NCBI RefSeq assembly: GCF_003287975.1
Contig: NZ_QMKQ01000008.1
Coordinates: 62,001-126,000 of the forward strand
Source: Arthrobacter sp. AQ5-05
GTDB lineage: Bacteria; Actinomycetota; Actinomycetes; Actinomycetales; Micrococcaceae
Length of the DNA: 64,000 bases
Reading direction: 5' to 3'
The position numbers and the translations under genes are program-made. Of this stretch, positions 1 through 64,000 are shown in pieces; the first letter of the stretch is position 1, and every line of letters starts with the position of its first letter. The notes under the pieces are model-generated. The model worked only from the letters and a program-made list of their open reading frames with translations, had not been told where the DNA came from and did no database searches.

Positions 1-411
1 CTGGAAGCTGTTGATCCATCCAACGCTGGCCATCATCTGGAACAGCGGCACCAGCAGCACCTGGCCGGGAATCATCATGGTCAGCAGCACCCCGCCGAGC
101 ATCAGGCCCCGCCCGCGGAACCGGTACTTCGCCAGCCCATACCCGCACATGGCACTGACGATGCAGGAGAAGACGGTGTAGAGGGTGGCCACCAGCACGC
201 TGTTGAGCATGACCCGCGCGAAGCCGGTCTCCTCCTGAAGCCGGGCCAGGTTGGTCCACAGCTCGCCGCCAGGCAGGAAGGGCATCGGCGTGGAGAATAT
301 CTCCGCCGTCGTGTGGGTCGAGGCGATGACCATCCATAGGAACGGGACCAGGCTCACTGCGGCTCCGATGGCCAGCAGCACATAGAGCGGGGAACGGCGC
401 AGGGTCTGCAT
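1..411 (-). CDS. Carbohydrate ABC transporter permease, MalG type (truncated by window edge)
   Basis: Only the first 137 codons are inside the window. This is the second membrane subunit of a sugar importer. Three hydrophobic segments are visible at about residues 9-31, 70-92 and 103-123, preceded by a short Arg-containing cytoplasmic start, as in the MalG family. The EAA loop lies outside the window. The ATG at 411 overlaps the TGA of the upstream permease (TGATG), so the two are translationally coupled. The gene is the third visible member of a binding protein-permease-permease operon whose promoter carries the shared GntR-type operator at 2707. The substrate cannot be told from sequence. 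Confidence 0.9.
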   Translation of the reverse strand, partial: MQTLRRSPLYVLLAIGAAVSLVPFLWMVIASTHTTAEIFSTPMPFLPGGELWTNLARLQEETGFARVMLNSVLVATLYTVFSCIVSAMCGYGLAKYRFRGRGLMLGGVLLTMMIPGQVLLVPLFQMMASVGWINSFQ

Positions 412-1352
412 CACGATTTTTCCCTCATGATTCGGAATTGGACGACGGAGATGACGGCGATGATGGCCACGACCAGCCAGGCGATGGCCGAGGCATAGCC
501 GAAGTCGAACTGCTGGAAGCCGACCTTGTAGAGGTACAGCACCGGGGTCAGGGTCGCATTGTTGGGTCCTCCCCCGGTCAGGATGAAGTTCTCGTCGAAA
601 AGCTGCAGCGCGCCGATCGTCGAGGTGATGCTGCTGAACAGGATCACCGGGCGCAATTGCGGAACGACGATCCTGGAGAACACCGCCCAGCGGCCTGCGC
701 CGTCGATCCTGGCGGCCTCGTACTGCTCCGCGGGGATCGCCTGCAGGCCTGCCAAGATGATGATCATGTTGTATCCGGTCCAACGCCAGGTGATGGAGGC
801 GATCAGCGCCACCCGCGCCCAGCCCTCGGAGTTGAGCCAGTCGATCGGATCCATCCCGACCATGCCCAGCAGCTGGTTGGCCGCTCCCCCGTCGGTGGCC
901 AGCATGACCCGGAAGACCAGCGAGTAGGCCACCAAGGTGGTGACCGCGGGCAGGAAGTAAATGGCCCGGAACCCGGTCCGGAAGCGCACCCAGCTCTGGT
1001 TCAGGATGTAGGCCAGACCGATTGCGATGCACACCATCAGCGGCACCTGGATGACCAGGATCAAGAAGACGTTGAACAGGCTTTGGGCCACCAGCGGATC
1101 GTCGAGCAATCGTTGGTACTGGGCCAGGCCCACCCAGCTGGTTTCGCCGCCGGAAATCGACTGGAAGCTTTGGATGAACGATGAGACCAGCGGATAGATG
1201 AAGAACAGGGCGAAAAGGGCGAGCGCCGGGGCGATGAAGAAATAGCCGGGACGGTGGCGGCGGGCGGCCCGCCGCGCCGCCCGGCCTGCTGCGGAGCGGG
1301 CCGTGGAGCGGCCCTCCTTCGGTGCGGAGGGCCGCGTCAACGTGGCGGTCAT
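411..1352 (-). CDS. Carbohydrate ABC transporter permease, MalF type
   Basis: A 313-residue inner-membrane subunit of a sugar ABC importer. An Ala/Arg-rich cytoplasmic N terminus (residues 1-34) is followed by a first membrane segment at about 37-58 (PGYFFIAPALALFALFF) and five more segments. The EAA loop that contacts the ATPase is clear near residue 210 (EQYEAARIDGAGRW). It starts 2 nt after the stop of the binding-protein gene and overlaps the next permease. No ATPase gene is visible, so a shared MsiK-type ATPase encoded elsewhere is likely; that is common in actinobacteria but is an inference here. Confidence 0.94.
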   Translation of the reverse strand: MTATLTRPSAPKEGRSTARSAAGRAARRAARRHRPGYFFIAPALALFALFFIYPLVSSFIQSFQSISGGETSWVGLAQYQRLLDDPLVAQSLFNVFLILVIQVPLMVCIAIGLAYILNQSWVRFRTGFRAIYFLPAVTTLVAYSLVFRVMLATDGGAANQLLGMVGMDPIDWLNSEGWARVALIASITWRWTGYNMIIILAGLQAIPAEQYEAARIDGAGRWAVFSRIVVPQLRPVILFSSITSTIGALQLFDENFILTGGGPNNATLTPVLYLYKVGFQQFDFGYASAIAWLVVAIIAVISVVQFRIMREKS

Positions 1353-1354
1353 GG

Positions 1355-2662
1355 TTACTGCGCGATCTTGCGGCCGGTGGCGGTGGCGATCTGCTCGGCG
1401 GCGGATTTCAGCTCGGTCGCCGGGTCTGCCCCGTTGAGCACGGTCGAGACGACGGCGTTGGCCACGATGTCCCCTGCCTTGGCACTGTCCACGTTGGTGA
1501 TGCCGGCGGGGATCTTGGCCGTCTGCTCGGCGAAGAGCTGGTAGACCTTCTGGCCGCCGAAGTACTCCTGCGGTTCGGCGAAGAGCGGGTCGGTGAATGC
1601 CGGCAGGTAGGACGGGAACAGGCCTTCGTCCTTCATCATCGAGACCTGGTTTTCCTTGTTGGCCAGCACGTATTTGACGAACGAGCCTGCCAGCCCGGGG
1701 TTCTTGGCCTGGGTGGGCACGGCCAAGGTCGAACCGCCATTGTTGGAGGTGGTTCCTCCGCCGTCAGTGAACGCCGGCAGCGGCTGCACGCCGTATTTCC
1801 CGGAGAGTTCCGGGGCTTCGCCGGTCAGCGTGCCGATCCACCAAACTGCCTCGGGGTTGGTTGCCGACTTGCCGTCCTTGGCCGCGGTGACCTGCCCGTC
1901 CCAGCCCTTGACGTTGTGCAGCAGGCCCTTGTCGTTCATGGTCTTCATCAGGGTCAGCGCCTGCACCGCCTCCGGCGAGTTCAGGTCAATGTCGCCCACG
2001 GAGTCGAAGGTGCCCTTGCCCTGCTGCTGGAGCAGCATGGAGAAGATGCCGCCACCCGAGAGGTCGGTGGAGATCAGTGTGTGGCCGGTCTTCTTCTTGA
2101 TGGCTTCACCGGCCGTGACAAGTTCGTCCCAGGTCTTGATCGAGGCCGGATCAATGCCCACCTCGGCGAAGTAGTCGGTGCGCACGAACAATCCGACGGT
2201 TCCCGAATCCCATGGCAGGGACAGCAAGCGCCCCTCGTTGTCGGATGACGCGGCAATTTTCGACGGGTCGAAGTCGTCGGTGGCATTGTCGATCAGCGGC
2301 GCCAGGTCGGTGAATCCCTTGGGGAACTGGGTGACGTAGGACGGCATCCGGTCTGTTTCGACGGTGATGACGTCGGGCAGTCCGCTGTTGGCCTGCAGGG
2401 AAACCGACATCTTGTCGTAGGCGTTGTCGTATCCGATGTCCACGACCTTGATGGTGGTGCCGGGGTGCTCGGCCGAGTAGGAGGTAGCCAGCCGCTTCAG
2501 TGCGGTGGCCGCGACATCCCAGCTCCACACGGTGATCGCACCCGAGACTTCCGCATCCGGCTTCAGCGCCGCACCGCTCTGCGCGGGGACCCCGCCGCCG
2601 GCGCAACCCGTCAACAGGGCAAGTGCGATGGCCGGTGCGGCCAGCTTCATGGGGTTGAACAT
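1355..2662 (-). CDS. Extracellular solute-binding lipoprotein of sugar ABC importer (family 1)
   Basis: A 435-residue binding protein. The N terminus has a lipoprotein signal peptide (MFNPMKLAAPAIALALLTGC) with lipobox LTGC and Cys20 as the lipidation site. The mature protein has family-1 features: an early ITVWSWDV strand, SYVTQFPKGFTDLAPLID, and a C-terminal KIPAGITNVDS region. It is the first gene of the importer operon that runs off the left edge. A GntR-type operator lies 45 bp upstream of its start, in the gap shared with the divergent gcvPA-like gene, which suggests co-regulation. The ligand is unknown; the regulon context (glycosidases, SDRs, GcvP-like enzyme) favours a glycoside or sugar derivative. 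Confidence 0.93.
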   Translation of the reverse strand: MFNPMKLAAPAIALALLTGCAGGGVPAQSGAALKPDAEVSGAITVWSWDVAATALKRLATSYSAEHPGTTIKVVDIGYDNAYDKMSVSLQANSGLPDVITVETDRMPSYVTQFPKGFTDLAPLIDNATDDFDPSKIAASSDNEGRLLSLPWDSGTVGLFVRTDYFAEVGIDPASIKTWDELVTAGEAIKKKTGHTLISTDLSGGGIFSMLLQQQGKGTFDSVGDIDLNSPEAVQALTLMKTMNDKGLLHNVKGWDGQVTAAKDGKSATNPEAVWWIGTLTGEAPELSGKYGVQPLPAFTDGGGTTSNNGGSTLAVPTQAKNPGLAGSFVKYVLANKENQVSMMKDEGLFPSYLPAFTDPLFAEPQEYFGGQKVYQLFAEQTAKIPAGITNVDSAKAGDIVANAVVSTVLNGADPATELKSAAEQIATATGRKIAQ

Positions 2663-2706
2663 TGTGGAGCTCCTTGTCGTCAGGAAGACCTCGATTACTT
2701 TCGAAA

Positions 2707-2723
2707 CTGTACACAGTATTCAG
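2707..2723. promoter_or_regulatory. GntR-type operator, site A
   Basis: CTGTACACAGTATTCAG matches the 17-bp consensus CTGTATACNGTATACAG with two mismatches. It sits upstream of the minus-strand sugar-importer operon (start 2662). The same palindrome occurs at five other places up to 16.6 kb, including the promoter of the gntR gene at 9964. Confidence 0.72.
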
Positions 2724-2855
2724 CACATTTGGGATAGTTTTCGGACTTTTTCCATCAGGCTCGACCAAAACAACACAGGCGGAACCCTCGATCCCAATTC
2801 CCCTGGCCCGGCACCCCGGGGCCTGGCGCCACCCAAAGAGCGGCATGGGTCACAA

Positions 2856-2904
2856 TTGACTCTTGTCACAGATCGGCATAATGTGCACTGTATACAGAAT
2901 TTCA
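2856..2904 (+). promoter_or_regulatory. Promoter of gcvPA-like gene with GntR-type operator, site B
   Basis: TTGACT at 2856-2861 and CATAAT at 2877-2882 (15-nt spacer) form a plausible promoter. The operator CTGTATACAGAATTTCA at 2888-2904 covers the expected transcription start; its left half is perfect and its right half is degenerate (5 mismatches overall). Binding there would block initiation. Confidence 0.62.
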
Positions 2905-2972
2905 CCAAGTTATCCCGCGCTGCTTCCACAGGGAATGCGCCGGGTCATGACAAAAGCAGGAGGCGACCTTCC

Positions 2973-4343
2973 ATGCAAAATTCCACAGTTCACCCCTACA
3001 TTCCCAATACGGTTCCCTCGGTCATCGAGGAAATGCTCGCGGTCACCGGAGCGACCAGCATCGAGGACTTCTACGAGGACATTCCCCAGAGCCTGCGCGT
3101 CAAGGGCCTGCTCAACCTGCCGGAGCCATTCCTTGCCGAGGCCGAACTGGAAGAGCACGTCACCGGGCTGCTGAACAAGAACCGCAGCACCCGCGAGGTC
3201 ATCAGCTTCCTGGGCGCCGGCGTGTACAACCACTACGTTCCGTCCGTCGTGGACGAGGTCATTAACCGCAGCGAATTCCTCACCGCCTACGCGGGCGAGC
3301 CCTACGAGGACCACGGCCGCTTCCAAGCACTGTTCGAGTACACCTCCATGATGGGCGAGTTGCTCAACATGGACGTGGTCAACGTACCGACCTACGATGG
3401 CATGCAGGCCACCGCCACGGCGCTGGCCATGGCCGGACGCATCACCGGACGCTCCAAGATCATCGTCGCCTCCGACACCAACCCGGATCTGGTCTCCAAG
3501 GTCACCGACTACGTGCGCAGCCACACCGAGCTGGTCTTTGTGCCGAGCGCCAACGGCCTGGTGGATACCGCTGTCTTGGCCGCCCAGCTCGACGCCGACA
3601 CCGCCGCGGTCTGGATCCAGACCCCGAGCTTCCACGGCGTGCTGGAAACCTCCGGACAGGTCATCGCGGACCTGGCGCACGGGGCCGGTGCGCTGCTGGT
3701 CGTAGGCACCGACCCGATCGCCTACGGCAGCCTCACTCCCCCGGCCGATTGGGGAGCCGACATCGTCTGCGGCGAGATCCAGTCGCTGGGCATCCACCAG
3801 TGGTTCGGCGGCGGACGCGGCGGCTTCATCGCGGTGCACGACGACCCGAAGTTCGTCATGGAGATGCCCTCGCGCCTCTTCGGCCTGGCCAGCACCTCCG
3901 TCGAGGGCGAATACGGCTTCGGCGACGTCGCCTGGGACCGTACTTCCTTCGCCGTGCGCGAAGAAGGCAAGGAATGGGTCGGCACCGCCGCAGCGCTCTG
4001 GGGCATCGCCGCGGGCGTCTACTTGGCTTCGATGGGCCCCACCGGCATGTCCGACCTGGGCAATACCGTCCTGGCACGCACCGCCTACGCCCAGCAGCAG
4101 CTCGCCGCCGTCGACGGTGTTTCGCTGCGCGATTCGGCAGCGCACTTCCGCGAATTCGTGCTCGACCTTTCGGCCTCGGGCAAGACCGCGGCCGAGGCCG
4201 TCACCGCCCTGCGCGCACGGCACATCGAGCCCGGCGTGGTCATCGGCGAGCACCACCTGCTGGTCTGCGTCACCGAACGCATCACCACGGCACACATCGA
4301 CACCCTGGTCTCAGCCCTCACCGATTTCCTGAAGGAGAAGTAA
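2973..4343 (+). CDS. gcvPA: Glycine dehydrogenase subunit 1-like protein (GcvPA-like, divergent)
   Basis: A 456-residue fold-type I PLP enzyme subunit homologous to the N-terminal half of glycine decarboxylase (P-protein). The ATG at 2973 has a strong AGGAGG 10 nt upstream. Family stretches are present: FLGAGVYNHYVPSVVDEV, TYDGMQATATA, IQSLGIHQWFGGGRGGF. The canonical segment REKATSNICTNQ, found in true P-proteins, is replaced by REEGKEWVGTAAALWG, and the AYTPYQPE loop reads AYAGEPYEDHG. It is followed after 2 nt by the GcvPB-like gene. No T- or H-protein gene is in the window. It may be a decarboxylase half acting on another amino acid or partner; the gene symbol reflects homology only. Confidence 0.82.
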   Translation: MQNSTVHPYIPNTVPSVIEEMLAVTGATSIEDFYEDIPQSLRVKGLLNLPEPFLAEAELEEHVTGLLNKNRSTREVISFLGAGVYNHYVPSVVDEVINRSEFLTAYAGEPYEDHGRFQALFEYTSMMGELLNMDVVNVPTYDGMQATATALAMAGRITGRSKIIVASDTNPDLVSKVTDYVRSHTELVFVPSANGLVDTAVLAAQLDADTAAVWIQTPSFHGVLETSGQVIADLAHGAGALLVVGTDPIAYGSLTPPADWGADIVCGEIQSLGIHQWFGGGRGGFIAVHDDPKFVMEMPSRLFGLASTSVEGEYGFGDVAWDRTSFAVREEGKEWVGTAAALWGIAAGVYLASMGPTGMSDLGNTVLARTAYAQQQLAAVDGVSLRDSAAHFREFVLDLSASGKTAAEAVTALRARHIEPGVVIGEHHLLVCVTERITTAHIDTLVSALTDFLKEK

Positions 4344-4345
4344 CA

Positions 4346-5947
4346 ATGGCCCTTCCAGTCAGCCCCAAACCAGCCCACCGCCGGTTCCACCAGGCCCGTT
4401 GGGATGAACCGATCATCTTCGAACTCAGCACCCCCGGCGAGCGCGGCATCCTGGTCTCGCAGGCCGAGCCGGCCGCCGTCGAGGCCCTGTCCGGCATCGA
4501 GGACCAGCTGGCCTCGCTGCGCCGCTCCAGCGCCCCCGCGCTTCCGGAACTGGCACAGATGCGCGTGGTCCGCCACTACCTGCGCATCAGCCAGGAGAAC
4601 CTGGGTGCCGACTTCAATGTCGACATCGGCCAGGGCACCTGCACCATGAAGTACAGCCCCAAGGTCAACGAGACGATCATCCGCACCCCGAAACTCGCCG
4701 AACTGCACCCGCTGCAGGACGAGGCCTCGCTGCAGGGCGTGCTGGAGATCTTCTGGCGCACCGAGCAGGCAATCGCCGAGATCTCCGGCATGCACTCGGT
4801 GAGCCTGCAGACGCAGGGCGGCTCCGCCGCGATCTGGGCCAACATCTCCATGATCCGAGCCTTCCACGAGTCCAACGGCGAGGGCGAGGTGCGCGACGAG
4901 GTCATCACCACGATCTTCTCCCACCCTTCCAATGCCGCCTGCGCCAAGGCCGCCGGTTTCAAGGTCATCACCCTCATGCCTGACGCCAACGGCTACCCAG
5001 ACATCGAGGCGCTGCGCGCCGCGGTTTCCCCGCGCACCGCGGCACTGATGATCACCAACCCGGAAGACACCGGGATCTACAACGACAAGATCCGCGAGTT
5101 CGTGCAGATCGTCCACGAGGCCGGCGGCCTGGCGGCCTACGACCAAGCGAACGCCAACGGCATCCTGGGAATCACGCGCGCCTCGGATGCAGGGTTCGAC
5201 CTGTGCCACTTCAACCTGCACAAGACCTTCTCCACCCCGCACGCCAGCGGCGGTCCGGGCGCCGGCGCCAGCGCCGTCTCCGAACGGCTCGCCCCGTTCC
5301 TGCCCAACCCGCGCATCGAAAAGACCGATGCGGGCTTCACCGTGAACTATGGCGGAGAGAAGTCCATCGGCAAGGTTGCACCGTTCTTCGGCGTCGCACC
5401 GAATGTGGTCCGGGCCTACGCCTGGATCATGGCCCTCGGCGCCTCCGGCCTGCGCCAGGTCGCCGAGATCGCCGTGCTGAACAACAACTACCTGCTGGCC
5501 CTGGTCCGCCGAATCCCGGGGGCCAGCGCACCGTACGCGACGGGCAAGCACCGCATCGAGCAGGTCCGCTACTCGTGGCAGGAATTGTTCGAGGACACCG
5601 GCATCAGCTCGGAGGAAATCGGCATCCGCATGAGCGACTACGGCATGCACTACTGGACCAGCCACCACCCGTACCTGGTTCCGCAGCCGTTCACCCTGGA
5701 GCCGACCGAGTCGTACTCCAAGACCGAAATCGACGAGTACGTCGCTGTGCTGGCCCAGGTCGCATCCGAAGCCCGGGAGAATCCCGATCTGGTGCGTTCA
5801 GCTCCGCACAACCAAACCGTGCACCAGATCGACCACGATGACCTGGACGATCCGGAACGCTGGGCCATCACCTGGCGCGCCTACCAGCGCAAGTACTTCA
5901 GCGGCGCCGATGCGACGTTGGCGCAAGAGCCCATTTCAGTGGGCTAA
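4346..5947 (+). CDS. gcvPB: Glycine dehydrogenase subunit 2-like protein (GcvPB-like, divergent)
   Basis: A 533-residue PLP-binding partner of the preceding protein. The PLP lysine is Lys293 in FNLHKTFSTPH, and the family GGSAAIWA region is at about 159-165. Several signatures differ from typical GcvPB. TNPEDTGIYN stands where TNPNTLGLFE is usual, YDQANANGILG replaces YDGANLNAIMG, and PHASGGPGAG replaces PHGGGGPG. The C terminus carries an extension past the usual end (PERWAITWRAYQRKYF). These changes cluster around the active site, so an altered substrate is plausible. It is translated from the gcvPA-like message and ends just before a strong terminator. Confidence 0.82.
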   Translation: MALPVSPKPAHRRFHQARWDEPIIFELSTPGERGILVSQAEPAAVEALSGIEDQLASLRRSSAPALPELAQMRVVRHYLRISQENLGADFNVDIGQGTCTMKYSPKVNETIIRTPKLAELHPLQDEASLQGVLEIFWRTEQAIAEISGMHSVSLQTQGGSAAIWANISMIRAFHESNGEGEVRDEVITTIFSHPSNAACAKAAGFKVITLMPDANGYPDIEALRAAVSPRTAALMITNPEDTGIYNDKIREFVQIVHEAGGLAAYDQANANGILGITRASDAGFDLCHFNLHKTFSTPHASGGPGAGASAVSERLAPFLPNPRIEKTDAGFTVNYGGEKSIGKVAPFFGVAPNVVRAYAWIMALGASGLRQVAEIAVLNNNYLLALVRRIPGASAPYATGKHRIEQVRYSWQELFEDTGISSEEIGIRMSDYGMHYWTSHHPYLVPQPFTLEPTESYSKTEIDEYVAVLAQVASEARENPDLVRSAPHNQTVHQIDHDDLDDPERWAITWRAYQRKYFSGADATLAQEPISVG

Positions 5948-5963
5948 CCAGATAGATGAGTGG

Positions 5964-6010
5964 CCAAGGAGGGGCTGCCGCCGGGATGACCGACGGCAGC
6001 CCCTCCTTGG
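5964..6010 (+). terminator. Intrinsic terminator of the gcvPA/PB-like operon
   Basis: CCAAGGAGGGGCTGCCG at 5964-5980 pairs perfectly with CGGCAGCCCCTCCTTGG at 5994-6010 (17-bp stem, 13-nt loop), 16 bp after the stop of the GcvPB-like gene. There is no U-tract. Confidence 0.75.
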
Positions 6011-6096
6011 CACCACCGGCATCCGGGCCCCGATTGTTGCCGGCTTCTTGATTCATCAAGGGATACCAGATGCCAGGAGGGTTTGTTTGGTCTTCA

Positions 6097-7047
6097 CTAC
6101 GGGGTGGGTCCGGGTGAAACGGGCATGTTCGGTACAACAATCAGTGTTTTGTCGTGCGCCTTCAGCTTGAGGGCAGGGCATTCGCCCTGGGGGATGGTTA
6201 CAACCATGGGGTTCGCCAGTGAACCTCCAACGATCTGTCCCGAAAGGACAGCCGGGCAGGTGGAAGGAACTCCTGCGGCATTCGCGTCCAGCACATGGAT
6301 TTGCGCAGGAATCGGCTCCGTGACGCCGGGAAGCACCGTCGCAGGTCCCACGACGGGGGCAAGCGCGAAAATGAATATTCCGGCCACAAATAGGACTGTT
6401 ATCCAAGAAACCCTCTTGATGAGGCGTTGATAGGCATCACGTCTCAGCCAATACCCCGCAGCTGCTTCAAGCCGGTCAATTCGCGAGCTGGCGACGAAAC
6501 GTTCGGCTTCGAGCCAAGCGATATCGGAAGGCGATTCCGGGTCCAGGGCACGACCGGCCCAGGTGCACTTTTGTTTTCGCTTCAAACGATCCAGCGCCCG
6601 ACCCGATCCGACGATGCCATCCTCATACAGGGCCGAAATAGTTTGGGCGTCACCCAGCAGCAAGGTGCGTCGTTCATACAGCCAAAGGAGCAGCAGGGGC
6701 AGGGCTTTCAAGCCCTCTGGCGTGGCCAAGTCGGCGTGCTTTTCGGCTTTGAAGTCCATCTCCGCATTGGATAGCTCCGTGATCGTCGGAGTGTCGATTG
6801 CCAGCACCCGCGCGGCACCGAACAGCACGAGCCCGACGGCCACCAAAGCGCCAAGCGCACCAACCGTGGCCAGGAGAGCTGCCCATGGTTGCAGGCTCTG
6901 GAGGGAGGTGAGTTGCAGCCCCGCCACGATGGCCACGGCTATTGCTCCCGCCGAGGCAACCAGCCATTTGAGAGTGCCTGCAAGATTGTTTGATTTGTCT
7001 CCGTAGCCGCCCCCGGACAGTGTTGGCGTCGATGTGGGAATATCCAA
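6097..7047 (-). CDS. Membrane protein of unknown function
   Basis: A 316-residue protein that I do not recognise. Two adjacent hydrophobic segments lie at about residues 27-48 and 56-84. A soluble stretch of about 110 residues follows, with a long helical part (RALDRLKRKQKCTWAGRALDPE). A third membrane segment comes near 218-240 (ITVLFVAGIFIFALAPVV), and then a periplasmic-side tail with two Cys (STCPAVL, GECPALK) that could form a disulfide. The start is TTG at 7047 with AAGGAC upstream. It is divergent from the Phd-like antitoxin and shares its upstream palindrome, so it might belong to that small accessory module. Confidence 0.75.
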   Translation of the reverse strand: MDIPTSTPTLSGGGYGDKSNNLAGTLKWLVASAGAIAVAIVAGLQLTSLQSLQPWAALLATVGALGALVAVGLVLFGAARVLAIDTPTITELSNAEMDFKAEKHADLATPEGLKALPLLLLWLYERRTLLLGDAQTISALYEDGIVGSGRALDRLKRKQKCTWAGRALDPESPSDIAWLEAERFVASSRIDRLEAAAGYWLRRDAYQRLIKRVSWITVLFVAGIFIFALAPVVGPATVLPGVTEPIPAQIHVLDANAAGVPSTCPAVLSGQIVGGSLANPMVVTIPQGECPALKLKAHDKTLIVVPNMPVSPGPTP

Positions 7048-7069
7048 AAGATTGTCCTTCGCTTCAGCT

Positions 7070-7087
7070 GTAGTACCTATGTACTAC
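7070..7087. promoter_or_regulatory. Inverted repeat between the divergent membrane protein and the Phd-like antitoxin
   Basis: GTAGTAC-CTAT-GTACTAC is a perfect 7-bp inverted repeat with a 4-bp spacer, 57 bp before the antitoxin start. Phd/YefM antitoxins repress their own promoters through such short palindromes, so autoregulation is likely. The site could also control the divergent gene. Confidence 0.55.
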
Positions 7088-7143
7088 ATGTGCTAGCCTC
7101 AAATCATCAGGGCTGTTTGCCGTAAATGTGGAGGGATTGCAAG

Positions 7144-7428
7144 ATGGAAATCGTTTCCCGCGTAGCCAGTTCACACACGTACAACATGCGTGAGCTGAAC
7201 CAAAACACCGCAAAGGTCATCCAGGAGATCAACGAATCGGGAGAACCTGCGCTCATCACCCGCCAAGGTCGACCTGTCGCCCTCATCACGCCGCTGGCGA
7301 ATGAGCGCGTGGAAGCTGCGGTGCTTGGCGCCGTGCTGGAGTCTGTTTCCCAATTGGGTAGCAGCGAGCCTCTTGGCGAGGTACAGGACACGGAAGAACT
7401 AGCGCGTGAATTGGGCATCAAGTATTAA
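7144..7428 (+). CDS. Type II antitoxin, Phd/YefM family
   Basis: A 94-residue protein. The ATG at 7144 has GGAGGG at 7130-7135; an in-frame ATG at 7126 lacks a ribosome-binding site. The N-terminal half matches Phd/YefM: residues about 13-45 read MRELNQNTAKVIQEINESGEPALITRQGRPVALI, with conserved N-T-A-V and the R-G-P-V-A strand. The C terminus (EVQDTEELARELGIKY) would be the toxin-binding tail. No toxin gene follows on the same strand. The only candidate partner is the convergent gene whose 3' end overlaps by 11 bp. Confidence 0.85.
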   Translation: MEIVSRVASSHTYNMRELNQNTAKVIQEINESGEPALITRQGRPVALITPLANERVEAAVLGAVLESVSQLGSSEPLGEVQDTEELARELGIKY

Positions 7429-7807
7429 TTCTGCTGCGTGCAAGGAGTCGGAGAATGTCGTCATTTGAGATGACTCGCACGATCACGACTCCGGGGTTCC
7501 GCTGGAGGTTGATTTGTTCGTCCACCGTCAACTCGCGATAGACCAAACAGTGGTCACACGCCTGGTTGCTGAATTCGTCCACGCCATCGAGCTCGAACGA
7601 CAGGTAGCTGGCCAGCTCGGACGCCCAGACGCATCGTCTAAACCGGGCCTCCGTTGCACCCACGAGTTGACCCTCTATCGCGTCGTCGGCGTGAGGGCGC
7701 AGGTCTCGATCGGCTATCTCCATGATCTGCGCTGAGACTGACGAATCACCGATAGCCCGGAGATCCTCTTTCGCGGAATTTGACCAAACCGGCACGAACA
7801 CAGTCAA
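7418..7807 (-). CDS. Possible RelE/ParE-like toxin, convergent with the antitoxin
   Basis: A 129-residue protein. The start is TTG at 7807, with GTG at 7801 or 7795 as alternatives, and the Shine-Dalgarno is poor. The beginning, VPVWSNSAKEDLRAIGD, resembles the RelE/ParE opening (strand, then S..A..DL..I helix). RRCVWASELASYLSFEL and PGVVIVRVISNDD could be the core beta strands. No unambiguous catalytic set is visible, and the family call rests on fold-like pattern and proximity only. The gene runs tail-to-tail with the Phd-like antitoxin and overlaps it by 11 bp, which is unusual for a toxin-antitoxin pair. Confidence 0.5.
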   Translation of the reverse strand: MTVFVPVWSNSAKEDLRAIGDSSVSAQIMEIADRDLRPHADDAIEGQLVGATEARFRRCVWASELASYLSFELDGVDEFSNQACDHCLVYRELTVDEQINLQRNPGVVIVRVISNDDILRLLARSRINT

Positions 7808-7912
7808 CCAGATCGGGACTCTTTCGTGAAGGCATCAACGTGACCTGCTGCCGCACCGCCAGTGGTCCGGCACGGTGGAGACGGGTGCAGCCCCGGCCTG
7901 GAAGAAGCATGA

Positions 7913-7951
7913 ATCCCGCGGGGTGAAGCGCTTGGCTTCACCCCGCGGGAT
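7913..7951 (-). terminator. Intrinsic terminator of the NAD-kinase-like/SDR operon
   Basis: ATCCCGCGGGGTGAAG (7913-7928) pairs perfectly with CTTCACCCCGCGGGAT (7936-7951) around a 7-nt loop, 22 bp after the SDR stop codon. Confidence 0.8.
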
Positions 7952-7973
7952 TTGTCGTTGGTGCGGGAACGGC

Positions 7974-8732
7974 TTAGGCGATGCCGCCGCCGTCGACCAC
8001 CAGTGCCGCGCCGGTGACGTAGCTGCTGGCGTCGCTGGCGAGCCAGATGACGGCCTCGGCGATTTCCTCGGGGGTGCCCATGCGCTTGAGCGGGCGGTCG
8101 TTGGACTCCTCCAGGAAGGCGGCCTCGGCCTGGGACAGCTGGCGGGCTTCCTCGCGCAGCATCGGGGTGTTGGTGTCGCCCGGGTTCACCGAGTTCACGC
8201 GGATGTTGTCCGGTCCGTGGTCGATGGCCAGGGCGCGGGTCATGTTCACCACGGCTGCCTTGGAGGTGCAGTAGGACAGCGCGTCGCCGCCGCCCTTGAG
8301 GCCCCAGCCGGAACCGGTGTTGACGATTGCACCGCCGCCGTCGGCGATCATCAGCGGGATCACGTACTTGGAGAGCAGGAACGGGCCGCGCACGTTAACG
8401 CCCATGACCTGGTCCCATTCCTCGAGGGTGGTGTCGATGACGTTGGCCCGGCGGATGATGCCCGCATTGTTGAACAGGACGTTGACGGTGCCGAATTCGG
8501 CCGCGGCCGCGGCGACCCCGCGCTTCACGTCTTCATCCAGTGCAACGTTGACGGCCACGCCCAGGGTCTTGACGCCAAATGCCGCGGCTTCGGCGGCAAC
8601 AGCCTGTGCCGCTTCTTCGTTGATGTCGAAGATCGCGACGTTGGCGCCTTCGGCGGCCATGGCCAGTGCCGTGGCCCGGCCGATGCCGGATCCGCCGCCG
8701 GTGACGATTGCAGACTTGTCCTTCAAACGCAT
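7974..8732 (-). CDS. SDR family NAD(P)-dependent oxidoreductase
   Basis: A 252-residue classical short-chain dehydrogenase. The ATG at 8732 has AAGGAG upstream. The Rossmann glycine motif is TGGGSGIG at about residues 12-19. IFDINEE follows beta-2, and its Asp suggests NAD rather than NADP. LFNNAGI is the NAG motif, and the catalytic YxxxK is in SYCTSKAAV with Ser in VNTGSGW. It lies 19 nt downstream of the ATP-NAD-kinase-like gene and is co-transcribed with it from the GntR-controlled promoter at 9.93 kb. It probably oxidises an alcohol or sugar intermediate of the regulon's pathway; the substrate is unknown. Confidence 0.92.
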   Translation of the reverse strand: MRLKDKSAIVTGGGSGIGRATALAMAAEGANVAIFDINEEAAQAVAAEAAAFGVKTLGVAVNVALDEDVKRGVAAAAAEFGTVNVLFNNAGIIRRANVIDTTLEEWDQVMGVNVRGPFLLSKYVIPLMIADGGGAIVNTGSGWGLKGGGDALSYCTSKAAVVNMTRALAIDHGPDNIRVNSVNPGDTNTPMLREEARQLSQAEAAFLEESNDRPLKRMGTPEEIAEAVIWLASDASSYVTGAALVVDGGGIA

Positions 8733-8751
8733 GAACTGCTCCTTGTGGTGT

Positions 8752-9900
8752 TTAGGCTCGAACCTGGGCATCAGCTGAATTGCTGATGGGATAAATTACT
8801 TCGGCTTTCGCTCCGGTAAATACTTTGATGTAGCCACAGATCGTGGCGTCCAGTTCGGGATGTCCCGAATCAACCCAGAGAGGTCGCCCGCCCAGGGAAA
8901 TCATTTTGGAAGGCGTGGCAACGATTCTCAGCTCGCTGCGTTGCAGCACGCGGTGATCGATCTGCTGGTTTCCGCGCCCGATGACGAAACCTTGCTGCCC
9001 CAGCGGGGTGACAATGATGGTGGCACCCCCTTCGGGGACCAACGAGTTCAGCGTTTCGGCGTCGACGTCCTCGGCAATGAGCCGGCCGTTGCAGATGACG
9101 TCGACTCCCAGCCGTGTCAGTTCCAAACCCAGTGCGCTGCCGATGGCCATGGTGGTGCTGCCCGGACCAAGCACGTAGTGCCGGTCCGGGACCATGGTGG
9201 CCGCGAACGCAATACCCAACGATCTGGCCGCGTTGACGTCGGAGGCGGGGCTGCCGGACTTGCGAGGCTGAAGCCGGCGGGAGTCCGCGGGCACCCGCAG
9301 CGTCCCATAGAGACTGGGGGTCGCAAGGCCCCGGCGCAATTCGTCCTCGTCGATGTCGACGACTTCGCGTTCATCGCTGCAACGCTTCGGATCGGCCAGC
9401 CAACCCGCAGCCAACGCACCGGTTTCCGAAGGCGTCAGGCCGAATACGCCGGAGTAGATCTTGACGCCGGCGGGGATGCCCAGCACCGGGACGCTGGTTC
9501 CGACCGCGTCGAGGATGTCGCGGGCCGTGCCGTCTCCCCCGGCGAAGAGCAATAGGTCGACACCTTGGTCCGCCATGTTCCGCGCCATTGACTTGGTGTC
9601 GTCGGAACTCGAGGCTCCCGGGTGGAGCGCGTCTGAGGCAACAGTCTCACGGGGCATGCCGGTGTCGAGCGCACCGGTACCCATTTCGCCGGCACCTGCA
9701 AGTATTCGCACGGCAACCCGGGATGATTCCAGCCCGTCCAACAGCCGGCGAACTGTTTGCCCGGCCCGTTCCGCAGCCAGGGAATCGATCCCCGCGCGCT
9801 CGGCCATATCGCGGATATCCGAGGCGTCGCTGCCCTTCTGGGCCAAACGGCCACCCAGGCCGGCGACCGGGTTCACAATCAAGCCAATGGTCACGTTCAT
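8752..9900 (-). CDS. ATP-NAD kinase-like protein (AcoX-type)
   Basis: A 382-residue protein. The ATG at 9900 is preceded by GGGAGGAAG; an in-frame ATG at 9918 has no site. IGLIVNPVAGLGG at the N terminus, DLLLFAGGDGTARDI at about residue 115, and VLGIPAGVKIYSGVF are typical of the NAD-kinase/diacylglycerol-kinase fold, in the group that includes AcoX of acetoin operons. Whether members of this group phosphorylate NAD is not settled. Linkage to an SDR and to a GcvP-like operon under one operator suggests cofactor supply or phosphorylation of a pathway intermediate. It is the first gene of a two-gene operon divergent from gntR. Confidence 0.85.
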   Translation of the reverse strand: MNVTIGLIVNPVAGLGGRLAQKGSDASDIRDMAERAGIDSLAAERAGQTVRRLLDGLESSRVAVRILAGAGEMGTGALDTGMPRETVASDALHPGASSSDDTKSMARNMADQGVDLLLFAGGDGTARDILDAVGTSVPVLGIPAGVKIYSGVFGLTPSETGALAAGWLADPKRCSDEREVVDIDEDELRRGLATPSLYGTLRVPADSRRLQPRKSGSPASDVNAARSLGIAFAATMVPDRHYVLGPGSTTMAIGSALGLELTRLGVDVICNGRLIAEDVDAETLNSLVPEGGATIIVTPLGQQGFVIGRGNQQIDHRVLQRSELRIVATPSKMISLGGRPLWVDSGHPELDATICGYIKVFTGAKAEVIYPISNSADAQVRA

Positions 9901-9922
9901 GTGTGAACTTCCTCCCATATTT

Positions 9923-9958
9923 CTGTATACAGTATACTGAACCCAGTCTCTAGTACAA
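9923..9958 (-). promoter_or_regulatory. Divergent promoter with GntR-type operator, site C
   Basis: CTGTATACAGTATACTG (9923-9939) has one mismatch to the 17-bp consensus. On the minus strand TTGTAC (9958-9953), a 16-nt spacer and TATACT (9936-9931) form a good promoter for the NAD-kinase-like gene, with the operator covering the -10 box. The plus-strand gntR promoter must share this gap, so autoregulation is likely. Confidence 0.75.
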
Positions 9959-9963
9959 TAGAG

Positions 9964-10674
9964 ATGATCAAATCCGGTGCTTCATCTATCGAGAATCAGG
10001 GGGCGACAGTGGCAATTCAACGCCAATCACTGCGCGAACAGATCGAAACAGAAGTCATGAACCGCGTCGGCGCAGGCGATTTCGATATGGGCGAGAGCAT
10101 CAACGAGGTAACGCTCTCGGCCGATCTCGGCGTCAGTCGGACTCCGCTGCGCGAAGCGCTCATTTCGCTATCCCAGCAGGGTGTCATTACGCGCATTTCC
10201 GGCAAGGGCTTCCGCTGGGCCCCCATTAGCGAGCGCGATTTCGCCGAGGCCGTGCAGATCATTGCCGCCCTCGAGTGCCTCGCGCTGGAGCTTAGTCCCG
10301 CAGACGAGCTGAATGTGATTGCGCCACGGATCCTGGATGCAGCGAAGGCGTTCACTGCCACTGAGGCCCTGGCCGAAGAGGTCAACAGCCACGACGATGA
10401 CTTCCACGAGCTCCTGCTCTCCAAATGCCCCAACCGACGGCTTCTGGAAACCATCGCCTCGCACAAGGTTGCCCTGCGGCGCTACGAGAAGTTCTTCGTC
10501 GGAGCCAAGGACCGCGTTGAACGAGCGGCGACCGAGCACTCGGCAATCGCCAACGCGCTTATTGCGAAGGATCTTTCCGCCGCGCAGGCGGCACTGACCG
10601 CCAACTGGCTCAACAGCACCTCTCGCATCGGCAAGGCCATGGCAAGCAAGGAAGGCGCGAAGGCGGCCGTCTAG
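9964..10674 (+). CDS. GntR family transcriptional regulator (FadR subgroup)
   Basis: A 236-residue protein from ATG 9964. A GTG at 10009 behind CAGGGGGCGACA is an equally good start and gives 221 residues. The N-terminal winged helix covers SLREQIETEVMNRVGAGDFDMGE followed by NEVTLSADLGVSRTPLREALISLSQQGVI, a standard GntR HTH. The C-terminal helical FCD domain carries metal-type residues in NSHDDDFHELLL and later His (ATEHSAI). An operator sits directly upstream, and identical motifs lie at all neighbouring promoters. This protein is therefore the probable local regulator of the whole 1-23.8 kb block; the inducer is unknown. Confidence 0.92.
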   Translation: MIKSGASSIENQGATVAIQRQSLREQIETEVMNRVGAGDFDMGESINEVTLSADLGVSRTPLREALISLSQQGVITRISGKGFRWAPISERDFAEAVQIIAALECLALELSPADELNVIAPRILDAAKAFTATEALAEEVNSHDDDFHELLLSKCPNRRLLETIASHKVALRRYEKFFVGAKDRVERAATEHSAIANALIAKDLSAAQAALTANWLNSTSRIGKAMASKEGAKAAV

Positions 10675-10687
10675 GACCGCCCACTAC

Positions 10688-10732
10688 AAAGCCGCGTCGG
10701 GAACCCCTCCGGGGATTCCCGACGCGGCTTTT
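10688..10732 (+). terminator. Intrinsic terminator of gntR
   Basis: AAAGCCGCGTCGGGAA pairs with TTCCCGACGCGGCTTT, with CCCC/GGGG pairing inside, followed by a T-run. It lies 14 bp after the gntR stop. Confidence 0.88.
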
Positions 10733-10817
10733 TGCATTTGCCCACAAGCTCGCCGACCCCGCGAACCCCCACGCCAGGTCACAATGGCGCCGCTTGATAA
10801 ATGGATCAAAAAATGTC

Positions 10818-10866
10818 TTGAACGGAAGCTGTATTCGGTATACAGTGCAAAGTATTCGATGTACAG
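10818..10866 (+). promoter_or_regulatory. Promoter of amidohydrolase/amino-acid ABC operon with two GntR-type operators, sites D and E
   Basis: TTGAAC (10818-10823), a 17-nt spacer and TACAGT (10841-10846) form a promoter. Site D, CTGTATTCGGTATACAG (10829-10845), has one mismatch to consensus and overlaps the spacer and -10. Site E, AAGTATTCGATGTACAG (10850-10866), is weaker (5 mismatches). The sites are 21 bp apart centre to centre, about two helical turns, consistent with side-by-side dimers. Confidence 0.7.
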
Positions 10867-10910
10867 AAGCTTCGAATGGCGAAAAGATCAGCGCATGATG
10901 GGGGCCCTGC

Positions 10911-12500
10911 ATGACGTTCACGGTGTTCGAAAATGCCGTTTTCCATACCCTCGACCCGCACAACCCCACGGCATCCGCCTTGGTCTCGGACGAGGGCCGG
11001 ATCCGATTCCTTGGATCCGTCGGTGGGGCCCGGGAGTTCGCCCCGCAGGCACGACGCATCGATCTTGGCGGGGCGCATGCGATGCCCGGGCTGGCCGACA
11101 GCCACATCCACACCGCCCAGTTCGCGCTGCGCCAGGCGGAGGTCGATCTCTTCCCCGCCAGCTCATCCTCGGAGGCCGTCGCCTTGGTCGCCCACCGTGT
11201 GGGGCAGCTCGATCCCGGGGACTCGACCAGCTGGATCTTCGGCGGCCGCTGGAACCACCGCGCATGGGACCAAACGGAACTCCCCGACCGGCATGAACTG
11301 GACGCCGCCACCGGTTCCCACCCCACCGCGCTGCACCACTTGGACCTGCACACCTACTGGTTGAACTCCGCGGCATTGGCATACCTCGGCATCGACGCGG
11401 CAACCCCCAACCCGGTCGGTGGCACCATCGTGCGCGACACTTCCGGCTCCGCCACCGGCATCCTGCTGGAAGCCGCCGGATTCAACGCGGGCCGGGCACT
11501 GGAGGAAGTCACCCGGGACGACCTTGCGAAGTTGTTGCCCTCCGCTCTGCGCACCCTGGTCCGCCAGGGCATCACCTCTATTCACGACATCGACGGCATG
11601 GACGCGTGGGATGCCTTCTCCGACCTTCATGAACGCCGTGAACTTCCGCTGCGGGTCAACAAGATCATGCCCGTCGCGGTGCTGGACCAAATCATCGAAC
11701 AGGGCGTGCGCAGCGGACAGGGAGATCCCTGGCTGCGGCGCGGCGGCGTGAAGATCTTCTCCGATGGGTCCCTCTCATCGGGCACCTGTCTCATGCATTC
11801 GCCCTACGGCTACTCCCGCTCCGAGGGCTTGGCCGTAACCGCGCCTCAGGAGCTGAACCTCTTGGTCAAGCGCGCCAACGACAACGGGTTGTCCGCCGCC
11901 GTGCACGCCATCGGTGACCGCGCCGTTTCCAACGCCCTGGATGCCTTCGAGCTGGCCGCGGAAGACCGCACGTCGTTGCCGGTCGCCTCCAACCGGATCG
12001 AACACGTCCAACACATCGCCCGCCGCGACCTGTCCCGGCTCGCCGCCAGTGGCGCGCTGGCCTGCATGCAACCCGCGTCATGCACCTCGGACATCGAGTT
12101 GGTCGATTCCCTGTTGGGCGACCACGACGTGCTTTCCTACGCATGGGGCAGCATCCTGGCCGCGGGCGGGGCAGTCTCCTTCAGTTCCGATGCCCCGGTC
12201 GAGGGAACCAACCCCTTCCATGGCCTCCACGCCGGAACCACCCGCCAGCGTCCCAACGGCTTCCCTGCCGGGGGCTGGCAACCCGAGGAGATCCTCACCC
12301 GCTCCCAGGCCCTGCATGCCGCGGCAACCTCGCACACCCGGGCCACCGGGGAACAGCATCTCAAGGGAACCTTGGAAACCGGAAAGCTGGCGGACTTCAT
12401 CGTCGTCGACCGCGACCCGGTTTCCTGCCCTCCCCTGGAACTTCACTCGACCCACACACTGATGACAGTCATCGACGGCCGCATCCACTGGTCCGACTAA
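10911..12500 (+). CDS. Amidohydrolase family protein (YtcJ-like)
   Basis: A 529-residue metal-dependent hydrolase of the amidohydrolase superfamily. The first metal motif is DSHIHT (His65, His67), the bridging carboxylated lysine is probably Lys281 in GGVKIFSDGSLSSG, and later ligands are HAIGDRA, EHVQH and SSDAPV. A YtcJ-type beta-sandwich frame surrounds the barrel (start AVFHTLDP, end GKLADFIVVDRDP). The start ATG has GGGGG 7 nt upstream. It is the first gene of an operon with a polar amino-acid-type importer and an SDR, under the GntR-type operators. It likely cleaves an amide or related bond in the imported compound; YtcJ-like substrates are rarely predictable. Confidence 0.9.
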   Translation: MTFTVFENAVFHTLDPHNPTASALVSDEGRIRFLGSVGGAREFAPQARRIDLGGAHAMPGLADSHIHTAQFALRQAEVDLFPASSSSEAVALVAHRVGQLDPGDSTSWIFGGRWNHRAWDQTELPDRHELDAATGSHPTALHHLDLHTYWLNSAALAYLGIDAATPNPVGGTIVRDTSGSATGILLEAAGFNAGRALEEVTRDDLAKLLPSALRTLVRQGITSIHDIDGMDAWDAFSDLHERRELPLRVNKIMPVAVLDQIIEQGVRSGQGDPWLRRGGVKIFSDGSLSSGTCLMHSPYGYSRSEGLAVTAPQELNLLVKRANDNGLSAAVHAIGDRAVSNALDAFELAAEDRTSLPVASNRIEHVQHIARRDLSRLAASGALACMQPASCTSDIELVDSLLGDHDVLSYAWGSILAAGGAVSFSSDAPVEGTNPFHGLHAGTTRQRPNGFPAGGWQPEEILTRSQALHAAATSHTRATGEQHLKGTLETGKLADFIVVDRDPVSCPPLELHSTHTLMTVIDGRIHWSD

Positions 12501-12515
12501 CACAAGGAGAAACAC

Positions 12516-13475
12516 ATGAAATCCTTCAAACAAGGAATGATCTTCACTGCCGTTCTCACTCTGGGTGCAGCAGCCCTGACCGGATGCGGCGGCCAGTCCC
12601 TCGCCGAAACCCCCTCGTCCTCCGGTGCCGCGGCGGCGGGCGTCTTCAAGAATGCGGCGCCCACGGGCGACCTCGCGGCCGCCCAGATCGCGGCCATCAA
12701 TGTCGATGCCGACCTCGCGGCCCGCGTTCCGGGAGCCATCAAGACCGGCGGACTGAAGATCGCGGCGGCCGAGGGCTATCCGCCAATGGAAATGTTTGAC
12801 ACCGACGGCAAGACCATGATCGGCGTGGACATGTCCCTGGCCCGCGCCATGGGCAACCTGCTGGGGGTCGAGGCCAAGATCAGCAACTCGGACGTATCGG
12901 GCATGATGCCCGGCGTCGTCTCGGGCCGCTTCGATGTGCTGATGTCGGGCTTCAACGACACCGCCGAGCGCCGCGAAAAGGTCTCGTTCGTCGACTACGC
13001 CAAGTCCTCGGGCTCGATCATGGTCGCCAAGGGCAACCCGGAGGGTATCAAGTCCCCGGCAGACCTCTGCGGCGAGACCATGGCAGTGCTCGACAACGGG
13101 TACTACATGCAGCTGGCCGAACAGTTCAGCAAGGATTGCGAGACCAAGAACGAGAAGCCCATCAAGATCCTGGGCTTCGCCAACGACCCCGAGGCCCTGC
13201 TGCAGGTGCAAAACGGTCGCGCCGTCGCCGGCCTGAACGACTACCCGGTGGCGGTCTTCCGTGCCAAGGAATCCAACGGGGCACTGGAGGCCATCGAGAT
13301 CCCGGGCAGCTCCCTGTTCGGCATCGCGATCGACCCGAAGAACGAGGAATTGGTGAAGCTGATCCAGGACACCATGAACAAGCTCATCAAGGACGGCACC
13401 TACGCCGAGATTCTCGGCGCCTGGGAACTGGACCGGATGGCGCTTCCCGAGGCCACCGTCAACCAGGGCAAGTAA
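12516..13475 (+). CDS. Amino-acid ABC transporter substrate-binding lipoprotein (family 3)
   Basis: A 319-residue lipoprotein. The signal peptide ends in lipobox LTGC (Cys24 in the segment TLGAAALTGCGG). The mature part shows the family-3 pattern: KIAAAEGYPPMEMFDTDGKTMIGVDMSLARAMG near residues 86-120, FDVLMSGFNDTAERREKVSFVDYAKSSG in the hinge region, and a C-terminal IAIDPKNEELVKLIQDTMNKLIKDGTYAEIL. It starts 15 nt after the amidohydrolase stop with AAGGAG. Family-3 proteins bind polar amino acids, opines or related small polar molecules, so the transported compound may be an amino-acid derivative handled by the amidohydrolase. Confidence 0.93.
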   Translation: MKSFKQGMIFTAVLTLGAAALTGCGGQSLAETPSSSGAAAAGVFKNAAPTGDLAAAQIAAINVDADLAARVPGAIKTGGLKIAAAEGYPPMEMFDTDGKTMIGVDMSLARAMGNLLGVEAKISNSDVSGMMPGVVSGRFDVLMSGFNDTAERREKVSFVDYAKSSGSIMVAKGNPEGIKSPADLCGETMAVLDNGYYMQLAEQFSKDCETKNEKPIKILGFANDPEALLQVQNGRAVAGLNDYPVAVFRAKESNGALEAIEIPGSSLFGIAIDPKNEELVKLIQDTMNKLIKDGTYAEILGAWELDRMALPEATVNQGK

Positions 13476-13478
13476 GCA

Positions 13479-14453
13479 ATGACCCAGGAACAAGTCGCAG
13501 CACCGCCGCGGCTGGTCGAGCAACCCGGGCCTGGCAACACCGTCCGGCTACGCCACCCGGGACGCCTCATAGTGGCGCTGCTGTGCATCGCTGGCATCAG
13601 TTGGTTCGTCTGGGTGCTGGCCACCAATGACCACATCATCTGGGGAAACGTCCTTTACTACCTGACGTTTCCCAAAATCTTGGACGGTGTGCTGGTCACC
13701 ATCCAGCTCTCCATCCTGGCCACGATCATGGGCCTGGCCATCGGGGTGGCCCTGGCGATGATGAAGCTCTCGGCCAATCCGGTTGCCGTGTGGATCAGCA
13801 ACCTCTACATCTGGTTCTTCCGCGGAACCCCGGTGCTGGTCCAGCTGATCTTCTGGTTCAATCTGGCCTTCCTGTTCCCGCAGCTGGTCATCAAGATCCC
13901 GCTCACGAACATCGGCTACATGTGGGACACCAACGTTGTCATGACCGGCTTCACCGCGGCCATGCTTGGCCTGGGCCTGAACCTGGGCGCCTACGCGGCG
14001 GAAACAGTGCGCGCGGGCATCCAGGCCGTGGATCCCGGCCAGGCCGAGGCCGCCGCCTCCATCGGCATGACGCCGTTCAAGCGAATGTGGGTGGTGGTGC
14101 TGCCGCAGGCCACACGCATCATCATCCCGCCGATCGGCAACGAGTTCATTTCCATGCTCAAGACCACCTCGCTGGTCTATGTGGTCGCGGGCAACGACCT
14201 GATGACCAACGCCAGCCAGATCTACAAGCAAAACGGAAAGATCATGGAACTGCTGATCGTGGCCAGCATCTGGTACATGGCCATGACCGTCATCGCCACG
14301 TACTTCCAGGGCAAGCTTGAAAAGAAGTTCGGCACGGCGGACCGTCCCATCACCGGCAAGCGCCAGAGGTTCTCCAATCCGTTCTTTTCCCGCGACAACC
14401 TGGCGGTGCTGGGCCAGCGCCTGCGCACCGAACCGCCAAGGAGCACCCCATGA
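13479..14453 (+). CDS. Amino-acid ABC transporter permease (HisM/GlnP type)
   Basis: A 324-residue permease, longer than the usual 220-250 because of an N-terminal extension and a C-terminal cytoplasmic tail of about 50 residues. Membrane segments begin near residue 27. The conserved entry [16 protein letters not shown] is at about 107-122, and the EAA loop [29 protein letters not shown] is at about 182-210. The partner permease seen in some systems is absent, so a homodimer is likely. It begins 3 nt after the binding-protein stop and overlaps the ATPase start by ATGA. Confidence 0.93.
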
Positions 14454-15256
14454 CCAGCACCACGACTTCACTCGCGCAGACAGGAACAGACAGGCACCTC
14501 CCACTGGTGCTGGCCGAACAGGTCACCAAGAGTTTCGGCAACCACCAGGTGCTCTCCGGCATCGACTTCTCCGTCGAGACCGGGGAGGTCGCCTGCATCA
14601 TCGGCCCCTCGGGCTCGGGCAAGTCCACCTTCCTGCGCTGCCTCAACGCGCTGGAAAAACCCAACGGCGGTCGCATCCGGATCGACGGCGAAGACGTGGG
14701 ATTCAACTACCGCAAGGGCAAGTTCCATGAGTGGAATTCCGCCGAGTACGCGAAGCTCCGTCTCAATGTCGGCATGGTTTTCCAGCGCTTCAATCTCTTC
14801 GCCAACATGACGGCGCTGGAAAACGTTGCCTGCGGTCCCGCCCGGGTCAAGGGCGAATCAAAGAAGCTGGCCCTGGCACGCGCCGAGGAACTCCTGGAGC
14901 GTGTGGGGCTGGCCGGCCATGGCCACAAGTACCCCATGAAGCTCTCCGGCGGCCAGCAGCAGCGCGTCGCCATCGCACGCTCCCTCGCGATGGACCCCCA
15001 GGTCATGCTGTTCGACGAACCAACCTCTGCCCTGGATCCGGAGCTGGTCGACGAGGTGCTGGAGGTCATGAAGTCCCTGGCGGTCGGGGGGATGACCATG
15101 GTGCTGGTGACGCACGAAATCGGTTTCGCTCGCGAGGTCGCGGATTCGCTGGCCTTCATCGACGGCGGCGTCGTGGTCGAAAGGGGAAATCCCCGCGAGC
15201 TCATCGCCAACCCGCAACACGAAAGGACCCAGCAGTTCCTCTCCAAGGTGCTGTGA
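14450..15256 (+). CDS. Amino-acid ABC transporter ATP-binding protein (GlnQ type)
   Basis: A 268-residue ATPase. Walker A is [12 protein letters not shown] at about residues 48-59, the Q-loop is in [10 protein letters not shown], the signature is [15 protein letters not shown], Walker B is [15 protein letters not shown], and the switch His is in VTHEIGF. All are intact. The sequence belongs to the polar amino-acid importer class rather than the MsiK class. It is translationally coupled to the permease (ATGA) and is followed after 6 nt by an SDR gene, so transport and the oxidoreductase share one transcript. Confidence 0.95.
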
Positions 15257-15262
15257 GCGACC

Positions 15263-16018
15263 ATGACTGATACCGTGACACACCAGGCATCGGTGCTGGT
15301 GATCACCGGGGCCTCCTCGGGCATCGGGGAAGCCACCGCCCAGCGCTTCGCATCCTCGGGTGCGAGGGTTTTCAACTTGGACAGGCAGCCGCCGGCAAAC
15401 GCTTCCGGCGGCGTGCAGTGGCACGAATGCGACGTCACCGATCCGGCCATGGTCCGCTCGGTGGTGGAAGGCATCGCCGCCGAGGAAGGCAGGATCGATA
15501 CGGCCATCGCCAATGCCGGCATCAGCACCCGGCATGCGTTCCTCGAGATGAGGCCGGAAGACATCCGCCGATTGCTGGAGATCAATCTCTTCGGCGTCAT
15601 CAACCTTTGGCAGGCTGCGGGCCGCGTCATGTTCGAGGCGGGTTCCGGCACCCTGCTGGCCACCGCCTCCACCAACGGATCGGCGGGGTACCCCTGGTAC
15701 TCGGATTACAACGCGTCCAAGGCAGGCGTGCTCGCACTTTGCCGTAGCGTCGCCCTGGAGCTTGCGCCCCGGGTTCGCACCGCCTGCGTCAGCCCGGGGT
15801 ACGTGCTCACCCCGATGCAGCGCAGCGAATACACGGACGAAATGCTGGCGGAGGTCAACGAGCGGATTCCGATGCGCAGGCACGCCGATCCGGCTGAGAT
15901 TGCCGACGTTTTCTTCTTCCTGGCCTCGGATCAGGCCCGGTTCATCACCGGGCAGCAATTGATCGTCGATGGAGGCGAGCTCGCCGGCGGGACGGCTTCG
16001 TCCTACCGTACCCAGTAG
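15263..16018 (+). CDS. SDR family oxidoreductase
   Basis: A 251-residue short-chain dehydrogenase. The cofactor motif is TGASSGIG at about residues 15-22, with FNLDRQP after beta-2 (Asp, NAD preference). AIANAGIS, catalytic Ser in ATASTNGS and YxxxK in DYNASKAGV complete the active site. The C-terminal VYVLTPMQRS-like segment (GYVLTPMQRSEY) and FITGQQLIVDGGEL are usual. It is the last gene of the amidohydrolase-ABC operon and distinct from the SDR at 8 kb. Together they suggest two separate alcohol oxidations in the pathway. Confidence 0.92.
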   Translation: MTDTVTHQASVLVITGASSGIGEATAQRFASSGARVFNLDRQPPANASGGVQWHECDVTDPAMVRSVVEGIAAEEGRIDTAIANAGISTRHAFLEMRPEDIRRLLEINLFGVINLWQAAGRVMFEAGSGTLLATASTNGSAGYPWYSDYNASKAGVLALCRSVALELAPRVRTACVSPGYVLTPMQRSEYTDEMLAEVNERIPMRRHADPAEIADVFFFLASDQARFITGQQLIVDGGELAGGTASSYRTQ

Positions 16019-16067
16019 CCGCAAGAGCCACTGGACGAACAACTGAATTGCCAACGAAAGCCTCGAG

Positions 16068-16089
16068 CGGGCCGGATTCTTCCGGCCCG
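16068..16089 (+). terminator. Intrinsic terminator of the amidohydrolase operon
   Basis: CGGGCCGGA (16068-16076) pairs with TCCGGCCCG (16081-16089) around a 4-nt loop, 50 bp after the SDR stop. Confidence 0.75.
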
Positions 16090-16599
16090 TTCGCTTGCGT
16101 GCCCCCTTCATCGGGCTACCTGCGAGGCAACGGGAATCGAAATCGCCGGCAACATAGACGGCCATGGGAAATCTCTTCGGTTCCATGAGCCATTACCGAG
16201 CAGTGAAATGTTTATCCACCAGCTGGAGGTCGATGCGCGCAGTCTCCCCAAGCCCACTGCCCCCTCAATCCGTCCACCGCAGGGCCCCTCGGTGCCGAGC
16301 GCGGGCAAGGGTACGGCGGGCAATCGCCCGGGGTGCCATTCGAACGGGGGCCAGGCGCGACATGTGCGGGCGCACCGCCGCGCGGCCCCGGGAACGCGCA
16401 GAAGTCCCCGCGCGACCTCGGGGGCCGAAGTCGACCTCAAGACACTTTGTTCGATTTCAAACAAAAGCAACCAAAATCACGCGGCATGTGCAATATTGCT
16501 GGTGGTGAGGCCTGGAATATCACGTATTTGCGCGGCCACGTGCCGATCGGCAAGCCCGGGCCGACGCCTTGCTTCGAACACAAACAAACAAAGTGGAAC
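16090..16599. other. Non-coding stretch without a supportable gene
   Basis: About 510 bp. Open frames here are short, use rare starts, lack ribosome-binding sites and resemble no family. Composition changes near 16440, where AT-rich sequence leads into the promoter of the next operon. I see no tRNA, repeat or remnant gene. Confidence 0.5.
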
Positions 16600-16633
16600 T
16601 TGACACAGAGTGTCTCATGTATACAGAATACAA
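16600..16633 (+). promoter_or_regulatory. Promoter of second sugar ABC/glycosidase operon with GntR-type operator, site F
   Basis: TTGACA (16600-16605) and TACAGA (16622-16627, 16-nt spacer) form a promoter. The operator ATGTATACAGAATACAA (16617-16633) has three mismatches to consensus and covers the -10. A second inverted repeat, GACAC-AGA-GTGTC (16602-16614), overlaps the -35 and may bind another regulator. Confidence 0.65.
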
Positions 16634-16733
16634 CTATCGCTGTGGCGTCGATCACTCCGCACTCCGGGCTGATGGCATCATTTTGAACCGTCGCGGCAAA
16701 GAATCGACCGTTCTCACCGAAAGAGGTATTGGC

Positions 16734-18053
16734 ATGTGGAATTCCAAGGATCTGAAAAGAAGAAGCGTTCTGTCCCTAGGCGTTGCCATGGCCTCCGCTT
16801 TGGTCTTGAGCGCATGCAGCGGCGGATCCGGAACCACTGCCGGCCCGGCCGCTGATGGCAGTAGCTCCATAGTTTTTAGTACCTGGGGCACCCCGGAGGA
16901 ATTGACCCGCTTCACCGAATTCAACACCGATTTCATGAAGCGCCACCCGGAAATCAAGGTCAAGCTCCAGCCGGTAGCCAGCTACGGCGAATACCACTCC
17001 AAGCTTCTTGCCCAACTCACCAGCAAGACCGCGCCCGACGTCTTCTACGTCGGTGATGACAAGCTCGGCCAATTCGTCGGCTCCAAGCGCCTCATGCCGC
17101 TGGATGATCTGATGGCTTCGGACGCCAGCAAGACCAAGAAAGACGATTTCTTCGCCGGTACCTTCGGCGCCGCACAGCAGGACGGCATCACCTACGCCGC
17201 ACCCAACGACGTCAACAACGACGCATTCTGGTATGACAAGAAGGTCTTGGAAGAGGTCGGCATCACCGAGGATCCGGCAAGCCTTGCCGCCGAAGGCAAG
17301 TGGACCACCGCCAAGTTCCTTGAAATGAATGACAAGATCGCCGCCAAGGGCCTGATCGGCTCCATGTTCTGGAACTACTGGGCCACCCACTACGGCTGGA
17401 TCTCCACCCAGGGCGGCACCGCCTACGACGGGTCGGGCACCTTCGTCGGCAACAAGGACCCCAAGACCCTTGCCGCCGTTGAAACCCTCGGCAGGTACTT
17501 CCAGGACAAGACGTTCGTCGACGCCGATTCCCTGCCCTCCGGAGCCGGCGCCGACAGCAAGTTCGTGACCCACAAGGCCGGTTTCTTCGCCCAGGGCCGC
17601 TACACCATCGGAACCCTCAAAGGTGCCAATGTCCAGGAGGGCTACGACATCGTCGATTGGCCGACCCCGGACGGCAAGCCGGCACCGACGGGCATCGCAG
17701 CCTCCTACCTGGCAGTCAACGCCGACACCAAGAACAAGGACGCCGCGTTCACCTACTGGACCGAGTTCCTCTCCGCCGAGGGCCAGAAATTCCGCCTGAC
17801 CGGCGGCGGCAACGCAGTGCCTTCCATCAAGGGCGCCGACGGCGTGGTGCTCGAGGACAACTACCCGAAGCACGCCCAGACCTTCCTGGACATGCGCGAC
17901 ATCGGCTTCGCCAACTACGCCGCCGAAGGCGCCGTTCCGGCACTTTCCACCGACGTCTCGGACCTGTTCCTTGAGCTCTACCAGGGCAAGAGCAACGCGC
18001 AGGGAACCCTCGACAAGGTTGCGGCCCTCATCGCATCGAAGTCCGGGAAATGA
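16734..18053 (+). CDS. Extracellular solute-binding lipoprotein of sugar ABC importer (family 1)
   Basis: A 439-residue binding protein. The ATG at 16734 follows AAAGAGG. The signal peptide has twin Arg (LKRRSVLSLGVAMASALVLSAC) and lipobox LSAC. Family-1 features include IVFSTWGTPEELTRF, YHSKLLAQLTSKTAPDVFYVGDD, and KAGFFAQGRYTIGTLKG. The RR pair before the hydrophobic core could permit Tat export. It is the first gene of an operon with two permeases and two glycosidases, so the ligand is probably a galactoside or another glycoside cleaved inside the cell. It overlaps the permease by ATGA. Confidence 0.93.
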   Translation: MWNSKDLKRRSVLSLGVAMASALVLSACSGGSGTTAGPAADGSSSIVFSTWGTPEELTRFTEFNTDFMKRHPEIKVKLQPVASYGEYHSKLLAQLTSKTAPDVFYVGDDKLGQFVGSKRLMPLDDLMASDASKTKKDDFFAGTFGAAQQDGITYAAPNDVNNDAFWYDKKVLEEVGITEDPASLAAEGKWTTAKFLEMNDKIAAKGLIGSMFWNYWATHYGWISTQGGTAYDGSGTFVGNKDPKTLAAVETLGRYFQDKTFVDADSLPSGAGADSKFVTHKAGFFAQGRYTIGTLKGANVQEGYDIVDWPTPDGKPAPTGIAASYLAVNADTKNKDAAFTYWTEFLSAEGQKFRLTGGGNAVPSIKGADGVVLEDNYPKHAQTFLDMRDIGFANYAAEGAVPALSTDVSDLFLELYQGKSNAQGTLDKVAALIASKSGK

Positions 18054-19024
18054 GCGCCACACTCGCGGAGAAACCCGCGCGAGTGAAAACCAGGCATTTC
18101 TCCGCCCAGGGCCCGTTCCCCGAAATGCGCAAGGAAGCAGGCTGGCGCAAGCGCGACCGCGCCTGGGGCTACGTCTTCATCGGCCCGCAGGTCATTGGCA
18201 TGGTCTTGTTCGTGCTCATCCCGTTTGCTGCAAGCCTTGTCCTGGCCTTTGCCCAATGGGACGGCCTGACGAACCTGACGTGGGTGGGATTCAAGAACTT
18301 CACAGACCAGCTGGCCGACCCGCTGCTGCACAAGTCGATCATCAACATCCTGCTGCTGGCACTGATCACGGTCCCGATCGGGCTGGGCCTGGCGGTTGTC
18401 ATCGCGGTGGCCCTGGAGAAGCTCAAGACCAGGACCCTGTACCTGATCTTGTTCTTCGCACCCGTGGTGACAAGCACCGTGGCAGTGGCCATGATCTGGC
18501 AGCAGATGTTCCGTTCCGACGGGATCTTCAGCGCCACGATCGGCAAGATCTTCGGGATCACCCCGCCAGACTGGCTGGGCGACCCGAAGCTCGCGCTGAT
18601 CGCCGTGGCGATCGTGTCGATCTGGTCCTCGCTGGGCCTGAACGTCATCATCTTCCTCGCCGGCCTGCAGAATATCTCCCCCGCGGTCATCGAGGCGGCG
18701 CGCATCGACGGCGCCGGGTGGTGGTCGCTGTTTACCAAGATCCGCCTGCCGTTGCTGTCCCCGATAATCTTCTTCTCCACGATCGTGGCGTTCATTTCCT
18801 CGATGCAAACTTTCGACACCGTGTTCGTCCTGACCCAGAACGCCGGCCCGGACAACGCCACCCGGACCATCGTCTACCACATCTACGACTTGGGCTTCGG
18901 GCGCTTCCAGTTCGGTCCTTCCAGCGCCGCCGCCGTAATCCTGCTGGTCATGACCCTGGTCATCACGGCCATCCAGTTCGGCGCCCAGAAGAAGTTCGTC
19001 CACTACGAGGATGATGCAGCATGA
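18050..19024 (+). CDS. Carbohydrate ABC transporter permease, MalF type
   Basis: A 324-residue membrane subunit. After a basic cytoplasmic N terminus the first membrane segment is GYVFIGPQVIGMVLFVLIPFAASLV (about 39-63). The EAA loop is PAVIEAARIDGAGWWSLFTKIRLPLL near residue 215. FDTVFVLTQNAGPDNATRT is typical of MalF-like proteins. The start overlaps the binding-protein stop by 4 nt, and the stop overlaps the next permease by 4 nt, which implies tight translational coupling. No dedicated ATPase gene is present. Confidence 0.95.
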   Translation: MSATLAEKPARVKTRHFSAQGPFPEMRKEAGWRKRDRAWGYVFIGPQVIGMVLFVLIPFAASLVLAFAQWDGLTNLTWVGFKNFTDQLADPLLHKSIINILLLALITVPIGLGLAVVIAVALEKLKTRTLYLILFFAPVVTSTVAVAMIWQQMFRSDGIFSATIGKIFGITPPDWLGDPKLALIAVAIVSIWSSLGLNVIIFLAGLQNISPAVIEAARIDGAGWWSLFTKIRLPLLSPIIFFSTIVAFISSMQTFDTVFVLTQNAGPDNATRTIVYHIYDLGFGRFQFGPSSAAAVILLVMTLVITAIQFGAQKKFVHYEDDAA

Positions 19025-19923
19025 GCACCCAGAACCTTGAAGAAACCAAGGCTCCCGCCGGGACCACCGCGAAGGCACCGCTGCGCGAACGCCTGGCGGC
19101 CATCGGCATCTCCTCCACGCTGCACATCGTGCTGCTCGTGGCGGGCATTGCCATGGTCTTCCCGTTCCTGTGGATGATCGCGACCTCGCTCAAGGGGCTG
19201 CCGCAGTTGCTGCAGGATCCGTTGAGCTTCTGGCCCGATCCGTGGACCTGGTCCAACTTCACCGAGGCCTGGCATGCCGTCCCGTTTGCGCGGGCCTACC
19301 TCAACAGCCTCTACATCGCGGTGCTGTCCATCCTCGGCACGCTGGTCACGGCATCGATGGCCGGGTACGCGTTCGCGCGCATCAAGTTCCGCGGTTCCAA
19401 GGCCATCTTCATCGTCTTCCTGGCCACACAGATGATCCCGGCGCAGGTCACCCTCGTGCCCTTCTACCTGCTCATGAGCAAGATGGGCTGGATCGACTCC
19501 CACCTGGCGCTGATCGTACCGGCCATGATGGTCAACCCCTTCGCGGTGTTCCTGATGCGCCAGTTCGTGCTGGCGCTGCCCAAGGAGCTCGAGGAGGCCG
19601 CGGTCATCGACGGCGCGAGCCGCTGGCGCCTCTTCTGGAGTGTCATCCTGCCAAACCTGAAGCCGGGCCTGGGCGTGCTGGTGATCATCACCGCGCTGAG
19701 CGTGTGGAATTCCTTCCTGTTCCCATTGGTGCTGTTGAATTCCCCGGAGCTCTACACGGTGCCGTTGCTGCTGGCCAGCTTCACCAGCCAGTTCGGTTCG
19801 GTCAACTACGGCCTGGTCATGGCGGCATCCTCGATTGCCACCATCCCGATCCTCATCGCCTTTGTCATCGGTCAGCGCCGCATCCTGAACAGCATGGCCG
19901 CATCCGGCCTGGGAGGAAAATAA
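19021..19923 (+). CDS. Carbohydrate ABC transporter permease, MalG type
   Basis: A 300-residue membrane subunit. The first membrane segment is at about 37-58 (IVLLVAGIAMVFPFLWMIATS). The periplasmic loop PDPWTWSNFTEAWHAVPFARAYLNSLYIA and the EAA loop KELEEAAVIDGASRWRLFWSVILPNLKP near residue 197 are characteristic. The C terminus ends with RRILNSMAASGLGGK, where canonical members have VAGLTAGAVKG. It pairs with the preceding MalF-type subunit and is followed after 3 nt by a cytoplasmic glycosidase. Confidence 0.95.
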   Translation: MSTQNLEETKAPAGTTAKAPLRERLAAIGISSTLHIVLLVAGIAMVFPFLWMIATSLKGLPQLLQDPLSFWPDPWTWSNFTEAWHAVPFARAYLNSLYIAVLSILGTLVTASMAGYAFARIKFRGSKAIFIVFLATQMIPAQVTLVPFYLLMSKMGWIDSHLALIVPAMMVNPFAVFLMRQFVLALPKELEEAAVIDGASRWRLFWSVILPNLKPGLGVLVIITALSVWNSFLFPLVLLNSPELYTVPLLLASFTSQFGSVNYGLVMAASSIATIPILIAFVIGQRRILNSMAASGLGGK

Positions 19924-19926
19924 GCA

Positions 19927-21648
19927 ATGCCTATCCCGACCGAAACCACGAGCGCCCGCGAGAACCTCGAGGCCGCCGGCGGACACCTGGACCTGGTCCA
20001 GGCGCCGTTCACGCTGCCGCGCTCGCGGTTGATCATCTTCGCCCAGGACGAGGGCTTGAGGGTGTGCACCTCCGAGTACGAGAAGCGGCTGGCCGAATGC
20101 GTGGTCTTCGAGAACCTCCGGGTGCACGGCACCGACGGCCGCGTCCTGCCCGTTACCCGGGTGCTGCCGCACGTGATCGAGTTCGGCGGCGGCGCCGCCA
20201 CGCTGAGTTTTGCCGGCCCCGCCGCGCTGAGCATCGGCACCGGCACCAGGCACCGGGGGCCGGTGGCGGTCCATTGGGAAACCCCGGACGGCACGGAGCA
20301 GTCCATGGCACTCGGTGACGGTCCCGCCGACTCCATCCGCTTCACCATCGACACCGACCGCCGGGCCGTGGCGACGCACGCGGACCGGCACGCCGCGCAA
20401 GTGGCGGCGACCGAGGCGATCTGGCTTCAATGGTTTGCCAAGTGCCCGGAGGTCCGCGAGGACCTGCGGGACATGGCCGCGTTCTGCTGGTGGGTGCTGG
20501 GCGCCAACATCGTCGAGATGCCGGCCCTGGGATCCGCCCGCGCGGTGGTCCCCTCCAAGATCGGCTACGTCGGGTTGTGGCAGTGGGACGCGTACTTCAT
20601 CGCCGTGGGACTGCGCCACGGCGACCCGGAACTGGCCCGCGAACAACTGTCCCTGGCCTTCGGCTTCCCGCGCGAGGACGGCCAGCTGCCGGACGTGGTG
20701 CACGAGCTCGGCATCCTGGCCACCAGCGACGACCTTCCGGCATCCGACCGCGAGACCCTGCGCCGCGCCGGCTCCGCAATCGCCGATCCCTCGGCCCCGG
20801 TGCCGCTGACCAAGCCGCCGCTGGCGGCCTGGGCGTTGCGCAAGGTGCTGGAGGTCCAGCCCGCGGAGAGCTTCGGCGGCGAGGACTGGGTGGACGCCCA
20901 GCTCGAAACCCTGCGACGCTCGCAGGACTGGTGGTTCGCCGCCTCCGACCTGGACGGCGACGGCATGCCCGAATACGGCCACCCTTACTCCTCGGGCCTC
21001 GACGACAGCCCGATCTTCGACGGCCCACTCCCCACCACCGCCCCGGACCTCGGCGCCTACCTGGTGTTGCAGGACCTGGAGCTGGCGGGATTCGCCGAGC
21101 GACTGGGCCGGGAAGGCTGGCAGGCACTGGCCCGGAAGCACCGATCCCGCGCCACCCGCACCCAAGAGCTGCTGCTGGGCATGTGGGACGAGCCAAGCGG
21201 CTTCTTCCAGGCCCGCGCCGCCGGGGAACCGGTGTCCAGCCTCGCGGTGGTCGGCCTCATGCCGCTGCTGACCGGATCGCTGCCGGAACCCATCAAGCAA
21301 CGGATGCTCGGCGACCTGGAGAACCCGGATAGGTTCGGCACACAATGGTCGATCCCGACCGTCGCGGCCGACGACGCCAACTTCTCCACCGAGCGCATGT
21401 GGCGCGGCCCGGTATGGATCAATACCAACTCGCTGGTCATCGAGGGGCTGCGCAACTCGGGCGAGTCCGAACGTGCCCGCGCCCTGGCCGAGCAGACGGT
21501 GAAACTTGTCATTCACGGCGGCGGCCCGCATGAGTACTTCAACCCTGTCACCGGCCAGAAAGCCAAGACGGCGACCACCGCGTTCGGCTGGTCAGCCGCG
21601 CTGTTCATCGACCTTGCGGTGCAACTGAGCACCAGCGAGCGTTGGTAG
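19927..21648 (+). CDS. GH63-like glycoside hydrolase (mannosyl/glucosylglycerate hydrolase-like)
   Basis: A 573-residue protein without a signal peptide. An N-terminal beta-rich domain (about 1-160) precedes an (alpha/alpha)6 barrel. GYVGLWQWDAYFIAVGL contains the likely general acid Asp221, YSSGLDDSPIFDG is the GH63 sugar-binding loop, WRGPVWINTNSLVIEGL is conserved, and GGGPHEYFNP contains the probable base Glu536. Bacterial members with this architecture hydrolyse alpha-linked compounds such as mannosylglycerate or glucosylglycerate. Intracellular location and fusion to a sugar-import operon suggest it processes the imported ligand. Other alpha-glycosides are possible. Confidence 0.78.
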   Translation: MPIPTETTSARENLEAAGGHLDLVQAPFTLPRSRLIIFAQDEGLRVCTSEYEKRLAECVVFENLRVHGTDGRVLPVTRVLPHVIEFGGGAATLSFAGPAALSIGTGTRHRGPVAVHWETPDGTEQSMALGDGPADSIRFTIDTDRRAVATHADRHAAQVAATEAIWLQWFAKCPEVREDLRDMAAFCWWVLGANIVEMPALGSARAVVPSKIGYVGLWQWDAYFIAVGLRHGDPELAREQLSLAFGFPREDGQLPDVVHELGILATSDDLPASDRETLRRAGSAIADPSAPVPLTKPPLAAWALRKVLEVQPAESFGGEDWVDAQLETLRRSQDWWFAASDLDGDGMPEYGHPYSSGLDDSPIFDGPLPTTAPDLGAYLVLQDLELAGFAERLGREGWQALARKHRSRATRTQELLLGMWDEPSGFFQARAAGEPVSSLAVVGLMPLLTGSLPEPIKQRMLGDLENPDRFGTQWSIPTVAADDANFSTERMWRGPVWINTNSLVIEGLRNSGESERARALAEQTVKLVIHGGGPHEYFNPVTGQKAKTATTAFGWSAALFIDLAVQLSTSERW

Positions 21649-21769
21649 GCCCCGGCCAAGAACGCGCACCCACGACACCGTTGGCCCGCACGGGCTGGCA
21701 CACGTGCGGAGCGGACAGCTCCCACTGACAAACACCCGGCGGCAGGTGCCGCCACAGAAAGGAACGGAC

Positions 21770-23818
21770 ATGATTGAACCCCGGTCTATCCGGCTCGATG
21801 CCCTTGCCTACGGCGGGGACTACAACCCCGACCAGTGGTCGGAGGAGACTTGGGCCGAAGACGCCAGGCTCATGGTCGAGGCCGGGGTGAACATCGTCAG
21901 CCTTCCGGTCTTCTCCTGGCCGCAGCTCGAGCCCAGCCCCGGCGTGTTCAACTGGGGCTGGCTGGACCGGATCATCGAGGTGCTCTGGGACGCCGGAATC
22001 AAGATCGATCTGGCCACGGCCACGGCCACACCTCCGTCCTGGCTGATCCGCCAGCACCCGGAGATGCTGCCGCACAACGTCGATGGCCAGCGGCTGGAGT
22101 TCGGCTCGCGCCAGGCCTACTGCCCCAGCTCGCCGGTCTGGCGCCAGCACGTTGTCCGGATGACCCGGGCCATGGCCGAACGATACGGCGACCACCCCGC
22201 CCTGGCGCTGTGGCACGTGTCCAATGAATATGGCGACCACGTATCGCGCTGCTGGTGCCCGGCCACTGCCGTGGATTTCCGCAGGTGGCTGCTCAAGCGC
22301 TACGGCACGCTCGAGGGCCTGAACGAGGCCTGGGGCGTGGGCGTGTGGGGCCAGCGCTACACCCAATGGGAACACATCGAGCCACCCCGCACGGCCACTG
22401 GACCCATCAACCCGACCCAGCTACTGGACTTCGAGCGCTTCTCCTCCGATGCCTTGCTCGAGCTCTTCCAGGTGGAGGTCGATGTGCTGCGCGAGGTGAC
22501 CCCTCAGATCGCGGTCACCACCAACTTCATGTCACTGCTGCGCGATCTTGACTACTGGGACTTCGCCGCGGCCGAGGATCTGGTCACGGATGACGCCTAC
22601 CCGGACCCGGCCGACCCGCTGGCCCACGTGGGCGCCGCCTTGAATTACGGGTTGATGCGCTCGCTGAAGGGCGGGGCCCCGTGGCTGCTGCTCGAGCAGT
22701 CGGCCAGCGCGGTGAGCTGGCGCGACGTGAACGTGCCCAAGGCCCCAGGCCAGATGCGCATTGACTCGCTGCAGGCCATCGCGCACGGCTCCGACGGGGC
22801 CATGTTCTTCCAGTGGCGCCAGGCCAAGTTCGGCCAGGAGAAGTTCCACTCGGCGATGCTCGGGCACCGCGGCGAGGAATCACGCAGCTTCAAGGAGACC
22901 AAGGCCCTGGGCGCCGAGCTCAAGAAACTCGAGCCGGTCCGCGGGACGCGCGTGCGCGCCTCGGTGGGCCTGGTCGTCGACTGGGATTCATGGTGGGGCT
23001 CCTCCGCCACCGAGTCCCTGCCGTCCCAGCGCCTGAACTACGCGGTGCAGGCACGCGCCTGGAACGCCGCATTCTTCCGCCTCGGGCACCCGGTGGACAC
23101 GGTGCGCGCCACCGATACCTTCGAGGGCTACGACGTCGTCGTGGTCCCGAACCTCTACATCGCTACCAACGAGCAGGCAGCCGCACTCACCGCTTTCGTG
23201 GAACGTGGCGGCCAGCTGGTCATCGGCCCGTTCAGCGGCGTGGTCGATGAGACGGAGAAGGTCCACACCGGCGGCGCACCAGGTCCGTTGCGCGAGCTGC
23301 TGGGCGTGGAGGTCGACGAGCATTGGCCGATTCCCGACGGGGTCCAGGAAAAGCTCGAGGTTGCGGGCGAAACCTTTGCCGTGTCGATCTGGAGCGAATG
23401 GCTGGAACTCGTTTCCGGCACCGAGGTGCTGGGGTCGCACACCAGCGGCGAACTGGCCGGGCGCGCGGCCGTGACCAGGCGAGCCTGTTCCGGGTCCGGT
23501 TCCGCCTGGTACCTCGGGGTGGTGCCGGAGGAAGCGGGCTTGGACGCCCTCTTCCGCCAGGTCCTGGACGCCGCGGGGCTTCGAGCGCGCGCCGTGCCGG
23601 ACACCGTGCTCGAGGTGGTTACCCGCAGCGACGGGGACACCGACTACACCTTCGTATTGAACCACGGAACCGAGCCGTTGGCGGTGACGGCCCCGCAGGG
23701 TTCGGTTGACTTGCTGGGCATCCGGGTGTCCGACGGTGTCCTCACATTGCCGCGTTATGGTGTCGCCGTCTTGGCCGCGGCCAGAACGGCCGCCGTCCCG
23801 CTGGTTCAGCGGGCCTGA
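21770..23818 (+). CDS. Beta-galactosidase, glycoside hydrolase family 42
   Basis: A 682-residue cytoplasmic enzyme; ATG 21770 with AAAGGA upstream. YGGDYNPDQWSEETWAEDARLM at the start is a GH42 hallmark. The acid/base is Glu153 in HVSNEYGDH, the nucleophile Glu309 in LLLEQSASAVSW, and zinc-type cysteines occur in AYCPSS (118) and RCWCPA (161, 163). The trimerisation domain begins near 390 (VGLVVDWDSWW), and a C-terminal beta domain follows. It closes the sugar-import operon, 121 bp after the GH63-like gene. A structured repeat follows its stop. Activity on beta-galactosides is likely, though GH42 also has arabinopyranosidases. Confidence 0.93.
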   Translation: MIEPRSIRLDALAYGGDYNPDQWSEETWAEDARLMVEAGVNIVSLPVFSWPQLEPSPGVFNWGWLDRIIEVLWDAGIKIDLATATATPPSWLIRQHPEMLPHNVDGQRLEFGSRQAYCPSSPVWRQHVVRMTRAMAERYGDHPALALWHVSNEYGDHVSRCWCPATAVDFRRWLLKRYGTLEGLNEAWGVGVWGQRYTQWEHIEPPRTATGPINPTQLLDFERFSSDALLELFQVEVDVLREVTPQIAVTTNFMSLLRDLDYWDFAAAEDLVTDDAYPDPADPLAHVGAALNYGLMRSLKGGAPWLLLEQSASAVSWRDVNVPKAPGQMRIDSLQAIAHGSDGAMFFQWRQAKFGQEKFHSAMLGHRGEESRSFKETKALGAELKKLEPVRGTRVRASVGLVVDWDSWWGSSATESLPSQRLNYAVQARAWNAAFFRLGHPVDTVRATDTFEGYDVVVVPNLYIATNEQAAALTAFVERGGQLVIGPFSGVVDETEKVHTGGAPGPLRELLGVEVDEHWPIPDGVQEKLEVAGETFAVSIWSEWLELVSGTEVLGSHTSGELAGRAAVTRRACSGSGSAWYLGVVPEEAGLDALFRQVLDAAGLRARAVPDTVLEVVTRSDGDTDYTFVLNHGTEPLAVTAPQGSVDLLGIRVSDGVLTLPRYGVAVLAAARTAAVPLVQRA

Positions 23819-23879
23819 TGGGTCCGGACCCAAACACATGGAATGCCCGGCTTTCACACATGTGAACCACAGGCACGCC

Positions 23880-23975
23880 CCTTAGAGTCGTTATTACCTC
23901 TTGAAGGTGCGAGTGATGAGAGCACCGGTCGGAAGAATCCCCCATAATCTTCCGGCCGGTGCTCAACCATTTAAC
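23880..23975 (+). repeat. Structured dispersed repeat, copy 1
   Basis: The first of three related ~100-bp elements (others at 26134 and 27223). Shared blocks are TAGAGTCRTTATTACCTC, GAAGGTGCGAGTGATG, GAGCACCGG, ATCTTCCGGCCGGTGCTC and TTTAAC. GAGCACCGG (23920-23928) pairs with CCGGTGCTC (23956-23964). An upstream GGTGC could pair with GCACC instead, giving two exclusive folds. It lies 62 bp after the beta-galactosidase stop. This copy lacks about 7 bp in the loop. Confidence 0.8.
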
Positions 23976-23976
23976 A

Positions 23977-24502
23977 ATCGCGACCAAACTTTCCGGGGCG
24001 CGGCACCACCGCAACCCGCCGCCCTGTGATGATCGCCGATCACGGACCGGCTGCCCCGCATGCCGCAGCCGCTCGAACAGCTCCTCCGGCAAGTAGATGT
24101 GTTGGCTGTCCGTTGGCTCAGTGGGGGCACCACGGCGCCCCGGGAGCCGTACCCCGCAGTTCCTTTGGAGCCGCTCGAGGTGGAGGCGCAATCGCCTGGG
24201 AAGGCCCCGTCTCCTGAATATCGGATCGATGACCAGGATGAACATGCCGCTGCAGGGACTCTTTTTGCCGCAAAAGGAATGAGGTGGCGTCAACCGACCA
24301 GCTTCCGCCGGCCAGCCCGGCGAGCACCTCCGCCATGATGTCCAGGTTCGCCCTTGCCTCCCGTCCCACCCAAAGTGAAGCAGGGCCCCGTCAATGACCC
24401 TCCAGCTGCCGGGCACTCCGTTGACCCCACGTCCGGCAATAATCAGCGTCTTCCCCTGACCCGAAAACAACCCTTGGGAAAAACGGGTGCAGGTGCAAGT
24501 AT
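23977..24502. other. Non-coding stretch, possible degenerate remnant
   Basis: No convincing gene. One minus-strand frame contains HIYLPEELFERLRHAG (about 24060-24110), which looks like the start of a ribbon-helix-helix antitoxin, but it continues without recognisable sequence and no start or ribosome-binding site is clear. It may be eroded accessory DNA, like the neighbouring pseudogenes. Confidence 0.35.
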
Positions 24503-25195
24503 GTGCCCATGATCAAAGTGCATCCGCAGGCCAACCACTTCGGGCTAGACACCTCCGAGCACATCCCACCCCCGATGCCCGACCTTTTCGAGACCCACCC
24601 TCTTCTGGGTGAAATCTGGGGGCGGGCGCGGGCACTGCTGGCCGTGCGCGACAACGATGCCCACACCCTCTTGTCCTTGTCCTTGGCCGCTTCGCTGCTT
24701 CATGCACGTCCACAGGCAGACCCTGGAGTGGTGCTGCCGGCCATGATGTTGCATGACATTGGCTGGTCCCAGGTGGAACCAGGCCTCGTGCTCGCCGCCA
24801 TCGCCCCCGGCGGGGGACGTCCGGAGCTGGTCCTGCAACACGAAAGAGAAGGCGCCCGCCTATCCACGGAGATCCTTGAGTCCCTCGGCGTGGATTCGCT
24901 GGTGGTCGAACAGGTCGCGGCAATAATCGACGGGCACGATTCCCGCCCCCATGCCCTGAACCCCGACGACGAAATCGTCAAGGATGCCGACAAGCTTTGG
25001 CGGCTGACCCCGCACGGACTCGACACCATCATGGACTGGTTTGGGCTGCACCGCGGACAGGCCCTGCGCCTATGTGCCACGCGTGTGCTTGGCAAGCTCT
25101 TCACGCCCGAAGCCACCGTCATGGCTCGTGGGTTGATCGCGCTGGAACAGGCCAACCTGTGGCCCCGAAGCCGGGAACTGCGCCCGGGCACCTGA
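24503..25195 (+). CDS. HD domain-containing phosphohydrolase
   Basis: A 230-residue protein. GTG at 24503 has AGGTG 7 nt upstream; ATG at 24509 is the alternative. HD-domain metal residues are visible: His in LAASLLHARP, HDIGW (the HD pair) near residue 90, IIDGHDSRP, and the final Asp in IVKDADKLWRL near 157. The helical all-alpha pattern and spacing fit a small metal-dependent phosphohydrolase. It appears intact although its neighbours on both sides are decayed. The substrate (nucleotide or other phosphoester) cannot be predicted. Confidence 0.85.
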   Translation: MPMIKVHPQANHFGLDTSEHIPPPMPDLFETHPLLGEIWGRARALLAVRDNDAHTLLSLSLAASLLHARPQADPGVVLPAMMLHDIGWSQVEPGLVLAAIAPGGGRPELVLQHEREGARLSTEILESLGVDSLVVEQVAAIIDGHDSRPHALNPDDEIVKDADKLWRLTPHGLDTIMDWFGLHRGQALRLCATRVLGKLFTPEATVMARGLIALEQANLWPRSRELRPGT

Positions 25196-25253
25196 AGACA
25201 CTCCCCCGATTCCAGATCCGCCCAGCTTCCGCCGCCGGTGCTCGCCTACACTC

Positions 25254-26017
25254 AAGGATGCACGGCGGTGGGACGCAAGATCGCCGCGACCTGCGGGGAG
25301 CTGCGGCGACCGGTGGACCTTGGAACTCGGCGGGAAATCCAGCGCGCTGGCGCTGCCGGACGCGGATCTGGGGGCCATGGGCGAGAACCTGATTCGCTCC
25401 TGCATGCGCAACACGGGGCAGACCTGCTACATTTCCACGCGCATCCTCGCCCCGGCCCAGCTCTACGACGAGGTCGTGGACATGGTGACGAACACGGTTG
25501 CCGCCGCACCCCAGGGTGATCCGCTGGATCCTGCCACGGTCTTTGGCCCGTCGGCCACCGACAGCCAGTATCGGACGGTGATCGAGTACATCGGCTCGGG
25601 CGAGGCCGAGGGCGCGCGCCACCACCGGCGGGCACACGGCCCAGCTGGGCGGTGACCTGGACGCCGGCTACTTTGTCGCTCCGACGGTGTTTGCGGCCGT
25701 GTTGCCCGGGATGCGGATTGCCCGGGAGGAAATCTTCGGACCGGTAATTTCGATCCTGCGCTACGACGGGATCGATGAGTGCACCGCGTTGGCGAACAAC
25801 ACCGAGTTCGGCTTGGGGTGGCCTCGTCTTTGGCGCCGACATCAACGCTGCGCAGGCCGCCGCCGAGCGCATGGCCACCGGCAGCGTTGGCATCAATTTC
25901 TTCGCGTCCAACCATGCCGCGCCCTTCGGCGGGCGAAATGACTCCGGGTTGGGTACCAAATACGGCCCCGAGGGGTTGACCGCGTACCTGAGCTACAAGT
26001 CGATTCACCGGCACTGA
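25254..26017 (+). pseudogene. Aldehyde dehydrogenase remnant, N-terminally deleted and frameshifted
   Basis: Aldehyde dehydrogenase sequence is spread over four frames: GCTAVGRKIAATCGEL from 25254, LELGGKSSALALPDADL from about 25318, and [24 protein letters not shown] from about 25670. The last block is [22 protein letters not shown] to the stop at 26017. The catalytic Cys (NTGQTCYIST) and the Glu of LELGGKS remain. The first ~230 residues (cofactor half) are missing. Breaks lie near 25318, 25617 and 25817. With three independent frameshifts plus the deletion, a sequencing error is unlikely and the gene is dead. Confidence 0.88.
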
Positions 26018-26133
26018 TATTGGCCAGCTGCAAGCCTCCGGGCGGGTGAAAAAACCAATTGCCAGGCGGCACGATGAACACCGCCTTCACACCCAACATC
26101 ATGGCTAGGCACATCAAATCCATAGACACTGGC

Positions 26134-26235
26134 CCTAGAGTCATTACTACCTCATGAAGGTGCGAGTGATGCGAGCACCGGTTGGATAAACGATTCATTC
26201 CCCCGAATCTTCCGGCCGGTGCTCAAACCTTTAAC
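26134..26235 (+). repeat. Structured dispersed repeat, copy 2
   Basis: 102 bp, about 90 percent like copy 3. GAGCACCGG (26173-26181) pairs with CCGGTGCTC (26216-26224), enclosing CATTCCCCCGAATCTTCC. It begins 117 bp after the aldehyde dehydrogenase remnant. Similarity to copy 3 extends upstream to 26087 (TCACACCCAAC, CATGG, GGCACATCAA), so the full unit may be ~150 bp. Confidence 0.85.
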
Positions 26236-26381
26236 GGCGGCTTCGCCGCTGGGCAACACCCACGCCGACTCCGATCTTCCGCGGCCGGATATCGAATTCC
26301 GTCCAATCGGGCTGCCCTTAACCGCCAACCGCGGGTGCCCCCAGTCACTCACGGATTCCACGTGGCTCTTCATCTCGGATA

Positions 26382-26408
26382 CTAAAGCAAGGTGTCACTT
26401 TGCTTTAG
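26382..26408. promoter_or_regulatory. Operator-like inverted repeat before the TetR remnant
   Basis: CTAAAGCAA (26382-26390) and TTGCTTTAG (26400-26408) form a perfect 9-bp inverted repeat with a 9-bp spacer, immediately followed by AGGAGGG. This is a typical TetR autoregulatory operator, outlasting its gene. Confidence 0.6.
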
Positions 26409-26418
26409 GAGGGACGGT

Positions 26419-26540
26419 TTGAGCGAGGGAATTTGGCATGTCAGCACGCGTCCCCGAAGCCAGAAGACGCACCAAACGGTCCTTGACACCACCAACGGGC
26501 TGTTGCGCGAAAAGGGCCTTGCGGGCGTCACCATCGAGCG
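26419..26540 (+). pseudogene. TetR-family regulator fragment
   Basis: Starting at TTG 26419 behind AGGAGGG, the frame reads SQKTHQTVLDTTNGLLREKGLAGVTIE, the first helices of a TetR DNA-binding domain. Where the recognition helix should follow, the sequence changes to PRHPGALRTLVPSL, which belongs to a transporter. An internal deletion has joined the two. The upstream operator and ribosome-binding site are still intact. Confidence 0.65.
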
Positions 26541-27170
26541 CCCGCGCCATCCCGGCGCCCTGCGCACGCTGGTGCCTTCCCTCATGATTCCGCAAGAAGT
26601 GCGTGAACGATTCTTACTGGCGGTCGGCGCCCTGACGCAAGCTGGGCATTGAACCCACCGTAAGCAAGGCACCATGGCACATCCAGTCCCCTCCAATCGG
26701 TGCGTTGGCGATCTTCGCATGGACGGGCACCGAGGCACTGACCGGCCGGCTGACCTTCAGGGGCACTGCCGAAAAGGTCATGGCGGCAGGAGCGGCGGCA
26801 TTCGCCCTGGGTGTTGGTGCCATTGTCGCCGCAGTGGCCCTGGAAAGCGAGTGGCTGTTCTATACCGCCAGCGTCATCGGCGGCTTCGGGTTCGGCGCCG
26901 GATTCCAGGGTGGCTTGTGCTCCATGCTTGAGTTGCTTCCACCCAGGCAGCGCGGCGGCACGCTGTCCTCGTCCTATCTTGTGAGCTGCGGCTTTCGGCG
27001 TGCCTACGCTGGTGGCCGGCCTGACGATTCCGGGCTTCGGACTGCAGAACGTCCTCTTCGGCTACTCCACCTTGGTGGTCATCTTGGCGATCGTGGCCGT
27101 CCTGTTGCTGCTGTGCTCGCGGTTCAAGCGCCGCCGCGAAACCCGCGCGGCCTGTTCGGCCATCGCCTGA
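26541..27170 (+). pseudogene. MFS transporter fragment, frameshifted
   Basis: Remnant of the second half of a major facilitator permease in three frames. LRTLVPSLMIPQEVRERFLLAVGALTQA (stop at 26652) is the central loop and start of TM7. PPIGALAIFAWTGTEALTGRLTFRG to GGLCSMLELLPPRQRGGTLSSSYL comes next. After a shift near 26990, FGVPTLVAGLTIPGFGLQNVLFGYSTLVVILAIVAVLLLL reaches the stop at 27168. TetR/MFS adjacency suggests an old drug-efflux pair. Confidence 0.72.
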
Positions 27171-27222
27171 AGCACTCACACCCAACGTCATGGTCGGGCA
27201 CATCAATTCCATAGCTTCGCCA

Positions 27223-27324
27223 CCTAGAGTCATTGTTACCTCATGAAGGTGCGAGTGATGCGAGCACCGGCTGGAACAAGGATTCATTCCCCCGAATCTT
27301 CCGGCCGGTGTTCAAACCTTTAAC
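27223..27324 (+). repeat. Structured dispersed repeat, copy 3
   Basis: 102 bp. GAGCACCGG (27262-27270) faces CCGGTGTTC (27305-27313), which retains all but one Watson-Crick pair (a G-U in RNA). It lies 53 bp after the MFS remnant stop. Conservation of the stem in all three copies, with variable loop length, suggests RNA or cruciform structure is under selection. Confidence 0.85.
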
Positions 27325-27365
27325 AACGGATTCATGAACTTATCCGTGCGAATTATCCGACCGGG

Positions 27366-27539
27366 TCATTCCTCCTCATTCAGGCTTTCCGGATCCGTCA
27401 ATTCGATTTCCCGAGGAAGCGCCGCTTTTCGTCGTTCCTCCGTGAAATATTCAATTTGCTCCTCGGGCGTCGCCTCCACTTTGAAGACGGATGGCTCAAT
27501 GTCCTCCGGATCGTCTTTCGCGTTGACCCTGGATTCCAT
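27366..27539 (-). CDS. Small acidic protein of unknown function
   Basis: A 57-residue protein starting at ATG 27539 with an excellent AGGAGGTG site. It is very acidic (DDPEDIEPS, EATPEEQIEYFTEERR, LTDPESLNEEE), with no Cys, no signal peptide and no membrane segment. A central helix EEQIEYFTEERRKAAL is predicted by eye. It sits just past the terminator of the protease gene, on the same strand. I do not recognise a family. The strong ribosome-binding site supports real translation. Confidence 0.7.
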   Translation of the reverse strand: MESRVNAKDDPEDIEPSVFKVEATPEEQIEYFTEERRKAALPREIELTDPESLNEEE

Positions 27540-27561
27540 GTTGCACCTCCTAAACGGCAGC

Positions 27562-27590
27562 GGGTGGAACGCCATCATGGCGATCCACCC
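27562..27590 (-). terminator. Hairpin after the secreted protease gene
   Basis: GGGTGGA-a-CGCCAT-C-ATGGCG-a-TCCACCC forms a long hairpin between the protease stop (27604) and the small acidic gene. It could be a terminator or a processing site. Confidence 0.6.
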
Positions 27591-27603
27591 ACCGATTGGA
27601 CTA

Positions 27604-28593
27604 CTAGTTTTGTGCCGACTGGTAAGCCTGCTCGATGACCGATCCCCAATAAGGGCCGAACATCGTATTGCGGATTCCTCCGTAGCCGAAGCTGTTCACC
27701 GAGTTCTGGAAGCCGTCGGAGCCACCCAAGAACCATGGACCTCCGGAGGAGCCACCGGTCATGTCGCAAGGAATTCCCTGCGACTGCGTCTGCCCATACG
27801 GATCGTCCGTCGCGGCTCCACTGCACGATTGCAGGGTCTCCCCGTCGAATGGCCGTGCGGCCGGATACCCGAATGCGGTGTAGGTCAGTCCCCTGGCCTG
27901 GTTGAAAGCAACGCCCGAGGCACCTACCCGGTCAGCCAGGCTCACGCCGCTCTGATCCGAAACCACAGCAAACGCCGTGTCAAAGGTGATGTCCCCATCT
28001 TGGGTCCACTGGGTCGGTGCGACGAGCTCGGTTGCCGCGAAGGTCCCATAGGGCGCGCTGCCGTTTTCATAGGCAGGAACAAAGACCCAATGAGTCGCGA
28101 AGGCACCCGGTCCTTCGTTGACGCAGTGGCCCGCAGTCGAGACGGTCGCCTCGTTTGCGGCAACAACGGCATTTCCGGAACACACGTAGTTCGCTCCACC
28201 CAAGGTGAAGAACACCTTGCCTATGTGGGAAACGGGGGTTTCGGCCACATTCTTGCTGGGCTTGCCGGCTGTGGGCTTGGCCTTACTTGCGCTTCGCCCG
28301 GCAATCTTGGTCGATTCGCCGATATCCAGCGGAGCCTTGGACGCCGATTTGCCGCGAGCAAGGATATCTGCCGATTTGGCTTCCTTCATTCGCCGCGGCG
28401 TCCAGTAGCTCATTGCTGCGTCGGCCTGCGTCGACGAGATCTTCTTCGTGTCGACCGAATCCGATTCGGACAGCGGGGCCGAAGTTGCCGTGGATGCGGT
28501 TCCACCGATCAGGGCGCCCGCGAGAAGAAGCGCGGCCACCGTCCTGCTCATGGATTTGCCCTTGGAATTCTGACTTACGTACGTTGCGTGCAC
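27604..28593 (-). CDS. Secreted trypsin-like serine protease (S1 family)
   Basis: A 329-residue preproprotein. GTG 28593 with CAGGA upstream is chosen; ATG 28551 (MSRTVAALLL) is an alternative. A signal peptide (AALLLAGALIGGTASTATSA) is followed by a Lys/Ser-rich pro-region to about residue 115. The mature protease carries His in STAGHCV, Asp in FDTAFAVV and Ser in DMTGGSSGGPW. Cys pairs YVCSGN/GHCV and QSCSG/IPCDM could form disulfides. The layout resembles glutamyl-endopeptidase-like secreted proteases of actinobacteria. It acts outside the cell. Confidence 0.9.
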   Translation of the reverse strand: MHATYVSQNSKGKSMSRTVAALLLAGALIGGTASTATSAPLSESDSVDTKKISSTQADAAMSYWTPRRMKEAKSADILARGKSASKAPLDIGESTKIAGRSASKAKPTAGKPSKNVAETPVSHIGKVFFTLGGANYVCSGNAVVAANEATVSTAGHCVNEGPGAFATHWVFVPAYENGSAPYGTFAATELVAPTQWTQDGDITFDTAFAVVSDQSGVSLADRVGASGVAFNQARGLTYTAFGYPAARPFDGETLQSCSGAATDDPYGQTQSQGIPCDMTGGSSGGPWFLGGSDGFQNSVNSFGYGGIRNTMFGPYWGSVIEQAYQSAQN

Positions 28594-29024
28594 GTTTCAT
28601 CCTGTCCGGTGGCGCCATTGCCACCTTCAAAAGTGTGTGCCGAGGCACTGGAGGACAACAGTCAAACACACGCTTCAAACAGTCACTAGAGACTTTTGGC
28701 TAACATTTTCGGGGCCGAGGATTCTGGACCCCCGGAAATCTATGAAACGAAACCGAATCCGAAATTCGGGGATTACCCATGAGTAGGGTAGCCATCGAGA
28801 TTGGCAGGTTCGCTCCAAAATTATTTGTCTTGGGGCTGACTCAACGGAATATAGGGCATGTCCGGGTTCTTTTTTGGCCAAAGTCGCAAAGTCACGTTGC
28901 GCAATGAGACCGTTCTCGGAATGTGAAGGAAAACGGCGGCAACGAGATCGGCGACGGCAAGAAAAAGATCCTCCCGCAACGACTGATTGCGGCCTTTCGG
29001 GAGCAGCGGGTGCACAATCGGAGC
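28594..29024. other. Intergenic stretch between protease and Vsr genes
   Basis: About 430 bp with divergent promoters expected for both flanking genes. Short open frames on both strands lack ribosome-binding sites and family resemblance. The part at 28690-28900 is more AT-rich than the surroundings, which may mark the edge of a horizontally acquired segment carrying the Vsr gene. Confidence 0.4.
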
Positions 29025-29534
29025 ATGGACAGCATGTCCGAACAGGCGCGCTCGCAACTTATGGGACGGATTCGCGGAAAGGACACGAAGCCCGAGTTCT
29101 TCGTGCGAAAGTTGCTCCACGCTGCGGGATATCGATATTGGCTTCACGGCCGCATTCCACGGCGAACACTCGAGACGCTGAAACGCGAGAATCCCGCGGC
29201 ATTGCTACGCGGCGGCAAGCTCCCCGGTACCCCGGACATCGTTTTTGCCTCCCGCCGCAAGGCCGTATTTATCAACGGCTGCTTCTGGCACTTACACGAC
29301 TGCCCCGCCGGGCAGCACGCCCCGGCGACAAATAGGCAGTTCTGGGCGGACAAGCGCAACCGCACTCGCGAACGGGATCAGGAGAACGCTGCGGCCCTGC
29401 ATGCGCTGGGCTGGAAGACGATTGTTCTGTGGGAGTGCGAGTTGCGCGACCCGAAGGCCGTTCTTGCGGTCCTCGTCGATTTTCTGGGTCCGCCGTCGGC
29501 CGTCGAGCGGGCCACCGGCTCCAAAGGGGCATGA
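29025..29534 (+). CDS. vsr: Very short patch repair (Vsr-type) DNA mismatch endonuclease
   Basis: A 169-residue protein; ATG 29025 with CGGAG upstream. Vsr motifs are present: SEQARSQLMGRIRGKDTKPEFFVRKLLHAAGYRYWLH at the start, LPGTPDIVFASRRKAVFINGCFWHLHDCP (the catalytic Asp in PDIV and the zinc-type Cys/His cluster), NRERDQ-like RTRERDQENAAALHALGWKTIVLWECEL. An insertion of about 20 residues (RIPRRTLETLKRENPAALLRGG) replaces the usual short linker. Vsr normally accompanies a cytosine methylase to repair deamination, but no methylase gene is in the window, so it is an orphan here. Confidence 0.92.
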   Translation: MDSMSEQARSQLMGRIRGKDTKPEFFVRKLLHAAGYRYWLHGRIPRRTLETLKRENPAALLRGGKLPGTPDIVFASRRKAVFINGCFWHLHDCPAGQHAPATNRQFWADKRNRTRERDQENAAALHALGWKTIVLWECELRDPKAVLAVLVDFLGPPSAVERATGSKGA

Positions 29535-29914
29535 CTCGCCGTGGCCGCACCTGTCGAGGCACTGCCCTGCAGCAGGCGGCGGGCCGTCAAGGATCGCAGA
29601 ACACGCTTCGGGTAACAGCTCGTTCGATCCGGCGCCGTGTGCCCCGCTTCGAGGGTCCTACCTAGCAGATGTGTGTCGCCCCCCGGAGGAACGCCGCAGA
29701 ACCACCCCGAGCTGGATTTTCCCGGGCCCCGACCAGGTAGCCCCGCGCGCCACCGAACCGGCGGTCCCGCCACAAGAGGTTGTCGGCAAGGACTGTCCGG
29801 GCTCGGCAACGATTTCCATGGAGTCTCCCGGAACCAACTGCCGAGGCTTCACGCGCAAGGTTTCGAACTCCAACGGCGGTTGAACGCCCATGCCCATCTG
29901 AGTGGCAATGCTGC
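29535..29914. other. Intergenic stretch between convergent Vsr and VTC genes
   Basis: About 380 bp between two convergent genes. No convincing hairpin with a T-run, no RNA gene and no supportable reading frame were found. Overlapping open frames on both strands are explained by GC bias. Confidence 0.4.
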
Positions 29915-30745
29915 CTAGCTCAGGACCTGACGCGGGCTGCGTTTCCAACCGAAGTTCCGTTTGAGCAGTCGGCTCCACTTGTTGGCGGCCAGGTGCGGGT
30001 GCAGCAGCGCGATGCCGAGGCAATACTTGCTCATGCTCACCGGGCGAATGCCCATCTGCGACAGCACGGCGTCCGCTGCTCCGCGTCCGCTGGCGGTCTT
30101 CGTCTCGATCACGAACAGGTCCGGGCCGTGCACCGTGGCGTCCTGCCGGGAGTACACCAGGTTCACGTCGCAGGTCAGCCGTTCCTCGTCCACGGGATTC
30201 ACAAAGGTCCCACGGACGTAGTCGCTGCGCATGACCGCTTCCAGGTGCGGCAGTTCCTGGTTGTACTCGGCGCGCAGTTGCACACGCAGGAACTCGGTCG
30301 CCTCGGGGGTGATGGAATCACGCTCCGAAAACTCGTAGGGAATCCGGTGCTTCACGGTCTGCCCGCGCAGCCCCTTGAACTTCGCCTCGAACATGCACAA
30401 CCCGGAATCGGCGTAGGTGCGCGTGCGGATCTTGTAGCGGCGCCGGCGGCCCTGCTTGTGCGCGGTGAACATCTCCATATCTGGGGTGTCAAAGTACACC
30501 GATTCGTAGGTGAACATCCGGCGCCCCTCGATCTCCATGATCCGGAACCCGTCTCCGAGACGCGACATCAGTTCGGTGAACTGCTCGGCTGAAAGCAGGA
30601 ACTTCTTGTCCACCCGGGTCATCAACGCGGCCTCGCTGACGACCTGCTCAAGCGAGATCGGATCCGCCGCCGCGGCAGCCCAATCCAGCGCCTGGGAGCA
30701 CGAGCCTGCCAGCACCCCGGTCCCGGGACTCTGCGTCGAGGTCAT
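29915..30745 (-). CDS. VTC domain-containing protein
   Basis: A 276-residue protein of the CYTH-like VTC family that in yeast makes polyphosphate. The tunnel-lining basic and acidic residues are visible in order: MTRVDKKFLLS, ESVYFDTPDMEMF, GRRRRYKIRTRTY, CMFEAKFKGLRGQTVKHRI, RLTCDVNLVY and FVIETKT. Family members in bacteria act on triphosphates or polyphosphate at the cytoplasmic face. The stop of the upstream DUF4956 gene is 2 nt away. This pair is widespread in bacteria, and a role in polyphosphate or cell-surface metabolism is suspected but unproven. Confidence 0.88.
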   Translation of the reverse strand: MTSTQSPGTGVLAGSCSQALDWAAAAADPISLEQVVSEAALMTRVDKKFLLSAEQFTELMSRLGDGFRIMEIEGRRMFTYESVYFDTPDMEMFTAHKQGRRRRYKIRTRTYADSGLCMFEAKFKGLRGQTVKHRIPYEFSERDSITPEATEFLRVQLRAEYNQELPHLEAVMRSDYVRGTFVNPVDEERLTCDVNLVYSRQDATVHGPDLFVIETKTASGRGAADAVLSQMGIRPVSMSKYCLGIALLHPHLAANKWSRLLKRNFGWKRSPRQVLS

Positions 30746-30747
30746 GG

Positions 30748-31416
30748 CTATCGCCCCTGGCGCTGGGCAAGGTCCCGTTCGCCGGCGGTGTGCGGCTGCG
30801 GTGCACTGGCCGGCGCCGGGATCGATTCTATGGACGGGGCGTCAAGAAGCTCGCGGCGTTTGCCGGCCACGATGTTGGCTCGGAAGCGCACGTCTACGAT
30901 GGTCAGGTCACGGACCATGTCCAGCTCGATCACCACGGTGCGCAACACCTTGGCGTTGAGCAGCTCGGCCAGTGCGGCGTGCAACTGGTGCTGTTGCGCA
31001 TAGGCGGTGTCAAGGGTGACGGTCTGGCGCATGGTGCGCCGGCCGAAGGCCGGGTGGTCGGCGACGAACATGACCAAGACCATGGCCAGGCTCAGTGCCG
31101 GCGAAAGCCAGGCCGGGTCCGGGTGCAGCCCGTTGATCAGGCCGATCGCCAGGGAAATGAAGTAGTAGGCGACTTCTTCCTGGGTCAGGGTGTCCGAGCG
31201 AAGACGGATGATCGACAGGATGCCGAACAATCCCAGGCCCAATCCGGCGCCGGCACCGGAACCATTGAGCAGCATCGTCACCCCGAAGATGCCGAAGTTC
31301 AAGGCAAGGTAGGCCAACGCAAGGTCCTTGCGGAAGTGCCTGCGGTAGTAGATGCCGCATACCAGCACCAGCATCGCAACCATGTTGGCTGCCAGGGCTA
31401 TCCAAAAGTTCTGCAT
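30748..31416 (-). CDS. DUF4956 membrane protein
   Basis: A 222-residue protein from ATG 31416, which has AAGGAG 6 nt upstream; ATG 31431 has no site. Four hydrophobic segments lie in residues 5-125 (IALAANMVAMLVLVCGIYY, LALNFGIFGVTMLL, GLGLFGILSIIRL, ALSLAMVLVMFVADHP), then a cytoplasmic domain with RDLTIVDVRFRANIV. IRLRSDTLTQEEVAYYF is the family signature. It is coupled to the VTC-domain gene and likely forms its membrane partner. Confidence 0.87.
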   Translation of the reverse strand: MQNFWIALAANMVAMLVLVCGIYYRRHFRKDLALAYLALNFGIFGVTMLLNGSGAGAGLGLGLFGILSIIRLRSDTLTQEEVAYYFISLAIGLINGLHPDPAWLSPALSLAMVLVMFVADHPAFGRRTMRQTVTLDTAYAQQHQLHAALAELLNAKVLRTVVIELDMVRDLTIVDVRFRANIVAGKRRELLDAPSIESIPAPASAPQPHTAGERDLAQRQGR

Positions 31417-32074
31417 ATCAGGCTCCTTCATCTCAGGTTTTATTCATTCACCGTCTGACTAGGACGATATTGATCCTTTATGAGACGAAAAGGAGTTTTT
31501 GATGAGAGGGCTCTCATGAAGCGGCGGCAAACACGAGATAAATCGCGGCTCAACAGGGACGTTGACGCACCGTGAAATCCGGTGGTGACGATGGGTCGAC
31601 CATCAAATAGGAGCTGTGCGGTGTACTCCCGTCCTGCTATCCAGAGCACCTCCGTGGAGGGTCTTAAGATCGCGCGGCCTTGATCGCCGGGCCTCGAATA
31701 GACGCGCACCCATGCGGGCCAAATTGGAGGGATGAGCCGCTCCAACTTGTCGAGCAGAAAACGGCCCACCAGCCACCCTCGCACCTGCCGGATCTGTCAC
31801 GCACGATGTGGACACGGGCAAAAACCTCCTTCAACTCGAGCGGCTACGGGCCAACCCTCGACCTGATTCCGCGTGGGATCAAGGCAACCGACTACGGCCA
31901 TGGCAGGCCCACGGATCGAGGATCCTCCCCTGGCCAAATTCCGCAGGCGGCGCCAGCAGGAATTCTTCCCCCCGAACGCTTCATCTTCACCGCATACCGT
32001 CAACCGAGCTCGGTTGAGGGTATGCACTGGCGGTGAGGGGGACCGCACCCTGCATTGGTCGGTGGGCGCTGCGG
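31417..32074. other. Intergenic stretch with a long palindrome at 31992-32024
   Basis: About 660 bp. GCATACC-GT-CAACCGAG / CTCGGTTG-AG-GGTATGC (31992-32024) is a near-perfect, almost loopless inverted repeat 51 bp after the M20 gene stop, probably its terminator. A 114-codon minus-strand frame at 31440-31784 has no ribosome-binding site and no family resemblance; I do not support it as a gene. Confidence 0.5.
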
Positions 32075-33304
32075 TCAGTTCCCGAGCTTGGACAGAATCG
32101 CGGTGATTGCCGCACGGACTCCGGTCTGAAGCGTGGGCTCGATCGACGGTGCGAAGAACGGGGAGTGGTTTGCCGGAGGGGTTCCCTTGGCCAATGTTTC
32201 GTCCGAGTTGCTGCCGAAACGCCAATAGACGTTGGGCACGCCGATGGCCGTAGCCAAATGCCCGAAGTCTTCGCTGCCCATTACGGGCTTGCCCACGATG
32301 ACGTTTTGGTCGCCGAGAACCTCCCGGAGTTCAGAGATCAGTTGGTGTGTTTCGGCTGGATCGTTGACCAGCGCAGGAAAACGGTAGAGCTGCTCAACGA
32401 TCGGTTCCGGTGCGGCGGAGGCGGCCGCCTCCGCCGTCACGATGCGGCGGATCGCGGCCAGCACCAAGTTACGGACGGCAGGATCGAATGTGCGCACGTT
32501 CAGGGTGAACTCGGCGCGGTCCGCGATGATGTTTTCTTTCAGTCCCGCATGGAACGTTCCCACCGTGACCACTGCCGCCGACCGGGGGGCGACCTCGCGC
32601 GAAACGATTGTCTGGAGGCGAACCACCATGGACGCGCCCAACACGATCGGGTCGATGGAGTGCTCCGGCATGGATCCATGAGAGCCCTTGCCCAGCACCG
32701 TGACCTTGAGCGAATCAGCCATCGCCATGGCCGCAGCTGGCGCCACGGTAACGGTTCCGGCCAATGCACCGATGACGTGGGCGCCATAAATGATTTCCGG
32801 CTTGGGTGCCTTGTCCCACAACCCGTCGTCGACCATGGCTTTCGCGCCCGCAGCGGTTTCCTCGCCGGGCTGAAGGATGAAGACCACGGTTCCGGCCCAT
32901 TCGTCGCGATTGCCCGCCAGCACGCTGGCCGACGACAGTGCAACAGCCATGTGGACGTCGTGGCCGCAAGCATGCATGACCGGAACTTCCGTCCCATCGG
33001 GCAGTGCCGCTGTCACCGTGCTGGCGTAGTCCAACCCGGTGTTCTCCTGCACAGGAAGTCCATCGGTATCTGCCCGGTACCCAACTACCGGACCATCCCC
33101 GTTGCGCAGGATACCAATGACCCCGGTTCCGCCGCAGCGGATGGTTTCAAGACCCAGCGCCCCGAGCCGCCCCTCCAGATAGCGTGCGGTCTGATGCTCC
33201 TGCATCGACAACTCTGGGTTGGCATGAAGGTGTTTGTAGGTCGCGGCCAAGTCGGCGACGGTCGAGGAATCAAGGTCAAGAAGTCTTAATGTTGCAACGC
33301 TCAT
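32075..33304 (-). CDS. M20 family amidohydrolase (hippurate hydrolase/aminoacylase-like)
   Basis: A 409-residue metallo-amidohydrolase; ATG 33304 with AAAGGAG. Metal and catalytic residues are clear: MHACGHDVHMA (about 108-118), QPGEETAAGAKAMV with the Glu pair near 147, IIYGAHVIG and GSHGSMPEHSIDP in the dimerisation domain, and MGSEDFG near 345. Family members cleave N-acyl amino acids such as hippurate (benzoylglycine). It is about 70 percent similar by eye to the protein at 61764, which lies behind a glycine riboswitch. It stands alone, with no riboswitch, and its neighbours give no pathway. Confidence 0.93.
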   Translation of the reverse strand: MSVATLRLLDLDSSTVADLAATYKHLHANPELSMQEHQTARYLEGRLGALGLETIRCGGTGVIGILRNGDGPVVGYRADTDGLPVQENTGLDYASTVTAALPDGTEVPVMHACGHDVHMAVALSSASVLAGNRDEWAGTVVFILQPGEETAAGAKAMVDDGLWDKAPKPEIIYGAHVIGALAGTVTVAPAAAMAMADSLKVTVLGKGSHGSMPEHSIDPIVLGASMVVRLQTIVSREVAPRSAAVVTVGTFHAGLKENIIADRAEFTLNVRTFDPAVRNLVLAAIRRIVTAEAAASAAPEPIVEQLYRFPALVNDPAETHQLISELREVLGDQNVIVGKPVMGSEDFGHLATAIGVPNVYWRFGSNSDETLAKGTPPANHSPFFAPSIEPTLQTGVRAAITAILSKLGN

Positions 33305-33879
33305 GGCGTGCTCCTTTCTAGGGGGCTTGGCGATTGCCCGATGTGAACAGCCATTCGATTTTGAGTGGTGGCTCGCTCGGATCCGACCTTCCATTGCCAC
33401 CTCGGTCCTGTACCTGGGCCAGAATGAAATCGCGACTATGGGCGGCCGCTGGGTCGGCGGTCATCCGTCGCCTGGATTTCATGCGCAACCCGTGCGTCCG
33501 GAGAAGCACACCGAGCCGTTTGACGGACGCGTTTCGGTGCCCGACGCTTCCCCTCATTGAACAGAGACCACCGACGATTTCCCACGTGTTCATGGCGTGG
33601 CAGCGCCCGGAGTCGCGCGTTGTGATCCGCTGGAATCGGGGGTCGGTGCCCTGTTCGTCACCACGTTCCAACGCGGGGATGCCTCCCGGATCGCATGCCC
33701 CAGATCCCAGTAATCACTGCTTCCAGGCAACGCCGGGGACCTGGTTCTTCCAATCGTAAACAAGGTGCTGGCTCCGGGCCACGAATGAGTTCCACTGCCG
33801 AGCCAAGGCCCAAACCTGTTAAGTTTCCGCTGGCTAGAACCTTGGATTCGGATCCAGATATCAAAGCCTACATCGGCAA
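33305..33879. other. Stretch without a supportable gene
   Basis: About 575 bp between the M20 gene and the LysR remnant. It could contain eroded C-terminal lysR sequence, because the intact copy at 35766 is about this much longer than the recognisable remnant, but I cannot align it reliably by eye. Confidence 0.35.
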
Positions 33880-34145
33880 ATGTGACGCGAGATACGATCG
33901 GGCCGCGCCCGGTGCCCGCCGGGGAAACGATCACGCCCAGGCTGATCGCACCGGCAACGAAGCATCTGCCAGGTCCCATCCGAGCGCCCCTGGGCCTGGA
34001 TACCCCAGCCTCACGCCGGGCCGTTCAAGCTGGCGGATGGGCCGACCGCGGCAGGGTTGGGCCATGTGCAGCTGTTCCGCTGCAGGCCCACCGCGCAAGT
34101 CCTCGACGACCATTGGGAAACTCGCCGAATCACCCAAGCGTCTCC
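33880..34145 (-). pseudogene. LysR regulator remnant, decayed duplicate of the gene at 35766
   Basis: The DNA at 34020-34125 aligns with the HTH-coding part of the intact lysR gene at 35766-36662, including an identical 18-bp block GGGCCATGTGCAGCT-TTCCGC apart from one base. One frame still reads RGGPAAEQLHMAQP against GRAAEKLHMAQP. Further down AISLGVIVSPAGTG corresponds to EIDLGVISSVAPVG. Large internal deletions and frameshifts separate these blocks. Its position relative to the transporter at 34306 mirrors the intact pair. Confidence 0.68.
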
Positions 34146-34212
34146 CCGCTTGATTCCATATGCGCCGCCGACCAGTCACTTTGCTATTATTTGAAATTTT
34201 GCATTAATGGGT

Positions 34213-34305
34213 ACCAAATGTTGTCTTGGACTATAAAGATCAAGACTGAAATAGTGGTACCCGACACAGGGGCGAGTGAGTCCCATCACCCCACGGAGGA
34301 ACAGC
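34213..34305 (+). repeat. Duplicated promoter/leader, copy 1 (with 36733-36826)
   Basis: The 85 bp before the first transporter (TTGTCTTGGACTATAAAGAT, ACACAGGGGCGAGTGA, CACGGAGGAACAG) matches the leader of the second transporter almost base for base. The LysR box present at 36704-36730 is degenerate here (GCTATTAT and ATTAATGG in place of TGATTGAT and ATCAATCA), in step with decay of the adjacent lysR copy. Confidence 0.7.
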
Positions 34306-35898
34306 ATGAGCATCAGGAATGCATCAACGTCGGAAGCGCCGACGTTGACCGGAATCAGCCCGGCACAGGCACGCAAGGCCGGATATGCGGCCTTCGTGGG
34401 CACCACGATCGAGTGGTTTGATTTCTTCATCTATGGCACGGCCTCGGCCCTGGTGCTCGGCAAGCTGTTCTTCCCTGATGTTTCTCCGGCAGTCGGGACC
34501 TTGGCCGCCTTCGCGACCTTCGCCGTCGGATTCATCGCCCGTCCGCTGGGAGGCATCGTCTTCGGGCACTTCGGTGACAAGTTCGGCCGCAAGAACACCG
34601 TCATCACCACCCTGCTGCTTATGGGGGCCGCAACCGTCGGCGTTGGCCTGCTGCCGACCTACGCACAGATCGGTGTCGCGGCGCCGATCCTGCTGGTTCT
34701 GTTGCGCGTGATCCAGGGCGTGGCCATGGGTGGTGAATGGGGCGGTGCGGTGCTCATCGCCACCGAGTTCGCGCCCCCGAAGAAAAAGATCCTTTACGGT
34801 GCCTTCGCCCAGCAGGGTGCGCCCGTGGGTAACCTGCTGGCCACCTTGGCCTTCCTGGGCCTGACGTTCCTGAGCAACGAGGCCTTCAGCTCCTGGGGCT
34901 GGCGCCTGCCGTTCCTGGCCTCCGCGGTCCTCATCTTCATCGGTCTCTACATCCGCCTGCACATCACCGAAACCCCGGAGATGGTCAAGGCCATCGAGTC
35001 GAAGTCCCAGAAGCGCGTTCCATTGGTCGAGATCTTGCGCGACCACTCGGGAGTCGTTCTCCTGGCCTGCGGCGCCGTCGTCGCGGGTGTGGCACTGACC
35101 TACGTGAAGACCACCTTTGCGCTCTCCTGGGCCACCAAGGACCTTGGTTTCACCCGCACCGAGTTCCTTCAGGTGATCACCGTTGCCTTGATTGCCCAGA
35201 TCGTGATCCAGCCCTTTGGTGCCATCCTCGCTACGAAGATCGACATGCGCAAGGCGATCCTGTGGGTACTGCTGCCGGAAATCGTGCTGCTGCCGTTCAT
35301 GTTCGTCATGATCAAGACCGGCAGCATTGGACTCGCCATGGTCGGCATGGTCTTGGCAACGGTGCCGACATGCATGTATTACTCGATGTTGGCAGGATTC
35401 CTGGCCCAGCTCTTCCCGGCGCACATTCGCTACACGGGAATCTCCCTGGCCTACCAGCTCTCCACCGCGGTCTTCGCCGGGACCGCTCCGTTCATGAGCC
35501 AGATGCTCCTGAACATCAACGGTTCGATTTGGCCGGTGGTCTGCCTGGCCATCGGATACATCGTGCTCTCGTTCGTTTGCATGATGGTGCTGCTCAGCGG
35601 CAAGGCCTGGAAGACCCGCGACGGCCAACCCGTCGCAGCCTTAGCCTCGATAGCTCGAATCCGCCCCCGACCACCGATTGAAATCGGGCGGTCGGGGGCG
35701 GATTCGTCTTGGGCAGGAAAGGTCATCGGGCGTGCTGCCGCCCGTGGTTGGGCAGCGGTCCCGGATCAGTCGGCAGCGGTCTGCGGGAAGGCGTTCTTTG
35801 CCAGCGCCACCACCGTGCGCAGGGCCAGCGAAGGATTGGAGTCCCGCCAAGCCAACGCGACGGGCAGCGAGATGTCCGATTCAATGAGCGGACGGTAG
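34306..35898 (+). CDS. MFS transporter of the metabolite:proton symporter type, with abnormal read-through C terminus (copy 1)
   Basis: A 530-residue MHS-family permease (KgtP/ShiA/ProP-like) with 12 membrane segments; ATG 34306 with GGAGGA. Hallmarks: GTTIEWFDFFIYGTAS, RPLGGIVFGHFGDKFGRK, LLRVIQGVAMGGEWGGAVL. It is roughly 85-90 percent identical to the protein at 36827 up to GKAWKTRDGQ. Copy 2 then stops, but this copy runs on for about 100 more residues through the terminator hairpin and 133 nt antisense into lysR. A one-base shift near 35640 would restore a TAG, so the tail is probably from loss of the stop. The transporter core looks functional. Substrate: perhaps glutarate or a related dicarboxylate, from the adjacent pathway. 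Confidence 0.85.
   Translation: MSIRNASTSEAPTLTGISPAQARKAGYAAFVGTTIEWFDFFIYGTASALVLGKLFFPDVSPAVGTLAAFATFAVGFIARPLGGIVFGHFGDKFGRKNTVITTLLLMGAATVGVGLLPTYAQIGVAAPILLVLLRVIQGVAMGGEWGGAVLIATEFAPPKKKILYGAFAQQGAPVGNLLATLAFLGLTFLSNEAFSSWGWRLPFLASAVLIFIGLYIRLHITETPEMVKAIESKSQKRVPLVEILRDHSGVVLLACGAVVAGVALTYVKTTFALSWATKDLGFTRTEFLQVITVALIAQIVIQPFGAILATKIDMRKAILWVLLPEIVLLPFMFVMIKTGSIGLAMVGMVLATVPTCMYYSMLAGFLAQLFPAHIRYTGISLAYQLSTAVFAGTAPFMSQMLLNINGSIWPVVCLAIGYIVLSFVCMMVLLSGKAWKTRDGQPVAALASIARIRPRPPIEIGRSGADSSWAGKVIGRAAARGWAAVPDQSAAVCGKAFFASATTVRRASEGLESRQANATGSEMSDSMSGR
35657..35705. terminator. Bidirectional terminator between transporter copy 1 and lysR
   Basis: GAATCCGCCCCCGACC (35657-35672) pairs with GGTCGGGGGCGGATTC (35690-35705), with an inner CCGAT/ATCGG stem. 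It lies inside the extended reading frame of transporter copy 1, which shows that frame is not the original one. Confidence 0.82.
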
Positions 35899-36662
35899 GA
35901 GACGCCGTCTACCTGGATGTGGCTCGACGATCCGACCACGATTGCAACTCCGACATCGGCTCCCACCAGTGCCAGCAGGCTGTACGGGTCGGGAGCCTCC
36001 TGGGCGACGTGCGGCACGAAGCCGGCGGCCGTGCACAGCGAGAGCATGGCATCCCGGACCCGGGACCCGTGCGAGGCCGGATATGCAATGAACCGCTGGT
36101 CCCGCAGTTGTCCGACGCTGATCTCTTCCTGGCCGGCCAGCTGGTGGTCGCTGGGAAGGGCAAGCATGAGGGTCTCGTTGCGCGCCAGGAGCGTGGTGAT
36201 CCCCACGGGTGCCACGGAACTGATCACGCCCAGGTCGATTTCCCCGTCGCGGAGCATCGTCAGGGCCTCGCCCGAGTACATCTGCGGCTGGAGATCCAGG
36301 CTGATGCCGGGATGCTCGCGCGAAACCTCCCGGGCAAGGATACCCATGATCGCGTATCCGGTGGTTCCGGCGAAGCCGACCTTGACGCTGCCGATCTCGC
36401 CCTGCTGCGCGGAGCGGGCAATCCGCCTGACTCCGTCCACGTGGACGTTGATGACTTTGGCGGGTTCCAGCAGGGCCTCGCCCGATGGGGTGAGCCGGAC
36501 CTTGCGGGTGGTGCGCTCGAACAACTCGGTTCCCAGCTCCCGCTCGAGCAGGCGGATAACCCGGCTGAGGGCGGGCTGGGCCATGTGCAGCTTTTCCGCG
36601 GCCCGCCCGAAGTGCAGTTCCTCGGCCACGGCAAGGAATGCCTCGAATTGCCGAAACTCCAT
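35766..36662 (-). CDS. LysR family transcriptional regulator
   Basis: A 298-residue regulator; ATG 36662 with GGGGAG. The N-terminal HTH is MEFRQFEAFLAVAEELHFGRAAEKLHMAQPALSRVIRLLERELG-type sequence (residues about 1-60). The effector domain starts GSVKVGFAGTTGYAIMG near 91 and includes EIDLGVISSVAPVG. It is divergent from the second transporter, with a clear LysR box between them, so it probably activates the transporter and perhaps the glutarate-degradation genes that follow. It converges on transporter copy 1, whose extended frame overlaps its 3' end. Confidence 0.93.
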   Translation of the reverse strand: MEFRQFEAFLAVAEELHFGRAAEKLHMAQPALSRVIRLLERELGTELFERTTRKVRLTPSGEALLEPAKVINVHVDGVRRIARSAQQGEIGSVKVGFAGTTGYAIMGILAREVSREHPGISLDLQPQMYSGEALTMLRDGEIDLGVISSVAPVGITTLLARNETLMLALPSDHQLAGQEEISVGQLRDQRFIAYPASHGSRVRDAMLSLCTAAGFVPHVAQEAPDPYSLLALVGADVGVAIVVGSSSHIQVDGVSYRPLIESDISLPVALAWRDSNPSLALRTVVALAKNAFPQTAAD

Positions 36663-36703
36663 GTCCCGCACTCCCCTCGATACGCCACCGACCAGCAACG
36701 ATG

Positions 36704-36730
36704 TGATTGATCTAAATTCTACATCAATCA
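36704..36730. promoter_or_regulatory. LysR-type operator between lysR and transporter copy 2
   Basis: TGATTGAT-N11-ATCAATCA (36704-36711 and 36723-36730) is a perfect 8-bp inverted repeat with 11-bp spacer, the T-N11-A layout of LysR recognition sites. It is 42 bp from the lysR start and 97 bp from the transporter start. Confidence 0.78.
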
Positions 36731-36826
36731 GTGGTGAATATTGTCTTGGACACTAAAGATCAATCCTGAAAGAGTGGTAGCCAACACAGGGGCGAGTGAA
36801 ACCCCTCACCCCCACGGAGGAACAGT

Positions 36827-38164
36827 ATGAGCATAAGGAACGCATCAATGTCCGACGCACAAACGGTGGCCGGCATCGATCCGAAGCAGGGCCGCAAGGC
36901 AGGCATTGCCGCCTTCGTCGGCACCACCATCGAGTGGTTCGACTTCTACATCTACGGCACAGCCTCGGCGCTGGTGCTCGGCAAGCTCTTCTTCCCCGAG
37001 GCATCCCCGGCCATCGGCACGCTGGCCGCCTTCGCGACCTTTGCCGTCGGCTTCCTGGCCCGCCCGCTGGGCGGCATCATCTTCGGGCACTTCGGCGACA
37101 AGTTCGGCCGCAAGAACACCGTCATCACCACGCTGCTGCTCATGGGCGCCGCAACCGTCGGTGTAGGCCTGCTGCCGACCTACGCGCAGATCGGTGTCGC
37201 CGCCCCGATCCTGCTGATCCTGCTGCGCGTGATCCAGGGTGTGGCCATGGGTGGTGAATGGGGAGGCGCGGTGCTCATCGCCACCGAATTCGCACCGCCA
37301 AAGAAGAAGATTCTCTACGGCGCGTTCGCCCAGCAGGGCTCCCCCGTGGGCAACCTGCTGGCCACACTGGCTTTCCTGGGCCTGACGTTCCTGAGCAACG
37401 AGGCGTTCAACTCCTGGGGCTGGCGCCTGCCGTTCTTGGCCTCGGCCGTGCTGATCATCATCGGCCTTTACATTCGCCTGCACATCACCGAGACCCCGGA
37501 GATGGTCAAGGCCGTCGAATCCAAGACCCGGAAGCGCGTGCCGCTGGCCGAACTGATGAAGGACCACTGGCGCGTGGTGCTGCTGGGCGTCGGCGCCGTC
37601 GTCGCCGGCGTGGCCATCACCTACGTGAAGACCACCTTCGCCCTGTCCTGGGCCACCAAGGACCTGGGCTTCGGCCGCACCGAGTTCCTGCAGATCATCA
37701 CCGTCGCACTCATTGCCCAGGTCGTCATCCAGCCCTTCGGCGCCATCCTGGCCTCGAGGATCGATGTGAAGAAGGCGGTGCTGTGGATGCTCCTGCCGGA
37801 GATCGTGCTGCTGCCGCTGATGTTCTTCATGATCCAGACCGGCAATTTCGCCCTGGCGATGATTGGCATGGTGCTGGCCACCGCACCGCATGCCATGTAC
37901 TACTCGGCCCTGGCCGGGGTGCTGGCCCAGCTCTTCCCCACGCACATCCGCTACACCGGGATCTCCGTGGCCTACCAGCTCTCGACCGCAGTCTTCGCCG
38001 GCACCGCACCGTTCGTCTCCCAGGCGTTGCTCACCTCCACCGGCTCGATCTGGCCCGTGGTGTTGCTGGCCTTGGGCTATGTGGTGCTGTCGATCATCTG
38101 CATGAGCGTCTTGCTGCGCGGCAAGGCCTGGACCAACCGCGAAGTCGACGCCGTCACCAGCTAG
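36827..38164 (+). CDS. MFS transporter of the metabolite:proton symporter type (copy 2)
   Basis: A 445-residue 12-TM permease, ATG 36827 with GGAGGA 6 nt upstream. It shows the MHS signatures GTTIEWFDFYIYGTAS, RPLGGIIFGHFGDKFGRKNT and LLRVIQGVAMGGEWGGAVL, and ends normally (GKAWTNREVDAVTS). Members carry organic acids or osmolytes with protons. The next gene begins 51 bp downstream, and the following six form a glutaryl-CoA route, so uptake of glutarate or a precursor such as 5-aminovalerate is a reasonable inference. Control by the divergent LysR is likely. Confidence 0.92.
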   Translation: MSIRNASMSDAQTVAGIDPKQGRKAGIAAFVGTTIEWFDFYIYGTASALVLGKLFFPEASPAIGTLAAFATFAVGFLARPLGGIIFGHFGDKFGRKNTVITTLLLMGAATVGVGLLPTYAQIGVAAPILLILLRVIQGVAMGGEWGGAVLIATEFAPPKKKILYGAFAQQGSPVGNLLATLAFLGLTFLSNEAFNSWGWRLPFLASAVLIIIGLYIRLHITETPEMVKAVESKTRKRVPLAELMKDHWRVVLLGVGAVVAGVAITYVKTTFALSWATKDLGFGRTEFLQIITVALIAQVVIQPFGAILASRIDVKKAVLWMLLPEIVLLPLMFFMIQTGNFALAMIGMVLATAPHAMYYSALAGVLAQLFPTHIRYTGISVAYQLSTAVFAGTAPFVSQALLTSTGSIWPVVLLALGYVVLSIICMSVLLRGKAWTNREVDAVTS

Positions 38165-38215
38165 CTGCGCTCCGGCCCCACCCCCGCACTTCTCCCGACA
38201 AATCTGGAAAGACAC

Positions 38216-39916
38216 GTGAAAACGATGAATTTTGCCACCAGCGACCCGGCCCTGCTGCCCCTGATCGAACGCTACCTCGGCCCCGAGGACCGCGAGAAGC
38301 TCGTTCCCGTGCTGACCGAACTCGGCCGCGATGTCGCCGAACGCCTGGCCCCGCTGGCCGACATCGCCGACAAGAACAAGCCGACCCTGGAGCACTTCGA
38401 CCGCGACGGCAAGCGCGTGGACAAGATCACCTACCACCCAAGCTACATCGAGCTCTCCCAAGCCGCCTACGAGACCTACGGCCTCTCGGCGCTCTCGCAC
38501 CGCGGCATCCACGGCTGGGAGAACACTCCCCCGCACCTGGCCAAGTACGCCATGAGCTACGTCTTCGTGCAGGCCGAGTTCGGCCTGGCCTGCCCGGTCT
38601 CGATGACCGACGCCGCGGCCCGGACGCTGCGCAAGTTCGGCGACCCCGAGCTCTTCGCCCCCTACATCGAAGGGTTGGTCTCCACCGACGCGGACACCCG
38701 CTTCACCGGCGGCATGTTCATGACCGAGACCCAGGCCGGCACCGACATCGCGATGACCGAAACCCAGGCGGTTCGCGACGGGGACGCCTGGCGCCTGAGT
38801 GGCAAGAAGTGGTTCACTTCCAACCCGGACGCCGACGTGGTGCTGACTTTGGCCAAGTACCCGGGCGGTGATGACACCACCCGCGGCGTTGGCCTGTTCA
38901 TGCTGCCCAAGGTGCTGCCGGACGGCACCCGCAACTCGTACGTGATCGACCGGCTCAAGGACAAGCTCGGCACCCGCTCGATGCCCTCGGGCGAGATCAC
39001 CCTGGATGGCGCCTACGCGCTGCAGGTCGGGGTACTGGATCGCGGCTTCAAGCAGATGGCCGAGATGATCAACACCTCGCGCCTGTCCAACGCCATGCGC
39101 GCCGCGGCACTGATGCGCCGCGCCGTCCACGAATCCGTGGAGCATGCCCGCGGCCGCGTCGTCTTCGGCAAGCCGCTGATGGACCAGCCGCTGATGCGCA
39201 ATACCATCCTGCCGCTCGCCCTGGAAACCGAAGCCGCCCTCGGGCTGATCTTCCACTCCGGCGACATGCTGCAGAAGGCCGACGCCGGGGACGAGAACGC
39301 CAAGGCGCTGATTCGCGTGCTGACCCCGATAGCCAAGCACTATGTCTGCAAGAAGGCCCGCTGGGTCACCGGCGAGGCCATGGAAATCCGCGGCGGCAAC
39401 GGCTACATCGAAGACTGGCCCAATTCCCGCCTGCTGCGCGACTCGCACCTGGGCTCCATCTGGGAGGGTTCCTCCAACGTGATCGCGCTGGATGTGCTGC
39501 GCTGCATGTTGCAGTACGGCGCGCACCGGGTCATCACCGACTCGATGCTCGAAAAGCTCGCATCCCTGGAAGCCACCGACGCCGCACCCGGTGCCGCGCA
39601 GCTCACCGAGCTCTGGAATGAACTGCGCACCCGCGGCGATGCGCTGCTGGAAGGCGAGAACAGCGACGCCCAGGCGCTGATCGGGCACTACACCAACGCC
39701 CTGGCCCAGGGCATCATGGCCACCCTGCTGCTCGAACAGGGCATCCACGAGTCGACCTCCGCCACCGGCTACCGCAAGCTGCTGGTCGCCAATTCCTACC
39801 TCGATTCGATCGTCAACGGCCACACCGGCACGCTGCCGGTCGCCCTTCAATGGCTCGACGAGCTCGTCGACGGCGCCGCGGTGCCGCGCGAGGCCGCCCT
39901 CAAGGTCTTCAAGTAA
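38216..39916 (+). CDS. Acyl-CoA dehydrogenase family protein, AidB-like
   Basis: A 566-residue flavoprotein, longer than usual acyl-CoA dehydrogenases (~380) and like AidB in length. GTG 38216 follows GGAAAG; ATG 38225 is possible. Motifs: FTGGMFMTETQAGTDIAMTETQAV, WRLSGKKWFTSNPDADV, RLKDKLGTRSMPSGEI, EIRGGNGYIEDWPNSRLLRDSHLGSIWEGSSNV. The C-terminal domain of about 110 residues is helical. AidB-type proteins bind FAD and some bind DNA, but in this metabolic operon a dehydrogenase role is more likely. It is first in the glutarate gene series. Confidence 0.88.
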   Translation: MKTMNFATSDPALLPLIERYLGPEDREKLVPVLTELGRDVAERLAPLADIADKNKPTLEHFDRDGKRVDKITYHPSYIELSQAAYETYGLSALSHRGIHGWENTPPHLAKYAMSYVFVQAEFGLACPVSMTDAAARTLRKFGDPELFAPYIEGLVSTDADTRFTGGMFMTETQAGTDIAMTETQAVRDGDAWRLSGKKWFTSNPDADVVLTLAKYPGGDDTTRGVGLFMLPKVLPDGTRNSYVIDRLKDKLGTRSMPSGEITLDGAYALQVGVLDRGFKQMAEMINTSRLSNAMRAAALMRRAVHESVEHARGRVVFGKPLMDQPLMRNTILPLALETEAALGLIFHSGDMLQKADAGDENAKALIRVLTPIAKHYVCKKARWVTGEAMEIRGGNGYIEDWPNSRLLRDSHLGSIWEGSSNVIALDVLRCMLQYGAHRVITDSMLEKLASLEATDAAPGAAQLTELWNELRTRGDALLEGENSDAQALIGHYTNALAQGIMATLLLEQGIHESTSATGYRKLLVANSYLDSIVNGHTGTLPVALQWLDELVDGAAVPREAALKVFK

Positions 39917-39938
39917 GCACCGGAAAAGACTGATACCC

Positions 39939-41114
39939 ATGGACAAGCACACCGCCGCCACCGGCCCGCTGGCCGGCCTCAAGGTCGTCGACCTCTCCAA
40001 GATCCTGGCCGGCCCGTACGCCACCATGTCCCTCGCGGACCTGGGCGCGGACGTCACCAAGGTCGAGCACCCGCAGGGCGGGGACCCCACCCGCTCCTGG
40101 GGCCCGCCGGTTGCGGGCACCGATGCCACCTACTACCTGGCCATCAACCGCGGCAAGAAGTCGGTCACCATCGACCTCAAGTCCACAGAAGGCCAGGAAA
40201 TCGTGCACCGCATGCTCGAGGAAGCAGACGTGCTGGTGGAGAACTTCCGGCCGGGCTCCGGCCTGCAGCGCATCTTCGACTACAAGGTGCTCTCCGAGCG
40301 CTACCCCAAGCTGGTCATCTTGCACATCTCCGCGTTCGGCGACCACGGTCCACTGCGCGACGAGCCGGGCTACGACATGATTGCCCAGGCCGCCGGCGGG
40401 CTGATGTCGCTGACCGGCGAACCGGGCGGAGCACCCCTAAAGGCCGGCTTCGCCATGGGCGACCTCGGTGCCTCGCTCTTCGGGATCATCGGCCTGCTTG
40501 CCGCACTGGTGGAGCGTTCGCGGACGGGGCTGGGCCAGTACGTGACCACCTCGCTGTACGAATGCCAGCTTGCGCTGCACGTGAACTGGGCGACCAACTA
40601 CTTTGACGATGGCGTCACCCCGGGCCCGCTGGGCTCCGGGCACCCGAACCTGGTTCCGTACCAGGCGTACCAGGCGCAGGACGACTACTTCGTCATTGCC
40701 GTGGGCAACGACGCGATGTGGCAAAAGCTCTGCGTGGCGATCGATCGCCCGGATCTGGGCGCGGATGCGGGCCTGGCCACCAACAACGGCCGGCTGGCCA
40801 ACCGCGAGCGGCTCAACATCGAGCTCGGGAGGTCGTTGAAGGCCAAGACCGCAACCCAGTGGTGCGAGTTGTTCGCCGTAACAGGTGTCCCTGCCTCGCC
40901 GATCCGTTCGCTGGACGAGGTCTATGCCCACCCGCACACCGCGGCCCTGGACATGGTCCAGGTTGCGGACCACCCGGTCATCGGGGACCTCAAGCAGGTA
41001 GCCTTCCCGGTGAACTTCCGCGGCCAACGCCCACAGGTGCACACCGCTCCCCCCATGCTGGGTGCCGACAACGACACCGTGCTTCCGGCCTACTCCCCGC
41101 AGCCCACGGCCTAA
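39939..41114 (+). CDS. CaiB/BaiF family CoA transferase (candidate succinyl-CoA:glutarate CoA-transferase)
   Basis: A 391-residue family III CoA transferase. Signature parts: GLKVVDLSKILAGPYATMSLADLGADVTKVEHPQGGDPTR at the N terminus, ENFRPGSG, and the catalytic Asp146 in DEPGYDMIAQAAGGLMSLTG. The small domain ends with VNFRGQRPQVHTAPPMLGADN. It lies 42 bp before a glutaryl-CoA dehydrogenase gene, the arrangement of glutarate activation seen in other organisms, where CoA is moved from succinyl-CoA to glutarate. The donor is inferred. Confidence 0.9.
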   Translation: MDKHTAATGPLAGLKVVDLSKILAGPYATMSLADLGADVTKVEHPQGGDPTRSWGPPVAGTDATYYLAINRGKKSVTIDLKSTEGQEIVHRMLEEADVLVENFRPGSGLQRIFDYKVLSERYPKLVILHISAFGDHGPLRDEPGYDMIAQAAGGLMSLTGEPGGAPLKAGFAMGDLGASLFGIIGLLAALVERSRTGLGQYVTTSLYECQLALHVNWATNYFDDGVTPGPLGSGHPNLVPYQAYQAQDDYFVIAVGNDAMWQKLCVAIDRPDLGADAGLATNNGRLANRERLNIELGRSLKAKTATQWCELFAVTGVPASPIRSLDEVYAHPHTAALDMVQVADHPVIGDLKQVAFPVNFRGQRPQVHTAPPMLGADNDTVLPAYSPQPTA

Positions 41115-41156
41115 GCGCCACCCCAAAGATTCCAGTTCCAGGAAAGAGACACCACC

Positions 41157-42347
41157 ATGAACACCCTCGCCATCGAACGCGACCCGGCCCTGGCCAACTC
41201 CGACGTATTGAACCTCGACGCGCTGTTCAGCGCCGAGGAGCTCGCCTTCCGCGACACCGTGCGCGGATTCGTCAACGAACGCATCAAGCCGAACATCAAG
41301 GATTGGTACGAGGCTGCCCACTTCCCCGTCGAGATTGTCAAGGAAATGGGTGGGCTCGGCCTGCTGGGCATGCACCTGTTGGGCTACGGCTGCCCGGGCC
41401 GCTCCTCGGTCGAGTACGGCATCGCCGCCATGGAGCTGGAGGCCGGGGACTCGGGCCTGCGCACCTTCGTCTCGGTCCAGGGTTCGCTGGCGATGACCGC
41501 CATCCACAAGTGGGGCTCGGAGGAGCAGAAGAACACCTACCTGCCGTCGATGGCCAAGGGCGAGATCATCGGCTGCTTCGGGCTGACCGAACCGACCGCC
41601 GGCTCGGACCCGTCCTCGATGCAGACCCGCGCGGTGCGCACCGAGACCGGCTGGGTGCTCAACGGCGCCAAGCGCTGGATCGGCCTGGCCTCCATTGCCC
41701 AGGTGGCAGTGATCTGGGCGGCCACCGATCAGGGCGTGCGCGGCTTCCTGGTTCCCACCGACACCGCCGGCTTCACCGCCACCCCGATCGAGCCGAAGCT
41801 CTCGATGCGTGCCTCGATCCAGTGCGACATCACCTTCGAGGACGTCGTGCTTCCGGAAACCGCGCTCCTGCCGGGGGCCACGTCCCTGCGCGGGCCGTTC
41901 TCCTGCCTGAACGAGGCCCGCTACGGCATCATCTGGGGAGCCATGGGCGCGGCACGCGACTCCTACGAGGTCGCGCTGAAGTACTCGCTCGAGCGGATGC
42001 AGTTCGACAAGCCGCTGGCCGCCTACCAGCTGACCCAGCTCAAGCTGGTCAACATGCTGCTGGAAATCCAGAAGGGCACCCTGCTGGCCATCCACACCGG
42101 CCGCATGAAGGACGCCGGCACCCTGCAGCCGGTGCAGATCTCGGTCGGCAAGCTGAACAACTGCCGCGAGGCCATCAAGATCGCCCGCGAGGCCCGCACC
42201 ATCCTGGGCGGCAACGGCATCACCCTTGACTACTCGCCGCTGCGCCACGGGAACAACCTGGAATCGGTGCGCACCTATGAGGGCACCGACGAGGTCCACA
42301 CCCTGATCCTGGGCAACCACATCACCGGCCAGCCGGCCTTCCGCTAA
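41157..42347 (+). CDS. gcdH: Glutaryl-CoA dehydrogenase-like acyl-CoA dehydrogenase
   Basis: A 396-residue flavoenzyme. GCPGRSSVEYGIAAMELEAGDSGLRTFVSVQGSLAM, GCFGLTEPTAGSDPSSMQTRA, NEARYGIIWGAMGAARD and the catalytic-Glu segment YEGTDEVHTLILGNHITG are all close to glutaryl-CoA dehydrogenases, which oxidise and decarboxylate glutaryl-CoA to crotonyl-CoA. Length is normal. Downstream genes encode the hydratase, dehydrogenase and thiolase needed to convert crotonyl-CoA to acetyl-CoA, which supports the assignment. Electron acceptor (ETF) genes are not in the window. Confidence 0.9.
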   Translation: MNTLAIERDPALANSDVLNLDALFSAEELAFRDTVRGFVNERIKPNIKDWYEAAHFPVEIVKEMGGLGLLGMHLLGYGCPGRSSVEYGIAAMELEAGDSGLRTFVSVQGSLAMTAIHKWGSEEQKNTYLPSMAKGEIIGCFGLTEPTAGSDPSSMQTRAVRTETGWVLNGAKRWIGLASIAQVAVIWAATDQGVRGFLVPTDTAGFTATPIEPKLSMRASIQCDITFEDVVLPETALLPGATSLRGPFSCLNEARYGIIWGAMGAARDSYEVALKYSLERMQFDKPLAAYQLTQLKLVNMLLEIQKGTLLAIHTGRMKDAGTLQPVQISVGKLNNCREAIKIAREARTILGGNGITLDYSPLRHGNNLESVRTYEGTDEVHTLILGNHITGQPAFR

Positions 42348-42360
42348 AGAGAGACCCCCA

Positions 42361-43146
42361 GTGAAGACCATGGCCTTTGAGACGATCCTCGTTGAGGTAA
42401 CGGGCATCCTCGGCATCATCACCATCAACCGGCCCGAGGCCCGCAATGCCCTGAACCCCGCGGTGGTGCGCGAACTGCGAATCGCCCTGGAGGAGATTGC
42501 GGAGCACGGGCAGGTACGGGCCGTGGTCTTCACCGGTGCCGGGGAAAAGGTCTTCGTCGCCGGCTCCGACATCACCGCGCTGGCCACCTACACGGCCGTC
42601 GACGGGCTGAACGCGAAGATGCAGCGCTTCTTCGATTTCCTCGAGGACTACGAACTGCCCACCATCGCCGCGATCAACGGGTTCGCCCTGGGTGGCGGCA
42701 ACGAGCTGGCCATGGCCTGCGACATCCGCATCGCCGCGGACACCGCACGCTTCGGGCTGCCGGAAACCAACCTCGGGATCATCCCGGGGGCCGGCGGCAC
42801 CCAGCGCCTGTCCCGGTTGGTCGGCAAGGGGCGTGCCGTGGAACTGATCCTCACCGGGAGGATCTTCGACGCCGACGAGGCCCTGCGCATCGGATTGGTC
42901 ACCGAGGTCGTCCCGGCCGCGGATCTGCTGGATGCGGCGCGCGCCACTGCCGGGCAGATCATGGCCAAGGGCCCGCTGGCCATCCGGCTGGCCAAGCTCG
43001 TGATCAAGAACGGCGCCGAGACCGACCAGCGCACCGGGCTGCTGCTCGAGCGCCTGGCCCAGTCGCTGCTGTACACCAGCAACGACAAGGCCGAGGGCCT
43101 GAACGCCTTCCTGGAAAAACGCCCCGCCAGCTTCACCGGCTCCTAA
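42361..43146 (+). CDS. Enoyl-CoA hydratase/isomerase family protein
   Basis: A 261-residue crotonase-fold enzyme. GTG 42361 (ATG 42370 alternative) is 14 nt after the previous stop. NRPEARNALNP, AGSDITALATYT (first oxyanion loop), GFALGGGNELAMACDIRIAADTARFGLPETNLGIIPGAGGTQRL with Glu residues in the usual catalytic positions, and a C-terminal helix SNDKAEGLNAFLEKRPASFTG. It would hydrate crotonyl-CoA to 3-hydroxybutyryl-CoA in this pathway. Confidence 0.93.
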   Translation: MKTMAFETILVEVTGILGIITINRPEARNALNPAVVRELRIALEEIAEHGQVRAVVFTGAGEKVFVAGSDITALATYTAVDGLNAKMQRFFDFLEDYELPTIAAINGFALGGGNELAMACDIRIAADTARFGLPETNLGIIPGAGGTQRLSRLVGKGRAVELILTGRIFDADEALRIGLVTEVVPAADLLDAARATAGQIMAKGPLAIRLAKLVIKNGAETDQRTGLLLERLAQSLLYTSNDKAEGLNAFLEKRPASFTGS

Positions 43147-43182
43147 CCCCACGCCCACGCACAACCTTCAAGGACAACACTT

Positions 43183-44058
43183 ATGCAGATCAACAACATC
43201 CTGGTCATTGGATCCGGTGCCATGGGCTCGCAGATCGGCATGCTTGCGGCTTTGGCCGGCTACCACACCACCATCCAGGACATTGCCGAGGAATCGCTGG
43301 CCGCTGCCCGCGCCCAGCTGTTCTCCCGCATGGACAACTCCGTGGCCAAGGGCCGGCTTTCCCGCACCGAAGCCGACGCGGCTCTGGCCCGCCTGCACAT
43401 CACCACCTCGCTTCAGGACGGCGCGGCCAACGCCGACTACGTCATCGAGGCCGCCACCGAGAAGCTGGGGATCAAGCGGGCCATCTTCGCCGCCCTGGAC
43501 CTCGCGGCCCCGCCCCACGCCATCCTGGCCACGAACTCCTCCACGTTGGGCTCCTCCAAGGTCGCCGCGGCCACCTCCCGCCCGTCCAAGGTGTGCAACA
43601 TGCACTTCTTCAACCCGGCACTGGTCATGAAGTGCGTCGAGGTCGTCCGCCACGAGGACACCAGCCAGGAAACCATCGACACCACCATGGAACTGGCACG
43701 CTCCCTGGGCAAGTCCCCGGTGCTGGTCAATCGCGAGATTCCCGGGTTCGTGGCCAACCGCCTGATGGGTGCGCTGCGCGACGAGGCGCTGGCCCTGCAG
43801 GAGGCCGGCATCGCCAGCATCGCGGACATCGACACCACCGCCAAGACCGCGCTGGGCCACCCGATGGGCCCGTTCGAGCTCATGGACCTGGTGGGCCTGG
43901 ATGTCAGCTACCTGATCCGCATGGCCACCTTCGAGGAGACCGGGGATGCGTCCGACCTGCCGCACCCCGATGTGAAGGCGCTCTACGAGGCCGGGCGCTT
44001 CGGCAAGAAGACCGGATCGGGCTGGTACGACTACGACGATTCCGGCACCAAGAAGTAG
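43183..44058 (+). CDS. 3-hydroxyacyl-CoA dehydrogenase family protein (3-hydroxybutyryl-CoA dehydrogenase-like)
   Basis: A 291-residue enzyme. The NAD motif is GSGAMGSQIGMLAALAGYHTTIQD, slightly unusual in having Ser where Gly is common (VIGSGAMG). The catalytic His lies in NMHFFNPALVMKCVEVV with upstream Ser (TNSSTLGSSKVA). NREIPGFVANRLMGALRDEAL and HPMGPFELMDLVGLDVSY complete the family pattern. Length fits the stand-alone HBD class. It would oxidise 3-hydroxybutyryl-CoA to acetoacetyl-CoA. Confidence 0.93.
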   Translation: MQINNILVIGSGAMGSQIGMLAALAGYHTTIQDIAEESLAAARAQLFSRMDNSVAKGRLSRTEADAALARLHITTSLQDGAANADYVIEAATEKLGIKRAIFAALDLAAPPHAILATNSSTLGSSKVAAATSRPSKVCNMHFFNPALVMKCVEVVRHEDTSQETIDTTMELARSLGKSPVLVNREIPGFVANRLMGALRDEALALQEAGIASIADIDTTAKTALGHPMGPFELMDLVGLDVSYLIRMATFEETGDASDLPHPDVKALYEAGRFGKKTGSGWYDYDDSGTKK

Positions 44059-44125
44059 TCCCCCTCCTTCCCGGAACCACCGGCCGGGACCCACACGCAC
44101 GACACCGAAGCAAAGGAAAAACACC

Positions 44126-45337
44126 ATGGCTGAGGCATTCCTCATTGGCGGGGCCCGCACCCCGGTCGGCCGCTACGGCGGTGCGCTCTCCTCGGTGCGC
44201 CCCGACGACCTGGCCGCCATCGCCATCAAGGCTGCGATCGAGCGCGCCGGCATCGACCCGGACACGGTGGACGAGGTCATCTTCGGCAACGCCAACGGAG
44301 CCGGCGAGGAAAACCGGAACGTCGCACGCATGGGCTGGCTGCTGGCCGGCTACGGCGATAGCGTCCCGGGCATCACGGTGAACCGCCTTTGTGCCTCGGG
44401 GCTGAGCGCCATCATCATGGCCAGCCACATGATCAAGGCCGGCGCCGCGGACATCGTCGTCGCCGGCGGCGTCGAGTCCATGAGTCGGGCGCCCTGGGTG
44501 CAGGAAAAGCCGGCCAAGGCCTTCTCCACGCCCGGCGAAATCTTTGACACCTCCATCGGCTGGCGCTTCGCCAACGACCGCTTCACCACAGGGGACCTGT
44601 CCCGGGGTGGCAAGATGACCTACTCCATGCCGCAGACCGCAGAGGAAGTCGCCGAGGTCTACGGAATCAGCCGGCAGGACGCCGACGCGTTCGCCGTTTC
44701 GTCCCACGAGCGCGCGCTCGCGGCCATGGCAGCAGGCCGGCTCACCGAGGAGATCGTGCCGGTGAGAATCCGCGGGCGCAAGGGCGAGACAGTGGTGGAC
44801 ACCGACGAGGGTCCACGTGCCGGGACCACCGCCGAGGTGCTCGCCGGGCTGCGTCCCATCATCAAGCCCGGCGGCGTTGTCACCGCCGGGAACTCCAGCA
44901 CGCTGAACGACGGTTCCTCCGCCATCGTGATCGCCTCCGAGGCCGCCATCAAGAAGTACGGGCTCACCGCGCGCGCCCGCATCGTCGATGGCGCCTCGGC
45001 CGGAACGGCCCCGGAGACCATGGGCATGGGCCCTGTTCCCTCGACCCTGAAGGTGCTGGACCGTGCCGGTTGGGGCATCGGGGACCTGGGCGCGGTCGAG
45101 CTCAACGAGGCCTTTGCCTCTCAATCCCTGGCGGTCATGCGGGAGCTGAAGCTTGATGCGGGCATCGTCAACAGCGACGGCGGCGCCATTGCTCTGGGCC
45201 ACCCGCTGGGCTCGAGCGGTTCACGCCTGGTGGTGACCCTGCTGGGCAGGATGGAGCGTGAGGACGCGGCACGCGGCTTGGCCACCATGTGCGTCGGCGT
45301 GGGCCAGGGAACCTCGATGCTCATCGAGCGGGGCTAG
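44126..45337 (+). CDS. Acetyl-CoA C-acyltransferase (thiolase)
   Basis: A 403-residue thiolase; ATG 44126 with AAAGGAAA. The nucleophilic Cys89 lies in VNRLCASGLSAI, the catalytic His in NSDGGAIALGHPLGSSGSR and the second Cys in MCVGVGQGTSM, all intact. NEAFASQSLAVMREL is the NEAF loop. It would cleave acetoacetyl-CoA to two acetyl-CoA as the last step of glutarate degradation, although beta-ketoadipyl-CoA is a possible alternative substrate. A strong terminator follows. Confidence 0.94.
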   Translation: MAEAFLIGGARTPVGRYGGALSSVRPDDLAAIAIKAAIERAGIDPDTVDEVIFGNANGAGEENRNVARMGWLLAGYGDSVPGITVNRLCASGLSAIIMASHMIKAGAADIVVAGGVESMSRAPWVQEKPAKAFSTPGEIFDTSIGWRFANDRFTTGDLSRGGKMTYSMPQTAEEVAEVYGISRQDADAFAVSSHERALAAMAAGRLTEEIVPVRIRGRKGETVVDTDEGPRAGTTAEVLAGLRPIIKPGGVVTAGNSSTLNDGSSAIVIASEAAIKKYGLTARARIVDGASAGTAPETMGMGPVPSTLKVLDRAGWGIGDLGAVELNEAFASQSLAVMRELKLDAGIVNSDGGAIALGHPLGSSGSRLVVTLLGRMEREDAARGLATMCVGVGQGTSMLIERG

Positions 45338-45353
45338 GGATCGATTGGTTCGG

Positions 45354-45395
45354 CGATGGCCGTGCACCTGCAATTGTGCAGGTGCACGGCCATCG
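45354..45395 (+). terminator. Intrinsic terminator of the glutarate operon
   Basis: CGATGGCCGTGCACCTGCA (45354-45372) pairs perfectly with TGCAGGTGCACGGCCATCG (45377-45395) around a 4-nt loop, followed by TGTTTT. Confidence 0.92.
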
Positions 45396-45591
45396 TGTTT
45401 TCAGCGGTCGGGTTGGTCTTCCTTGGTGTGGATGACATACGGCCACCAAGACCAAACGCGAACGGCGCCAGGGGACAAACATCAGGCTCGTGGGCGATCA
45501 ATCCGCAGGTCATCGTCGCAACCCTACCGCCGGGAATTCCCACGGTTCCCCAACGAACGTCAGCTAAACGCAAATCCTCCGCGCAAACCAC

Positions 45592-45646
45592 TTGACGTTG
45601 CCACACAAACGGGCATAAAGTCATTCAAACACAGATTCATGTGTGG
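45592..45646 (+). promoter_or_regulatory. Promoter and operator region of the fructose operon
   Basis: TTGACG (45592-45597), a 17-nt spacer and ATAAAG (45615-45620). CCACACA (45601-45607) and TGTGTGG (45640-45646) form an outer inverted repeat, and TTCAAACACA plus TTCATGTGTG lie between. These are probable DeoR-type sites for the FruR-like regulator. Confidence 0.55.
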
Positions 45647-45670
45647 CACATCACTGGATGCGAGGAAGCC

Positions 45671-46447
45671 ATGTTCGCCGAAGAGCGGCACCGACTGATC
45701 ACTGAGATGATCGCCGGCAACGGGAAGGTCACCGTCGCCGAACTCTCGGCACGTTTCGAGATCACCCGCGAAACCGTCCGCCGCGATCTGGCACAGCTCG
45801 AGTCCGAGGGCACGCTGCGCCGCGTCCACGGCGGGGCCGTGGCCACCCAGGCGGCGAGCACCCGGGAGGAAAGCCACAGCGAACGGACCACCATCCATTC
45901 CGAGGCCAAGGCACGCATCGCCCAGGCAGCCCACCTGCTCCTTCCGGCCGAGGGCGTCTCGGTCATGCTCGATGCCGGAACCACCACCGAGATCCTGGCC
46001 GGGCTGATCGCCCGGAACTCGTTCAACACCCCCTCGCTGGTCATCACCCACGCACTGCCGATCGCGCAGCGCCTGGCCGGAAACCCGCGGATCCCGCTGG
46101 AACTCATCGGCGGCCGGGTGCGCGGGCTGACCAGCGCCGCCACCGGTGCCGGAACCGTCGAGCAGTTCTCCCGTCTCAGCGCCGATGTGGCCTTCATCGG
46201 CACCAACGCCCTGCACTCCGGCTTCGGCCTGAGCACCCCCGACCCCATGGAGGCCACGGTCAAGACCGCCATGGTCGCCAGCGCCCAGCGCGTGATCGTG
46301 CTGGCCGACTCCTCCAAATTCGAAAGGCTCACCCTCGTGCAATTCGCGAAACTCGACGCCATTGACACCCTGGTCACCGAGGCCGCCCCCGTCGGCGAGC
46401 TGGCCGCGGCCCTCGAGGCCGCCGACGTGGAGGTGGTCCTGGCATGA
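45671..46447 (+). CDS. fruR: DeoR family transcriptional regulator of fructose operon
   Basis: A 258-residue repressor; ATG 45671 with GAGGA. N-terminal HTH: FAEERHRLITEMIAGNGKVTVAELSARFEITRETVRRDLAQLESEGTLRRVHGGAV. The sugar-phosphate-sensing domain contains MLDAGTTTEILAGLI, LELIGGRVRG and DVAFIGTNALHSGFGLSTPD, and DSSKFERLTLVQFAKL near the end. It is the first gene of the fru operon and overlaps fruK by ATGA. It most likely represses the operon until fructose 1-phosphate accumulates; that effector is inferred from family behaviour. Confidence 0.9.
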   Translation: MFAEERHRLITEMIAGNGKVTVAELSARFEITRETVRRDLAQLESEGTLRRVHGGAVATQAASTREESHSERTTIHSEAKARIAQAAHLLLPAEGVSVMLDAGTTTEILAGLIARNSFNTPSLVITHALPIAQRLAGNPRIPLELIGGRVRGLTSAATGAGTVEQFSRLSADVAFIGTNALHSGFGLSTPDPMEATVKTAMVASAQRVIVLADSSKFERLTLVQFAKLDAIDTLVTEAAPVGELAAALEAADVEVVLA

Positions 46448-47424
46448 TCGTCACCCTGACCATGAACCCCGCCCTGGACAAGACCATCGAGCTGGGCGCC
46501 GCACTGGCCCACGGAGACGTGCAGCGTTCGCGCGGCTCCCACATCCAGGCCGCGGGCAAGGGCGTGAACGTCTCGCGCGCCATCGCCCAGGCCGGGGTCA
46601 AGACCCTGGCGGTGCTTCCCGGCGCCGGCACCGATCCGCTGCTGCGCCAGCTGATCCTTGATGACGTCGACCACCGCTCGGTGCACATCGACCACCTGCT
46701 GCGCACCAACATCACCATCACCGACCCCGACGGCACCACCACCAAGATCAACGAACAGGGCCCGGTGCTCAACTCCGCGGTGCTCGAGGAACTGGTGCGC
46801 GTGGTCGTGGAGGTTTCGCGGACCGCGACCTGGCTCGTGCTGGCCGGATCGCTGCCCCCGGGCGTGGAACCGGGCTTCTACGCGGACCTGGTGGCCACGG
46901 TCCGGACTGCCCTGGGCGATGCGGCACCGAAAATCGCGGTTGACACCTCCGAGGCCCCGCTGCGTGCGCTCTTCGCCGACGGCGTGGACACGCTGCCGGA
47001 CTTGATCAAGCCCAACGCCGAGGAACTGGCCGAACTCACCGGCCAGGGCACGGGCCCGGGCTTCGAGGACTCCCCCACCGCCACCGCCGCCGCGGCCCAG
47101 GCACTGGTCGACCGCGGGGTCGGCGCCGTGCTGGCAACCCTGGGTGCCGGGGGCGCGGTGCTGGTCACCGCAGAGGGTGCCTGGACCGCCAGCCACGCGC
47201 CCATCGTCCCGCGTTCCACCGTCGGCGCGGGGGACTCGGCCCTGGCCGGGTACCTGCTGGCCGATGTCGCCGGATACGCCCCGGCCCACTGCCTGTCCCG
47301 TGCCGTGGCCTACGGGTCCGCGGCCGCAGCCCTTCCCGGCTCCGCCATCCCCACCCCCAACCAGCTGGCTCCCGACGCCGTCACCGTCGCCGAGCTGTCC
47401 AAAACCCCAAGGACGACGTCATGA
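46444..47424 (+). CDS. fruK: 1-phosphofructokinase
   Basis: A 326-residue PfkB-family kinase that converts fructose 1-phosphate to fructose 1,6-bisphosphate. MIVTLTMNPALDKTIEL, GKGVNVSRAIAQAG (substrate loop), KINEQGPVL, LAGSLPPGVEPGFY and the ATP/catalytic motif STVGAGDSALAGYL with its Asp base are all present. It overlaps fruR upstream and the PTS permease downstream by four bases each. Confidence 0.95.
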   Translation: MIVTLTMNPALDKTIELGAALAHGDVQRSRGSHIQAAGKGVNVSRAIAQAGVKTLAVLPGAGTDPLLRQLILDDVDHRSVHIDHLLRTNITITDPDGTTTKINEQGPVLNSAVLEELVRVVVEVSRTATWLVLAGSLPPGVEPGFYADLVATVRTALGDAAPKIAVDTSEAPLRALFADGVDTLPDLIKPNAEELAELTGQGTGPGFEDSPTATAAAAQALVDRGVGAVLATLGAGGAVLVTAEGAWTASHAPIVPRSTVGAGDSALAGYLLADVAGYAPAHCLSRAVAYGSAAAALPGSAIPTPNQLAPDAVTVAELSKTPRTTS

Positions 47425-49487
47425 TCGAACTCATCAACCGGGCCCTTGTCAGCCTGGATGCAGATCTCGGCACCACCACCGACACGGTGATCGAACACCT
47501 GGCGGCCCTGGTCGCGACCCAGGGTCGGGCCACCGATGCCACGGCCCTGGCCGCCGACGCCAAGGCCCGCGAGGCCAAGACCGCCACCGGCGTGCCCGGC
47601 GGCATCGCGATCCCGCACTGCCGTTCGGCAGCGGTGCTCGAGCCCACCCTGGCCATGGCCCGGCTGGCCCCGGCCGTGGACTTCGGCGCCAAGGACGGCC
47701 CGGCGGACCTGGTGTTCTTCATCGCCGCACCCGAGGGTGCCGATACGGCCCACCTGAAGCTGCTCTCCAAGCTCGCCCGCGCACTGGTCAAGAAGTCCTT
47801 CACCGCCGCCCTGCGCGCCGCCGCCAGCGAGGACGAGATCGTGGAGCTGGTTTCCGCGGTGCTCTCCGACGACCCGGCGGCCGCCGCCGCGGCCGTTGCG
47901 GCAACGGAAAACCCGGCACCGGCCGCGGCGGAAACCTCGACCGCGGAGCGCAAGCCGAGGATCGTCGCCGTCACCGCCTGCCCCACCGGCATCGCCCACA
48001 CCTACATGGCCGCCGACTCCCTGGCCCAGACCGCCGAGGAACTGGGCGTCGAGTTCGCCGTCGAGACCCAGGGCTCCTCGGGCTCCACACCGCTGCCCAA
48101 GTCCGTCATCGACGCGGCCGACGCCGTGATCTTCGCCGTGGACGTGGATGTGCGCGACCGTTCCCGCTTCGCCGGCAAGCCGCTGATCCAGGTCCCGGTC
48201 AAGCGCGGCATCGACGAACCGGCCAAGCTCATCAACGACGCCATCGCCGCCTCCAAGGACCCTCACTCCCGCCGCGTCCCGGCCGGCACGGGCACCGAGG
48301 AAACGAGCGAATCCACGGGCAAGGAATCCTTCGGCCGCGGGCTCAAGCGCGCGCTGCTGACCGGGGTTTCCTACATGATCCCGTTCGTCGCCGGCGGCGG
48401 GCTGCTCATGGCCCTGGGCTTCCTGCTCGGCGGCTACGCGATCACCACCGTCGCCGACGACGTGCTGGGCGCCAACACCCTCTTCAACCTGCCCGGCGCC
48501 GACATCGTGAACCAGATCGATGCCCAATTCGGCCCGCTCGGTGTCTACCTGGGTGCCGTGGCGTTCAAGGTCGGCAACCTGTCGATGGCCTTCCTGGTCC
48601 CTGCGCTGGCCGGCTACATCGCCTACGCCTACGCGGATCGGCCGGGCATCGCCCCGGGTTTCACCGCCGGTGCCGTTGCCGGGTTCATGGGCGCCGGCTT
48701 CCTCGGCGGCATCGTCGGCGGCGTGCTCGCCGGCCTGGCCGCCCGCTGGATCGGCTCGTGGAAGGTCCCGCGCTTCATGCGCGGGCTCATGCCGGTGGTC
48801 ATCGTGCCGTTGTTGGCCTCGATCATCGCCTCCGGGTTGATGTTCCTGATATTGGGCGGGCCGATCGCCAAGCTCACCGTGGCACTGAACGGCTGGCTCT
48901 CGGGCATGACCGGCACCGCCGCCATCACCCTGGGACTGATCCTGGGACTGATGATGGCCGTGGACCTGGGTGGCCCGGTCAACAAGGTCGCCTACTCCTT
49001 CGCGGTGGCCGGACTGGGTGCCGGATCGATCGCGGCGAACCCCGCCCCGCTGATGATCATGGCGGCGGTCATGGCAGCCGGCATGGTGCCCCCGCTGGCC
49101 ATGGCCCTGGCCACCGTCATCTCACCGAGGCTGTTCACCGGTGCCGAGCGCGAGAACGGCAAGGCCGCCTGGCTGCTGGGGGCATCGTTCATCTCCGAGG
49201 GCGCCATCCCGTTCGCCGCCTCCGATCCGCTGCGTGTGATTCCGGCCTCCATGGTCGGCGGCGGCATCACCGGGGCCATGATCATGGGCTTCCACGTCGT
49301 TTCCCAGGCCCCGCACGGCGGCATCTTCGTCTTCTTCGCGATGAACAACACCTGGCCGATGTTCCTGGTCGCAACCCTGGTGGGAACCGTGGTCTCGGCC
49401 GTCCTGGTGATCGTGCTCAAGAAATTCGTCCGCAAGCCCGTCGCGCAGGTCGTGGCCGTCGCCGAACCGGTCAAGGTCGCCGCGTAG
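47421..49487 (+). CDS. fruA: Fructose PTS transporter, EIIA-EIIB-EIIC fusion
   Basis: A 688-residue fused permease. The EIIA domain (about 1-150) has the phosphorylation His66 in GIAIPHCRS. An Ala/Pro-rich linker leads to EIIB (about 178-280) with Cys187 in VTACPTGIAHTYMAADSL. EIIC (about 315-670) begins KRALLTGVSYMIPFVAGGGLLMALGF and contains LGGPVNKVAYSFAVAG, FISEGAIPFAASDP and ten or so membrane segments. It imports fructose as fructose 1-phosphate. Order A-B-C and linkage to fruK and HPr are usual for actinobacteria. Confidence 0.96.
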   Translation: MIELINRALVSLDADLGTTTDTVIEHLAALVATQGRATDATALAADAKAREAKTATGVPGGIAIPHCRSAAVLEPTLAMARLAPAVDFGAKDGPADLVFFIAAPEGADTAHLKLLSKLARALVKKSFTAALRAAASEDEIVELVSAVLSDDPAAAAAAVAATENPAPAAAETSTAERKPRIVAVTACPTGIAHTYMAADSLAQTAEELGVEFAVETQGSSGSTPLPKSVIDAADAVIFAVDVDVRDRSRFAGKPLIQVPVKRGIDEPAKLINDAIAASKDPHSRRVPAGTGTEETSESTGKESFGRGLKRALLTGVSYMIPFVAGGGLLMALGFLLGGYAITTVADDVLGANTLFNLPGADIVNQIDAQFGPLGVYLGAVAFKVGNLSMAFLVPALAGYIAYAYADRPGIAPGFTAGAVAGFMGAGFLGGIVGGVLAGLAARWIGSWKVPRFMRGLMPVVIVPLLASIIASGLMFLILGGPIAKLTVALNGWLSGMTGTAAITLGLILGLMMAVDLGGPVNKVAYSFAVAGLGAGSIAANPAPLMIMAAVMAAGMVPPLAMALATVISPRLFTGAERENGKAAWLLGASFISEGAIPFAASDPLRVIPASMVGGGITGAMIMGFHVVSQAPHGGIFVFFAMNNTWPMFLVATLVGTVVSAVLVIVLKKFVRKPVAQVVAVAEPVKVAA

Positions 49488-49536
49488 GCGGCTCCACGCA
49501 ACCTGCCAAACACACCCCAACCCCAAGGAGCTCCCC

Positions 49537-49812
49537 ATGGCAGAACGCATTGCCACCATCGCCAGCCGCGTCGGCCTGCACGCCCGCCCGGCAGCCATCT
49601 TCGCCGAGGCCGCCGGCAACGAGGACCTCGAGGTCACCATCGCCCGCGAGGGCGAGCCGGCCGAGGACGCACTCGACGCCGCCAGCATCCTGTCGCTGAT
49701 GGGTCTGGGCGCCGCACACGGCACCAAGGTCGTCCTGCGCGCCGAGGGCGACGGGGCAGAGTCCGTGCTCGAGGCCCTGGCCGCGATCCTGGAAACGGAC
49801 CACGACGCCTAA
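49537..49812 (+). CDS. ptsH: Phosphocarrier protein HPr
   Basis: A 91-residue protein. The active-site His15 is in ASRVGLHARPAAIF, and SILSLMGLGAAHGTKV has a Ser at the regulatory position. Length and strand pattern are normal. It is 49 bp after fruA with AAGGAG upstream, so it is expressed with the transporter it energises. EI (ptsI) is not in the window. Confidence 0.96.
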   Translation: MAERIATIASRVGLHARPAAIFAEAAGNEDLEVTIAREGEPAEDALDAASILSLMGLGAAHGTKVVLRAEGDGAESVLEALAAILETDHDA

Positions 49813-49837
49813 GGTTCGTTGCTCCGTTTTATCCTCG

Positions 49838-49880
49838 GAATCCCCGGTCGGGCTTCATTTCGAAGCCCCACCGGGGATTC
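49838..49880 (+). terminator. Intrinsic terminator of the fructose operon
   Basis: GAATCCCCGGTCGGGCTTC (49838-49856) pairs with GAAGCCCCACCGGGGATTC (49862-49880) with one mismatch, loop of 5 nt. Confidence 0.88.
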
Positions 49881-50178
49881 GGCTTCCAGGGACGAAACCT
49901 GCCCGAGCCTATCGACATGTGTCGACACCTGGCGGTTTTCCGAGGCAACAATCGGGTCCTCCGGGCTGTCCGGGCCCGCCTCGTGCCGGCAATTGTGTCC
50001 TTGGGTAAAGTCCCGTGACTCCCGGTGTCCAGGTGCTCGATCCCGGCCAACCTGGGTGCGTACATTGGCGGCATGCGCCACCGGCAGTGGTGGCCACAGC
50101 CCATGCACGCCCAGGCCTCCCACCAGCCCGCCCTTGAAAGCGGGTACGGTTCGAGGCGGAAACGAGGAACCCGCCCCC

Positions 50179-51021
50179 ATGCCGCAATCAACGCTTGCTC
50201 CCGTCAGGTCCGACGAACGCGAGAGGTCCGATTTCGCCGCGGATTGGCGCAGCTGGCACCAGCACCGCCTGCAGTCGCTGTCGGCACCCAACGGGCTCCT
50301 TGCCGCCACCGCCCTGCACTGGGTCACCGGCGAAGCCACCCGCTTCGAGGGGCTTCCCGGACAGTGGTGGGTCCACGACGACTGGCTCTATGTGGAACTT
50401 GGGGCCTCCGAAAGCCTGCTCTTCAACGGCACCCTGGTCACCGGGGTGCAGAAGCTGGGGAGCATCGCCGAACGTGAGGGATTCAATCTGGGCCACGGCG
50501 AAAGAATCCTTGAGGCGGCCAAGCGCGGCGGCAGGTACATCCTGCGCCCGCGGCACCCGCAGAACCCGCTGCTGCAGGACTTCAGCGGCGTCCCCGCCTA
50601 CGCCCCGGATGCGCGCTGGCGCGTGGGCGGCACCTTCCGTCGCTTTGCCGAACCCCGCCCGACCCGGGTCGGCGCGGCGGTCGAGGGCATCGAGCACACC
50701 TACCGGTCCCCCGGCGAGGTCGTCTTCGAACTCAACGGCTCCACCCACGTCCTGACCGCCTTCAACGGGCACCCCGACGGATCACTGGACGTGTTGTTCA
50801 CCGACGCCACCTCGGGCAAGACCACCTATGCCGCCAGCCGCTCGCTGCATCTCGAGGCGCCCGGCCCCGACGGCGGCGTTGTCCTGGACTTCAACCGGGC
50901 GGTGAACCTGCCCTGCGCCTTCACCGACCTGGCCACCTGCCCGCTGCCGCCGGCGGAGAACCGCCTGAAGATCGCCATTGAAGCCGGAGAGAAGATCCCC
51001 TGCGAACGCTCCGCCGGGTAG
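50179..51021 (+). CDS. DUF1684 domain-containing protein
   Basis: A 280-residue cytoplasmic protein; ATG 50179 with CGAGGAA upstream. The family signature near the C terminus, LDFNRAVNLPCAFTDLATCPLPPAENRLKIAIEAGEK, is strongly conserved. WRSWHQHRLQSLSAPNGLLAATALHWV at the start and YRLP-type strand GRYILRPRHPQNPLLQDFSGVPAY are also typical. The beta-rich fold has no known function. Two Cys in PCAFTDLATC could bind metal or be structural. It stands alone between the fru operon and a convergent efflux gene. Confidence 0.88.
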   Translation: MPQSTLAPVRSDERERSDFAADWRSWHQHRLQSLSAPNGLLAATALHWVTGEATRFEGLPGQWWVHDDWLYVELGASESLLFNGTLVTGVQKLGSIAEREGFNLGHGERILEAAKRGGRYILRPRHPQNPLLQDFSGVPAYAPDARWRVGGTFRRFAEPRPTRVGAAVEGIEHTYRSPGEVVFELNGSTHVLTAFNGHPDGSLDVLFTDATSGKTTYAASRSLHLEAPGPDGGVVLDFNRAVNLPCAFTDLATCPLPPAENRLKIAIEAGEKIPCERSAG

Positions 51022-51102
51022 CGGCTCCCGGACAAGGCCGGCATCGCCGCACCCTCCTTCGGACTCGGTTGCCCGGTGCGCCTCCGAAACCCGGTGCCGT
51101 GG

Positions 51103-52491
51103 CTAGGTTGCGGAGCGGAATCGCGTGGCGACCCCGTTGACGATCAAGGCGAGGAACACCACCAGGCAGAGCACCGCACCGATCTCGAAGGTGAGGTCGA
51201 TTCCGGCGGCGGTGGCGTGGTGGTCGGCCGAGGTGTTCGCCGCGATGACGGCACCGGAGATGGCAGTGCCGAAGGAGCTGCCGATGGTGCGCAGGACCTG
51301 GTTGAAACTCACCGAGCTGCCCAGTTCCTCGGTGGCCACGCTGCGGGCGATCAGCGCCGGCATGGCCGCATAGGCCGCGCCCATCCCCAACCCGAAGACC
51401 AGCATGCCCAGCAGGATTTCCCAGAGCCGGCCGTGCACCAGCCACAGCAGCGTTCCGGCGAGGGCCATCAACGCCGCCCCGATCGGCAACAGCGTCGCCA
51501 AGGAGAACTTGTGGCCCAACCGACGCACCAGGCGATTGGCCGCAAGGCTGCCCACGGACAAGGGGAACATCACGAAGCCTGCCCAGAAGACGGGCAGGGA
51601 CAGGCCGTAGCCGGTGGATGCGGGAGCCTGGGCCACGAGGCTTGCCAGCGACAGGCCGATGTACAGCGCGGCGCCGAGCCCGACGGCCGTAAGGTTTGCC
51701 AGCAGCACCTCCCCGTTGCCGAGCACGCGCAGGTTGATCAGCGGATGGCCGCTGCGCAGCTCCGCACGGGTCCACAGGGACAGCAGCAGCACGGCGACCG
51801 CCAGGATGCCAATGGTCCAGGGCGAGCCCCAGCCCCAGCGGGGGCCTTCGCTGATCCCCAGCAGCAGGGTGCCAAGCCCGAAGGCCAGCAGCGTGGCGCC
51901 GGCGGAATCGAAGGGAATCGACGCGGCATGCTCATCGGGTCCGTTGGGAATGACCCGGATGACCACGACGATGGCGCTGAGCACGAACAGGGCGGCAAAC
52001 CAAAAGGCCCATCTGAAACCGGTGAGCCCGGCGATGATTCCGGTCAGCGGGTAGCCAATGCCGATTCCGGTGGCCACCGTGACCGAGAGGCTGGAGATGG
52101 CTCCCTGGATCTTGGGGGTATCCACGTAACGGCGCGCCAGGGAGATTGTCACCGCGACGATTCCGTAGGTCAGCCCCTGGAGGGTGCGTCCGATCAGGAA
52201 CACCGTGAAGTTCGGGGCCAGTGCGGCGATGATGGATCCGGCCAGGATGATCCCCAGGGATACCAGCAGGAGCTTCTTCTTGTGCGGGCCATCGCTGAGC
52301 CTGCCCATCACCGGTGTGGCAATGGCACCGGCCAGGAGGTTCAGCGTCAGCATCCATTGTGCGGTACTGACCGGTACCCCCATTTCCTGGGAAATCGAGG
52401 GCACCAGCAACATGCCCAAGGAGCTGACAATGGCCGTGGAAAGCGCCGCGTAGACCAACGCCGGCACCATGGGGGAACGCGTTTCAGCCAT
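51103..52491 (-). CDS. MFS transporter, DHA2-type drug efflux
   Basis: A 462-residue permease with about 14 hydrophobic segments. WMLTLNLLAGAIATPVMGRLSDGPHKKKLLL is the loop 2-3 motif, LIGRTLQGLTYGIVAVTISLARRYV motif B, and GIGYPLTGIIAGLTGFRWAFW motif C (antiporter). LGSSVSFNQVLRTIGSSFGTAISG is typical of EmrB/QacA relatives. It overlaps the MarR-type gene by 8 nt and is controlled with it, so it likely exports a toxic compound sensed by that regulator. Confidence 0.92.
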   Translation of the reverse strand: MAETRSPMVPALVYAALSTAIVSSLGMLLVPSISQEMGVPVSTAQWMLTLNLLAGAIATPVMGRLSDGPHKKKLLLVSLGIILAGSIIAALAPNFTVFLIGRTLQGLTYGIVAVTISLARRYVDTPKIQGAISSLSVTVATGIGIGYPLTGIIAGLTGFRWAFWFAALFVLSAIVVVIRVIPNGPDEHAASIPFDSAGATLLAFGLGTLLLGISEGPRWGWGSPWTIGILAVAVLLLSLWTRAELRSGHPLINLRVLGNGEVLLANLTAVGLGAALYIGLSLASLVAQAPASTGYGLSLPVFWAGFVMFPLSVGSLAANRLVRRLGHKFSLATLLPIGAALMALAGTLLWLVHGRLWEILLGMLVFGLGMGAAYAAMPALIARSVATEELGSSVSFNQVLRTIGSSFGTAISGAVIAANTSADHHATAAGIDLTFEIGAVLCLVVFLALIVNGVATRFRSAT

Positions 52492-52924
52492 GCGGAGCCT
52501 CCAGGCCGATCTTTTCCAGGATCGGGACGGCTTCCCTGAGGATCCTGCGTTCGTCGTCGGTCAGCTGTTCGGTGATGGCCCGGCCAATCCAGCCCTCGCC
52601 GGCCCGTGCTTCTTCCTCCAGCTTCGACCGGCCGGCTTCGGCGAGAACGATCCAGGTCCTGCGGCGGTCGGTGGCATCCGGGACGCGTTCGATGAACGCC
52701 ATTTCTTCGAGCTCACGCGCCGCCAGCGAGATGGCCTGGGGGCTGACCCGCACCGCCGCAGCCAGTTCCGTGCTGGTCGCACGCCCGTGCAGCGAGAGGT
52801 GATGCAGGATTCCCACCTTGCCCGGGGAGAGGGTGCGTTCGGCCCGCATCCTCCTCAACAAGGGGTGCAGAACCTCGAGGAATTCCCTGACGAAGCCGGT
52901 GTCCGGTATGTTTTCGGAAGTCAT
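52484..52924 (-). CDS. MarR family transcriptional regulator
   Basis: A 146-residue winged-helix regulator. ATG 52924 is chosen; ATG 52939 is possible and neither has a clear Shine-Dalgarno. LSPGKVGILHHLSLHGRATSTELAAAVRVSPQAISLAARELEEMAFIERVPDATDRRRTWIVLAEAG is the full HTH-wing unit with the DxRR wing. It is first in an operon with the efflux permease, and a palindrome lies just upstream, so it probably represses its own operon. Confidence 0.92.
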   Translation of the reverse strand: MTSENIPDTGFVREFLEVLHPLLRRMRAERTLSPGKVGILHHLSLHGRATSTELAAAVRVSPQAISLAARELEEMAFIERVPDATDRRRTWIVLAEAGRSKLEEEARAGEGWIGRAITEQLTDDERRILREAVPILEKIGLEAPHG

Positions 52925-52941
52925 CGTTAAATCATACAACC

Positions 52942-52955
52942 AACTTGATCAAGTT
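52942..52955. promoter_or_regulatory. MarR-type operator
   Basis: AACTTGATCAAGTT is a perfect 14-bp palindrome 18 bp upstream of the marR start. TCAAGTTACTTGA (52950-52962) overlaps it as a second near-palindrome. Confidence 0.65.
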
Positions 52956-53107
52956 ACTTGAGTACTTTTCCTCACGCCTCCATCGGGACCGTCCGAACGA
53001 TGCGCGACGGCACCACATTGGCGGTCCCGGAAACCATGAATCCCCGGACGCAGCAGCAGAGCACGCCACGGCTCCAAGACCGCAAGGCGCAGCCCAAGCG
53101 CCCTCGC

Positions 53108-53133
53108 TGCCGGCTCCATGCGGGGAGCCGGCA
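53108..53133 (-). terminator. Hairpin after the helicase-nuclease gene
   Basis: TGCCGGCTCC (53108-53117) pairs with GGAGCCGGCA (53124-53133), loop 6 nt, 7 bp beyond the stop of the large gene. Confidence 0.6.
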
Positions 53134-53139
53134 ATCGCC

Positions 53140-56100
53140 CTACGCTGCCGGGCGAATCGTCCCGGCCACGGATTCCAGTCGCTGCTCACGCACCGCCAGC
53201 TCAAGCCCCTGCTGCAGGGCGGCTGATACCTTCTCGGTCAGGCGCCCGTACCCCAGGATCCCCATCGCCGAGCGCTTGAGCTCGTCGACACCGGGTTCCC
53301 CTCCCAGTGCCGCCTGGGCACACATCACGTTGGAGATCTCCCGGGGGCTGATTTCCTCGATGCCCAGGTCGTGTGCCGCGAAGCCGGTCCGGTAGTCGAT
53401 CCACCGGGCGGGTTCCTGCCCGGCGGGCCAGATGAATCCGTCGGCGTCGGTGCCGTAGGACTTCTTGTCCAATGCAGCAAGCATCGACTTTTCCCGGGCC
53501 GCAGAAACCCTGCCCAATCCATGGGCGTTGATGGCCAGCCTGGCCAATCGCCGTTGTTGGATCGGCCCTTCCCTCTCCACGATCTCGGCCAGCAGCGCGG
53601 CTGCCTTCCGCTTGCCCGCGGTCCTTTTCAGCTCGTCGAGCTCTTCGACGGTCCCGACCTGGCGGGAACCCCAGGGCTTGAACGGCACGGACTTGCCCCG
53701 ATAACCGCGCGGCCGCACTTTGACTTCCGTCTCCGACGCATTGTTTGCTGCCAAGGCCGGGTTTCCGGTTCTCCGATTATTCGAGGAAACCTTGCGTGGC
53801 GCCGTTTCCTTGGCCATCCGAGCCGTGGAAGCCTTTGCCAGTTCGGCATCGATGGACGCGAGGACGGCTTCGGAATCCTGGAGCCAGGCCGGCAGCCAGA
53901 TCCGCACCACCGATTCCCAGCCCAACAGGTTCCGCAGGATCTCCTGCGGCAAACCGTCGCGGTCCCCCACGGTCTTGCGGGCCGCCCACGGTTCTCCATC
54001 GAGCAGGATCGCCATCAACGGCTCGTCCGGGCGCTCGGCGCTGGCAACCGTCGCATCGATCCTGAAATCCGAGAGCCCGACGTTGGTGGCCACCCGGTGT
54101 CCGCGTGTCCGCAGGGCCGCCGCGACCTGTTCGCGGTGCCGGTCACGCGCGATTGCGGCCAGCGAACCGTTGCCCAGGGCGTGGGTCCCCTCGGCGGCCA
54201 GGTCCAGGTAGGCGCGCAGGTGCTTGATGCCCAACGCCGAGGAGTCCTCGGCCCTCAGGTCGGTGGGGTCGAAGCTGGTGAACACCACGACCTGGCGCCG
54301 CGCGCGGGTCACCGCAACGTTCAACCTGCGTTCGCCACCGATGTTGTTCAGCGGCCCGAAGTTCAGCGGCAGCCGCCCGCGTTCGTTGGCGCTGAAGGCC
54401 GTGGAAAAGAGGATCACGTCCCGTTCGTCGCCCTGCACGTTTTCCAGGTTCTTCACGAACAATCCCTCGGCATCTGCATCCAACGCAGTGCCCAGGCGTT
54501 CGTCCGCGTCATCGCGCAGCAGGGACTCGACCAGGTCTCGTTGCGGGGCGTTGAACGTGACCACTCCGATGGACGGGATGGCTTCCGGTGAGGCATCGAA
54601 GCGCGCCTTGACCTCCGCGACGATGTGCCCGGCCTCCACCGGGTTGGTGCGCAGGATGCCGGCGGCGCCCGTGCGGTGGAACGTGCCCTGGACCCGGCGA
54701 AGGGAAATGCCGTAGCCGTCGATTCCCGTGAGTGCGGCCCCGTTGCGCGGGGACGGGAAGGATGAGAGCTTGCCGGCGTAATAGTGCTTGTTGCTGAAGG
54801 CGATCAGGGATTCGTCCTGGCTGCGGTAGTGCCAGGAAAGCCAGCGGCGGTGAACCCGGGCCATGACTGCCTCGGACAGGATCGATTCCTCGTCGGTGAC
54901 CAGCAGCTCGGATTCCTCATCGTCCTGCTGGTCGATGGACACCTCGGCGAAGGAACTGGGCGGCATCTGCTTGGAATCCCCCACGATGACCGCTGACTTG
55001 GCCCGGCCCAGGGTGCCGATGGCATCGGCAACGCGGATCTGCGAGGCCTCGTCGAAGACCACGATGTCGAATTCACCGGCCCGCGGCGGGAAGAACCGGG
55101 CGGCGGAGTCGGGGCTCACCAGCACGCACGGCAGGATAGCGGTGATCAAATCGCCATAGGAGTCCATGAGGCGGCGCACGCTCAGCCCTCCCCGGCGTCG
55201 CTCGAGTTGCCGGGCCAGCTCCCCCATGCGGCTCTCGGCCTTCTTCAACCTTTGGGCACGTTGCCTGGTGATCTGCTCGGGCAGGGACTTGCCCAGGTGC
55301 TTGCGCAGGGCGGTGGACGAGGTGGTGAATCGTTGGATCGTGCGTGCCTGGTTCTCGGTGTTGAAGGCATCGAATCCGTTGGCCGAGAGTCTTTCGGCCA
55401 GGGCCGACTCGGCGGTTCCGCGCATGAATCCACGCAACGCGTCCGCTGCAGGGAAGGCCCCGGTGGCCAGTTGGTCCCAGGCAGCATCGAGTCCGTGGGA
55501 CTTGAGTGGTTCAAGGTTTTCGACGAACGCGTTCCAGCGTTCCAGGTCCCGCCGGGTCTGGTTCCCGGCGCCGCGCTGATCGACGGAGCGGCCAAATCTG
55601 CCCAGGAATCCCGGTGCGTCGGTCCAGGCCGACGGCGTGTGGGCCTTGCTTGGGACCGAATCGCGCAATGCTTGCCAGGCCGCGGCGATCTCGCGCAATT
55701 CCCCGGCAGCCGCCGACGGCAGCGGAGCAGTCCTGCCCAGCACCTCGCGCAGCAAGGCCACATACCGGTCATCCGTGCCCGAGGCCCCGACTTCGGAGAG
55801 CAGACCGGCCAGGTGCACGAGTTTCTCGCGCTGCCCGGCCGCCGAGGCGATGTCGCCGTCAACGAAGGGGTTCCAATGGGCGCCCGGCTCCAGGCCCGGC
55901 AGCTCCCCGAAGCCTCCCACGAGTTTTGCGCACCGGGCGCGCGCCTCGATCAATGACTCGATGATGGAAACAAGGTTCTTGGCGTCGTCGTCGGTGCCCG
56001 CCCACTGCGGGCCGAAGTGTTCGGCGATGACCCTCAGCCGGCGCTTCTTGCGGCCCAGGCCAAGGAAGCCGAATCCATTGGCCTCGGTGGCCGCTGCATG

Positions 56101-59100
56101 GACCGGGAAAAGGTCATTTTCCAACACAATGGGTGCGACAATATTTGGCAGCCAATCCATGGTTTGTGCCAGTTCCACGGCGTCGGCCAGCAACGCGGCG
56201 GAGCGCTCCTGCCACGCGGAGGTGGCGGCCGCATCGAGCACCGGCAACGGAACTGCGCCGGTCAGCAGCTCGGCCAGGTGTTCCACGTCTTCCGGGTGTC
56301 CGGCCCCGTCAACCAGGGCGGCAACGCCGTCGTCGTTTCGTGTGTTGTTTGCCCCGGCCAGGGTTCGTTCCAAGGTGCCTGCGGATTCCAGCAGGGCGGC
56401 TTGTTGTTCATCGGTGAGTGGGCCGCCAATGAATCCCCAGGGGTGTTCGGGCCGCGGGTTGGCCGCCTGGGCGGTGTCGGGCAGCCGGAGCAGCGCCTCG
56501 CGCACCGCAGCATCCTCGGCCGCCCCGGCCTGCGCGGCAAAGGCCTCGGGGATCGGCAGGGCTTCGATGTCGGGGTCCATGGACAGCGCCACGTTGTGTG
56601 CCCCGTAGGCGGAGTAGCCGGCAGGGTTCGCCTCGTGCAGGTCGTGGGCGTAGCCGGCAAGCCGGCGGACCGAGGTTTCCAGGTCGCCGGTGGCCAGCTT
56701 CATCCCGGCCGTATCGGCGAAGACCAGGTGGTCGAGGGACGCCTTGATCTGCGCCCTCACCGCGTTCGGGGAAGATCCCTTGTCGTGCAGGTCCAGGGCG
56801 AATTCCCCCAGCCCCACCTCGTTCAGGCGCTTGGCCACCACCTCCAGCGCGGCCCGCTTCTCCGCCACGAAGAGCACCCGATGCCCGTTGGCCATGGCGT
56901 GGGCCAGCAAGTTGGTGATGGTTTGGGATTTGCCGGTGCCCGGAGGGCCCTCGAGCACGAAGGTGCGCCCGGCGGCGGCGACGGCTTCGAGCTGGGATGC
57001 GTCGGCGGGTACCGGGCAGGCGGCGGCCAGGCGGTCCAGGTCAATGGCTGGTTCGGTCCCGGCGGCGCCGGCCGGGTCGATGAATTCACTGGTCGGGGTT
57101 TGCACCAGGTGGCGCACCAGCGGGGCGTCCATGAAGGTTTCCCAGTTCTCATCCAGGTCCCGCCACATGCGGAATTTCGCGAATTGCAGGATCGCCAGGT
57201 CCACGGTTCCCTCCACGTGGAAGGGAAGCTCGGCCCGCACCAGCGCCTCGCGCAGGGCGGTGAGCGCCGCGGCAAGGTCGATTCCCGATTCGTCGCGCAC
57301 CGGGTCCTCGAACCCGGGGATGCGCAGTCCGAATTGCTCGTGCAGCTTCTCACTCAAGCAATAGTTGGGGGTGGACGTGCCGGTCTCGTCGATTTCGATG
57401 CGGTAATGCTTCCCGCGTCCGGCCGGCAACAGGCGCACGGGAACCAGGAACAAGGGAGAGCGCAGGGCCCGCCCGTCCAGGGACCAGTTCAACGAGCCCA
57501 CGGCCAGGTAGAGGTTGTTGGCGCCATTCTCTTCGACGATTCGTTTGGCCTCACTGGCCATCCGCCGAAGCCGGGTCAGATAGCGGTCCGCGTCCAGCCT
57601 GGTGTAGACCTTCCCGCGGGAGAGCAGCAGTTCGATGCGGCGCTCGATGGGCAGCACCGGGCCCGAGGTGTAGCGCTGGGCATCCAGTGCGGAAATCTCG
57701 TCGGCGGGCAGCAATTCGAAGGCCCGCCCGTTGTTGACCAGGTCCTCGAAACCGTCCACCACGGATTCGGGCACGGCCAACGGCAAGCGTGCCCGTTCGG
57801 TGAAGTTCAGCAGGCGGTTGCGCAGGGACAGATCCAGCAGCCCGTTTTTCCAGGCGGTGATGCGCGGCGGCGCCGGCTTGCCCGCGGAGACCGGGACCGA
57901 GCGCTGGCGCTCGGATTTTTCCTTGAAGAATCGTGCCAGCGTGTCCGGGGCCGCCGCCTTGTACTCGATGACGACGGGCCTGCCGCTGTCCGAAAGCCCG
58001 CGGGCAGGCAGCGGGGTGATCCCGCTGCGCCTCGAGGCACGGATGTCTATGGCAAACACCAGGTGTTCGGCGGCGGCTGCACCCTGGGCGTACTCGCGCA
58101 TGGTTGCGGCGGAGGACACTGCGAGGGAGGAGCGCCGGTCGGTGGTGATGGCGGTGCTCTCAATGATGCGCAGGTGGCCCGCCGCCACCAGGTTTGCCAA
58201 TGCCCCGGCTCCCTCGATATCCAGGCTGCTGCTTGGCAAGGCCCCGTCCGGTGTGCGCCAATAGGCCAGGAATGCATGGTCCTTGGCCAGCCAGATCACC
58301 GAGTTGATGCCCACGGCTTCCAGCAGCGCGGAGAGAAGCAGCGTGGTTTCCAGTGAGGAGCCCACACGCTCGGTGAGGACCTCGTGGGCACCGCGGAGGT
58401 ATTGCCCGCCCAGGTCGGCCAGGTCCCAGTTCGCCGGCGGGCACCGAGGCGGATGCCGCGGGTGCCGAGTACCTCGAAGATGGACTCGACGGACGCATCG
58501 ACCCGCTCGGTTCCCCCGAGTCCTCCGTCGGGGTTCACGGTGCCGGTGCGTGCCCGGAATACGTCGCCGGCCTCGGAAAGCAGCTCGGTGAGCAACGGGT
58601 GTTGCGGTTGCACGAACGCCGCCAGCAGCTCGGCGTTGGCCTGGGTTCCGGCACCGGGCCAGTGGCTCGCCGGCAGCACGTCGATGGGGCTCGATTGCTC
58701 GGCAACCAGCTTCCCGTTCTCGGCCACCCGAACGACCAGCATGCCCGGGCGCCTCGAATCGATCAGGGCAAAGGCCGCGGGATCCAGCACCACGTCCAGG
58801 TCATGGAGGGTGCTCACGCCGACAGGAAGTTCCAGGCGGCGATCGGCCACGGCGGAGACCGGTAGGTTCCCGCTCATCACCACGGCGGTCACCAGGACCG
58901 AACGGGATTGGCCTGCACGGTTCTCCAGCACCACCCGCTCGAGGATGCGGGCATGGGCGTGTGCCGTGGCGTAGTTGACCGATTTGCCGTGTGCAATCTC
59001 GACCGAAATGGATCCGCGGCTTGGCCCTCGACCGGAAGCCGGTGGCTGGTCGCCCGTAGCCGAGGCTTGGAGCAGTTCCGCCACTTGCTCGGCCGAGTAG

Positions 59101-59462
59101 TCGAGGTTCAGCCCGGCCAGAAAATTCTTGCTGGTTTCCATGGCCCGCTGCATGTCTGCCGCCGTGAAGGCGGTGCCGTTCACCCAACCCTGGTGGGTTT
59201 CCAGGAGCCTATTCGCCTGCTGGCGTTGCTCTTCCGACAGTCCGTGCTCTTCGGTGGCGGAGCACAGCTGGCGCAATTGCGCGGCAAGATCAACACCGCC
59301 CGTGGATACGCCGGGATTTCCCAAGGCGTGGTCGAGTTGCCCCACCAACCCCGTCCAGCCTGCGGCCGCGGTTCGCACCGCGCGCTTCTCGGCCATGAAC
59401 GTCGCAAGTGCACCGGAGACGATTTCCAGTGCGGTTCCCACATAGTCACCGTGAATTGCCAC
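53140..59462 (-). pseudogene. DUF4011/DUF3320 helicase-nuclease, split by a single frameshift near 58437
   Basis: One gene of about 2,100 codons. The first part starts at GTG 59462 (AAGGGGAA upstream) and reads in frame to about 58437; the rest is in another frame to 53140. Across the break the expected protein continues as PANWDLADLGGQYLRGAHEVLTERVGSSLET, and restoring one C in the GCCCGCC run joins the frames. Domains: N-terminal segment; DUF4011 (KNGLLDLSLRNRLLNF); SF1 helicase with Walker A GPPGTGKSQTITN, DEASQ, HYRSQDESL and VAVTRARRQVVVF. A Vsr/MTES-type nuclease follows (FRIDATVAS, ILLDG), then DUF3320 (IQQRRLARLAINAHGLGRV). Related proteins are reported in anti-phage defence. It may be a true null allele, a phase-variable site or an assembly error. 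Confidence 0.85.
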
Positions 59463-59794
59463 GTGCGCATTCCCCTTTTCGCGCGCAAGCCCCGTCGACC
59501 GCGGGGCAACTTATTCGCTCCTAAGAACCTATCCCACGAGTCGACAGCCCAGCCTCACACCTGAAGACTGGATACTATCCCGGCCATGTCACAGCCGATT
59601 CCGCCGGAATCAGGTCCGGTCATGTCGCGTGTGACGGGTTTGTGGTTCAAAGGGTGTTGGACCACTCCGGTCGTCAGGACCTTCCAGAGCACCTTCGGCT
59701 TTCTCGATCGCAATTGGACGAGCATGGCTCCCTAGGCCAGGCCCTGCCGGATTTGAGATCCCGATTCACGACCGTTCGGTCGGGAGAGACAAAG
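59463..59794. other. Intergenic stretch upstream of the riboswitch operon
   Basis: About 330 bp between the large helicase gene and the riboswitch promoter. It must hold the helicase promoter on the minus strand. I see no gene, tRNA or repeat. Confidence 0.45.
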
Positions 59795-59820
59795 GAGTCA
59801 CTGTGACTCGGGTCTAGTAT
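59795..59820 (+). promoter_or_regulatory. Palindrome and -10 box before the glycine riboswitch
   Basis: GAGTCAC-T-GTGACTC (59795-59809) is a perfect inverted repeat at about the -35 region, followed by TAGTAT (59815-59820) as a -10 candidate. The palindrome may be an operator, for example for the nearby Lrp-type regulator. A CGCGGAA/TTCCGCG hairpin (59831-59848) begins the leader. Confidence 0.5.
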
Positions 59821-59872
59821 TCTGGTCGCACGCGGAAAGGCTTCCGCGCACAACTGAATAGTCTTCCGATCA

Positions 59873-60052
59873 CACGTGGCTGGAGAGTCCCGGACACCAC
59901 TCGGGCACCGAAGGGGCAAGCACCCGCAATCTCTCAGGTACCAGGAACAGCCACGTGAGGAAATTCTGGGGAGCAGCCGCCGGGACAGGTGGCTCACCAA
60001 CGAAGCACGCCGCTGCCACGCGCAGCGGCTGATCTTTCAGGTTCAGAACAGA
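59873..60052 (+). promoter_or_regulatory. Tandem glycine riboswitch
   Basis: Two aptamers in series. Aptamer 1 (59873-59957) has P1 CACGTGGCTG/CAGCCACGTG and the conserved core CTGGAGAGTCCC, CACCGAAGGGGCAAG, AATCTCTCAGGTACCAGGA. Aptamer 2 (about 59962-60052) has TTCTG/CAGAA as P1, GGGGAGCAG, CACCAACGAAGCACGCCG, and TGATCTTTCAGGTTCAGAACAG. These are the hallmark glycine-riboswitch segments. The expression platform (60053-60131) shows no obvious terminator, so control may be at translation of the DUF5058 gene or switching may turn expression on. Glycine riboswitches usually control gcv genes or glycine transporters. Confidence 0.93.
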
Positions 60053-60131
60053 ACGGGCACGGTGGCAACCGGGAACACCCACGACCCGCACCCTCCGCCT
60101 TGAACCCTTCGATGAACGGTAGGCCAGCCTC

Positions 60132-60881
60132 ATGAACTTCCCAGCCGCAGTGCGCACAGCAGCGGACAGCAACTCAACCGACATCCTCGCCGTGGCCAAT
60201 TCCCCGGTCCTTTGGGCCTGCGCCATCGGCGTTTTCCTGGTCATCGTCGTCCAGTCTGTCATCTACATGAAGGCCGCGCGGATCGCCGCACCCCACATCG
60301 GGATGAGCCAGGCCGAACTCAAGACCAGCTTCCGCGCCGGCGCGATCTCCGCCCTGGGTCCCTCGCTTGCCGTGGTCATGGTGGCTGTCGCCCTGCTGAC
60401 GGTCTTCGGCACCCCCGCGGTGCTGGTGCGCATCGGGTTGATCGGCTCGGTGTCCTACGAGACCGCCGCCGCGGCCATTGCCGCCAACTCCGCCGGTGCA
60501 GAACTCGGCGGGCCCACCTATACCCAGGCCGTCTTCGGCCTTGCCCTGGCCGCCATGAGTCTGGGCGGGGCGATGTGGATGATCGCCACCCTCATCCTGA
60601 CCCCGCTGCTGAAGAAGGGCGACTCCGCGCTGCGCAAGGTCAACCCGGCCATCATGATGGTCGTCCCGGGTGCCGCCATGGTTGCGGCCTTCATGGTCCT
60701 TGGCATCGGCGAGTTGCCCAAGTCATGGATCCATGTGGTCGCCTTCGTCTCCTCGGCCGCGATCATGACCGTCCTGATGGTCATTGCCAAGAAGGTCAAC
60801 AGGCCGTGGATCAAGGAATGGGCCCTGGGCATCGCCATCATCCTTTCCCTGTCCATCACCTACGCCGCCACCCGCCTCTAA
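60132..60881 (+). CDS. DUF5058 family membrane protein
   Basis: A 249-residue integral membrane protein. Six or seven hydrophobic segments: LWACAIGVFLVIVVQSVIYM (29-48), GPSLAVVMVAVALLTVFG, LAMAAMSLGG-like AVFGLALAAMSLGGAMWMIATLILTPLL, IMMVVPGAAMVAAFMVLGIGEL, VVAFVSSAAIMTVLMVIAK and WALGIAIILSLSITYAA. The loop GPTYTQAVFG is conserved-looking. It is the first gene after the glycine riboswitch and is followed after 29 nt by a second membrane protein. A role as half of a glycine or glycine-derivative transporter is an inference from the riboswitch; no transport function is established that I know. Confidence 0.85.
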   Translation: MNFPAAVRTAADSNSTDILAVANSPVLWACAIGVFLVIVVQSVIYMKAARIAAPHIGMSQAELKTSFRAGAISALGPSLAVVMVAVALLTVFGTPAVLVRIGLIGSVSYETAAAAIAANSAGAELGGPTYTQAVFGLALAAMSLGGAMWMIATLILTPLLKKGDSALRKVNPAIMMVVPGAAMVAAFMVLGIGELPKSWIHVVAFVSSAAIMTVLMVIAKKVNRPWIKEWALGIAIILSLSITYAATRL

Positions 60882-60910
60882 GCAGCGCCAAGAAACCCAA
60901 GGAGCACATC

Positions 60911-61657
60911 ATGAGCAAAGCCACAGAGCTGCACGAGGCGCTTGGCGCCTTCGACAAGACCACTTCCCGCTGGGGACGGATCACCATGATCATGGGCCTG
61001 TTCTTTTCCCTGGCCGCCCCCGCCTACCTGGTCTTCTTCGCCGGCCTGGACATCGAGGTCGCCGGGATCCTCACGGCATTCGGCGCCCTGGCCGCGGTCT
61101 TCGGCGTGATCTGGATCGTCGAGCCGCTGACCTATTTCCCGATCCTCGGGGCTTCCTCGATGTACCAGGCCTTCATGATCGGTAACATCTCCAACAAGCT
61201 GCTGCCGGCGGCCATGATCGCCCAGGCGACCATCGGGGTGAAGCCCGGAACCCGCAAGGGCGAGCTGGCCTCCGTCGCCGCGATCTGCGGCGCTGCCACC
61301 GTCCATCTGACCTCGCTGTTCATCTTTGTCGGGCTGTTGGGCACCTGGCTGGTCAGCGTGATCCCTGGTGACATGATCCAGACCGTCCAGTTCTACATCC
61401 TGCCCACGGTCATGGGCGCGGTGGTCGTGCAGGCCATCGTGAGCCAGAAGGCCCCGCGCTCGGCCGTGATCGCGCTGGTGGTCTCGGTCGTCGTGGTCTT
61501 CATTGTTCAGCTCTACAAGCCCTTCGGCCTGTTCTCCACGGCTGTCGCCGTGATTTCAACCGCCGCGCTCGCCTGGGTACTGCGCGACCGAAGGACCCTC
61601 GGCTCCCCGGAGGACACCACTGCGGAGTCGGAGCTTCCGGAGGGCCCCGTGTACTGA
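60911..61657 (+). CDS. Membrane protein, partner of DUF5058
   Basis: A 248-residue integral membrane protein, ATG 60911 with AAGGAG. Segments: ITMIMGLFFSLAAPAYLVFF, AGILTAFGALAAVFGVIWIVEP, ATVHLTSLFIFVGLLGTWLVSVI, IQTVQFYILPTVMGAVVVQAIV, AVIALVVSVVVVFIVQLY and AVAVISTAALAWVL. Between the second and third lies a long re-entrant-like region YFPILGASSMYQAFMIGNISNKLLPAAMIAQATIGVKPGTRKGEL. It ends in an acidic tail. Operon structure suggests a two-subunit transporter with the DUF5058 protein under glycine control. Confidence 0.82.
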   Translation: MSKATELHEALGAFDKTTSRWGRITMIMGLFFSLAAPAYLVFFAGLDIEVAGILTAFGALAAVFGVIWIVEPLTYFPILGASSMYQAFMIGNISNKLLPAAMIAQATIGVKPGTRKGELASVAAICGAATVHLTSLFIFVGLLGTWLVSVIPGDMIQTVQFYILPTVMGAVVVQAIVSQKAPRSAVIALVVSVVVVFIVQLYKPFGLFSTAVAVISTAALAWVLRDRRTLGSPEDTTAESELPEGPVY

Positions 61658-61763
61658 GCACCCCGACCCCCATCCCGCCGGCAAGCGACCAACAAGACAT
61701 CCACCGGCAGCGGCCACCCGCCGCTCTGCCGCCGCCACCGAAAAGACAAGGAAACAACACAGC

Positions 61764-62996
61764 ATGACGAACACCATCCCGCAGGCCCTGTCACTGGCCG
61801 CGGACTCGACCGCGGACATGATCGAGACCTACAAGTACCTGCACGCCAATCCCGAGCTGTCCATGCAGGAACACCGGACCGCCGACTACCTCACCGGGCG
61901 CCTTGAAGCCCTGGGGCTTGAGGTGTTCCGCTGCGGCGGCACCGGCGTGGTGGGCGTGCTGCGCAACGGGCAGGGCCCGGTTGTCGGGTTCCGCGCCGAC
62001 ACCGACGGGCTTCCGGTGCTCGAGGACACCGGACTGGACTATGCCAGCGCCGCCACCGGCGTCCTGGAGGACGGCACCGAGGTCCCGACCATGCATGCCT
62101 GCGGGCATGACACCCACATGGCCTCGGCGCTGGCCACCGCAGCCCTCTATGCCGGGGCCAAGGACGACTGGGCCGGCACCCTCGTGTTTGTGCTGCAGCC
62201 CGGGGAGGAAACGGCCGCCGGTGCGCGCGCGATGGTTCAGGACGGGTTGTGGGACAAGGCCCCGAAGCCCGAGATCATCTACGGCCAGCACGTGATGCCG
62301 GGGCTGGCCGGCACCGTGTCGCTGATGGCGGGGGCCGCGATGAGCACCGCGGATTCCTTCAAGGTCACCGTCCACGGGCAGGGCTCGCACGGTTCGATGC
62401 CGGAGCACTCGATCGACCCGATCGTGCTGGGTGCGGCGATGGTGCTGCGCCTGCAGACCATCGTCTCGCGGCAGGTGGCCCCGCAGTCCGCCGCAGTGGT
62501 GACCATCGGGTCCTTCCACGCGGGCCTGAAGGAGAACGTGATCCCGGACCGCGCGGTGTTCACGCTGAACGTGCGCACCTTTGAGCCGGCGGTCCGCGAG
62601 ACGGTGCTGTCCTCGATCCGGCGCATCATCGCCGCCGAAGCGGCCGCCTCCGGGGCCCCGGAGCCAACCATCGAGGACATCTCCAACTTCCCGCCATTGC
62701 ACAACGACCCGACCCAGACCGCGTTGCTTGAAGCGCAGTTCCGCGACGAGTTCGGTGCCGAACGGGTGCTGGCCGGCACCCCGGTGATGGGCAGCGAGGA
62801 CTTCGGCGCGCTGGCCGATGCCCTCGGGGTTCCCTCGGTGTACTGGTTCTTCGGCGGGTTCGACGCCGACACCGTGGCCTCGGAGCATCCGCCGGCCAAC
62901 CACTCGCCATTCTTCGCCCCGGTCGTCGACCCGACGCTGGCCACTGCCGTGGCCGCAGCGGTCCGTGCGCTGTTCTCCAAGGTCGGCAAGAAGTAG
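61764..62996 (+). CDS. M20 family amidohydrolase (hippurate hydrolase/aminoacylase-like)
   Basis: A 410-residue metallo-amidohydrolase. MHACGHDTHMASAL (about 109-122), QPGEETAAGARAMV, IIYGQHVMPG, GSHGSMPEHSIDP and MGSEDFG carry the metal and catalytic residues. It is strongly similar throughout to the protein at 32075. Being third in the glycine-riboswitch operon suggests that it releases or handles glycine, for example from N-acylglycines imported or exported by the two membrane proteins. Ribosome-binding site AAGGAA is 11 nt from the ATG. Confidence 0.93.
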   Translation: MTNTIPQALSLAADSTADMIETYKYLHANPELSMQEHRTADYLTGRLEALGLEVFRCGGTGVVGVLRNGQGPVVGFRADTDGLPVLEDTGLDYASAATGVLEDGTEVPTMHACGHDTHMASALATAALYAGAKDDWAGTLVFVLQPGEETAAGARAMVQDGLWDKAPKPEIIYGQHVMPGLAGTVSLMAGAAMSTADSFKVTVHGQGSHGSMPEHSIDPIVLGAAMVLRLQTIVSRQVAPQSAAVVTIGSFHAGLKENVIPDRAVFTLNVRTFEPAVRETVLSSIRRIIAAEAAASGAPEPTIEDISNFPPLHNDPTQTALLEAQFRDEFGAERVLAGTPVMGSEDFGALADALGVPSVYWFFGGFDADTVASEHPPANHSPFFAPVVDPTLATAVAAAVRALFSKVGKK

Positions 62997-62999
62997 CGA

Positions 63000-63043
63000 C
63001 CTGGGGTTGTGTCAGGACTCCACCGGAGTCCTGCCGCAACCAG
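63000..63043. terminator. Terminator between convergent M20 and Lrp genes
   Basis: CAGGACTCC-ACC-GGAGTCCTG (63013-63033) with an outer CCTGG-GGTTG / CAACC-AGG stem. It probably acts for both converging genes. Confidence 0.78.
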
Positions 63044-63048
63044 GCCCA

Positions 63049-63939
63049 CTACACCCGCCGAGCGTAGTCCTCCTTGAGCACGTCCAGGTGCGACCAGGAC
63101 ACGGTGCGCTTGATTCCCGGTAGCGCACGCAGGACCTCGAGGGTTTGAAACAGCGCAGCCGGCGACTGGCCCACCAGCGTCGCCACGGCATCGAACCTAC
63201 CCACCGTCTCGGCGGCGAACTCGATGTCGCTCGAGGTCCGCAGCAGCCCGATCACCTCGTCGTGGTCTCCATCGATGTTCAGCCCCACCCCCATGGACAA
63301 CTGCCGTCCGTGTGCGCCGCGTGCCTCGACCGCACTGATCTTGATGATCCTCGCCTCCAGCAGCCTCTGGACGCGGGTGCGCACCGCGGTGGCCGACAGT
63401 CCCACGCTTCCGGCCATCTGCCGGTAACTGCTCCGCCCGTCGGCCTGCAGCAGCTCGATCAGCCGGGTGTCCATGGCATCGATCGCCGCGTCACCGGTGT
63501 ATTTGGAGATGAAAAAGCCCTTGATGACCGAGGTGTAGATCAGGGTGTCGATCTTGGCCACCCCCGGCAGCCGCCGCACGTCCGCCAGCCTTCGGTGCAG
63601 TTCCTCGTGGTTGGCCACCCGGAATTCGGCAATCAGGTCGTGGTCGCCGCCGACCGCCGAAACCAGCACCGAATCCGAGTCTTGCACCAGGCCGTTGGCG
63701 ATGACCCGCACCGGTCCCTCGGCCACGACCGAGACGTGGGCGATGACCCGCTGGCCCAGGAACGAGGGGTCAACTGCCGCGATGACCCGAACCGTGCCCG
63801 CATCCAGCAGCTGCTGCACCCGCGTGGCCACCGTCGCCCGCGGCGCACCAAGGTCCTTGGCGATGTCGAGGAAACTGGCGCGGCCATCGACCTGCAGTGC
63901 GCGGATGATCGCGGTGTCAATGTTTCGCGGGTCCTTCAT
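63049..63939 (-). CDS. Lrp/AsnC family regulator, double-length
   Basis: A 296-residue protein, twice the normal ~150. Two complete AsnC-type HTH units occur: IDTAIIRALQVDGRASFLDIAKDLGAPRATVATRVQQLLDAGTV (about 7-50) and MDTRLIELLQADGRSSYRQMAGSVGLSATAVRTRVQRLLEARII (about 157-200). Each is followed by an alpha/beta RAM-like ligand domain (GGDHDLIAEFRV; FDAVATLVGQS). The start ATG at 63939 has AAGGAA upstream. It converges on the glycine-riboswitch operon and may add amino-acid-responsive control to it or to its own upstream region, which lies at the window edge. Confidence 0.9.
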   Translation of the reverse strand: MKDPRNIDTAIIRALQVDGRASFLDIAKDLGAPRATVATRVQQLLDAGTVRVIAAVDPSFLGQRVIAHVSVVAEGPVRVIANGLVQDSDSVLVSAVGGDHDLIAEFRVANHEELHRRLADVRRLPGVAKIDTLIYTSVIKGFFISKYTGDAAIDAMDTRLIELLQADGRSSYRQMAGSVGLSATAVRTRVQRLLEARIIKISAVEARGAHGRQLSMGVGLNIDGDHDEVIGLLRTSSDIEFAAETVGRFDAVATLVGQSPAALFQTLEVLRALPGIKRTVSWSHLDVLKEDYARRV

Positions 63940-64000
63940 GGCGCCTTCCTTTCTCAGGTATGTTTCGACTCTGGAACAAAAACTGCGTAACGGTGCATGG

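What the first reader, a model, noticed from the sequence alone, without database searches (positions are those of the whole stretch)
2707..16633. One 17-bp palindrome links five promoters into a GntR-controlled catabolic regulon
Six sites fit CTGTATACNGTATACAG: 2707 (2 mismatches), 2888 (5), 9923 (1), 10829 (1), 10850 (5) and 16617 (3). They overlap the -10 or start region of promoters for a sugar importer, the GcvPA/PB-like pair, NAD-kinase-like/SDR, gntR itself, amidohydrolase/amino-acid ABC/SDR, and sugar ABC/GH63/GH42. I saw no other copy in the remaining 47 kb. Together the genes look like an undescribed pathway for import and breakdown of a glycosylated or amide-linked compound.
Basis: partly seen in the sequence, partly recalled or inferred. 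Interest (0 to 1): 0.78.

Follow-up and report, generated by a model that had tools for sequence, protein, structure and literature searches.

The report
GntR regulon for a sugar-bound compound
A bacterial repressor and its repeated DNA landing sites appear to tie together genes that import a compound carrying glucose and galactose, strip off the sugars and process the rest, possibly the sugar-bearing hydroxylysine of collagen.

Summary
Five 17-bp sites lie in front of six transcription units (none in 100 shuffles). At up to 3 mismatches the rest of the window has none and the genome only two more. Of 295 family genomes, the nine with an orthologue of the adjacent GntR/FCD regulator carry the palindrome at this locus; 1 of the other 286 has one. 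By comparative genomics this is a GntR regulon. Binding was not tested.

The 17-mer is better read as overlapping CTGTATACAG elements offset by 7 bp.

The genes look like one catabolic pathway: two sugar importers, an amino-acid importer, a GH63 glycosidase, a GH42 beta-galactosidase, and a module also found in Clostridia, Synergistota, Chloroflexota and archaea. The module is a GcvPA/PB-like pair outside the canonical glycine-decarboxylase clade, a kinase-like protein and SDRs. Marinimicrobia and Bacteroidota pair it with a different GH63 and GH2 enzymes. This points to a Glc(alpha)-Gal(beta)-aglycone.

My boldest reading is glucosyl-galactosyl-hydroxylysine from collagen (about 0.3). The regulon is near certain; substrate and chemistry are inferred.

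The parts
2707..2723 (.). operator in front of the SBP1 operon (about 45 bp upstream of the start at 2662, minus strand)
   Evidence: also before SBP1 in G006, G002, G305, G208, G243
2881..2897 (.). operator in front of gcvPA (about 76 bp upstream of ATG 2973); contains a perfect CTGTATACAG at 2888-2897
   Evidence: also before gcvPA in G006, G002, G305, G291, G090, G208, G243
9923..9939 (.). operator in the divergent kinase-like/gntR region; contains TATACT on the kinase-like strand
   Evidence: identical CTGTATACAGTATACTG in all 9 genomes with the regulator
10829..10845 (.). operator in front of the amidohydrolase operon (about 66 bp upstream of ATG 10911)
   Evidence: also in G006 and G305, not in G002
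10850..10866 (.). second, weaker operator-like stretch in 7-bp phase (21 bp from 10829)
   Evidence: 5 mismatches, read; a similar stretch in G006 and G305
16617..16633 (.). operator in front of the SBP1b-GH63-GH42 operon; overlaps the second hexamer (CAGAAT 16624-16629) of a promoter-like match
   Evidence: same in G006 and G002. The promoter scan as a whole found 1 match, shuffles 2.2 on average
1355..2662 (-). SBP1, sugar-type extracellular binding protein (operon goes on with the permease 411-1352 and a second permease that runs off the window at 393)
   Evidence: PF01547; neighbours
411..1352 (-). ABC permease
   Evidence: PF00528
2973..4343 (+). GcvPA-like subunit
   Evidence: PF02347; NF001696 461 bits, cut-off 364
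4340..5947 (+). GcvPB-like subunit, PLP Lys295 kept, outside the canonical GcvPB clade
   Evidence: NF003346 571 bits, cut-off 441
7974..8771 (-). SDR1 (short-chain dehydrogenase)
   Evidence: PF13561; beside the module in other phyla
8752..9918 (-). kinase-like protein of the NAD kinase/diacylglycerol kinase superfamily (start may be 9900, judged by eye)
   Evidence: PF01513/PF20143; no NCBIfam match; fold weakly like DgkB and SphK1
9964..10674 (+). GntR/FCD regulator (start may be GTG 10009, close to where similarity to orthologues begins)
   Evidence: PF00392, PF07729; orthologues
10911..12500 (+). amidohydrolase (Amidohydro_3)
   Evidence: PF07969
12516..13475 (+). amino-acid-type binding protein (SBP_bac_3)
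   Evidence: PF00497
13479..14453 (+). ABC permease of the amino-acid importer
   Evidence: PF00528
14450..15256 (+). ABC ATPase of the amino-acid importer
   Evidence: PF00005
15263..16018 (+). SDR2
   Evidence: PF13561; SDR2-type genes at 40% or more near the module in 9 of 47 loci
16734..18053 (+). SBP1b, sugar-type extracellular binding protein
   Evidence: PF01547
18050..19024 (+). ABC permease 1
   Evidence: PF00528
19021..19923 (+). ABC permease 2
   Evidence: PF00528
19927..21648 (+). GH63-type glycosidase
   Evidence: PF22422 and PF03200; nearest solved proteins TTHA0978, a mycobacterial hydrolase and YgjK
21704..23818 (+). GH42 beta-galactosidase
   Evidence: PF02449, PF08532, PF08533

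Best explanation
This is an autoregulated catabolic regulon. The GntR/FCD protein (9964-10674) binds overlapping CTGTATACAG elements spaced 7 bp apart at five intergenic sites and represses six transcription units; a pathway compound lifts the repression (binding, repression and inducer are inferred). The genes import a compound carrying an alpha-linked glucose and a beta-linked galactose, remove glucose with the GH63 enzyme and galactose with the GH42 enzyme (inferred from families and from their repeated co-occurrence), and pass an amino-bearing aglycone to the GcvPA/PB-like PLP enzyme, the kinase-like protein and the SDRs (inferred from conserved neighbourhoods). The leading candidate is glucosyl(alpha1-2)galactosyl(beta)-5-hydroxylysine from collagen: the three importers would take up the disaccharide form, the galactosyl form and the free amino acid, and a kinase plus a PLP enzyme would do what, by recall, hydroxylysine kinase and phosphohydroxylysine phospholyase do in animals, with unrelated protein families. 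The stated confidence is for the regulon plus a Glc/Gal-glycosylated amino compound; hydroxylysine itself I put near 0.3.
For: Site statistics. Co-inheritance: 9 of 9 genomes with the regulator have the palindrome at this locus (12 places at up to 1 mismatch), against 1 of 286 without it (Fisher 2e-16, nominal because genomes are related). Four further genomes have a diverged kinase-like gene but neither regulator nor palindrome. The same promoters are hit in relatives. The cluster gntR / GH42-gcvPA-gcvPB-kinase-SDR1-SBP-2 permeases-GH63 also occurs in Nonomuraea (L046, L074) and Streptosporangium (L053). In Marinimicrobia (L056) the module is followed by a GH2 beta-galactosidase, a GH63 with a YgjK N-terminal domain, LacI, an aldose 1-epimerase and a sodium symporter; in Bacteroidota (L097) a GH63 lies just upstream and a GH2 stretch at the end of the locus. 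All 5 of 80 loci with GH63 also have a beta-galactosidase, of two families. GcvPB-like clade: 59 rows separate from 4 canonical rows with support 100/100; 16 positions differ between consensus and all four; PLP lysine in 59 of 59. In 3 of 23 module genomes tested neither GcvH nor GcvT was found. Among 60 neighbour proteins annotated are amino-acid permeases, peptide-binding proteins and M20 and C69 peptidases. Collagen's O-glycan is Gal(beta) or Glc(alpha1-2)Gal(beta) on hydroxylysine (PMC11012932, passages).
Against: No binding, expression or enzyme data. 20 of 23 module genomes tested do have GcvH and GcvT matches, so a second P-protein for glycine is not excluded. The clade test used only 4 canonical rows, and the tree tool warns that long branches meet between them and the module rows. 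The three-importer argument holds in only 3 of the 9 genomes: G002 has the amidohydrolase without an operator or the amino-acid importer, and in five others no orthologue of that operon was seen in the stretches fetched (one 38% ATPase hit in G260). The Streptosporangiaceae loci show one sugar importer. 41 of 47 module loci show no such glycosidase in range. Many of the 60 annotated neighbours fit no common theme (sigma-54 activator, DUF72, corrinoid methyltransferase and others). No U32 peptidase in the own genome (a weak test). I expect hydroxylysine to be scarce for some module hosts such as sediment archaea. The roles of the two SDRs are not explained. In Nonomuraea and Streptosporangium the operator is at best weak (5 mismatches in L046 and L053, none in the L074 gap).
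Confidence: 0.6

Rival explanations
1. The regulon serves a Glc/Gal-glycosylated aglycone that is not hydroxylysine (another hydroxylated amine or amino acid, or a glycolipid headgroup), processed by the same module.
For: The module occurs in very diverse hosts with many transporter types. The binding-protein families are only generic.
Against: Collagen's is the only natural Glc(alpha1-2)Gal(beta)-O-amino acid that I can name (recall, plus passages of PMC11012932).
Confidence: 0.35
2. The GcvPA/PB-like pair is an ordinary second glycine decarboxylase. The pathway releases glycine, for example from an N-acyl or peptide form, and the sugar genes serve a separate substrate under the same repressor.
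For: Both subunits pass NCBIfam cut-offs for GcvPA and GcvPB. GcvH and GcvT matches are present in 20 of 23 module genomes tested and a canonical GcvP and GcvH exist elsewhere in the own genome.
Against: Separate clade with changed residues beside the PLP motifs. In 3 of 23 module genomes tested neither GcvH nor GcvT was found. Kinase-like and SDR genes recur beside the pair.
Confidence: 0.15
3. The sites are operators of another GntR-family protein and the adjacent gntR is only a neighbour.
For: Another GntR-family gene (26% identity) in the same genome has two CTGTATACAG elements in its upstream region, so related regulators may read similar DNA.
Against: Palindrome and this orthologue occur together in 9 of 9 genomes and apart in 1 of 295; a site lies in the gntR/kinase-like gap in each of the nine.
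Confidence: 0.04
4. The 17-bp palindromes are chance or a repeat element.
For: None found.
Against: Zero in 100 shuffles; 0-1 for 30 shuffled palindromes against 24 real at up to 2 mismatches.
Confidence: 0.005

Closest known systems
GntR/FadR-type (FCD) local catabolic regulons
   Same: GntR winged helix plus FCD domain, own promoter region among the targets, palindromic GT..AC-type operator (operator type recalled)
   Different: operator made of overlapping 10-bp palindromes at 7-bp steps; a gene set for which I found no description
Two-subunit glycine decarboxylase P-protein (Thermus thermophilus 1wyt)
   Same: two subunits; PLP lysine and neighbouring His and Asp kept
   Different: separate clade (33-40% identity to the Thermus row, within-clade median 56%); YDGANLNA read as YDQANANG and AHGSNPA as SHPSNAA in the window protein; no gcvT or gcvH among the 60 neighbours annotated
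GH63 alpha-glucosidase YgjK and the mannosylglycerate/glucosylglycerate hydrolases
   Same: MGH1-like catalytic domain
   Different: 109.7 bits to the glucosylglycerate hydrolase model, cut-off 550; linked to a beta-galactosidase and the GcvPA/PB-like module
Animal hydroxylysine kinase and phosphohydroxylysine phospholyase (recalled)
   Same: a kinase and a PLP enzyme acting on one hydroxy amino acid would be the same chemistry
   Different: unrelated protein families (recalled); no activity tested here
Collagen glucosidase PGGHG, GH65 (PMC8626586 and PMC8537180, passages)
   Same: would remove the same alpha1-2 glucose
   Different: another glycoside hydrolase family, from animals

Membership tests
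GntR family, FCD subfamily | N-terminal GntR winged helix and C-terminal FCD domain | tested here: met
   PF00392 49.0 bits (cut-off 27), PF07729 44.6 bits (cut-off 24.3)
GntR family, FCD subfamily | palindromic operator at the own promoter, conserved with the regulator | tested here: met
GntR family, FCD subfamily | DNA binding and release by an effector | not testable with these tools
   bench work needed
Glycine cleavage P-protein (GcvPA/GcvPB) | GDC-P family match and PLP lysine | tested here: met
   Lys295 in 59 of 59 module rows
Glycine cleavage P-protein (GcvPA/GcvPB) | groups with canonical P-proteins | tested here: not met
   59 module rows apart from 4 canonical rows, support 100/100; few canonical rows, long-branch warning
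Glycine cleavage P-protein (GcvPA/GcvPB) | occurs with GcvH and GcvT | tested here: inconclusive
   matches to both in 20 of 23 module genomes tested (GcvH over cut-off in 19, GcvT in 20), neither in 3; completeness unknown
Glycine cleavage P-protein (GcvPA/GcvPB) | glycine decarboxylation | not testable with these tools
   enzyme assay needed
NAD kinase | NAD kinase domains with GGDGT motif | tested here: met
   PF01513, PF20143; GGDGT invariant in the 9 rows of A1
NAD kinase | match to a curated NAD kinase equivalog | tested here: not met
   no NCBIfam family at E up to 0.001; nearest folds are diacylglycerol and sphingosine kinases at low TM-score
Glucosylglycerate hydrolase (GH63) | curated NCBIfam score | tested here: not met
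   109.7 bits against cut-off 550
GH42 beta-galactosidase | three GH42 domains | tested here: met
   PF02449, PF08532, PF08533

The most novel reading that the evidence does not exclude
The regulon is a dedicated bacterial pathway for the glycosylated hydroxylysine of collagen (Glc-Gal-Hyl, Gal-Hyl, Hyl). Its core, found across bacterial and archaeal phyla, is a repurposed glycine-decarboxylase-type PLP enzyme working with a kinase of the NAD/diacylglycerol kinase superfamily and SDRs: a hydroxylysine-degrading route unrelated in protein families to the animal one, and today annotated as glycine dehydrogenase.
Probability: 0.28. Interest if true: 0.82.

Novelty: new variant of a known kind. 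Interest (0 to 1): 0.6.

Why it matters
It turns a motif seen by eye into a regulon supported by co-inheritance over 295 genomes, with a named regulator and a ready effector screen. It also exposes a widespread gene module (GcvPA/PB-like, kinase-like, SDRs) whose two largest members pass curated cut-offs for glycine dehydrogenase although they form a separate clade with altered motifs beside the PLP site; that annotation may mislead metabolic models. If the substrate guess is right, it would supply bacterial enzymes for the sugar-bearing residue of collagen.

Tried and rejected
A tally of neighbour families from all ORFs was blurred by antisense shadow ORFs, so 60 chosen neighbours were annotated by Pfam instead; the choice was mine and not random. 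The first GcvPB comparison used a wrong-frame row for the own canonical GcvP and gave no diagnostic positions (seen); it was corrected, which is used for all counts. The 7-bp periodicity of outer elements is modest: the mean match to GTATAC at the outer offsets is 2.97 and 2.81 of 6, against 5.29 and 5.81 for the two core elements, and some self-overlap offsets also reach 2.81 (that script printed its table and then stopped on a division by zero). Considered and rejected: glucosylglycerate hydrolase for the GH63 protein; the kinase-like protein as a plain NAD kinase (no curated match). A U32 peptidase as a sign of collagen use was not found. Literature searches for a described hydroxylysine pathway or a GcvPA-plus-kinase pathway gave nothing on point (search listings only, open-licence papers only). 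YgjK's preference for Glc(alpha1-2)Gal is recalled; two searches and the passages read (PMC7263609 and PMC9061262) did not state it, and the second says only that its natural substrate was assumed to be another alpha-glucoside than nigerose. That structure 3k4u was solved with lysine is recalled too and was not used.
Full report
Observation. The window holds five matches to CTGTATACNGTATACAG with up to 3 mismatches, at 2707, 2881, 9923, 10829 and 16617; none of 100 shuffles had one. At up to 4 mismatches the window has only overlapping shifts of the same sites. The genome (4,647,352 bases, 116 contigs) has 7 places at up to 3 mismatches, five of them here, against 2 for the backward pattern. 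One of the remaining two precedes a different GntR-family gene beside genes that look by eye like prpD, prpB and prpE; the other is inside a 373-codon ORF.

Gene layout. Domain searches give: SBP1 and a permease (minus strand, 411-2662), GcvPA- and GcvPB-like (2973-5947), SDR1 and a kinase-like protein with NAD kinase domains (minus strand, 7974-9918), GntR/FCD (9964-10674), an amidohydrolase / amino-acid ABC / SDR2 operon (10911-16018), and a second sugar ABC / GH63 / GH42 operon (16734-23818). A second permease of the first operon runs beyond the left end of the window.

Regulon test. The regulator is present in 9 of 295 family genomes (drawn evenly from a larger group) at E up to 1e-40. The palindrome at up to 1 mismatch is present in 10 of 295: the nine genomes with the regulator, and G299, where none of the window's proteins had a match in the 10 kb around the site. 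All 12 places in the nine genomes lie at this locus: nine in the gntR/kinase-like gap (always CTGTATACAGTATACTG) and three before the amidohydrolase (G000, G006, G305). Fisher's exact test gives 2e-16, nominal because the genomes are related. Four more genomes with a diverged kinase-like gene (38-42% identity; G007, G021, G084, G252) have neither regulator nor palindrome. In 19 orthologous loci the pattern occurs 24 times at up to 2 mismatches; 30 shuffled palindromes gave 0 or 1. Sites precede SBP1, gcvPA, GH42, SBP1b and the amidohydrolase as well as gntR/kinase-like (31 promoter sites). Against: G002 keeps the amidohydrolase without an operator, with no amino-acid importer or SDR2 in the stretches fetched; in five of the nine genomes no orthologue of that operon was seen there (one 38% ATPase hit in G260).

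Operator form. CTGTATACAG is itself a palindrome, and the other GntR-family gene has two copies of it in its upstream region. The 17-mer is two such elements offset by 7 bp. Several promoters show a third, weaker one in phase, but the outer signal is modest. The operator covers TATACT on the kinase-like strand and the second hexamer of a promoter-like match before SBP1b (one match in all, shuffles 2.2 on average). I infer repression by covering the promoter.

Core module. The kinase-like alignment found 590 confirmed relatives in genome contigs, of which the best 80 were kept. GcvPA-like genes lie near 47 of 80, GcvPB-like near 49 and SDR1-like near 30. SDR1-type at 40% or more is in 24 of 47 module loci, SDR2-type in 9, both in 8. 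Hosts include Bacillota, Synergistota, Chloroflexota, Actinomycetota, Pseudomonadota, Bacteroidota and several archaeal phyla. The GcvPB-like rows (59) separate from 4 canonical rows with support 100/100; the tree tool warns of long branches meeting. They keep the PLP lysine in 59 of 59, and their consensus (51-59 of 59 rows) differs from all four canonical rows at 16 positions, several next to the PLP motifs. In 23 module genomes chosen for the test, GcvH and GcvT matches were both found in 20 and both missing in the same 3 (GcvH over its cut-off in 19; completeness unknown). Both window subunits score above NCBIfam's glycine dehydrogenase cut-offs. The kinase-like protein has no NCBIfam match; its AlphaFold model (pLDDT 82) is nearest to diacylglycerol and sphingosine kinases, at low TM-scores.

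Substrate. GH63 lies near the module in 5 of 80 loci, and all 5 also have a beta-galactosidase: GH42 in Nonomuraea (2) and Streptosporangium, GH2 in Marinimicrobia L056 and, as a stretch at the end of the locus, Bacteroidota L097. An Aminicenantes locus (L051) has GH2 genes without GH63 in range. The actinobacterial and the Marinimicrobia/Bacteroidota groups sit in different parts of the GcvPB tree, and the GH63 proteins of the latter share only 24-26% identity with the window's, so the pairing looks assembled more than once. 41 of 47 module loci have no such glycosidase in range. Of 60 neighbours annotated, some are amino-acid permeases, peptide-binding proteins, peptidases or further amidohydrolases, and many fit no theme. 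A Glc(alpha)-Gal(beta)-amino-aglycone fits the window's set. Collagen's O-glycan is exactly Gal(beta) or Glc(alpha1-2)Gal(beta) on hydroxylysine (PMC11012932, passages), and the animal glucosidase for it is GH65 (PMC8626586, passages). Three importers for three natural forms would fit, but hold in only 3 of 9 genomes, and the binding-protein families do not prove specificity. I hold hydroxylysine at about 0.3.

Mechanism, shown and inferred. Shown by computation: sites, their conservation, co-inheritance with the regulator, gene families, module conservation, and separation of the PLP-enzyme rows from the canonical rows used. Inferred: binding, repression, inducer, sugar removal, aglycone identity, and the steps done by kinase-like protein, PLP enzyme and SDRs.

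Novelty. Local GntR regulons are a known kind. I found no description of this gene set or of the widespread module in the open-licence papers searched (search listings), which is a limited library.

Several statements were narrowed (handpicked neighbours, long-branch warning, how often the three importers occur together, how start codons were judged), and the confidence of the main explanation was lowered from 0.62 to 0.60 because the three-importer argument holds in only 3 of 9 genomes.

Noticed in passing
G000:C1:23504 (L006 about 4449-4521): Two CTGTATACAG elements about 60 bp apart upstream of a second GntR-family gene (26% identity) beside genes that look like prpD, prpB and prpE: another regulator may read the same 10-bp element, so cross-talk is possible.
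   Followed up: partly
window 6097-7807: Genes between gcvPB and SDR1 (a possible membrane protein and a pair that looks by eye like an antitoxin and its partner) carry no operator and had no hit at 1e-15 in the relatives' stretches.
   Followed up: no
L033:1754-3819 (G305): A disrupted second copy of gcvPA/gcvPB lies near another copy at 9841-12769; described only.
   Followed up: no
L022, L023, L040, L041 (G007, G021, G252, G084): A diverged form of the module (kinase-like 38-42%) with an amidohydrolase and, in some, a 3-hydroxyacyl-CoA-dehydrogenase-type gene and an MFS carrier, without the GntR gene or palindrome.
   Followed up: partly
L061:12368-17382: An archaeal module locus is followed by a corrinoid protein, an MTTB-type methyltransferase and a RACo-like activator.
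   Followed up: no
window 9964 and 9918: Start codons of gntR (perhaps GTG 10009, near where orthologue similarity begins) and of the kinase-like gene (perhaps 9900, by eye) may differ from the longest ORF.
   Followed up: partly
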